This document shows, one piece after another, positions 1 to 64,000 of a stretch of 64,000 bases of DNA. This DNA is from Apostichopus japonicus (taxonomy: Eukaryota > Echinodermata > Holothuroidea > Aspidochirotida > Stichopodidae). The notes below the pieces were generated by a model. That model did not search any database and was not told the DNA's origin. It saw nothing but the letters and a program-made list of their open reading frames with translations. Within the stretch, counting starts at the first letter, position 1, and each line of letters starts with the position of its first letter. Position numbers and translations under genes: made by a program. The DNA lies in assembly GCF_037975245.1 (NCBI RefSeq), contig NC_092576.1, forward strand, positions 41,544,611 through 41,608,610. Direction: 5' to 3'.

Positions 1-187
1 TACCTCGTTCGTTTGATGAGATGCATTTTTGGGCTCCCTTTAACCGGCCCCAGGGGCCACATGCAGCAGAGCGACCACGGCAGACATCCACTTTTGGATA
101 TACTGGGTTTTTCCACAAATGTTCCAATACTCAGATATTGGTACCTCGTTCGTTTGATCAAAGTGCACTGGGCTGCCGGTCTATGTG
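1..187. repeat. Tandem repeat, ~140-bp monomer (two partial copies)
   Basis: The 17-base string tacctcgttcgtttgat occurs at 1 and again at 141, giving a monomer of about 140 bp that continues off the left edge. The repeat stops near 187, where sequence paralogous to 26,524 onward begins. It therefore marks the left border of duplicated unit A. Open reading frames across it are incidental. Confidence 0.6.
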
Positions 188-1446
188 TACAATAATATGA
201 CGACTGCTGAGAGTTCCATATTTGCAATATATGAGCAACTGTAAACTTTAATTATTAGTTTCTCGAAGACGTATTGCTCAAGGATTGCTCGAGTTTTTTC
301 CGCGATTTTTGTATAACAGTGATAGATTAACAATGCTAAGCGAGTCGTGGTACCAAATCTTCATACGATCTCAACTAAACCAGTAGCCCTATTGCAAGCG
401 CAATAACCAAATGAGGCCCTTCGCTTTGCTTAACAGGCCGAACAACAGTCTCTTGTATGTCAAGAAACACATACCCGATCAAAGTTGTTCAGCTTAATTT
501 AATTATTAATTAACCAGTGATCATGATGTATTTTGTGTTTTTTCGTTAGTTTAATGTATATTATAATGGTATTCTGATTTCAAAAGTCATTTTCAGATGA
601 GACGTTTTCAAACACTGACCTAGAAATGTACGAAAATATCGTTTTGTTAACTTATTTCAAGTATACTACTTAGCCAATGGAGAATGGTAATCGATGCTAC
701 AATAGTCAGACGTTGACCCCCCCCCACCCCCCCCTTGTATCTTATAACACGAAACGTCAGCTTAGCGCCAGTCACATTATTTATTAATTAACACAACAAT
801 AATAAAAAGAGAGCAGTTTAAAGTTAGTCTTTCGTTTCTGCAGATATGATACGTACTGCACCGTATAAAATATTTCAGTACATTTGTTGAGCTTAGTTAA
901 TACGATCCTATGTAACCATCAACCAAACTTAAAACATACCTGGTAACTAACTCCCGATTTATGACATAAATTACTTAGCAATGTCTTGGTATCCAGTATT
1001 GTAGCTATGACGTCATTGGAGTATGACATGGGGAACCATCGATATTAAGTTTAAATGGTTGGATAGTTAAGATGGTATACTGTACTCATTGTGTCGTGTC
1101 GGTTATATTGGTTATATTCATAGCTGGCAGTGTATTTCAAAAGCCAGATACAATAACGCTTAGCTGCTTAAGAAACGGCTATTATATTCACTTGTTACGT
1201 CATAAAATGTATTAAAAGTGAATTTAAAAAAAAAAATCATTTTGAACTTATTAAAAAATGTCTATATGTTTATGATACCCATTTGTATGAATGTTTCTTG
1301 TGTTGTGTTAGAAATTTAAAAATATTGATAACTGAACACAATTAATTGTTTATATTCTTTGTCTCACTCCATGTTATTCAATTGTAAAATTTCACACTAA
1401 TTGTCAAATTTTATATTTTACTCATTAATGTCTTTCATTCCATCAG

Positions 1447-3856
1447 ATTCCTATCTATGTCCTAGCCCTGTACGAGTCATTTAGCCACGTGGATAAATGT
1501 GACGTCATCCTAAGATCAGGTCTACGACTATCAGGACTGTCATCAGTACATAATGTGTACATATATACAGAGGACGGCAGAGAAGTGACACAACAAGAGA
1601 TTGTTGATATATTGATGTATGTACAGCAGTCACACCGAATAAAAAGTATGAGGTAAGTATATTAAACATAGTTCACGTTTACAAGCGAACCCATTCAATA
1701 CTTGAATATTCTTTTCATTTATTATTACGGAGAAACCGTAATATGTTGCTTCAAAGTCCTTAGTTAGGGCATCCTCGAACACGTTGCTGGATACAATCAT
1801 CGGGCTCCGAATGAAATATTTATGTCAACACCATCATAGGTTAGCTTTACACGTGGTTTCGAACTAAAATATGATGCAAATATAACGCCACTGGAATAAG
1901 ATTCAAAGTAACCCCTTTATTTACGTAAGATATGTATACAATATTCTTGTTTCATACGTTTCCTCTACAGTTCAAGTATCGAGGATGAAAGTCCAAAATG
2001 GAATTCTTGAAAATGTTCGACTTTATTTTCCTTATTGGAGTTGAGACCTAAAAAGAAGCTTTTAATGTGGTTTATTTATAATGCGAGTATAAAGTAGTAA
2101 ATAACGGAAAATAACATCAACGCATAAGGCCTTTAAGAAATATATTAAGTATTGATCATCTCAGGTTTAAAGTACAGAGAAGGAATGTCAAGAAAATAAT
2201 GAAGGTGAAGAGACGGTAAGGAAACACTGACATTAATCATGGTTGGTTCTTACTGATCAATACCCGTCGTTTAACTTATAAACTTTGATAATGATCAGAA
2301 ATAAATTACAAAAGAATTGTTTAGGAAGTCTGGATATGAACTGTAATGTCAGAAGTACGGAACATTATGTCAGTTTGTATGTATTTATTCCAGAGGGAGA
2401 TAAAGCACATCGACATATTCATACCCCCAACAAAAAAAAATGTTTTTTATATCACAGGCATATTATACTACTTAATATATCGTCTCTTTCAGTGTTACTT
2501 TCTTATTGTGTCATTTAATAACAATAATTTTTTCCAAATATCAATCGAAAGTTATTGATATGGATGCACCGGATTTGTATATACAACAGGGCATTCGTTC
2601 CTCTTTTGATATCTTCATCTCATAACCCCCCCCCCCAAAAAAAAAAAAAAAAAAAAAAAAAAACAGAAAACAGAAAACAAACAAAAACAAACAAATAAGG
2701 ACAACAAGAAAAAAGTGTCAGTGCAAAGCGGATGCCACTGAATTAGTTTATTCATTAATATTTGCAGAATACATAAAACATTTGGCTTACCATTATACAA
2801 TTATTTGGACAACCATTCTACAACAATACTTTATGATATCTCAATTGGTTGAAGTTCTCAGTAACTTGGAATTAACAAGCTCATTGTTTCAATAATGCAT
2901 TGCATTCCTTTGAGCGGTAGATTACCTATCGATAAATCTACGTAGTACTGTACTATGTATATGGCATACTTCCTGAAAGACATATAACAATGACATGGGG
3001 TCCGGCTTCTAACTTTGAGCACAACTTATTTTTGTTACTTAAAAGAACGTAATACTATATGTGTGTACTTTTGTATGAGTCTTTGGCGGAAATAGCTTGC
3101 CAAATGCGTGTGCGTGGGTGCGTGTGTGTGTAGTGTGTAAGGCTGCGAGCTGCAGATAATGATGTTGCGCAGAAGAAGGTACGTTCATATTCAGACTATG
3201 TATGTTTCCATTGTCTGAGTTTACATTAGTTGAGTATCTTGAATTAAGTCTCGATGATTACGATGTCTACAGTAATCCATATTCAATGTGAATTTATTTA
3301 ACGCCATGTTGAGGAATACATTTAAGTATAAATGTATTTTAAATTGTTTCAAAATATCAATTATCATAAATGATCTTACTGTCTTTCTCATTATCCTGTA
3401 GTTTCTTCTACTGTATTCTACCTGCATCAGTTCCAGTCGGATCCATTCCTTCGGATTGGCTGGCAGAGGATGTCACAGGTATCACTTATACAAAAAATTA
3501 AATTGATTGATCGATCGGTTTAAGTAAAACTGTCATAGAACAATCAAAACGATCCGGATTACAGGATAAAGTTCAACAGTTAATATATTTAGCACATTTG
3601 GTTGTTATTTATTTCTAGTATTAGCTTTAGGGGATGGACTTAATTAAATAACGAGGGTATTACAACAATGTTAATGATGAACAATGGTACAGATCAAACA
3701 GAAATGATTCTTAGATAATTAAAATAAAAAAATATAAAAAAATTGCAATATACATGAATCAATATTATAGTTCACTTGTTTTATCAGTCATTGGAAAGTA
3801 GATTGACTGACATCAGGGTATGAATTAGATTGATTGATCTATCGGGATAATGAAGG

Positions 3857-3918
<62 letters not shown>

Positions 3919-6900
3919 ATATATATATTATTAATGAATTCAATGGAGATTTTCGCTTGAGCGTAGCATCAAACTTATCAACGGGACTTCAGCTTAGTGT
4001 TTTATAACAGTGGTAATTGTATCAGTGGATCATGGTTTATTTTATCCTGCACTAATTGTGCAAGTCATTTTTGGTAGGCGTGTCGGAAGCCTTCTTGGTT
4101 TTATCCCTATTTTAAGAGATATATATATCATGGCACCACATAGGCTCTACAATATATTACGAGTTTATATTTAAGGAAGGCGGTGTGGGTTGAGGGCGTT
4201 CGCTGCATGGCGCCCCAACTGACTGTAAACTGGTGCCATCATTATGCCACTTTGTGTATTCAACTTTATTTATCATTGATTATGCTACAAGTTGAAATAG
4301 TTACGTTCTTTATGGCATTCTGGTTTGTGGTTATTATATAAAAATTGACTCGTAAGAACTAGAATCAGAGAAAGTGTTATCAAACAATATTCACAGAACG
4401 GTTACGATTGTTATTACCTAATAGTGAAGTCAAAACTATTTTGATTTGCCATAACATAATAGTCGAACATGCACAATGATACACAACAAGATTATTTTAT
4501 TCTGGTTATATCGTCAAGAGAAATCTTGCCAACGTTATACGAAAAAAAAAAAATTGATAACCAATATTTCGACGACTCTTTCAGTGAATCTTATATTTAA
4601 AAAGAAAATAACACATTTCGAGAATCTCCCTTCGTGACCAATGAATGGGGAATATAAAAAAGACTAGTTACAGAATCGTCTTTCTGATATGCATTGCCGA
4701 TTATGAGATTATGGTAAAATGGCAAAACTAGGATCTTTCTAAATCCCTGCAAGATTTGTTTATACATTATTGTTTTGTATATTAGTACGCTGCCTTTTGA
4801 ACGGTGGTTTAGTTGAGGTTTGTCAAAACGAGGATCTCGTTTTGGAAAAAAAAATGGATGTGACGAATAATGTTCTTTGTAATCGTTGGTAGGATTGCAG
4901 GTTACTTGTAAATTAATACAAAAGTTGCTTTAATGTTTAAATCACAGAGCATGCCCTTCGAACTAAACGGGCAGGGCACCATACGTGGCTGATATCCGCT
5001 CTCGTGAGGGGTTTAAGGTAGAGGATCAGCTCTACTTTGAATTTTTTGTTTTGTTTCGTATTACGTGCTAAGATGCAAATTGGTGATATAATTTTCACAA
5101 TTTAAACTATATTTGAGAAATAATAAACCAGTTCGACTGAACGCGCGTGTGTTATACGTTGTTTTGTCACAAACCTTTTTTTTTTGGAAATTTATTATTG
5201 ATTTGCAGTTTATTAATTGGAAATGGTTCTTAATGTTTAAGTCAGTAGAACAAGCATTCTAGGATCATCATGTTAAATTTCAAATTTGGTTTCTTAAGAT
5301 GATGACTATGTTAACACTTTGAGTGTTATTTCTTTCGTTTGTGAGTGGACTGCATTTTTTAATTGGAAATTAATTGTAAAAATCTGTGTGAGATGGTGTA
5401 GGTTAGGGTTAGAAAATCCAACTAACAGCTACATTTAGCCGTTTTCTCAGCGTATATCACCAATTATATTTATGCTTATATGACATGAACTGTTTTGTTT
5501 ATTGTTGGTTTATTCTAAGAATAATAGACGCATACACACCAGTACGGTCCCCGAGAGGAATCTCTGTGGTTCGATTCCTGCATGTGCCTGATGAGTTCCA
5601 AAAAGGACGAAACCGGAAGTAAAGTGGAAGTTTTCTGTTGTATTTATCTTTAATGATTTAGTATATCTGTCATACCACTTGCTGCACTCTCAATATAATA
5701 TATATTTATATTTAAATCATCAGTTTAAACCCTTTCCTCCTCCTTGCTTGTAGTTGAGTGGTGTCCAAAAAGAATTGGTAATGACGGTTATAATCTTGAT
5801 CTTCGAACAGGTGCTTGGTTGGTGAGTATCTTTAACAATCTCCTTCAAGCGTTGGTTCCTTCCCTTAAAATATGCATAATAATACAATCCGGTAGCTAAC
5901 AACAAATATGGTGGCGCTGTAACATCATGCAAACAATGATGGTATTCGTTTCCATCAAATTCAGTAAACTATTGAGAGTTCCAAAATCCGTCAAAAATTA
6001 GCAAATCAAATGAATGCACCAATTGGTAAATATGTCATATTGAATGTTAGATGAACGACATGTTTATCTTACTAAAAATATTTTAACAAAAAGACGAAAT
6101 GATACCCGAAACATATTTTCAGCTTCTTAGATTAACAGGTAAAGTATAAAATCACAATAGACCTTTTACTGGACTTGTCATCTTAAGTTTTTTACAATGA
6201 ACAGTTTGTTATCATTTGTTCTGCTTCTGAAAGATAGAATGGCCAAATACATATTAGCACACTGTACTACAAGATATACATTGCGGAAATGATTTGGTTC
6301 GTTGTTTATTAAATATCAAATAACTTCATTACAATAAACTATTGATGAATTTAAAACTTGATACTTAATACTTGAATTCAGTGAAAATCTTTAACTGAAT
6401 TATTAAGACTTTGTAAGCTATGCATTAAATGAAACGAATCAAGCCCTAGTTTAATACTTTCCGTTTGAAAGAAAGGTTGTCATATTAATGAAATTTTATT
6501 CAGGTCATTCGTCAGACTAAATTATATAACAGAGTAGAGTCAGGTAATAGGCGATTGAGAGTCGGTTTAAACCAGAGTACTGATGAATTTGCATCATTAA
6601 CCATAAAAGTTAAACTATGCATGTTCTGCATTCTAAAATATTTGGCACTACCAATATCCTCATTTTTCGTGTTCAGTTTTTGCTTCTCAGTAGTTGGGTG
6701 GTTTGAGATGTTAGACAGAAAACAAGAAAACCGCTTTCGAAGAAGCGAGATGTTATAATACATACATAAATATTCAGTACGATTTATAGTTATCATTATG
6801 ACAAGGAGGGATTAGGGGAAATTTAGGTGAAATAACAATAAGCTGAATACGTTTCCTAAAGAGGAAGATTTCGATACATTATCTCTGTGTTATTGAGGAC

Positions 6901-9900
6901 AGCGAGGCGTGGTTCATATAGGTATTTAGTACTTACATACCGTACGTAAATCATGGTACGTGGAATGTTGGTTGCACTTGATATATACATATATTTAGAC
7001 TACGAAGAGGCATATGTGGGAGGCATAGGTTGCATACATATAAATATATACAGTTTCCTGGTAGGTACGATGTAAGAATCATTTGTAGTGGGACATAAGT
7101 TGTATATACGCAAAAATTACAGCGACATGTGCGTCGTTCAACAATGCCCATGCTCATGCACAACCGGCTCATCTCTGATACGTTTAGTATAATGCATCAT
7201 TTACAAAACTGTAAAGATTACACCTGTAAGTTAAACAAATTGACTATACCATTGGTTAATGATGAACTTTATAAAAAAAAAGCGAACTGAAGAACGACGT
7301 TGAGCATTAACATCATAGTAACCTAAAATATAATAAGTTCATCCAATGCCATAATATTAGAAGCGATCGATTGCTTCAATTTCTCTTTAAATCAGTACGA
7401 TGGTTTCCGTTTGACCAAGTCAAGGCACAGAAAAGACGTAAGTATTGCAACGTCAGTGTGAAGTGATACCATTTCATTTTAAAGTTAGCGGATTCACTAC
7501 TCGAATCCAAACGAAAGATTGGTAGCACTTTACTGATTGAAGAACATTCAGATCACCCAGTTTTATGTTTCAAAAGGTACCTTCTACACTTTAAAACCTC
7601 TACGGTTAGCATACTGAAACGCCAACTTTACGATATTGTAACAGAACTGATGCTTAAAATTGTGGTACAATCTGCCCCCCCCCCCCTACAAAAAAAAACT
7701 GAACATTCATTGAACTCTCAAATAATTGGGTTTGTTATAGGACCCCGGTCAATTTAATTGCTAGGCTTTCAGTTTGTAAATTATAGCTACTCGACTTGCA
7801 AATGGATGTTTGTTTCCTAGTTCGAAAATACCAAATTTAACAGGTGAATGTACAAAGACATAGAACCTAGGCTATCACAATACTTAGTATTTTGCGGATG
7901 ACAGAGTTTACTTGTTTTTAAAACTAATCAAAATAAATACTACTAAAATTTAATGAATATTAACTATCACTTATTAATATTCTGCAGCAACACTTTGAGG
8001 ATAATAAATGAGTATAGTTATTTCAATAAGTGGGTCTTATACATTACTCTCATCAAATAAATAATGATGTGATTGGTTCATAAGCAGCAACATGACGGAT
8101 AGGAATCAATCGTAGCGTTCAGCTTACATTATCAGATATTCTTGTAATTCTCGCTTCACTAATTCAAATCACCTTCTTAACAATTCTTTTTTGTTCTTGC
8201 AAACAACGGATTGTATAATGAAACTCCGTGTATTAAAGTATTTGATCATGTTTGGAATACATTTGCTTTCGTTATGACCTTGCAGGATGTCCTTCCATAA
8301 CATCCCGTTTGATAACAAGTTTTAAAAAATTAATATTTATTTGCAAAAGGAAACGAAAAAAAGGAGGATATTATAAGAGCGTGAACTACAATTAAAAAAC
8401 ACCTGAAACCTGTACTGAAATATTAAGGAAGAAACACTGATTACCACAGTCCACGAAGACTAGTGGTTGTTTAATGTAATTTCGATGTAATGACACTCAG
8501 AGGCGAGAACATTTGATGTGACAATCATCTTATTAGATCTTGCAATATAATGTAGCCTTTCACTCATACGGTGAATGTAAGGCAAACCCTGCAGTGATAT
8601 ACACTAGACTAATTGGACAATTGCATGTACTTCCGGGAACATTTCCATGTAAATATCAATCACACAACTATAATAAGTAATCTTACAATGCTGATGCTTT
8701 CCATACGGTAATTTGTAATTTCTTATTTCAGGTGGAAAGATTCCGAAAATATTGGAGGTAGGCTTTAATTAAAGTATATGATGTAACTTGGCGAAATGAT
8801 TATTTCCGTAAACCAACTATCGAGTGGATTTTATTAAATATTTGGAGTTTTTTAATTCTGAACAGAATGAACGATATTCATACTTAATGTAAACCAACAC
8901 CATTGCATATGCAAGATATCTTCGGACATGTCATTATGGAATTAAGTCCTATACTCAGCACCGCCTGACAATGCTTACATGCATTTGATCCCTCGTTATT
9001 TTTTTGTAGTACATCATAAACATTTCGTCTTCTCGGTAGTAAAACTGATAATTGTTGTTGTCGTAACCAACCCAGTGGTTATCTGGACACAAAAAGCTGC
9101 TTAATAGTGTTGCACACTAAACTTTTGTGAATGAAAGCTTAATTGTGTGTGACTTAATTTATCACTGAAAAATGTTAAGATGTTAACTGAGTAATGTTTC
9201 ACCAATAAGCTTTTATTATGCATTCGCTTTCATCTTATGCAATGGTACTGTGATTGGCTCATATACTACAAAACGACTGATATAAATCAATCATGGCTCA
9301 AGCCTTAATAAAGTTAAGAAAAGTCTTATATTATTTGCTTCACTAGATCTATTCGCATTCTTAACCCGTCTCCCTTGTTCTTTATGTTATAAAGTTTTTT
9401 GATCATGTTTGCAATAAATTTGCGTTCGTTATGCCCTTACCGAATGTCATTGAAAATTAATATGTAATTAAATATAGGGGAAAAGGGGACATGATTAGAG
9501 TTTGAATTCCCTAATAATAAGAACCACTGACATACACTGAATATTTTAAGTTAGAAAGAATAGTTGCAACTGTTCATGATCACTAGTGATGTTTTAATGG
9601 AATCTTACCCATTCAGTGGATGTTAGTTAAACCCTGCAGTGTTATACACTATGCTTAATGGACAATAAATGTACTTAAAAGGACAGGCTTCAATTATTGC
9701 ATATGTTCTTCTTTACTATGGTATTCTTCGCGTTTTACATAATCAAATGTTTAGCCTATGAATCAATTAACTGGGTATAAAATGGCTCACGAACGTAAAA
9801 TATATAATATGTGATTGTTTGCTTAGCGATGCGAAATATTTCTGATGACGGATATATGTTATTATCCACAGGGAATCAGAATGGCAAAAGATCCGTACGG

Positions 9901-9917
9901 CATCAGAAGGGACGTGA
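1447..9917 (+). CDS. 3' end of an NLR-family gene: C-terminal cassette exons (5' part absent)
   Basis: Five exons in continuous phase: 1,447-1,652 (206 nt), 3,402-3,478 (77 nt), 5,754-5,821 (68 nt), 8,732-8,757 (26 nt) and 9,872-9,917, which ends in TGA. All have AG acceptors and GT donors (GTAAGT, GTATCA, GTGAGT, GTAGGC). The peptide matches the last cassette of the complete NLR gene at 27,097-33,494. Shared motifs are ILRSGLRL, TQQEIVDI, MYVQQSH, a C-LP-P-IPS-W stretch, LDLR-GAW and RTxSEG at the C terminus. Function is unknown; it resembles the region after NACHT in NLRs, possibly degenerate leucine-rich repeats. The NACHT exon and start are not in the window. Because unit A begins inside the preceding intron and follows a satellite, this may be an orphan fragment and not an intact gene. 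AATAAA signals follow near 10,125-10,135. Confidence 0.75.
3854..3930. repeat. (TA)n microsatellite
   Basis: An almost pure AT dinucleotide run with a few T interruptions, inside an intron of the unit A gene. Confidence 0.95.
5541..5617 (+). ncRNA. Hammerhead ribozyme-like motif (possibly decayed)
   Basis: CTGATGA at 5,588-5,594 is followed by a short hairpin (GTTC paired with GGAC, one G-U pair, 5,595-5,608) and then GAAA at 5,609-5,612. That is the conserved hammerhead core in the correct order and spacing. CCG after GAAA can pair with CGG at 5,545-5,547, which is followed by TC, the expected cleavage dinucleotide. This forms helix III in an open-helix-III layout. The intervening segment contains a perfect GGAATC/GATTCC hairpin and a tRNA B-box-like GGTTCGATTCC. 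The base pairs of helix I next to the core are poor, so activity may be lost. Hammerheads of this kind are known in Penelope-like elements and retrozymes. Confidence 0.5.
8060..9680. repeat. Internal duplication within the last introns of the unit A gene
   Basis: Sequence around 8,069-8,640 recurs, diverged, at about 9,250-9,670. Matching landmarks are gtgattggttcata versus gtgattggctcata and the tacacta-acaat stretch near 8,600 and 9,645. The two copies sit about 1.1-1.2 kb apart and flank the 26-nt exon at 8,732. Unit B has a related duplication around its equivalent mini-exons. Confidence 0.6.
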
Positions 9918-11640
9918 TGCACTGATACTATACCAATGATGTTAGCAGGATAGTGTCAAGAGCAACTGCAAAACACCTTGCTCATTCCATGTATAATATA
10001 ATCAAATACATGCTGTTTTATCCAAGAATTGAAAAATACTGAATTAACTAAACTGTCTAAACTAAAATATTAATAAAAGTAAGAACTAAGTAGAATATTA
10101 AATAATTTGAAATATTCCACGAAAATAAATTATTACAATAAATTACTCTCTAATTGTTGTTTTTGTATATAAGCAATATCATCATGCTGCGTGACTTGTT
10201 TCAATACAAGTTTGTTTTTCACTTCCTGTGTTACGAGACCCAGATTGTTAGAATGTGTTTGTATCTAACTGACTTAAACGACTTTATTATTAATTGCCTT
10301 GCATAACTGTTTTAATTTGAGACAGTTTCAAAACACTCGAATCTTGTTGTGTCAGACACTGTAGTTGAGTGTTAGTATATAAATATAACCTATCACCTAT
10401 AGTTCACCTACCCAGATAAATAGGTTATACGATTTGCTCTTATGTTTCTTGTTTTTGGTGATTGATTTTGATGACATCAAAGTCAACTTTATATTGTATA
10501 CACGAGAATTGCTATATAAGTGCTCTTGCAATTTCATGGACCTTCTTATTTCTCAAACCTCAAATTAACTTGATCAAGTTAAGAAAATTTCCTCTGTAAT
10601 TTTGTTCAAATAAAGTAAACATTTGATTCCGAGTAATTAATTGAATGAACTCTCCTCTAGGTGTCTCGATGTACTTACATTGATATTAATTAGTGTCCGT
10701 TACATTAAAGAACGGAAGGTTGACAAATTCGAAACCTTTTAATTTCCATATTATTATTTGAAACCATACTTGGATAGTCAAAGCCAAAGCTAATAACTGC
10801 ATCTTCTTGGGATTTTCCTTATTAAATAGCATCAAAATGTTCTCAGATTCTCCTCAACCTGAATAAGATGTTATGCCAATCACACATTATGAATTGACAT
10901 TTTTCTTCTGGCTTATTCATGTTGATGATAATTGGCTTAACGAGAACGTAATTTTTCCATATAACATAGTAGTATCTTCCTGCAAATCCGTACAGACTTG
11001 TCTTGGTCCTTGTAAAATTATAAATATAAAGAACTGCTGACTTCCAATTTGTGAACGTTTTTCTTTTCTCTGTGTGTTATGTTTTGCTTTTATGTCTTCA
11101 GTGGTGCTGACAAACTTCGTTTGCTTTCACACTTTTTTTTTCACGAATTATGTTACATTTAATTTGAACTTGCAACTTTAGCATACGATTAAATTATAGG
11201 CCTATGTGTCAGGAATCACGTACTTCAAAATATTGTTGTGTTTCTGAAACTACATGTCATCATCTTTTACAGGCCTTTTAATTAACACAATTATACATAT
11301 TAATGCAGAAAACATGTACATTTGGAAAAGCATTGTACCTTAATTATTTTCATTAGCTTCTGGAACTGTAGAACATTTGTAAGATTAACACATGATACAT
11401 TCATCAAAGTTAAGTCTTCTTGTTTTTTTTTCATTGTCATAATGTTTTTTTTTTCGGCAATCGATTAATTATTTGAACTAAACAAGAACAGACAAAAAAG
11501 TGTCGTGTCGTTTACTGAATGTTGCGATTAACGTATATTTTGCCACTGATCCTTTATCTCTGTTCTGATACGTATTATATAACATTTCGAATGGTAACAA
11601 TTTATCATCAAACTAATTGATTAATCCCAAAAAGGAAAAT
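9918..11640. other. 3' flank of the unit A gene, no gene seen
   Basis: AT-rich sequence after the TGA, including presumed 3' UTR with AATAAA near 10,125-10,135. It aligns with 33,495-35,200 in unit B. No convincing coding exon or RNA gene was found on either strand. Confidence 0.5.
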
Positions 11641-12184
11641 ATCTATCTCGCTGATTTCCCATTGTTTCGACAACAGCAACAAATCTTTTTCCTTTTCTAT
11701 GATATTGATTGGTGGTGAAAAAAGCGTTGCCAATATCGTCCCCGTTTTTGGGTAGTGGCGATTTTGAACTTTTGGCCAAATGAGTTATATATATTATTCT
11801 TACATATTTTGAGGATGAGAAACGATTGAACCGGGCTAGAAGTCCTAATACTGTCTATTTTTTAGTTATATTTGACTGGTTTGTGACGAATGCCCACCTA
11901 AGGCCCCCTCTCGTTTTCACGTATTGACGAATACTTTCATCATTATAACAACTCAGTTGCACAATTTGCCTTATTTCCATGCGTTTTTTTTATAACGACG
12001 AATATTGCCCTTTGGAACAAGCCGAACATTACAACCACGTCATACTGATTTGAGAACCAAATAACTGCTACTTGAAAAAAATCCAGGACTATGGAAAGGT
12101 AATATTTTTAACCTCCAAAACGGGTACTGGTAGTATACATCGACGACAGTTTGACCTTTTTCTTGCAATATATTACCATTATTA

Positions 12185-12640
12185 AGCAGAGAATATTATA
12201 TAACATCTAGTGTGGCTTACGTTGTGTCTCTCTTTCACCAAAATGCCAAGGATTTTTTCAATACTATTATTATACCACATATGATCTATGTAGTGCCTAC
12301 CTGGTACTCATTTTATATTGCAAAAAGGCAAAAATACACATCGGCCTTATTTAATTTAGATTACCATATACTTTTAGAAAAAGTAAATGCTGCTGCTAGA
12401 ACTGAGTTTACAAGAATGTGTAATACGATTTAACGTGATCAGAATCACGTTTTGTGTACTGTACTAAAAAGTCTCCTGCACAAATTGAACATAAATCTAA
12501 GAAATCCCCCAAAATACCGAACATAAGTTTACAGAAACTCTTTTATTTACCGTACTGCTTGATGCATTCCCTCCGAGCACTTAGAATGTTTGTTGTAGTC
12601 TGTTTGTTATATCGTTTTATGTATTAACTTTTGTAAGTGT
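12185..12640 (+). mobile_element. Decayed non-LTR retrotransposon, reverse transcriptase C-terminal fragment
   Basis: The frame at 12,212-12,433 and its continuation past a stop to 12,531 resemble the C-terminal end of CR1/L2-like LINE ORF2 proteins. There is a hydrophobic IIIPH-Y-P-WY segment, then an ARTEF segment. After the stop there is a D-NH-L stretch and a downstream YRT, as in the usual D-xHP-x-RxR tail. Internal stops show it is dead. It lies in an interval (about 11.6-13.9 kb) absent from unit B. The similarity was recognised by eye only; a generic AT-rich chance frame remains possible. Confidence 0.4.
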
Positions 12641-13129
12641 AAATGTATTCGATATGATACCCTATCATCTTAACATTTTATCCCCTTTTATATTATTTAT
12701 TCTTCTTGTTGAGGTATTATATGACTCTTCTCTATATATTTTATATGTATACAGGAAGGGAAACAAAAAAAGGGCAGCCAAATACTATAGTAAAACTTGA
12801 AAACACTTGAACAATGGCAGAGTTGTTGCCTACTCTAAATCCAATGATTCACACGAGGTTATACATTCCGTTTAAGGGGATAGTATAATGCAAAAACTTT
12901 CAAAACGTTTGAAGGATACTGAGAAACTATTGTCAGAGACATTCAAGTATTACACTAACTTAAAAATGAAAAATTGCACACAATTTTCCGTAGATGGTGT
13001 CCTTCATTAGAGTTCCGACTTAACAGATTACGCAACTGGAACTATTATGTTTGCAACTGCATGTGTTCACATTTTCATCAAACCGGAATAAAATATACCA
13101 CGTGCATGCAAATACTTTGTCTAGTTGAT

Positions 13130-13640
13130 ACATTGTAGAAATTCTTGGGGGTTCTTTTTAAAATAAATACAATCAATGTACTACCCTTTCAGCTGCCGGC
13201 TCTCCTTGACCTTCCTACCCCAACATACCCCTATTAGACGCCATCCTTGTCACCCAAGAAAAACATACTAAAACACTTATATCCGCCTATTACTCATAAA
13301 AATTCCTCTATTTTATACATTGTAACCAAACGTGGGCGTTGTTTTTAAAAATTAATAAGACCAATATACCACCCCTTTAACATCATATCCCTCATCATAT
13401 CCGACTCCATCATTGCCACCCAAGAAAAACAACCCAAGAAAAACATACTAAAACATGTATGTTGATACCTGCGTATAGCCCATGCAAATTCCTTGACTCT
13501 TTCATACATTGTAGTAAACTGTGGACATTTTTTTAACATCAATAAGACCAACGTATTACCGCTTCGATTACTTCTCTCTATCTTAAGGTTATTTCAACTA
13601 ACATTCCCCCCCCCCCCTCCACCCCGCCTTTCCCCATTTG
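13130..13640. repeat. Three diverged tandem copies of a ~187-bp repeat
   Basis: Copies begin at 13,130, 13,317 and 13,506 with acattgta. Each continues with a G-rich stretch, an A/T stretch and aat-aagaccaa-gta-ccc. The first two also share the ccaagaaaaacatactaaaac block. The last copy runs into a poly-C tract at about 13,606. Confidence 0.65.
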
Positions 13641-15520
13641 ACAGTGAACTTTCACGGTGTAACCCTATGGCTACTTCACACAGTAAAGCGACGACAACTA
13701 GTCTGTGACAGGAAGAAACTTGAAAATTTAGTAACGAATGTGTGACGAATGTCTAACTTTAACTGAAAAACGACATGACAAAACGACGAATATGTTTACA
13801 CTAAAGTTACTAATTTGTTTCGATGAGCAACAAATATGCCAACTCAAAGTTCTATTTGTTATATTGAATATATTGACAACTTTCGGTAAAAAAGATCCTT
13901 TTTAAATTACGATATACTAAAGTAAAAATGTAAAAATCTTTAGAGCAAGTTTAATCAAAACTCATTTTTTGCACATTCATCACTACTTGACGATATGCGG
14001 TCTGTGTGACTAATGACACGAATGTGTTCGTATAAATGTGTATTGTATATATTATAGTGCTTAAATAAATTTTCAGAATCACAATGCATTCAGCTTATTT
14101 TTTTTATCAATTCAACATCATTGCATATAACTAATAATATGATTTATATGTCAAAATGTAAGTAGGCATATCCCCTTTAAGTACTTGTTTGGTAGTTGCC
14201 GGATTTTTCGTTCCCATAAAATCCATATTTGGTTATATGATTTTATATTTACAAGTCTTCGTGGTGTAATAAAAGAAGCAAAGTGGTGTTCTCTGGACTT
14301 TAGATACTTTTAAATGACGTTTTCTTCCCGTGCAAATAATCTTATGTTTGAGAAATGCACATAGAATGTTTCACCACGTTAACATCTCAATCATGGAAAG
14401 AGCCAGTAACTATCAGACGTTCGATCATACGATGTAAGAAACTGAACCAGATCCTTTGAAATATTTAATATCGACCATGATTCAGCCTTGTTACCTCAAG
14501 TCATCAAGCCTTATGATATATCCTGGATCTTTAGGTAAGTAACATTGAGTATACACATTAATCTGCCTCAAATTAACCTAACGTAGACAAAGATTGAGTT
14601 TTAATGGCTCTACAAAAGTCATTTTACCACAAACAAAAGCCAATGCTTTGCCTAGAAGTATGTCATATTTTGTTGAATGAGATTATCATACCAAGTGATG
14701 TGCTCTTCTTTACACGTGCAGTCTCATATGTAACCTCTGTGCCTCTTTGTTTGAGTATTCCCCTTCATCGGTACGTAAAGATCAAGTTCAGTGATGTTTC
14801 TCATCGGAAATGTTTCTGTCATCTGTGAAGCGGACACCTACGAATGGAATATACGTGTTAAAAGTGAACTTCAAGACTGGTTTCTATACGCCAGGTTATT
14901 ATTGTCTCCATATACTTCCACCCTTCTATAACACCATCTCATCCCCCCCCCCCTAACATAATACTTCACATCATATACTTGTATGCTCAAAGGACAAATT
15001 GTAAGAGCAGTAATTTTGTTTTACCTGTGTGAAGGAAGATTTAAAGATGTGAATTGTTGGTCGCTGAAAAAGGTTATTTCCCAACATGAAAGCAAGACAT
15101 CATTCCTGATGATAGAAGTATTAAACTATTGAAAGTTTATCTGATATCAACTGTCTTTGATCATAAATACACATAAAACAGGACATTAACTTCATAATAT
15201 ATTGTCGCTAGCTTTGCCGGAAAACATTTTCTTATAAATTATTGTTTGACAGAAATCCAAATCAGATTTTCAGCTACATTATCAGAGGAAGTATATATGA
15301 GTGCAGAAAATTCCCTTTAAAATAATAAAATCCAAAAATGGTTGCTGCGAACTGGAGACGTAAATGTTTTTCATTTAAGCAAATGTAGTCTGCTTCGAAA
15401 TATACAGTGGACTGTTACAGAGATCGAAGAGCTTTAACATTAAACGATGTAATCGCATGCCACAGAATACGGACAATGATCACATTCGGCTGTGGTGTGT
15501 CATATGATGTTAAGTGTCAA

Positions 15521-17912
15521 TGAATTGCCTGTCTGCTACAGTTACTATGGGCGTCTTGTATACCTTATTCAGATAATATCAACTTGCCACCGCGCATCAG
15601 CTGTCTGGTTGATCAAATGTATGTAATGTTAACGGTTCCCTTTAATTTACATTACGGACGGAATTTTGAACGTATTTAATTTGATTCATATATCTTAATG
15701 GATAATTGTCATACGTATGCAGCAGGCCAATGGCTTGGGTACTTAATCGGATGAACGTGGTATGTCTTTTTAGGGATTAACAAGATTTATTACTTACAAT
15801 GAATGAAGCATTTATCCTGTCATATATACAGTTGGTTAATTGTAGGAATTGATCTGACCATAATACATTTAAAAAACAGCTGGGGGAAATTTTAAAGTGA
15901 GAAGGAGCGACACAGGTTTTGATTCTGTTTGAACTTGATGTATGTTAGTATTCGTAGGAAAGGGACTTTCCCTTGCTCTCCCGTTCATGACTTCTTTTGT
16001 TACTGCTAATATTTAGTGTTAGTAAATATTTCTGAGTTGCCTTACATTAATATCAATCTGAAAACAGATAGTCCAACGGGTGTATTTTCCATTTATACTA
16101 CTATTGTTTTCCAAAGAACTTGCTTAGCCTTGAACAAGACGACTTTCTCTGCAACAGATTTTGACGCAGATACTGTAATTCACAATCATTCAAACCAGGA
16201 TAGTAGTTTTTTTTCCATCCATATAATTGCCGCAATTCCATTCTGAACACTGATGTGATAAAATGGTCCAATTGTTACATAAGTGATGTGACAAAAGTAA
16301 AACCTCATCAAGCATTTTGAAATCCATGCGGTTTTTGCTTCTTAAGACATTTTAATGTGTGAAATGCCAACCAGACTGAATATATCAACTATCACTAGGC
16401 AGCATTGACGAAACAGTGGTGATAATACCAGTTCCATCCAGGGAAGGGACTGCCCCCTGCTCTCCCGTTCATGATCTCTTTTGTTACTGTCTATATTTAG
16501 TGTTAGTTAAACAAAAACGCATGCAGCAGGATAATGACTTGACTTGACTGAAACACCTTATTTTGTAGCATATTTACTTAACATTTTATTGTAGTGTTAA
16601 TACTTTCTATACTAATAAAATCATCTAATTTTGCATATAGATCATGTCAGCTTAATATTGCGCAATAAACCATATAATTCGTCTCATGTGTAGTTATGAG
16701 GGGTTAGAATGTTTGTTTAACGTTAGAACAATGTGTCTTCAGGTCTTAAATATCAAGCTTAAAACGTCATCCTCATTCAAAGAATTCGGTCCATAAGAAG
16801 TTCAGGACATACATTTTTGTATTGATTGTGAATCTGTTTGTTTGAACTAGGTATCATAATACAATACTTATCGGGATATCACTCGAGCCTGTTCTGTGAT
16901 ACAAAACTTAATTTAACCTCACATGATCTTTGCTAATTCCATTTTGTCAACTTTAATCGCAACAACATCAAATAAATGAAATGAACGAAAAACTTCATTT
17001 TACAAATGAACTAATTTCGTTTACATTTTTGGCCGGATTGAGGGGCTCCAAACAAAATGCTTGCAAAAACCTCAGAGTAATGTAATTGACAAAAAAAAAA
17101 ACATTTATTGCTAGGATCAGAAAGTAGTTCAATATTTCACTTTATTATTAATGTATTTTCAACAACATTGTACCCACATACCATGACCAAATTGCCTTCA
17201 TCTGACACTGATTCAAAGGAAACATTCACAGACAATGTAAACTTTGCATAAAAACACTGCATTGGGTTGCAAGTTTTCGGTAATCTTATCGGTCGTCGCC
17301 TAGCTTATGTCTTTCATGTGGTCAATATTGTGGTTTTAGTGAACATCGACCAGAAGAGCAACATAACTTTTCATTCGAAGGCAATAATTCATAAATCTCC
17401 CCCCCCCCCCTTCTACAACACTTAAGTGAAGAAATAGGTATATTCACAGAAATTCCGAAAGTTCAACCTTATCCTATCGTGTCAGTCCGAAGGTATCTCT
17501 TGTGTAAATAGAGATTCATATAAATCAGATAAAAGTTTTAGTGGTCTGATAATTTTTTATTGATATTAGTTATAGTACATGTATACTCAGTGGTCGCGTA
17601 TTAGCTTCATGCGGACGGTTAAGGTTTCTGCTGTTGTGCATATGTAGTACCATTTGCACTTCCCGTAGTGTTAGACATTTGGTTCCTAAGCATCGCTTGG
17701 TTACATTAAACCAATTGAGTATTATCTCATATTATCTCATTATTTCCAAATTACATAATGTGTAGATTAGTTTCCCCGTTTGCCAAACTGTATATCTAGC
17801 ATTATTTGTGTCATATTGGGACGAGCTTTGCAAATGAAACTAATAAAATAAAACACTTGCATCAAGGTTTTTGACGGAACATCTATGTGGTAACACATAT
17901 GTATCCGTTCAC
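15521..17912. other. Region upstream of the NLR gene, short direct repeat only
   Basis: Unit A ends near 15,520. A direct repeat of about 66 bp is visible at 15,961-16,026 and 16,445-16,511 (shared gctctcccgttcatga and atttagtgttagt), 484 bp apart. A poly-C tract lies at 17,399. The promoter of the NLR gene must lie here or in an upstream exon, but no core-promoter motif can be assigned with confidence. Confidence 0.5.
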
Positions 17913-17937
17913 AGATCGGTGATGACAGTTCGTGAGA

Positions 17938-18124
17938 ATGGAAAACCTTAGGTCAAAGCTTGAAACATTAGATGTGGGTTCATCTGATGAACACGCCAGT
18001 GGATATGAAGAACCGTCACTATCATCATCTGCTCAAGCTGCTCAAGCTTTTGTGACGTCATCGCAGTCATTTGAAAGGCCCAAGTTTGTTGTTAGGACTG
18101 AAAATGTGAAGTCAACAGTTACAG
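17938..18124 (+). CDS. NLR gene exon 1: Ser-rich N terminus
   Basis: This exon encodes 62 residues plus one base (phase 1), with the donor ACAG|GTGAAC at 18,125. The peptide is low complexity: acidic and Ser-rich, with an SSSAQAAQAF segment, ending in a short basic FERPKFVVR stretch. It has no recognisable effector domain and no signal peptide, consistent with a cytosolic protein. An upstream coding exon cannot be fully excluded, but the in-frame stop at 17,923-17,925 argues for initiation here. Confidence 0.65.
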
Positions 18125-21100
18125 GTGAACAAGGTTTTTTCCATGTGTTGTTTGACTCTAATGTCCATGTTCTGTCAATGGATTTATCTCTGTTACTTTT
18201 ACATTCTGATTTTTGCGCACAAGTATGTTAGAATTATTTTGATTTCTTTGTTGGAAATTATTGTTATGCGATCGAATTTTGTTATTCAGCCTTGTTTCTT
18301 AAATACTTCCACATCATAGGAACTTTCATTCATATATCAACGACAATATATTGGATAACCTTCGATAAGGCCTCCTCAAAAGAATGAAAAAGAAACTAAA
18401 TCAGAATTGAAATACAATATAAAAGGGGACATTCAATGTTATTCTACTGAATGATAAGATTAATATCTCGTTTTCACTGAACTATTAGTTTAGTATATAT
18501 TCAACAAGTAGAATACCTCCAAATATTCCGAAGTTTGCATTGATCGTAAACCTCTCACTGATCGTAAACCTTTAGGTTTCCTACACAGTCATTATTCAAT
18601 TACAGGAAGATTTGTATTTTGTCACTTGAAACCCTCTGGTAAGCACAGCAGTTTTATCTATGGTTGCACTTCTAAAGAGAGAGTTACGTTTTCCACCTTC
18701 TCGATAGACTCGCCTAAGGATTTGGATGAAGCTCCAGAACTTTAACACACGTCTTATTTGGATATTTATTTCTGCGAGCATGTACATACATGACATCATT
18801 AAATGTAACTTTCATCCGTTAATTCGATTTTTTTTTTATTTCTTCACAGACAAAAAGTCTCTTTTAATAGATGCCTTGAAAAGGCGATATAAAATACAAT
18901 ACGAAGCTATCAAACCAATACCGTACATTAAGGAGAGACTATATTGTGTAGATAAGGTATTTGTAGAAGGAGGTACAGAGTTCTATTCTGTTAGAGGAAC
19001 AGCAGATAAAGGTGAATGGGTACGTGTGAATTCTTACAGAGATATTTTCACAGATTCCCGAATTAAATCACAGCGTCGTATCATAGAAGCAGGGGCCGGG
19101 TATGGCAAGTCAACTGTAACCCTACAGCTTGCATATGATTGGTGCAACTGTGTAGAAGGTTCACCTCTGAAAGACGTAGAAATTCTGATTCTTCTCCGGT
19201 TAAGACAGCTTGGAAATGTCAAATCTATCTACAAAGCAATCAAACTGTTCTTGGTACCAGACGAACCGCGAATCAAATCAAGTGATATTAAAAATATCAT
19301 TGAAAGCTGTTCTTCTGTTGAGGTACTTCTGGACGGATATGACGAGTATCCTGGTAAGGACAAACGTACAGGAAGTGACGTAGACCGAATTATTACAAAA
19401 TATTTGTTCGAGGATTTTGACGTATCCTTAACAACCAGATACCTTCCAAAGGAATATGACAGATATAATACTAAGCTAGTAAGATTAGTTGGATTTGACG
19501 AGAAAGCACGTGATCAGTACATTCGTAAGGCTATTGCTGGAGTTAACGAAGAGATTGTTGAGGAGATTAAACGCGCTTTGAAAGCTAACCCGATACTTGA
19601 CGACTTATGTCAGGTTCCTATCTTCTTTGTTATGTTTGCTCACATGACTCACGAAAAGGAATATTTTCAAACACTCAAGTCGGTTACAGAATTATTTCGC
19701 TACATGATCAAATGTTTCCATAATCACATGAGAAAGAAATCCCTGGATATGAACACAAAGAAACACATGAGTGAGTATGACATTGAGCATACTGAACTGA
19801 GTAATGTAGCGTTTGAGGGCCTCAGTAACGAAAACCAACAACTATCATGGGGTAGGGACAAACTCGGTGAACGACTTGGTCAAGGGTTTTATGATCACTA
19901 TATCTTAGTTGGTATCTTGGTAGAGGAAGAAGTAGCTGACGTCACAAATGTAATGACCTCAGTCAAATACATACAGACGAAGACCGAAGCAAGGTTCTAT
20001 CACAAGCTGTTTTGTGAATATTTTGCATCTTTTGCATTGGTAGTTAAGGTTGCTGCTGCTAGAAATACAACTGAAGTGAAGAAAATTCTTGATAAATTAG
20101 ATCCATTCGATCTTCAATACCTGTATCGATTCAGCTGTGGGGTTGACGCTACAGTTGGGAGCAAGATAATAGAATACTTGAAGGGAAGAAAAGACTGCGA
20201 TAAGTTTGTCATACTCTGCATCCTGGAACAAACTGGAGAGATAGATGATGACATCAAGAAAAGTGTCAGAGAGATCTGCTCTAAGGTGTTTTTTCTCTCT
20301 GATAGCAACAGCAAGCTACTTCAAAGATTTTCTATTCAGCTGTTGGATATTGCGTCTAAATGTAATGTAAGTAAGACTTTATTGATGTATACGATATAAA
20401 CTGCTGCTCCCTTAGAAATGAGAGCGATACCAGTGTTTGTGTTTTAATTGCTTTTATAGTTCATTTTAACTGAATGGAATATTCCACAACAACTGAAAAT
20501 AATTAAGCTTTGTTTTCAGGCAAAAAACAAACAAACATTTATTCGACTTTCAAGTTAATCGGTAACATACGATATACACTAACATATAATAATAATGACG
20601 TTAATTAAACATTAATTTTTTGACACTTACATCTATTTAATGTAATATTCATTCATACTTTTTAGTTTTTAGTTATCGTACAACATATATTTAAACGTTT
20701 ATTTGGCGACTTATCTAAAAAAAAGCAATACATTGTTTGTTTGTTGCTGATTGTAATGCTAAGTTTTTATAGCTGAATATGTACTTAATTAAAGATATGC
20801 TGAGCCCACACCAATATTACCAACATCTGTATATGATGTGTCTGTGAAGGTAGCCAAAGAATAAACTTTACTCATTTATGTGGTAACACACAATTGCCTT
20901 AGAGCTCTCTGTCTACAACCATTTAGGTTTTATTCAGAAGTCTACAGCTTATATATCAACTCTCTATGAATACAATCCACCATGGATATCAATGTTATAT
21001 TTTGTTGACTCCCTCCAAACCAAAGTTATATTTTATATCCAAACACTTAACCTAAGTATCCTAACTGGTAAACAGTGTAACACATGAACGTTCCAGTGGT

Positions 21101-24100
21101 ATAAATGGGGAGTGCCTTCTTATGGTGTTATACACAGTGATTGTCGAATTCGTGGGTGGGCGGCAGTTGAGGAACATCTAGATATTATACATGTCAAAAT
21201 GTTAGATTGCGATGCTTTGCTGTGCGTATATAACATGGCCCTTTTAACACATTTTTAGTGGGTGGGCTATTTCTAAAAAGGGACCATCATGACAATATCT
21301 AGCGTAGCAAGACATTTTTGTTTGTCATAAATGCCTCCCAGATTGCCGGGAATAGAACTTCCCAGGCCCCGAAAGTTGCATTTAAACATTCTTCATTTTA
21401 AGATATCATGTATTAAAAATTACACTTCAAAAGCAAACATGAATTAGAACAAAAATACAAATGGTAAAATCACTTTGTAGGGGAAAACAAGATTCTACGT
21501 TAAACATGTCGCTAAAGCTAATTGAAATAACGCATACTGTCCAGGCGTTCACATTAACATAGGCCTATTTGAATTTCGGAAGTGGAAATCTCATGGACAG
21601 CTCCACCTGTCTTCGCAGGACACGGCCCTAGCCTTAGAATAAAGCCACTAAAAGCTGAGAAGGCTGTTTAGAACCCTTAGCGCTAACACGTTACTCCTTC
21701 AAACATACATATTAAGCACGATACGCATCAACACAACCATAGTGATATATATATACATTATCTTTAAGTATGGACTAAGTTAGGCTACATTAACTTAATA
21801 TAACAGCCATGTGGTGCGTAGTACCACGTAGCTGTAACTCAATAGTTATACGCAGAGTAGCCATTTCGAACGTGACACAACCGGCCAAGTTAAATCACTA
21901 TTTCAGTGGCGGGGGTGGGGGGGGGGATGTTCCCCTCACTGCGACCGGAAGAAATGGTTCAACCGGGGAATTAAGCAGGGGACAATAGAACCATTGCTAC
22001 CGGAGTAACCTCCTTCTTTTTGTAACTTGACACAACATATTAATTACCTTGCCTTCATAGGGTTACTTATATAGACCTGATTTATATTTCTAAATATGCC
22101 TAAAAATGCATCTCGACCCTTTCTACATTAATCATACGTTTTCAGTTTTCAAATTGCCCCAACACGATTTTCGTAATAAATGTGCAACGGTGATGCACTA
22201 TATACACCTTAACCAAACCTCTTCTGGGGTTTCATATTTCGCATGCCTTTAAAATATACATCATTTAACGCTATCTTAACAACATATTCTGGTTAACAAT
22301 TATGATCAAGCTCTTAACTTTGAGTCTTGAAGAGTCCATGAGAGCCCTGGACAGAAGAAACAGTCAAAAACGTGTTTTTTTTTTAAATTGTGGAAATTGT
22401 TCTATTCAGTCAATATCTTACTGCAAAATAGATATTCAATAAACATACTTATGGTTTAAACTAAATTAAACTGTTAAACATTATATAATGCGTGATCGAT
22501 TCAACGATGTATCTTCAAATGTATTCACCAATCTTTACTTCAATGTTATATTTTGTTCATCATTTAATTTATGTTTTTCCATTAACATTAACATCATAGT
22601 TATTTGATGCATACATCTTTATGCCATCTCGGTTTTATTAATTGCTTGTGTAATTGAATCATCTTTCTTTTGTTCTTCCCGCAGATCCCGATTGTTGATC
22701 TTTATCTGTTTAAATCTTTCAGCAAAGCTGATAAAGATAACATCGTCCTCCGTTCTGGTCTTTCTTTGGGTAATCTTCCTACAATATTCAAGATAAACGT
22801 AGATATAAAGGAAGGAAGAGAATTAACAGAGGAAGACGTCAAAGGTTTATTACTCTATGCAGAACAATCAAATGACTTACGTGAACTCTGGTAAGTATTA
22901 CTAACAGTGTTAGATACATGAAATGTCTGCATTATTGTTATAAGAGATCTTTGACCTGGTACATGGATCGAACAATCCGCATGGCGATGCTATAATTAAA
23001 CAGGCTGCATTATGGAAGCTATTCCGTACCCACTCGGCTCCATTCACATTCATTCAAAACACTTAACATGTCGTCGGAACACACGTCTAACTTTGCTGTA
23101 GGAGAATTATTTATTTCATGAACATTAAATATCTATGAAAGGAAAATGAACTAGAAATTTCTTCCTTTTCCTTTTCCTTTTCAGGTTCCTCAATTGTACA
23201 CTACCAGAAACAGTCCATCCAAATTATATTCCAATCAGATTAAAGACATCGAATGTTAAGGGTAATTACAAAACAATCGATATGTTTAATATATTCATAA
23301 GGTGTGAGTATAACAAAAACTTATTTCCGTGTCCTTCTGTCTCTACCAAATAATCAGTCAATAATATTACAGCGAAACAAATTTCATGTTACCGTATCGT
23401 ATATGCTCTGTAAGTTATCTGTACGAGTAATGTCATGAAAGCCATCTACCAGCTACCAATAATACGATAACATTACTGTTAGACATTCATGGTGTAGGTA
23501 TAGGTTGTATACTTTAGGTGTCATTCACTGTATTATCGATACCAACAGCTATAATTGATCAATCATTAACCAAACAAATTTATAGATTATCCTTCCTATA
23601 TATAATGATAAGGTTTATGTTATACCCGACGCACAACATAACATTACCAATCTGGTTTAAGAAAATAACTAGAAAGAGAAAATGATTACACAGTGTATGG
23701 TTGAGTTCTGAACGAGTAAGTTACATCAGAAAGCGTGCAATTTGTTTGTAAGGTAAAAGAAAAGCAATCTTTGGTCGTAGCCGTATTTACGGGAATGCCG
23801 CCTACAATATTACCATTTGTTTCTAAATAAACAGTCCTAATTTTTACTAAAAAGCTATCATGGGCTATCATGAAAAAAGTGCCATAACATGAATTAACAA
23901 CTACGACAATCTGAAATGTTATAATATATGTCAGTACTGCACTATATATACATAATTAGTGCAATATTTTACTCCTGTCCTAAGTGTATAAACACAAAAT
24001 CAATGACATTCAGCAGTTGAAACAGGGTTAAAAGAAGTACAAACCAAATCCCTTTCTTGGTTTTCCCCACGGACATTGCTACAATGGAACGATTAAAACT

Positions 24101-27100
24101 ACGAAATATTTTTTCTAAGTTTTTCTAGTTGCATAAGGACATAAGGTTGCATAAATAGTTGTAAAAAACATGCAGTCTGTTCCATGACAATGCTTTACTT
24201 ACAACACCCTGCATACATATGATACAGGAATTAATAGGAACATAAAGGCACACGTTCGTGATTGTTATTTATACAGGCTCAGTGAGGAATAATTTGTGTG
24301 ACTTATTTTTAAACCAAGTCACATGAGAATAAATTACACAAGACGTGATTACTGGGGCATGTGAATAACATTTCAAAATGTTGAAGATAGTCGTAACGTA
24401 TAACCTATTAGTTTATTCACTTACTCTGACAGTATTACAATCATAAATTGCAAGTTATAAAGATTGACACAATCACATCCAACATATATTGTCATTTTGT
24501 CATGTCCTATAATAATACTTGAACAGTATTATTGTAATCGAGCACAGTAAACGTTAGGCTAATGAGTGCGTGAAACTATCCCCTTAGTGTGTACTACACA
24601 GTAGGTCTACTTTCTTACATGTATGCCTATCGTAGGTATATTCATTTTGTATGGTCAATATGTTGCCTTACACATCAAACTTCATTCACACTAGCCGAGG
24701 CATAGTACACCAATATCCGTTAACGAGACCAAACCAGGTCAATACAACTCCGTAGCCTAGCCTATGCAGGGCATACAATACTTATTCAAGGAGCCTACTT
24801 TAGATTTGCTAGTCACATTTGTCTCTAATATGGTATTTTCAAAGTCACATATAACACTGTTTACCGTTGCAACATTTCTTGCGTGTTATGAAGTTGTAAA
24901 TTCTATTATTTCCGACCATACAGTGGTTTTTTACCCATAGGGACTTGTCGTGGAGGCGGGGACAGTTCAATTGGAATGACATCATTCTCCTCTGATTATT
25001 TTGCTAAACCACTATTACATAACATAATAAAGAAATATTGTTATTCTTTGATATTTATGATGTTAATTATTATGATCACGTTATGTTTCTTTAGACTCTG
25101 CAGGTATGTAACTATTACAACAACTAATACTGTATCAACATTCATATTGTGATAATATCTTGTCACAGAATGATGATACATGCAAATATGTTCAAACTTA
25201 AATGACACAAGAGTTTAATTAGGCCATTAGTAACATTTCCTTATAACATCTGGAGAATTCTAATCTCCCTAGCTGGTCCGCTGATTGTTGTTTAGTTTAG
25301 CAAAGATTTACCAAAATTTATAACAAATAAAATAACAAAGATGATTAATTTCGTTTACTTCTCTGTTTTGTGTGATGCATGGTTGTCATAGTTACCGCAT
25401 TTTTGATCATTTTGATCATAACACGTTCATTACAAATCTATCTTTGACCTCAGTGTCACTCCAGGATTTTGTTAAGTATACATAAACATATACATAAATA
25501 TATAATATTCTCCAACATGTATAGACCTATCTCTCCTATACAGTCTTCTCGCAAAAGTCTGGCAGTTATTTGGATCTCCATTCTGGGCAGTGGATTAAGG
25601 TAAGTGTATATGGCTATGATACACAGTGAAACCACGGTAAAATACCTCATGATGAGTCAATATCTCATATGGGTTTCGTACTTGTTTGACATATTATTTT
25701 GCAAACTTCACAGTAAGACTATTACATCTTCTCTGATGCACTCTACCGTTCCTTTTATGTAAACTAAGCTACAGTCAAATTATGAAGTCATAGAAGTGAT
25801 AACAATATAAACAGACACAAAATTCGTGATTCTTTAGTGAAGATCGTAACCATATATATCCATGTGTTAGTTCTTATCAGTGTTCATTATAGAAATTAAC
25901 TGGAACAGATTGCAAGGTATTATATTTACATCTTCATACAATAATTACCTAACGGGAAGGTCAAGGTTCATCGTGGGAGTACATGTACAATTTATATCTT
26001 ATTTATTGCCTGTGTGTAATATTAATTGTTAGGTTGATGGCGTCGATACTATCACTAAACTGTGTTCAAAAGACGTGACTATTGCTGAGAGTGACAGTCA
26101 GCCACAACAGAGGTCAACCATGCAGCTCCTGGAGAAGGCATCAAGTCATAACGTAAGTCAGTGTACAAACAGTTAAATATACAAACGTCAGCTTAACCAT
26201 AGAGCCACCGTCTACTTGAACATACCTATGGTATTATTGAAATATAAAAAAAATCAACTTCCAATTCTGCAACTAATTTGCTGGATATCAAACTGATGCA
26301 TTAACATTTACGTCTAGATGCAATTCTATTGACGAAGGGAAGTTTAGCTTTACTAAAGTTTTTTCTAATAAATCTTTGTCGCATAGTTTCATCTGCGTTT
26401 ATCGTACATTCCGTTGCAAACACCGAATGACTACATAACTAACAACATAATTATGTGTCAATTCAGAAAAGGTGTGTTTCCTTAATTCCCGGTTTTCAAA
26501 TTATATTAATATTACAAACTGTTTACAATAATATGATGACTGCTGACAGTTTCATATTTGCAATATATGAGCAATTGCAAACTTTAATTATTAATTTCAT
26601 GTAGACAATTTCTCAAGAGATGTTCGAGTTTTTTTCGCGGTTTTTGTATAACAGTGATAGGTTAACAGTGCCAAACTAGTCGTGGAACCTTATCTTCATG
26701 TGATATCGACTCAACCATTATGCCCATTGAAAGCACAGTTAACAATTTAGGCCATTTCCTTTGTTTAACAGGCCGAACAACATTCTCTTATCTGTCAAGA
26801 AACACAAACCCTGGTCATAGTTGTTCAGCTTAATTTACCTATTATTTTACCAGCTATAATGAAGCATTTTGTGTTTTTTCGTATTTTAATGGTATTCTGT
26901 TTTCAAACTCGAAAGTCTTTTTCAGACAAGACATTTTCAAACACTGACCTAGAATTGTACGAAAATATCGTTTTGCTAACTTATTTCAAGTAGCCTACTT
27001 AGTCAATAAAGAATGGTAATTACTGCTGCAATAGTCTGTCTATTTAATTCATTGCATATATAACATCGGCATCATTAATATTTTTCATTCCATCAGATTC

Positions 27101-30100
27101 TTATCAGAAGCTTGTTCCTACACCACTCATTTAGTCACGTGGTTGAGGGTGACGTCATCCTACAATCAGGTCTACGGCTACCAAGACTGTCATCAGTATA
27201 TATAATGTGCATAGAAACAGAGGGCGGCAGAGAAATGACACAACAAGAGATTGTTGATATAATGATGTATGTACAACAGTCACACACACTAGTAAGACTA
27301 TCGTAAGTATACTAGTATATGTGTCATATATCATAACTGAACGAATACTTACAGAGAAACCGTACCATGTTGCTTCAAAGTCCTTTGTTAGGATATCCTC
27401 AAACTCATTCCTTCGATATAATAATTGGGCTACGAATCAATCATCCAGTGTTCACACCATCCTGATCTAGATCGAAATCAGGCAGCTTAAACCGAGCACA
27501 GGTCAGCCTTCAACACGTGGTTTCGAACCAAATTATGCTGCAAAGTAACGCCACTGGAATAAGACTTATAGGAACCTCAGTATTTGCGTACAATATGTAT
27601 ATCAACAGCGTCCAGAATGAAATTCTTCAAAAACTGTCCACTTTCTTTTCCTTATTGGAATGGTGACCTAAAATGTAAGCTCTTAATGTGTTTTATTATT
27701 ATGCGAGTATAAAGTAGTAAATAACAGAAAATACCAAACTCAACGCAGAAAGCCTCGTTAATGGGGGAACAATACTGCTTTCTTAACTGTTCACATATTT
27801 GTAGTACACATATTTGTGCCTACAGTAATGACCTTTATCATGTCATTCATTTACGACTTCATTGAATAAAAATACCTTAAATTTCCCCGCCCTAATCCCG
27901 TTACATGTCGCCATATTAGAAGAGAGGGAGGCAGACAATTTGCGAAGTCATACATGCACCTGAGACAGTTTCTGAAAACGCGTTGCCAACTTAAATATTC
28001 ATATACAAAATGATAAACACCTTCAAAATTCGAGTAAATGTAAAATATTTATCTAATTTCGAATGATAGATGCATACGTAGGCAAAATGTAATTTTTACA
28101 TTACATTTTCGAAAAGCTGTATTTGCAAAATGACTCTCAACACATCCGAACAGTGAATTACATTGTATTCATTTGAATTCTAGACTTCGGCTTAATCACT
28201 TTCGTCTGAATATTACGTTTTTGGTTTATCCCACCTCATGTCGGGGTGATGCAGTTAATTCTAGGCAGTGATTGCCTGGGTTAATGTGTGCCTAAGTCAT
28301 ATTGAATTGCTCGAATGAACGTTACCTTTAACGACCTTTATACACAGTGTTACAGTATGTTGAGCAGTGTTACTATTACTAAGTTAATTACTTGTTACCG
28401 GTACTTCGGTTGTAACGGACATTGAACGATATTAAATATAAGCCTAGGTTACATCTCGTCTGTAAGCATAACTGAAAATCGAACGCATTTGGTCCGTAAG
28501 ATGGGTCCATGATGACTTGAGGCAGTTTCTTAAGATTTCAGATTAATATTGTCCAATTCAACCGCTGTATTAGTTTAAAAATCCGTGATAGATTAGTAGT
28601 TTCATCATATACCGTAAATGAACTTTTTTGTGTGTGCAGCGGTACTACGAGGGAATCTGCATAGTGGTAAGTCTGACTCTGCCGAGGTGCATGTGCGAAG
28701 TCATAGAAACGTTGCACCGTGGGTAATTCACACAAACATGGCCTCTTGAAGAGAGTGTGGTTGGGATTTAATGGGAAACTCATTTACGGAATGACATATG
28801 TATAAAAAATGTCCAAAACAATATAAGCATGTCCACAATAATATGACCATGTCCAAATTTATATAAACAAGACGAAACTAATCCAAGAGTGTCCAAAAAA
28901 ATAGGAGCGTGTCTAAAATAATATAAGACACGTTTTAAAAATACATTATGTCGGCATCAGTTTGTTGAGAGTGATTTTACTTGATTGTGAATAAACAGAA
29001 ACAAATTCGAGTTTTCTTCTCACCATTAATTATTTACAGGGTTTAGGGATACATTTAGTATAAAGTTATATGAAATTGTTTAAATTTGTTCATTCTCACA
29101 TCCTTTTGTTATCTTGCTGTATTTTCTCATTATCTTTTAGTTTCTACAACTGTCTACTACCTAGAACAATTCCAGTCCGATCTATTCCTTCGGCTTGGAT
29201 TTCAAAGGATATCAAAGGTATCGCCCATAAAACAAACCTTAAATTGATTGATAGATCGGTTTAAATAATTCTACAGTATAGTACATGTCGTTGTTATTTT
29301 TTTTCCAGTATTGGCTTTATGCGATGAAAAGATTTATATTACGGGAGTCGTAATATAATATCGTAATATAATCGATCCGTCCCGTCCCGTCCTGTCCCGT
29401 CCGCCCGCCCGTCCTTCCATCCATCCATCCATATATGTAATTTATGTCAGTATATATGTCATACAACTTGTTAGACATATATTATCTATATACATATTTA
29501 TATATTTATATTTAAATTATCAGTTTAAAGCTTCTCCCTTCTTCTTGTTTGTAGTTAAGTGGTCTCCATGTGGATTTGATGATAGCGAATACGTTCTTGA
29601 TCTTCGAAAAGGTGCTTGGTTGGTGAGTTTCTGAACAATGTCATTCAATCGTTGGTTCCTTCCCACTAGGAATAGATGCATAATATAATCTAGTAGCTAG
29701 CAGCATATATACTGACGTAGTAACATGCAAATAATACTGGTATACGTTCCCTTCAAATTAAGTAAACTATTGAAAGTTCCAAAATCCGTCAGAAATTGAA
29801 ATAAAAAAGATGAACCAATTGGTAACTTTTGATATTCAATGTTAAAAGAACGGCATGTTTATTTCACTTATAGAAATTCATTGCTTTTTTAGCTAAATTT
29901 ACTTTGTAATTTAAAACATATTATAATATAAGTGCTAACAGCTCTTAACTGAACAATGTCACTGGTGTAACTAAATGTTTCAATGGTTGAAACCTTAATG
30001 TATTTTTTAGTCAGAATGAACATACTGACACAGAGCCACGAAAAGAAACAGAACTGATCAATTACATCTTGTGGAAATGAAATTGTCATTACTTACTGCT

Positions 30101-33100
30101 TTGACTTCATTCTAATTGTTTGATATGACTTCATTTCTTATATCATTTATTGCAGAAAGAAACCGTTGTTAATTTTGTTCTCTAATACGTCACGATGCGA
30201 TAAACCCGAATAATAAATATGGCTCAAACTCAGTTTAGAATGACATCTGCTTAAACAGCTTCATAGAACACAAGACAGAACATTAAACACGTTGTTTATG
30301 AAAAAGACCAAATATCACCCGAAATAAGTACATTTAATTTCTAGGATTAATAAATGAAGTATAAAGTCACATCATTCCTCTTCTAGACTTATCATAGCAA
30401 GTTTCTTACAAGTAACAGTATGTTATCATTTATTCTGCTTCTGAATGATAGAATGACCAAATGCATATTAGCACAACGTATAACAAGGTAAACATTACGG
30501 ATATTTTTTAGTCGGTTTGATATAGAATCAAATAACTCGATTACAATAAATTACAACTATTGGAGAAATTTAAACTATATTAATTAATACTCTATCACAT
30601 TGAACATCTTTAACTGAGAAATTATACTTTATATTAAAACGGAACAAGCCCTAGTCTAATACTTTTGTTTGATTTTTTTAAATCTTTAATGAGTTGTTAT
30701 TCGGAATTATTCGTAGAAATCACGTAATATATTGTATTCGGTTTAAACACAGAGTACCGATGGATTAGAAAATTATTGCCCATGAAGATTAAACAATGTT
30801 CTGCATTCTAAAATAATTGACTCTACCAATGTCCTAATTTTTCGTGTCCTGGAACAAAAACCATACTTTTTGCTCTTTGGTTTCGTTTGTCTGTAGTTGG
30901 TGGTTTTAAGATGTTAGGTAGAAAACAAGAACACCTCTTTCTAAGAAGAGTGAGAGACTTAATATTTATATTTTAGACCAGTGGCAGATATTTAGTAAGA
31001 TTTATGGTTATAATAATGACTTATGATGACAAAAATGTAAGTGAAATAACAATAAGCTTAATACTTTTTGTAAGGATGGACATTTTTTCTTTAAACAGAT
31101 GCATTATCTCAGCTTTGTTGAAAATAACAAAGCATAGTGGGATAAAGGTTGTACCAGATGGATATATTTAGACTATGAAGGAGCATATTTTTACAATGCA
31201 GGTTAATTGAACTATAATTTCAGTGTTCCTCATGTCCAGCTGGTCTTATTAAGTATATACGGTTTTGTACTGGGAAATTTCTATACGCAAAATGAGTCAA
31301 GACATGTACGTCCCTCAACATTGCCCATGGGCATGATCATGCACAAACGGCTCATCTCTAATTCTTTGAGTACAATCCATCTTTCATACAAGTGTAAAGA
31401 TAACATATGTATGCTTTAAGAATTGACTAACACGTTGCTTTAATGATGGCATTTATCAATAATAACGAACGAACAGTAGGCCGCTACTAATTTTTCTTAC
31501 TAGGCCTTGACCTGAAATCACTTAGAATATTATAATAGAATGTATAGTTCGTCAAATGCACACATTTTAAAGTACTTAATTTGTAAGTGATCAAAACGGC
31601 TGTCTTTTCTCTTTACATCAGCACAATGATGTCCATTTGACCGTTTTTGAGTACTACGTACAAGTAAGTATTACAAGTATATCACAGTATAGTGTTACCA
31701 TTTCATACAAATCTCTTAAAGCTAACGGCTCGAATCCAAACGGAAGTGTAGCAGAACTTTTACTGAAGAATACACCAGTGCATGTCTGAATAACGTACCT
31801 ACTAATGGTTAAATAACCATGTGCTAGTAATATGAAACTATACCTTCACTACCTTAGTCACAGAACTGATGATATATATTACGGTATAAATATTTAGAAT
31901 GTTGTGTGGATGAAAGAGTTTACTTGTCTTTGAAACCAGATAAATATGTACCAATATTACAATTATTATTTTACAACATCAACTTGAAGATGAGTGCCGT
32001 TAGATCAAGGAGTTGGTCATACACAATACTCTCATCATATACAATGGTTCTGTGATTGGCTCATATGCAACAACATGACTGATAGGAATCAATCATAGTT
32101 CCAGCCTGGATTATCAGTTATTCTTGTAACCTTCGCTTACTGACTCAAATCACCTTCTTAACCCCTATTTCCTTGTGTTTTGCAGCAAAATTTAACCTAA
32201 ACATCGTATTATTAAAGTTTCAAATCACGTTTATTTTTTTTCAGGATAACATAATTGTATAGCGTTTACTACTTTTAAATTGAAATGTATTTGCAAGCAA
32301 ACATTTGCAAGGACAACTATTAGAGCATAACTTCAAGTACAAATAATCGAAAACATGTACTAAACATATAAAGGAAGACACTTTAATAACTACGGTTCAC
32401 AAATGCTAGTAGATGTTCAATGGAATTGCGATGTATATTCACAACGACGGTAGCAGAAAGTGAATATAAATTTGTAATATGGAGGCTCTACGCAGAGGGT
32501 TAAAATTAAGAGGCGAGAAACATTCAAATTAACAACGACATTACCATATTTATCTGAGCTTTGATGTGAAAATCATATGATTATATCTGGCAACATAATT
32601 TAGTCTATCATCCTTACAGTGAATATAAGTCAATCCCTGCATCGATATACACTATGCTATATGAACAATCAAATGTAATTCAGCACATCTCTATCTAAAT
32701 ATTATCTCAAAAGTAACTAAGAAAGCTTTCACTATTATTAGCTTTCTATCCGGTAATTTGTAAAATGTCTATTCTATCTTGTTTCAGGTGAACAGATACC
32801 GAGACAAATATGCGGTAGGCTTCAAGTAATTTGTGCTTTCTTCTCTAATGAAGTAGTATTTTGCGTTTTAAATTTAATCAAATGATTAGAGCATGAACTG
32901 AAAGTTAAAAGAACTGCAAACATGCAGTTTACATTTGAGGGAAAAACTAATAATAACCACGACCAAAGAAGAGTAGTAGATGTTTAATGGAATTTTGATA
33001 TACATTCACAACGACTGTAGCAGAGAACATAATTTAGTCTCTCATTCCATACAGTGAATATAATTCAAATTCTGTTTTGATATACACTAGGCTATATTAA

Positions 33101-33494
33101 AAATCACTTGTATTTAGGCACATCTCCATGTAAATACTATCTAACAAGTATTCTAAGAAATCTTAAAAGGCTAATATATTTCCATACGGTAAGTTGTAAG
33201 GTGTCTATTCTATCTTCTTTTAGATAATAATAATGCTAAGAAATGCTGAGGTAGGTTTCAAGTGCTTCCGATTTACTTCTTTAATGAAGTATTTTTTGCG
33301 TTTACATTTAATCAAAGCAAATAATTAACCATGGATGAAATTAAATGTGAATGAGAGGTCCCAATAACGTATAAGATATAAAAACTCAGTGAGTAATTGC
33401 TGAGCGATGCAAAATATTTATGATGACAAATATCTGACATTATCTACAGAGAGACCAAATGAACAAGAACCGTACGACATCGGAAGGGAAGTGA
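17938..33494 (+). CDS. NLR-like gene: NACHT NTPase with two C-terminal cassettes
   Basis: Model of eleven coding exons, all phase-consistent: 17,938-18,124; 18,850-20,366 (NACHT); cassette 1: 22,685-22,890, 23,185-23,261, 25,544-25,599, 26,033-26,152; cassette 2: 27,097-27,302, 29,141-29,217, 29,555-29,622, 32,788-32,814, 33,450-33,494 with TGA. The predicted protein is about 861 aa. NACHT proteins are STAND NTPases that oligomerise on ligand sensing; NLR members act in cytosolic immunity. The start ATG 17,938 has an in-frame TGA at 17,923, and an acceptor (cacag) at 17,913 suggests a 5' UTR intron. No CARD, pyrin, Death or DED domain is visible; the first 62 residues are Ser-rich and probably disordered. 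In place of canonical leucine-rich repeats the protein ends in two related cassettes. A 27-nt alternative mini-exon at 33,224-33,250 is possible. No transcript evidence is available, so individual borders may shift. Confidence 0.8.
18850..20366 (+). CDS. NLR gene exon 2: NACHT domain
   Basis: One 1,517-nt exon encodes residues 63-568. Acceptor is cttcacag|AC; donor is AAT|GTAAGT at 20,367. Motifs by residue: Walker A GAGYGKST at 144-151, preceded by IIEA; Walker B and Mg-binding LLDGYDE at 222-228; sensor-1-like SLTTR at 255-259. The helical NACHT-associated region (GFDE, then a conserved P-F-VMFAHM stretch) follows, then a winged-helix-like region with FYHKLFCEYFASFAL near the C-terminal third. 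That last motif is typical of animal NACHT proteins just before the C-terminal repeats. All NTPase residues expected for activity are present. This is the most secure call in the window; it occurs once, as the exact copy starts 464 bp downstream of it. Confidence 0.95.
20399..22684. other. Long intron after the NACHT exon
   Basis: No coding exon was supported. It contains the left end of the exact duplication (20,830) and a G-rich tract at 21,908-21,927 with several G runs that could form a quadruplex. Confidence 0.5.
22685..26152 (+). CDS. NLR gene C-terminal cassette 1 (four exons)
   Basis: Exons 22,685-22,890 (206 nt), 23,185-23,261 (77 nt), 25,544-25,599 (56 nt) and 26,033-26,152 (120 nt) add 153 residues. 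Sizes 206 and 77 match the equivalent exons in every other cassette here. The first exon carries VDLYLFKSF, IVLRSGLSL and the acidic EGRELTEEDV segment. The second has a C-LP-x-IP motif, the third SYLDLHSGQW. The fourth ends in LLEKASSHN, directly comparable to LLDIASKCN at the end of the NACHT exon. The repeated unit therefore begins with that helix and continues into the next 206-nt exon. Possible relation to degenerate LRRs is inference. Confidence 0.75.
27097..33494 (+). CDS. NLR gene C-terminal cassette 2 and stop (five exons)
   Basis: Exons 27,097-27,302 (206 nt), 29,141-29,217 (77 nt), 29,555-29,622 (68 nt), 32,788-32,814 (27 nt) and 33,450-33,494 (TGA at 33,492) encode the last 140 residues. 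Order, size and phase match unit A, but the mini-exon is 27 nt here and 26 nt there; the terminal exon phase compensates (phase 0 here, phase 2 there). The C terminus RTTSEGK parallels RTASEGT in unit A. Compared with A, most codon differences are replacements. Confidence 0.78.
28806..28935. repeat. Minisatellite with a gtgtcc/atgtcc motif
   Basis: Six irregular copies of a ~20-22-bp unit, atgtccaaaacaatataagc and variants, lie in the intron between the first two exons of cassette 2. Some copies are decayed. The same array occurs at 60,382-60,511 in the exact copy. Confidence 0.7.
29381..29432. repeat. Simple repeats (cccgt)n, (ccg)n and (ccat)n
   Basis: Three successive pyrimidine-rich microsatellites between two exons of cassette 2. 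The identical array recurs at 60,957-61,008. Confidence 0.85.
32370..33265. repeat. Tandem intron duplication creating a second 27-nt mini-exon
   Basis: Sequence around 32,370-32,835 recurs, diverged, at about 32,940-33,265. Shared landmarks are tagtagatgttyaatggaatt, ttcacaacgac-gtagcagag, the ccatacggtaa / atccggtaatt stretch, ctattctatctt and an acceptor-exon-donor ending in GTAGG. The copied exon at 33,224-33,250 has AG and GT signals and is 27 nt in phase 0, like the one at 32,788-32,814. It could be spliced in addition or as an alternative. Confidence 0.6.
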
Positions 33495-36020
33495 TTTTCC
33501 GAAACTATACCAAGGATGTTGACAGGAAAATGCCAAAAACAACTGCAAACGGCCTTGCTTATTTCATGTTTTATTCAATCATATACATTCTGTTTCATCC
33601 TATCAATGAAAATATTATATATTATATATTATTATATATATATATATTAATGTACTATAATATCTAAACAAACAGTAAAGAAATAGGGTATTAAATGATA
33701 TAGCTGAAAATAATCCACGAAATGTATTCTTACCATATGTTATGCTCTCGGATCAGATGTTGCACTAAATTAAAAAAAAAAGTTAGGGATCGCAACTTGG
33801 CTCGATTAACGATCTTTCTTGCCTTCCTGCGTGGCATGACATAATGTAACTATGTACTTTATAAACAATTGCAATGAGTAACTATTTCGTTTATTTGCGA
33901 CGGTTTCAAACACCTTAAGGAACCTATATCTACAGTTTCTAAATACTCAAAGCTTCCCGAGTCAAACTCTGCCGTTGCGTGTGTATATAAGTATCACTAA
34001 TCACCGATAGTTCACATACCCATAGGAACATGTAAGACGATTTGCATTTATGTTTCTTGTTTTCGGTGATTGATTATTAGGACATCAACATCAACTCCAT
34101 ATTTTATAAAAGAGAAATGTTATATAAGTGCTCTTGCAATATCATGGACCTTCGTATTCCACAATCTAAGATTAAAATTCAACTTAAGAAACATTCCGTT
34201 ATGATTGTGTTTAAGAAACGTGAAGATTTAATAAGTAATTTAATGAGATTTAATGAGTAAGTAATGCATAGCGTTCCGTTGTAAAAAAAAAACTGCAGTT
34301 ATTTGGTGTTAATCACATGAACGTAGAAGGTTGAACAGTTCGCAAACTTCCATATTATTATTTGAAATCATACTTGAATAGTCAAAGCCATAGCTAAGAA
34401 CTGCACCTTCTTAGGATTTTCCTTATTTAATAGCATCAACATGTTCCTCAGATTCTCCTAAAACTAAATAACAAAAATGTTATGCCAATCATACAAAATA
34501 GGTGTTTGCATTAGTCTTCAGTTTTAATCATGTTGTCGGTAGTTGGCTCCCTGATAAGTTTTAATCTACGCTATCAGAATAGTATCTTCCTGCAATAAGT
34601 ACAAAGACTTGTCTTGGTCCTTGTGTAATGATAGGTAAGTATAACAAACTGTTAACTGCCAATCTGTGAACGCCCCCCCCCCCCCCCGCCGCAAGCTTTG
34701 TTCTGCTTCTATGTCCTGCATGATGGCTACAATCTTAGTTAGCCATTACACTCTTTTCACGAAATTTGTCTCATTCAATTCATATTCGCAACGTTACCAT
34801 AAAAATGAATTACATGTGTCAGTAAGCATGTATTTGAAACTTCTGTTATGTTTCTGAACTTTCAATTTTCTTGTACAGGACTTCAATACTAACAAATAAT
34901 ACATAATAATACAGAAAACAAATTTGTAAACCATCGTCGCTTGATTTGATTTCGTTAATTATCTGAAGCTTTAATCCTTTTTTAGATTCACAATGATGCA
35001 TTTATCAAAATCAAGTCTTTCTATGTTTTCGTTGTTGTTTTACGTTTTCGAGAATCAAATAAGTCCCTATTTGAGTATTTTAAACTGTTAAGAAACAAAC
35101 GTGTCTTGTCGTTTAATGAATGATGATGTTAAGGTATATTTAGCCATCGATACAGTGTCTTTGTTTTGCAGACAACACTGCTAACTTCAGTTATATAGTA
35201 CATGCACAATCATTTTACCTTAAGGGGCTTTAAAATTATTATAATAATGTTGCATTTTGTAATTCTTTAGAGACCCCAAATAGGGACTTATTTTTTGTAT
35301 TGCTCGTCGTTTGTTAAAAGTAATGAAGCAAAGTGTGATTGCTCTTGAAAATTAAGAAGAAACACAAAACTTTGAAATATTCTAATAGAGATGTATGTGA
35401 TGTATTGTTACTGTTTCTCTGGTTTTAGAATACCTTATTTATGTATGTTATGTTTATTGTACACAGTGGAATGGTATACACATATTAGTCTGCATGGCTT
35501 AACCTTAACTTGTAATGGAATAACCGGGCAGAACAATCTACGTGATTCAAGTCGCAAACTGTTCTCTATGGTAACAAAGTTTATATTTACACTATACCGT
35601 CAAATTACAGGTTATATAGACAGTTCTGCACACACCAAGACTTCAAGAGTGTACTTTTCAAGATTCTTTTCTGATAGAATTTATAAGAGACAAATGGAGA
35701 TTTGAGTGTGTTCAAAAACAGAATATCTAGGTTTTAATTATAATCAAAGTCATTGAATTATCAGCAAAGAAAGAAAGAAAAATAGTAGGGAATCACTGAT
35801 TTCCCATAATTGATATCAGTAACAAAATCGATTTACTTTTGATGATATTACTTGATGGTTTAAGTATACTTTCCAATGAGTTGGCTGTGTGAGTAATTAC
35901 AATAATGCGTACGTACTAATGAGAAATATACATTTTCATAATATGTATATACATTTTCAGAATCAGAATGCATTCAACTTGTTTCTTTTAGCAATGTAAC
36001 ATCATTTCATACTGTAACCG
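33495..36020. other. 3' flank of the NLR gene, no gene seen
   Basis: AT-rich DNA paralogous to 9,918-14,100, with a poly-C tract at about 34,672-34,687. A 104-codon open frame at 35,391-35,705 has no recognisable domain and no counterpart in unit A. Confidence 0.5.
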
Positions 36021-36950
36021 AAATTTACGTAGTAGTTTAACTTTACAGAGTTTTTTTGTACCATGTATTTACTGTTTTAAGCATAAAGTAATGTTGTAAT
36101 TCTTTGCTGGGAGATCTCAGTTATCCTTCTAAGTTGCTAACTATGACGTTAGCAATCGTGCACCTGGCCTTTATTCGATTAGTGGGGCTTTCCGGTCTCC
36201 GGAATAGTGGTGACCGGAACTCAGAGGCGGTGTTCTTTGAAGTAGTACATTCTCGAACGCGTAAACATAGGCCATCGGCCATTCAGGCCAATACTGAAGG
36301 AGCTGATGTTAACGTGCAGCGTGGCGCTCTTTGTCAAAATATCGTACAAGAAGTTGGTATATTTCTAATACCACGGCATCGTGTCGTAACTGTTCGTAGA
36401 CTTGTTAGTGCTCAAAATATTATTTAATATATTTGTGAGTCGTATGAATTGTTAGCCAACTGCGCTATTGTACTGAGGGAGATTACGCCCGGTTTTTTAG
36501 GAGTAACGTTATAGACCGATTGTCAACATTTACGTTACTCAGTAGCGCTCTGAACTGCGTAAAACTGTATGCACGTATGTAAAGATCAGTGCTTTGCTGT
36601 GAATGGTTTTATTTCAGTTAGTCCTAAGAAGCAACATTAGTGCAGTTGTCCTAGTTCAGCTTACATAAAGGAAGCTAGGTTAACTGATGCGCATTACGGC
36701 CATTTAGTCGGCCATTTACGCTGCGTTTGGCCCAGTGTTGGGGAATTGCGTTAACTGTAACGTTCTGCGTAATGCAATACTTTATGACCATTGCGTGCAA
36801 AAGAAGTCTTGAATAAACGGTACCACTGTTCCACGGGCACTTGAATATCTTCTCCATTGCTTTTTTTGTTGTTGTTGTCGAGTCTCTCTTTTGCCAACCC
36901 CAGCTTCAACAATTGCCACACTAGACAGGGAAGTGTCGTGACAATATTAT
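36020..36950. mobile_element. ~0.93-kb insertion in unit B, possible DNA-transposon remnant
   Basis: Flanks align with contiguous sequence in unit A (near 14,110-14,150), so this block was gained here or lost there. Its base composition is visibly less AT-rich than its surroundings. CAGTGTTGGGGAA at 36,733 is a terminus typical of many hAT non-autonomous elements, but no inverted partner was found nearby. A 107-codon frame at 36,104-36,427 has no recognised domain. Confidence 0.35.
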
Positions 36951-37199
36951 GACCAAAATGGTTTATATGCCAAAATGTAAGTAGGCATATCCCCTTTAAG
37001 CACTTCTTTGGCAGTTGCCGGATTGTTCATTCCCATGACATTATCTTCCCTTTAAAGTAATATGATGTTTGAGAAATGCACATAGAATATTTCACCACAT
37101 TAACATCTCAATCATCGGGTGAGCCAGTGACTATCAGACGTACGATAATACAATGTAATAACTGAACTATTTCCTTTGAAATCTTTAATATCGACCATG

Positions 37200-37670
37200 A
37201 TTTTACTTTAGAGAACCTTAAACGTGGCTTCAGTGTGCTTGTTAAGCGTATCCTTGGCCTTCTTTTCAACGAAAGTGTTAAGAAAAGAGATCTCTTTGTT
37301 TCGTAACTTTGACCTTCAACTTGCCTTGTTAGTATTTTAAACTGCGTTGGGCTTATAGGAAATTGTTTGTAGGAAATTGCGTTGGGCTTATAAGTCTATA
37401 GTCCTTGCAACAACAGACAAACGTTTTCCACGGGGAGTCTACCACACGGAAAATGACTTTGTGACGAGAGTTGTTCCACTCTGACGTTATCAATACGGAA
37501 TTTCAAGCATATTATGTAGTGGCTTACTGTGTATTTTGGTTACATTTTCCAAGCGAGCGGTTTCAGTCAAACAGAAAGCGGTTAGCTTAAAAATCGAATA
37601 TTAGAGAGTTTTGAGGTTACTGAATGATAAAAATTGTCTTTGATCCATGCCTTCGTTATTCCTTTACTCT
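37200..37670. other. ~0.47-kb block in unit B without counterpart in unit A
   Basis: Unit A passes directly from the tcgaccatga stretch (about 14,470) to the taacctaacgtagac stretch (about 14,575), whereas unit B carries extra DNA. On the minus strand 37,208-37,330 there is a short frame ending in a stop with a Lys/Thr-rich C terminus. I do not recognise it. Confidence 0.35.
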
Positions 37671-38752
37671 GCCTCTAATTAACCTAGCGTAGACAAAGGT
37701 TGATTTTTAAAGGCCTCACCAAAGTCATTTAAGCTACACACAAGACAATGCCCGGTATTAACCAATATTTTGTTGAATGAGATTATCGTATCAAGTGCTG
37801 TGCCTCTTCTCCACAATACTCAAAGTCCTTGCTACTCCACGTGTAGACTCATATGTGACCTCAGTATCTCTCTCTTGAGTATTCCCCTTCATCGGTACGT
37901 AAAGATCAAGTAGAGTGCTGTTTCGCATCGGAAATGTCTCTGTCATCTGTGCACCGGACACCTAAGGATGGAATATAAGTGTTTAAAAGTAAACTTCAAG
38001 ACTGTCATCTATACGCCAGGTAAAGACTGTCTTCATATACTCCCAACCTTCTATAACACCACCCCCCCCCCCCTAACATAATACTTCATATCATATACGT
38101 CGTATGCTCAATGAGAAGAAACTAGTTAAAGAATCAATTTTGTTTTACCTGTGTTAAGGAGGATTTTAAGGTGTCAATTGTTGGTCGCAAAGAAGGATTT
38201 GTTTCCCAACATGAAAGCAAGACATCATTCCTGATGATAGAAGTATATATAAAACTATTGAAGATTCATCTGATATCAACTGTCTTTGTTTATAAATACA
38301 CGTAAACAGATTATTGACTTCATAGTCTTTAGTCGCTAGCTTTTACGGAAAACCTTTTCTTATAAATTATTGTTTGACAGAAATCAAAGCTGAAACATAT
38401 GTCAGGGTTACAGATTTTCAGCTACATATTAGAGGAAAACAAATATGAGGGCAGAAAGTTCCCTAAAAAGAATAAAATACAAAATGGTCGCTGCGTACTG
38501 GAGACGGAAATGTTTTTCATTTAAACAAATGTAGTCTGCTTCGCAATACACAGTGGACTGTAACAGAGATCGAAGAGCGTTAACATTAGGCGATGTAATC
38601 GCATGCCACCGGATACGGACAATGACCCCATTCGGCTGTAGTGTGTCATATGATGTTAAGTCTCAACACCGTTGATTGATTGCTTCCAATGGAATTGCGT
38701 CGAGAAAAGTATCCGTACATTTACATTCGCTGGAATCATTTCAGTCACTCAC

Positions 38753-52405
<13,653 letters not shown>

Positions 52406-55400
52406 TATATGATGTGTCTGTGAAGGTAGCCAAAGAATAAACTTTACTCATTTATGTGGTAACACACAATTGCCTTAGAGCTCTCTGTCTACAACCATTT
52501 AGGTTTTATTCAGAAGTCTACAGCTTATATATCAACTCTCTATGAATACAATCCACCATGGATATCAATGTTATATTTTGTTGACTCCCTCCAAACCAAA
52601 GTTATATTTTATATCCAAACACTTAACCTAAGTATCCTAACTGGTAAACAGTGTAACACATGAACGTTCCAGTGGTATAAATGGGGAGTGCCTTCTTATG
52701 GTGTTATACACAGTGATTGTCGAATTCGTGGGTGGGCGGCAGTTGAGGAACATCTAGATATTATACATGTCAAAATGTTAGATTGCGATGCTTTGCTGTG
52801 CGTATATAACATGGCCCTTTTAACACATTTTTAGTGGGTGGGCTATTTCTAAAAAGGGACCATCATGACAATATCTAGCGTAGCAAGACATTTTTGTTTG
52901 TCATAAATGCCTCCCAGATTGCCGGGAATAGAACTTCCCAGGCCCCGAAAGTTGCATTTAAACATTCTTCATTTTAAGATATCATGTATTAAAAATTACA
53001 CTTCAAAAGCAAACATGAATTAGAACAAAAATACAAATGGTAAAATCACTTTGTAGGGGAAAACAAGATTCTACGTTAAACATGTCGCTAAAGCTAATTG
53101 AAATAACGCATACTGTCCAGGCGTTCACATTAACATAGGCCTATTTGAATTTCGGAAGTGGAAATCTCATGGACAGCTCCACCTGTCTTCGCAGGACACG
53201 GCCCTAGCCTTAGAATAAAGCCACTAAAAGCTGAGAAGGCTGTTTAGAACCCTTAGCGCTAACACGTTACTCCTTCAAACATACATATTAAGCACGATAC
53301 GCATCAACACAACCATAGTGATATATATATACATTATCTTTAAGTATGGACTAAGTTAGGCTACATTAACTTAATATAACAGCCATGTGGTGCGTAGTAC
53401 CACGTAGCTGTAACTCAATAGTTATACGCAGAGTAGCCATTTCGAACGTGACACAACCGGCCAAGTTAAATCACTATTTCAGTGGCGGGGGTGGGGGGGG
53501 GGATGTTCCCCTCACTGCGACCGGAAGAAATGGTTCAACCGGGGAATTAAGCAGGGGACAATAGAACCATTGCTACCGGAGTAACCTCCTTCTTTTTGTA
53601 ACTTGACACAACATATTAATTACCTTGCCTTCATAGGGTTACTTATATAGACCTGATTTATATTTCTAAATATGCCTAAAAATGCATCTCGACCCTTTCT
53701 ACATTAATCATACGTTTTCAGTTTTCAAATTGCCCCAACACGATTTTCGTAATAAATGTGCAACGGTGATGCACTATATACACCTTAACCAAACCTCTTC
53801 TGGGGTTTCATATTTCGCATGCCTTTAAAATATACATCATTTAACGCTATCTTAACAACATATTCTGGTTAACAATTATGATCAAGCTCTTAACTTTGAG
53901 TCTTGAAGAGTCCATGAGAGCCCTGGACAGAAGAAACAGTCAAAAACGTGTTTTTTTTTTAAATTGTGGAAATTGTTCTATTCAGTCAATATCTTACTGC
54001 AAAATAGATATTCAATAAACATACTTATGGTTTAAACTAAATTAAACTGTTAAACATTATATAATGCGTGATCGATTCAACGATGTATCTTCAAATGTAT
54101 TCACCAATCTTTACTTCAATGTTATATTTTGTTCATCATTTAATTTATGTTTTTCCATTAACATTAACATCATAGTTATTTGATGCATACATCTTTATGC
54201 CATCTCGGTTTTATTAATTGCTTGTGTAATTGAATCATCTTTCTTTTGTTCTTCCCGCAGATCCCGATTGTTGATCTTTATCTGTTTAAATCTTTCAGCA
54301 AAGCTGATAAAGATAACATCGTCCTCCGTTCTGGTCTTTCTTTGGGTAATCTTCCTACAATATTCAAGATAAACGTAGATATAAAGGAAGGAAGAGAATT
54401 AACAGAGGAAGACGTCAAAGGTTTATTACTCTATGCAGAACAATCAAATGACTTACGTGAACTCTGGTAAGTATTACTAACAGTGTTAGATACATGAAAT
54501 GTCTGCATTATTGTTATAAGAGATCTTTGACCTGGTACATGGATCGAACAATCCGCATGGCGATGCTATAATTAAACAGGCTGCATTATGGAAGCTATTC
54601 CGTACCCACTCGGCTCCATTCACATTCATTCAAAACACTTAACATGTCGTCGGAACACACGTCTAACTTTGCTGTAGGAGAATTATTTATTTCATGAACA
54701 TTAAATATCTATGAAAGGAAAATGAACTAGAAATTTCTTCCTTTTCCTTTTCCTTTTCAGGTTCCTCAATTGTACACTACCAGAAACAGTCCATCCAAAT
54801 TATATTCCAATCAGATTAAAGACATCGAATGTTAAGGGTAATTACAAAACAATCGATATGTTTAATATATTCATAAGGTGTGAGTATAACAAAAACTTAT
54901 TTCCGTGTCCTTCTGTCTCTACCAAATAATCAGTCAATAATATTACAGCGAAACAAATTTCATGTTACCGTATCGTATATGCTCTGTAAGTTATCTGTAC
55001 GAGTAATGTCATGAAAGCCATCTACCAGCTACCAATAATACGATAACATTACTGTTAGACATTCATGGTGTAGGTATAGGTTGTATACTTTAGGTGTCAT
55101 TCACTGTATTATCGATACCAACAGCTATAATTGATCAATCATTAACCAAACAAATTTATAGATTATCCTTCCTATATATAATGATAAGGTTTATGTTATA
55201 CCCGACGCACAACATAACATTACCAATCTGGTTTAAGAAAATAACTAGAAAGAGAAAATGATTACACAGTGTATGGTTGAGTTCTGAACGAGTAAGTTAC
55301 ATCAGAAAGCGTGCAATTTGTTTGTAAGGTAAAAGAAAAGCAATCTTTGGTCGTAGCCGTATTTACGGGAATGCCGCCTACAATATTACCATTTGTTTCT

Positions 55401-58400
55401 AAATAAACAGTCCTAATTTTTACTAAAAAGCTATCATGGGCTATCATGAAAAAAGTGCCATAACATGAATTAACAACTACGACAATCTGAAATGTTATAA
55501 TATATGTCAGTACTGCACTATATATACATAATTAGTGCAATATTTTACTCCTGTCCTAAGTGTATAAACACAAAATCAATGACATTCAGCAGTTGAAACA
55601 GGGTTAAAAGAAGTACAAACCAAATCCCTTTCTTGGTTTTCCCCACGGACATTGCTACAATGGAACGATTAAAACTACGAAATATTTTTTCTAAGTTTTT
55701 CTAGTTGCATAAGGACATAAGGTTGCATAAATAGTTGTAAAAAACATGCAGTCTGTTCCATGACAATGCTTTACTTACAACACCCTGCATACATATGATA
55801 CAGGAATTAATAGGAACATAAAGGCACACGTTCGTGATTGTTATTTATACAGGCTCAGTGAGGAATAATTTGTGTGACTTATTTTTAAACCAAGTCACAT
55901 GAGAATAAATTACACAAGACGTGATTACTGGGGCATGTGAATAACATTTCAAAATGTTGAAGATAGTCGTAACGTATAACCTATTAGTTTATTCACTTAC
56001 TCTGACAGTATTACAATCATAAATTGCAAGTTATAAAGATTGACACAATCACATCCAACATATATTGTCATTTTGTCATGTCCTATAATAATACTTGAAC
56101 AGTATTATTGTAATCGAGCACAGTAAACGTTAGGCTAATGAGTGCGTGAAACTATCCCCTTAGTGTGTACTACACAGTAGGTCTACTTTCTTACATGTAT
56201 GCCTATCGTAGGTATATTCATTTTGTATGGTCAATATGTTGCCTTACACATCAAACTTCATTCACACTAGCCGAGGCATAGTACACCAATATCCGTTAAC
56301 GAGACCAAACCAGGTCAATACAACTCCGTAGCCTAGCCTATGCAGGGCATACAATACTTATTCAAGGAGCCTACTTTAGATTTGCTAGTCACATTTGTCT
56401 CTAATATGGTATTTTCAAAGTCACATATAACACTGTTTACCGTTGCAACATTTCTTGCGTGTTATGAAGTTGTAAATTCTATTATTTCCGACCATACAGT
56501 GGTTTTTTACCCATAGGGACTTGTCGTGGAGGCGGGGACAGTTCAATTGGAATGACATCATTCTCCTCTGATTATTTTGCTAAACCACTATTACATAACA
56601 TAATAAAGAAATATTGTTATTCTTTGATATTTATGATGTTAATTATTATGATCACGTTATGTTTCTTTAGACTCTGCAGGTATGTAACTATTACAACAAC
56701 TAATACTGTATCAACATTCATATTGTGATAATATCTTGTCACAGAATGATGATACATGCAAATATGTTCAAACTTAAATGACACAAGAGTTTAATTAGGC
56801 CATTAGTAACATTTCCTTATAACATCTGGAGAATTCTAATCTCCCTAGCTGGTCCGCTGATTGTTGTTTAGTTTAGCAAAGATTTACCAAAATTTATAAC
56901 AAATAAAATAACAAAGATGATTAATTTCGTTTACTTCTCTGTTTTGTGTGATGCATGGTTGTCATAGTTACCGCATTTTTGATCATTTTGATCATAACAC
57001 GTTCATTACAAATCTATCTTTGACCTCAGTGTCACTCCAGGATTTTGTTAAGTATACATAAACATATACATAAATATATAATATTCTCCAACATGTATAG
57101 ACCTATCTCTCCTATACAGTCTTCTCGCAAAAGTCTGGCAGTTATTTGGATCTCCATTCTGGGCAGTGGATTAAGGTAAGTGTATATGGCTATGATACAC
57201 AGTGAAACCACGGTAAAATACCTCATGATGAGTCAATATCTCATATGGGTTTCGTACTTGTTTGACATATTATTTTGCAAACTTCACAGTAAGACTATTA
57301 CATCTTCTCTGATGCACTCTACCGTTCCTTTTATGTAAACTAAGCTACAGTCAAATTATGAAGTCATAGAAGTGATAACAATATAAACAGACACAAAATT
57401 CGTGATTCTTTAGTGAAGATCGTAACCATATATATCCATGTGTTAGTTCTTATCAGTGTTCATTATAGAAATTAACTGGAACAGATTGCAAGGTATTATA
57501 TTTACATCTTCATACAATAATTACCTAACGGGAAGGTCAAGGTTCATCGTGGGAGTACATGTACAATTTATATCTTATTTATTGCCTGTGTGTAATATTA
57601 ATTGTTAGGTTGATGGCGTCGATACTATCACTAAACTGTGTTCAAAAGACGTGACTATTGCTGAGAGTGACAGTCAGCCACAACAGAGGTCAACCATGCA
57701 GCTCCTGGAGAAGGCATCAAGTCATAACGTAAGTCAGTGTACAAACAGTTAAATATACAAACGTCAGCTTAACCATAGAGCCACCGTCTACTTGAACATA
57801 CCTATGGTATTATTGAAATATAAAAAAAATCAACTTCCAATTCTGCAACTAATTTGCTGGATATCAAACTGATGCATTAACATTTACGTCTAGATGCAAT
57901 TCTATTGACGAAGGGAAGTTTAGCTTTACTAAAGTTTTTTCTAATAAATCTTTGTCGCATAGTTTCATCTGCGTTTATCGTACATTCCGTTGCAAACACC
58001 GAATGACTACATAACTAACAACATAATTATGTGTCAATTCAGAAAAGGTGTGTTTCCTTAATTCCCGGTTTTCAAATTATATTAATATTACAAACTGTTT
58101 ACAATAATATGATGACTGCTGACAGTTTCATATTTGCAATATATGAGCAATTGCAAACTTTAATTATTAATTTCATGTAGACAATTTCTCAAGAGATGTT
58201 CGAGTTTTTTTCGCGGTTTTTGTATAACAGTGATAGGTTAACAGTGCCAAACTAGTCGTGGAACCTTATCTTCATGTGATATCGACTCAACCATTATGCC
58301 CATTGAAAGCACAGTTAACAATTTAGGCCATTTCCTTTGTTTAACAGGCCGAACAACATTCTCTTATCTGTCAAGAAACACAAACCCTGGTCATAGTTGT

Positions 58401-61400
58401 TCAGCTTAATTTACCTATTATTTTACCAGCTATAATGAAGCATTTTGTGTTTTTTCGTATTTTAATGGTATTCTGTTTTCAAACTCGAAAGTCTTTTTCA
58501 GACAAGACATTTTCAAACACTGACCTAGAATTGTACGAAAATATCGTTTTGCTAACTTATTTCAAGTAGCCTACTTAGTCAATAAAGAATGGTAATTACT
58601 GCTGCAATAGTCTGTCTATTTAATTCATTGCATATATAACATCGGCATCATTAATATTTTTCATTCCATCAGATTCTTATCAGAAGCTTGTTCCTACACC
58701 ACTCATTTAGTCACGTGGTTGAGGGTGACGTCATCCTACAATCAGGTCTACGGCTACCAAGACTGTCATCAGTATATATAATGTGCATAGAAACAGAGGG
58801 CGGCAGAGAAATGACACAACAAGAGATTGTTGATATAATGATGTATGTACAACAGTCACACACACTAGTAAGACTATCGTAAGTATACTAGTATATGTGT
58901 CATATATCATAACTGAACGAATACTTACAGAGAAACCGTACCATGTTGCTTCAAAGTCCTTTGTTAGGATATCCTCAAACTCATTCCTTCGATATAATAA
59001 TTGGGCTACGAATCAATCATCCAGTGTTCACACCATCCTGATCTAGATCGAAATCAGGCAGCTTAAACCGAGCACAGGTCAGCCTTCAACACGTGGTTTC
59101 GAACCAAATTATGCTGCAAAGTAACGCCACTGGAATAAGACTTATAGGAACCTCAGTATTTGCGTACAATATGTATATCAACAGCGTCCAGAATGAAATT
59201 CTTCAAAAACTGTCCACTTTCTTTTCCTTATTGGAATGGTGACCTAAAATGTAAGCTCTTAATGTGTTTTATTATTATGCGAGTATAAAGTAGTAAATAA
59301 CAGAAAATACCAAACTCAACGCAGAAAGCCTCGTTAATGGGGGAACAATACTGCTTTCTTAACTGTTCACATATTTGTAGTACACATATTTGTGCCTACA
59401 GTAATGACCTTTATCATGTCATTCATTTACGACTTCATTGAATAAAAATACCTTAAATTTCCCCGCCCTAATCCCGTTACATGTCGCCATATTAGAAGAG
59501 AGGGAGGCAGACAATTTGCGAAGTCATACATGCACCTGAGACAGTTTCTGAAAACGCGTTGCCAACTTAAATATTCATATACAAAATGATAAACACCTTC
59601 AAAATTCGAGTAAATGTAAAATATTTATCTAATTTCGAATGATAGATGCATACGTAGGCAAAATGTAATTTTTACATTACATTTTCGAAAAGCTGTATTT
59701 GCAAAATGACTCTCAACACATCCGAACAGTGAATTACATTGTATTCATTTGAATTCTAGACTTCGGCTTAATCACTTTCGTCTGAATATTACGTTTTTGG
59801 TTTATCCCACCTCATGTCGGGGTGATGCAGTTAATTCTAGGCAGTGATTGCCTGGGTTAATGTGTGCCTAAGTCATATTGAATTGCTCGAATGAACGTTA
59901 CCTTTAACGACCTTTATACACAGTGTTACAGTATGTTGAGCAGTGTTACTATTACTAAGTTAATTACTTGTTACCGGTACTTCGGTTGTAACGGACATTG
60001 AACGATATTAAATATAAGCCTAGGTTACATCTCGTCTGTAAGCATAACTGAAAATCGAACGCATTTGGTCCGTAAGATGGGTCCATGATGACTTGAGGCA
60101 GTTTCTTAAGATTTCAGATTAATATTGTCCAATTCAACCGCTGTATTAGTTTAAAAATCCGTGATAGATTAGTAGTTTCATCATATACCGTAAATGAACT
60201 TTTTTGTGTGTGCAGCGGTACTACGAGGGAATCTGCATAGTGGTAAGTCTGACTCTGCCGAGGTGCATGTGCGAAGTCATAGAAACGTTGCACCGTGGGT
60301 AATTCACACAAACATGGCCTCTTGAAGAGAGTGTGGTTGGGATTTAATGGGAAACTCATTTACGGAATGACATATGTATAAAAAATGTCCAAAACAATAT
60401 AAGCATGTCCACAATAATATGACCATGTCCAAATTTATATAAACAAGACGAAACTAATCCAAGAGTGTCCAAAAAAATAGGAGCGTGTCTAAAATAATAT
60501 AAGACACGTTTTAAAAATACATTATGTCGGCATCAGTTTGTTGAGAGTGATTTTACTTGATTGTGAATAAACAGAAACAAATTCGAGTTTTCTTCTCACC
60601 ATTAATTATTTACAGGGTTTAGGGATACATTTAGTATAAAGTTATATGAAATTGTTTAAATTTGTTCATTCTCACATCCTTTTGTTATCTTGCTGTATTT
60701 TCTCATTATCTTTTAGTTTCTACAACTGTCTACTACCTAGAACAATTCCAGTCCGATCTATTCCTTCGGCTTGGATTTCAAAGGATATCAAAGGTATCGC
60801 CCATAAAACAAACCTTAAATTGATTGATAGATCGGTTTAAATAATTCTACAGTATAGTACATGTCGTTGTTATTTTTTTTCCAGTATTGGCTTTATGCGA
60901 TGAAAAGATTTATATTACGGGAGTCGTAATATAATATCGTAATATAATCGATCCGTCCCGTCCCGTCCTGTCCCGTCCGCCCGCCCGTCCTTCCATCCAT
61001 CCATCCATATATGTAATTTATGTCAGTATATATGTCATACAACTTGTTAGACATATATTATCTATATACATATTTATATATTTATATTTAAATTATCAGT
61101 TTAAAGCTTCTCCCTTCTTCTTGTTTGTAGTTAAGTGGTCTCCATGTGGATTTGATGATAGCGAATACGTTCTTGATCTTCGAAAAGGTGCTTGGTTGGT
61201 GAGTTTCTGAACAATGTCATTCAATCGTTGGTTCCTTCCCACTAGGAATAGATGCATAATATAATCTAGTAGCTAGCAGCATATATACTGACGTAGTAAC
61301 ATGCAAATAATACTGGTATACGTTCCCTTCAAATTAAGTAAACTATTGAAAGTTCCAAAATCCGTCAGAAATTGAAATAAAAAAGATGAACCAATTGGTA

Positions 61401-64000
61401 ACTTTTGATATTCAATGTTAAAAGAACGGCATGTTTATTTCACTTATAGAAATTCATTGCTTTTTTAGCTAAATTTACTTTGTAATTTAAAACATATTAT
61501 AATATAAGTGCTAACAGCTCTTAACTGAACAATGTCACTGGTGTAACTAAATGTTTCAATGGTTGAAACCTTAATGTATTTTTTAGTCAGAATGAACATA
61601 CTGACACAGAGCCACGAAAAGAAACAGAACTGATCAATTACATCTTGTGGAAATGAAATTGTCATTACTTACTGCTTTGACTTCATTCTAATTGTTTGAT
61701 ATGACTTCATTTCTTATATCATTTATTGCAGAAAGAAACCGTTGTTAATTTTGTTCTCTAATACGTCACGATGCGATAAACCCGAATAATAAATATGGCT
61801 CAAACTCAGTTTAGAATGACATCTGCTTAAACAGCTTCATAGAACACAAGACAGAACATTAAACACGTTGTTTATGAAAAAGACCAAATATCACCCGAAA
61901 TAAGTACATTTAATTTCTAGGATTAATAAATGAAGTATAAAGTCACATCATTCCTCTTCTAGACTTATCATAGCAAGTTTCTTACAAGTAACAGTATGTT
62001 ATCATTTATTCTGCTTCTGAATGATAGAATGACCAAATGCATATTAGCACAACGTATAACAAGGTAAACATTACGGATATTTTTTAGTCGGTTTGATATA
62101 GAATCAAATAACTCGATTACAATAAATTACAACTATTGGAGAAATTTAAACTATATTAATTAATACTCTATCACATTGAACATCTTTAACTGAGAAATTA
62201 TACTTTATATTAAAACGGAACAAGCCCTAGTCTAATACTTTTGTTTGATTTTTTTAAATCTTTAATGAGTTGTTATTCGGAATTATTCGTAGAAATCACG
62301 TAATATATTGTATTCGGTTTAAACACAGAGTACCGATGGATTAGAAAATTATTGCCCATGAAGATTAAACAATGTTCTGCATTCTAAAATAATTGACTCT
62401 ACCAATGTCCTAATTTTTCGTGTCCTGGAACAAAAACCATACTTTTTGCTCTTTGGTTTCGTTTGTCTGTAGTTGGTGGTTTTAAGATGTTAGGTAGAAA
62501 ACAAGAACACCTCTTTCTAAGAAGAGTGAGAGACTTAATATTTATATTTTAGACCAGTGGCAGATATTTAGTAAGATTTATGGTTATAATAATGACTTAT
62601 GATGACAAAAATGTAAGTGAAATAACAATAAGCTTAATACTTTTTGTAAGGATGGACATTTTTTCTTTAAACAGATGCATTATCTCAGCTTTGTTGAAAA
62701 TAACAAAGCATAGTGGGATAAAGGTTGTACCAGATGGATATATTTAGACTATGAAGGAGCATATTTTTACAATGCAGGTTAATTGAACTATAATTTCAGT
62801 GTTCCTCATGTCCAGCTGGTCTTATTAAGTATATACGGTTTTGTACTGGGAAATTTCTATACGCAAAATGAGTCAAGACATGTACGTCCCTCAACATTGC
62901 CCATGGGCATGATCATGCACAAACGGCTCATCTCTAATTCTTTGAGTACAATCCATCTTTCATACAAGTGTAAAGATAACATATGTATGCTTTAAGAATT
63001 GACTAACACGTTGCTTTAATGATGGCATTTATCAATAATAACGAACGAACAGTAGGCCGCTACTAATTTTTCTTACTAGGCCTTGACCTGAAATCACTTA
63101 GAATATTATAATAGAATGTATAGTTCGTCAAATGCACACATTTTAAAGTACTTAATTTGTAAGTGATCAAAACGGCTGTCTTTTCTCTTTACATCAGCAC
63201 AATGATGTCCATTTGACCGTTTTTGAGTACTACGTACAAGTAAGTATTACAAGTATATCACAGTATAGTGTTACCATTTCATACAAATCTCTTAAAGCTA
63301 ACGGCTCGAATCCAAACGGAAGTGTAGCAGAACTTTTACTGAAGAATACACCAGTGCATGTCTGAATAACGTACCTACTAATGGTTAAATAACCATGTGC
63401 TAGTAATATGAAACTATACCTTCACTACCTTAGTCACAGAACTGATGATATATATTACGGTATAAATATTTAGAATGTTGTGTGGATGAAAGAGTTTACT
63501 TGTCTTTGAAACCAGATAAATATGTACCAATATTACAATTATTATTTTACAACATCAACTTGAAGATGAGTGCCGTTAGATCAAGGAGTTGGTCATACAC
63601 AATACTCTCATCATATACAATGGTTCTGTGATTGGCTCATATGCAACAACATGACTGATAGGAATCAATCATAGTTCCAGCCTGGATTATCAGTTATTCT
63701 TGTAACCTTCGCTTACTGACTCAAATCACCTTCTTAACCCCTATTTCCTTGTGTTTTGCAGCAAAATTTAACCTAAACATCGTATTATTAAAGTTTCAAA
63801 TCACGTTTATTTTTTTTCAGGATAACATAATTGTATAGCGTTTACTACTTTTAAATTGAAATGTATTTGCAAGCAAACATTTGCAAGGACAACTATTAGA
63901 GCATAACTTCAAGTACAAATAATCGAAAACATGTACTAAACATATAAAGGAAGACACTTTAATAACTACGGTTCACAAATGCTAGTAGATGTTCAATGGA
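52406..64000 (+). repeat. Exact long duplicate, copy 2 (matches 20,830-32,424)
   Basis: Begins at t52,406 and continues to the end of the window with a constant 31,576-bp offset and no difference found in the stretches compared. Its left edge lies within an Ig exon of the opposite-strand receptor. This is either a very young tandem duplication or an assembly duplication. Confidence 0.95.
54261..64000 (+). pseudogene. NLR cassette exons without a NACHT exon (exact copy, runs off the window)
   Basis: Exons 54,261-54,466, 54,761-54,837, 57,120-57,175, 57,609-57,728 (cassette 1) and 58,673-58,878, 60,717-60,793, 61,131-61,198 (cassette 2, first three exons) are identical to those of the complete gene. 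The next exon would fall at 64,364, beyond the window. No start exon, NACHT exon or promoter precedes them; upstream is antisense receptor DNA. As drawn, this copy is 5' truncated and probably not a functional gene unless transcribed from a new promoter. Confidence 0.7.

Follow-up and report, generated by a model that had tools for sequence, protein, structure and literature searches.

Diversifying selection on C-terminal cassette exons of a sea cucumber NACHT gene family

Typical animal NLRs consist of a NACHT domain followed by C-terminal ribonuclease-inhibitor-like repeats of about 28–31 residues with the pattern LxxLxLxx(N/C)xL. The zebrafish NLR-B30.2 family comprises nearly 400 NACHT genes, mostly on one chromosome arm, with gene conversion that differs between the NACHT and the recognition domain and with positive selection on the C-terminal recognition domain, as given in the accessible part of the report (PMC4852459). 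In the sea cucumber Apostichopus japonicus, the NACHT receptors AjNLRC4 and AjNLR-new have been implicated in the handling of bacteria, and AjNLRC4 is described, in the available text, as being without LRRs (PMC8699970, PMC13133943). For Chiridota heheva, 53 NACHT proteins are given in the accessible sections, of which 22 are classed as NACHT-only and one contains LRRs (PMC8913654). The reporting of NACHT receptors without LRRs in two sea cucumber papers, as far as their available text goes, puts the recognition part of these receptors in question (PMC8699970, PMC8913654). Here we analyze a stretch of 64,000 nt of the A. japonicus genome (the window), for which a preliminary description had noted two related units, A and B, with C-terminal cassette exons that differ mainly by amino-acid replacements, and had interpreted this as diversifying selection on a binding surface.

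The features of the locus are listed in Table 1. The B gene is arranged in the order first exon, NACHT, module X, 120-nt exon, module B, and short tail, forming a single open frame of 861 residues with the predicted splicing as drawn from the sequence. The best match for its NACHT exon was Pfam NACHT, with an E value of 7.1e-6 and 26.4 bits compared with a curated cut-off of 26.7. The likely N-terminus of the model is taken solely from the open frame, and the ORF containing it (17926–18231) gave no hit in Pfam at E values of up to 1. Judged by its exons, unit A is the corresponding end of a neighbouring paralogue of the B gene. No NACHT exon near the duplicate at the end of the window is present in the list of NACHT copies of the local cluster (cluster 1). 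A crude scan for Ig or membrane exons ahead of the NACHT exon, which small exons could escape, was unproductive, with no Ig pattern in plus-strand frames of at least 45 residues between 10 and 18.85 kb. Ig-type exons are located on the minus strand at 47.4–52.5 kb.

Table 1. Features of units A and B in the window (positions count from its first nucleotide)
Feature	Position	Strand	Remarks
Unit A cassette exon 1, 206 nt, terminal module	1447–1652	+	AG/GT bounded, open
Unit A cassette exon 2, 77 nt	3402–3478	+	AG/GT bounded, open
Unit A cassette exon 3, 68 nt	5754–5821	+	AG/GT bounded, open
Unit A short post-cassette exon, 26 nt	8732–8757	+	Homologous to B exon 32788–32814; frame continues
Unit A last coding exon, 46 nt	9872–9917	+	Stop TGA aligned with stop of B
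B gene, likely first coding exon (MENLRSK...)	17938–18124	+	ATG, GT donor, phase fits NACHT exon; joined frame open
B gene NACHT exon	18850–20366	+	Pfam NACHT match
Module X exon 1, 206 nt, first module copy in B gene	22685–22890	+	Homologous to exon 1 of cassettes A and B
Module X exon 2, 77 nt	23185–23261	+	B gene open frame
Module X exon 3, 56 nt	25544–25599	+	B gene open frame
120-nt exon between modules X and B	26033–26152	+	Similar to C-terminal end of NACHT exon
Unit B cassette exon 1, 206 nt	27097–27302	+	AG/GT bounded, open
Unit B cassette exon 2, 77 nt	29141–29217	+	AG/GT bounded, open
Unit B cassette exon 3, 68 nt	29555–29622	+	AG/GT bounded, open
Unit B short exon, 27 nt	32788–32814	+	B gene open frame
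Unit B last coding exon, 45 nt	33450–33494	+	Stop TGA
Duplicate of 20830–32424, 100% identical	52406–64000	+	Contains second X module and B cassette (58673–58878, 60717–60793, 61131–61198); identity continues beyond window end

The cassettes of A and B (206-, 77-, and 68-nt exons) align without gaps over 117 open codons, with all exons bounded by AG and GT. The approximately 50 replacement and 7 silent codon changes given in the preliminary description are borne out by our count, in which 49 of the 117 codons change the amino acid and 8 differ only silently, and the clustering of replacements is present as described, with ILxSGL and TQQEIVDI invariant. The 79 nucleotide differences are distributed 38/23/18 over codon positions 1, 2, and 3, and 3 of 40 four-fold sites differ compared with 48 of 214 non-degenerate sites. 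Estimates of omega were 1.6–1.8 (NG86), 1.9 (LWL85 and YN00), and 2.4 (ML), with a codon bootstrap range of 0.96–3.89, dN at or below dS in 3.2% of 5000 resamplings, and a Fisher p value of 0.038. On this pair alone, the replacement excess is only just above chance. The statement that silent sites are more conserved than replacement sites is correct for A and B, but the silent rate itself is not unusually low: dS is 0.15 in the cassette, compared with 0.19 in X exon 1 and likewise 0.19 in the final 83 codons of NACHT, and the uncorrected intron divergence in four alignable blocks between 184 and 6073 is 0.15–0.18. An artefact of low dS was rejected on the grounds that the cassette value agrees with the nearer introns as well as with X exon 1 and the NACHT exon; the elevated quantity is dN, with dS ordinary. 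Compared by region, the A–B omega is 0.42 for NACHT (83 codons), 0.58 for X, and 2.09 for the cassette. Across 36 cluster-1 pairs, cassette omega was above 1 in 23, at or below 1 in 12, and undefined in one, with A–B at the top.

The 206-nt exon is a member of a large family: there are 450 candidates in the genome, and 145 of the 150 copies scored lie on one contig. The selection tests cover cluster 1, comprised of 13 copies including A and B, and cluster 2, comprised of 32 copies at 31.4–33.9 Mb, with the larger part of the 150 scored copies lying elsewhere. More X-like copies are listed inside the cluster-2 interval, outside the models. Length changes among cluster-2 copies are whole codons confined to columns 40–44; the length-variable column 42 was excluded from the models, and exons 2 and 3 of this cluster, being only partly located, were left out of the analysis.

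In both clusters, models with a class of codons with omega above 1 were significantly better than neutral ones. For cluster 1 (11 of the 13 copies, after removal of L017, which bears a stop, and of the second, identical copy of B), the M1a–M2a comparison gave a 2ΔlnL of 31.9 (p = 1e-7) and omega 4.9 at 12% of codons, with sites 4, 5, 7, 35, and 38 selected at posterior probabilities of at least 0.96, and 36 and 43 weaker. The six cluster-1 genes open in both the NACHT exon and cassette exon 1, which were matched by position, gave 33.4 (p = 6e-8) with sites 4, 5, 7, 35, 38, 40, 43, and 66 at 0.95 or above. For the 32 copies of cluster 2 the corresponding value was 71.2 (p = 3e-16), with omega 3.9 at 11% of codons and sites 7, 9, 10, 19, 40, and 44 at 0.996 or above; M7–M8 and M8a–M8 gave 77.9 and 65.4, respectively. 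Since the site posteriors are of the naive kind, and 5 of 28 cluster-2 null runs wrongly flagged 23–32 codons, the case is carried by the likelihood ratios. The three-exon model excludes L010, L016, L017, and L018, and exon 3 is represented in it by four sequences (A, B, L009, and L011) because it is elsewhere unlocated, shorter, or broken. The site model for module X, with L017 left out, was not significant (p = 0.06). The NACHT exon is constrained, with an omega of 0.38 and its own weak signal of positive selection (p = 0.04), in a model where one L009 stop codon was masked, the L011 codon with a one-base deletion was treated as a gap, and A, with 83 codons, was absent. The preliminary description had held that a family-wide dN/dS no higher than 1 would refute selection; this is literally true of the exon-wide mean of about 0.9 (one-ratio omega 0.87, 0.91, and 0.96), but selection is not refuted by it, because the mean blends approximately 11–12% of exon-1 codons with omega 4–5 with a constrained backbone. 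The exon-wide ratio was rejected as the deciding number.

The cassettes could also be decaying or unimportant, with the A–B excess caused by drift and a chance-low silent count. Such relaxed constraint would fit the A–B pair, which is borderline by itself, and the broken relatives in cluster 1, where L017 carries a stop and lacks its donor site, exon 2 of L016 is damaged, and 4 of the 11 NACHT copies listed contain stops. However, there is no indel in the 351 coding bases of the A–B cassette, compared with about 9.5 gap openings predicted from the introns (Poisson 7.5e-5), a prediction whose intron total counts 8544–8718 of A twice and takes in some post-stop sequence. All 32 copies in cluster 2 are open with AG and GT splice sites, the selected classes have omega values of 3.9–6.5, even in the six genes open in both exons, and NACHT omega is about 0.4. 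Relaxed constraint is thus largely refuted and very improbable. That unit A might be a drifting pseudogene, as the preliminary description had allowed, was rejected for the parts observed: its cassette, NACHT exon, and X exon 1 all have open frames, and omega over 83 NACHT codons is 0.42 relative to B. The lengths of its short exon (26 nt compared with 27 nt in B) and last exon (46 compared with 45 nt) compensate, preserving the frame, and within these parts the unit A sequence carries no sign of decay.

The selected codons favour positions that match the exposed residues of leucine-rich-repeat strands. At these face positions, which were defined after variability had been inspected, pN/pS is 2.55 (2.09–3.03) in cluster 1 and 1.76 (1.50–2.09) in cluster 2, compared with 0.66 and 0.72 at other positions, and they hold 9 of the 14 sites with posterior probability above 0.7 in the three-exon model (p = 2.5e-5). 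Self-similarity of cluster-1 variability and hydropathy peaks at a shift of 31 residues among shifts of 15–44 (r = 0.45 and 0.33), with p values of 2e-4 and 0.006 that carry no correction for scanning 30 shifts; when the B module is taken singly, shift 31 leads only weakly (r = 0.15). An LRR-like fold of the module is suggested by these patterns, with no support from Pfam, PDB, or AlphaFold. None of eight module sequences matched an LRR family in Pfam up to E 10, and the cassette had no LRR match in Pfam or NCBIfam. A PDB profile search of the module returned eight matches up to E 10, with no LRR chain and only weak matches to ribosomal eL14. AlphaFold gave a poor model of the 68-residue exon from three sequences (pLDDT 55, pTM 0.35), with strands at 12–16 and 19–22, a helix at 49–62, and no strand at 4–10. 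The preference of selected positions for one phase of the 31-residue repeat is in favour of the proposed binding surface, which stays an inference.

The copies are mosaics. Distances of the two exon halves are uncorrelated (r = −0.05), those of exon and flanking introns only weakly correlated (r = 0.18 and 0.21), and L033 and L034 are 2.5% apart in their upstream introns and 64% apart downstream. These features, together with cluster-1 recombining nulls of which 2 of 24 reached 18.5 and 19.8, leave room for recombination, or GC-biased gene conversion, to imitate selection. Against this, the values observed with FastTree trees exceed all 40 recombining nulls in both clusters: 94.8 for cluster 2 compared with maxima of 7.4 in 12 plain and 10.1 in 16 recombining runs, and 32.4 for cluster 1 compared with 5.1 in 24 plain and 19.8 in 24 recombining runs. 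In addition, the difference in pN/pS between the face and the remaining positions is independent of any tree. GC-biased conversion was rejected, since in cluster 2 the GC content is lower in hypervariable codons (0.28) than in the remaining codons (0.42), the opposite of expectation. We regard imitation by either process as highly improbable. Diversifying selection extends beyond the A–B pair, being found in two separate clusters, by two types of site model in the larger of them, and in the tree-free contrast, and it holds against the recombining simulations, the NACHT exon as internal control, and the introns as neutral reference.

The best explanation as a whole, to which we assign a probability of roughly 0.72, is that the cassettes serve as LRR-like modules for recognition in a NACHT receptor family that has expanded, their diversity having arisen through duplication, gene conversion, and selection. 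In a NACHT (STAND-type) receptor of this kind, the cassette would be the part at the C-terminus that performs recognition, and each module would be made up of repeats of about 31 residues whose hydrophobic pattern is that of the strands of leucine-rich repeats (xxLxLxx). Copies would be created by tandem duplication, segments swapped by gene conversion or unequal recombination, and variants changing exposed positions retained by selection, with outward-facing strand positions diversifying and the repeat backbone and NACHT motor constrained. If other NACHT receptors are a guide, the module may contact variable ligands, most likely microbial, with the NACHT part signaling, which would give the cassette a role in immunity. 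The diversity could instead serve self or kin recognition or the binding of a partner receptor, as selection at exposed repeat positions is silent on what is bound, and gene clusters that undergo gene conversion would be equally in keeping with allorecognition loci, which counts in favour of this alternative. We consider it unlikely, given that sea cucumber NACHT receptors are reported in bacterial recognition in the available text of two papers (PMC8699970, PMC13133943).

For a recognition module in NACHT receptors described as without LRRs, the cassette result points to a specific module and specific residues, and the 32 natural variants in one cluster on a near-invariant backbone make ligand specificity open to experiment. 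A tentative extension is that the "missing LRR" of an invertebrate NACHT family might be a cryptic repeat module built from exons, in which each repeat has a few hypervariable positions. Hundreds of copies of it, mostly on one chromosome and re-assorted segmentwise by gene conversion, would together provide, in the germline, a repertoire of surfaces for recognition that share a conserved backbone. The logic would be comparable to that of variable lymphocyte receptors or plant LRR receptors, with the difference that this repertoire would not be somatically assembled. Compared with the repeats of typical animal NLRs, the modules here are below Pfam and PDB detection and are built of sets of 206-, 77-, and 56- or 68-nt exons. 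AjNLRC4 and AjNLR-new carry Ig and transmembrane domains in the published descriptions available, whereas a full-length open frame of the B gene exists without Ig (PMC8699970, PMC13133943). The Chiridota heheva NLRs are likewise sea cucumber NACHT proteins, and the accessible sections of that report describe neither a repeat module nor selection on one (PMC8913654). In zebrafish the selected domain is B30.2, with LRRs that are not particularly variable, whereas the selected part here is a putative LRR-like module without a Pfam match; as far as the available text allows comparison, the two families are nevertheless alike in their concentration on a single chromosome, in gene conversion, and in selection on the C-terminal recognition part (PMC4852459).

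The terminal cassettes of the neighbouring paralogous units A and B, each comprising exons of 206, 77 and 68 nt, were compared directly. The exons lie where the preliminary description had placed them, are bounded by AG and GT, open and without gaps, and the change between A and B is mostly replacement change, as had been claimed, with an altered residue in 49 of 117 codons and a purely silent difference in 8. For this one pair the cassette dN/dS is 1.6 (NG86), 1.9 (LWL85 and YN00) or 2.4 (maximum likelihood). The observation is correct, and the diversifying selection on a binding surface that had been read from it cannot be concluded from a single pair, because the bootstrap interval is 0.96–3.89 and the Fisher p value 0.038. 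A-B dS is 0.15 in the cassette and 0.19 in both the last 83 NACHT codons and exon 1 of module X, the first copy of the cassette-type module in the B gene; the dN values are 0.32, 0.08 and 0.11, respectively. The introns differ at 0.15–0.18 of sites in four alignable blocks between 184 and 6073, and the gene-body blocks combined at 0.20, so that in the cassette the rate of replacement change (pN 0.26) is higher than that of silent change and that of the introns. From the A-B introns 9.5 gap openings per 351 bases are predicted, versus 0 in the cassette.

The window occupies C16:41544611-41608610 in a 671.6-Mb assembly (35 contigs, denoted C1 and so on), which was searched for further copies. 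With B exon 1 as a protein query, 150 of 450 candidates were scored as copies (145 on C16); X exon 1 gave 150 of 635 (130 on C16, 17 on C7), and the NACHT exon gave 85 of 567 (C16, C17, C12, C7, C22, C14, C9 and C1); the first two lists overlap, and all three counts are lower bounds because the best candidates alone were scored. Cluster 1 comprises 13 copies, including an identical second B; one of them lies on C3 and the others at 41.13–41.60 Mb. Cluster 2 is made up of the 32 copies at 31.37–33.90 Mb among the best 150 of 450 in the B exon 1 search. All 32 cluster 2 exons are readable as open between AG and GT, with a nearly fixed backbone, greatest variability at columns 7, 9, 10, 19, 23, 40 and 44 (entropy above 1.5 bits, 6–11 residues each), and length differences of whole codons confined to columns 40–44. 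Site models for cluster 2 gave a likelihood-ratio statistic (2dlnL) of 71.2 for M1a-M2a, with an omega (dN/dS) of 3.9 at 11.4% of codons, 77.9 for M7-M8 and 65.4 for M8a-M8, and the selected sites were 7, 9, 10, 19, 40 and 44. For cluster 1 the statistic was 31.9 (exon 1, 11 copies), 27.8 (exons 1–3, 8 copies) and 33.4 in the six genes with NACHT and cassette exon 1 both open. The one-ratio log-likelihood of cluster 2 was -2342.2 with our own codon code and -2342.3 with IQ-TREE. Neutral simulations, including runs with three blocks of differing relatedness, reached at most 10.1 versus 94.8 for the real data in cluster 2 (28 runs) and 19.8 versus 32.4 in cluster 1 (48 runs). Counting against selection, exon-wide omega is just 0.87–0.96; among 36 cluster 1 pairs cassette omega is above 1 in 23, at or below 1 in 12 and undefined in 1, with A-B the highest. 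Naive site posteriors flagged 23–32 codons in 5 of 28 cluster 2 null runs, so the case rests on the likelihood ratios and the site lists serve as a guide. The NACHT exon (five cluster 1 genes) and module X (eight) have omega values of 0.38 and 0.50, with weak positive-selection signals (p 0.04 and 0.06). At five hypervariable cluster 2 codons pN is 0.50 versus 0.36–0.39 in flanking introns (pS 0.15), a ratio of 1.13–1.51 that is rough because distant introns align poorly and the codons were chosen for variability.

A hydrophobic pattern repeats as L6-x-L8, (M/V)37-x-I39 and L68-x-F70, which matches the usual LRR strand pattern. With five exposed places per strand (20 of 117 positions) defining a presumed outward face, 9 of the 14 selected cluster 1 sites (pp>0.7) fall on the face (p 2.5e-5), as do 6 of 7 in the cluster 1 exon 1 model; for cluster 2 the count is 4 of 6 (p 0.007). 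These p values are indicative because the face was set after variability was known. On the face pN/pS is 2.55 in cluster 1, 1.76 in cluster 2 and 1.73 in module X, versus 0.66, 0.72 and 0.39 off it. Over the first 94 cluster 1 columns, self-correlation among shifts 15–44 is best at 31 for both variability (r 0.45, p 2e-4) and hydropathy (r 0.33, p 0.006), with p uncorrected for the scan. Profile searches gave no LRR match in the module sequences, and the AlphaFold model of the 68-residue exon, whose quality is too low to decide on the fold, has strands at 12–16 and 19–22, a helix at 49–62 and no strand at the face start.

With joins read from the DNA, the 11 predicted B-gene exons, all on the + strand, give a single open frame of 861 residues. 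Units A and B have matching tails: the short exons measure 26 and 46 nt in A and 27 and 45 nt in B, with equal totals and aligned stops. Beside the B tail, 27 nt flanked by AG and GT (33224-33250) lie in a duplicate of the 27-nt exon's region and are a possible alternative exon. One of the three immunoglobulin-type stretches is clear (C2-set_2, 30.1 bits, cut-off 21) and two are under their cut-offs.

Gene features of units A and B and the stretches between receptor units
Feature	Position	Strand	Remark
B gene, likely first exon	17938-18124	+	candidate
B gene, NACHT exon	18850-20366	+	Pfam match at E 7.1e-6, short of the curated cut-off by 0.3 bits
B gene, order after NACHT			module X (206, 77, 56 nt), 120-nt exon, module B (206, 77, 68 nt)
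B gene, tail after module B			27-nt exon, then last exon with TGA at end
Unit A, X exon 1	C16:41536144		upstream of window; assigned to A by position
Unit A, NACHT exon	C16:41530684-41532198		505 codons, no stop, 86% identical to B's; assigned by position
Immunoglobulin-type stretches	47450-47833, 48426-48932, 52224-52451	minus	between receptor units, opposite strand

Bases 20830-32424 and 52406-64000 are identical (11,595 bases, 100%), as is a 501-base probe past the window end (C16:41609386), and no NACHT exon lies near the second copy among the 85 scored matches; the repeat would be either an assembly artefact or an extremely recent duplication. Copy L017 (C16:41353155), 96% identical to B exon 1, carries a stop within the exon and has lost its donor, downstream of an open NACHT exon, and reads as a half-broken sister gene. 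An isolated open exon 1 lies on a separate contig (L010, C3:17199733-17199932), with no exon 2 found by blastn in the remainder of the surrounding 10 kb. The 17 X-like modules on C7 (among the best 150 of 635; 49–50% to X) score nearly identically, which suggests a separate, recent amplification. Dozens of NACHT exons on C17, C12, C7 and C22 are ~68–71% identical to B's, versus 56–61% at C16:36-39 Mb, and B-like cassettes are almost absent from those four contigs among the best 150 of 450 candidates, so the histories of NACHT and cassette seem to differ.

A further 120-nt-type exon follows the module in 5 of 12 cluster 2 loci examined at 10 kb, and these copies are therefore at least partly internal rather than terminal modules. 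In cluster 2, distances over the first half of the exon show no correlation with those over the second (r -0.05, p 0.60), and distances in the exon correlate weakly with those in the introns (r 0.18, p 0.01; r 0.21, p 0.07). In pairs such as L033/L034 the upstream introns are almost the same and the downstream ones unrelated. Such discordance fits gene conversion or unequal recombination whose breakpoints lie within or close to the exon. GC-biased conversion is disfavoured as the driver because the hypervariable codons are GC-poor.

Under the strict LRR test the gene is classed as a NACHT receptor and not as a bona fide NLR, and it probably functions as an NLR does. Two reports describe a sea-cucumber NACHT receptor without LRRs (PMC8699970) and, in another sea cucumber, LRRs in 1 of 53 NLRs (PMC8913654). 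No description of these modules was found in the accessible parts of the searched literature, including PMC4852459, PMC8699970, PMC8913654, PMC13133943, PMC5521101 and PMC13228809. The zebrafish NLR-B30.2 genes (PMC4852459) share the expansion, clustering on one chromosome, gene conversion and selection on a recognition domain, but differ in that selection there falls on B30.2 and variability is lacking in the LRRs.
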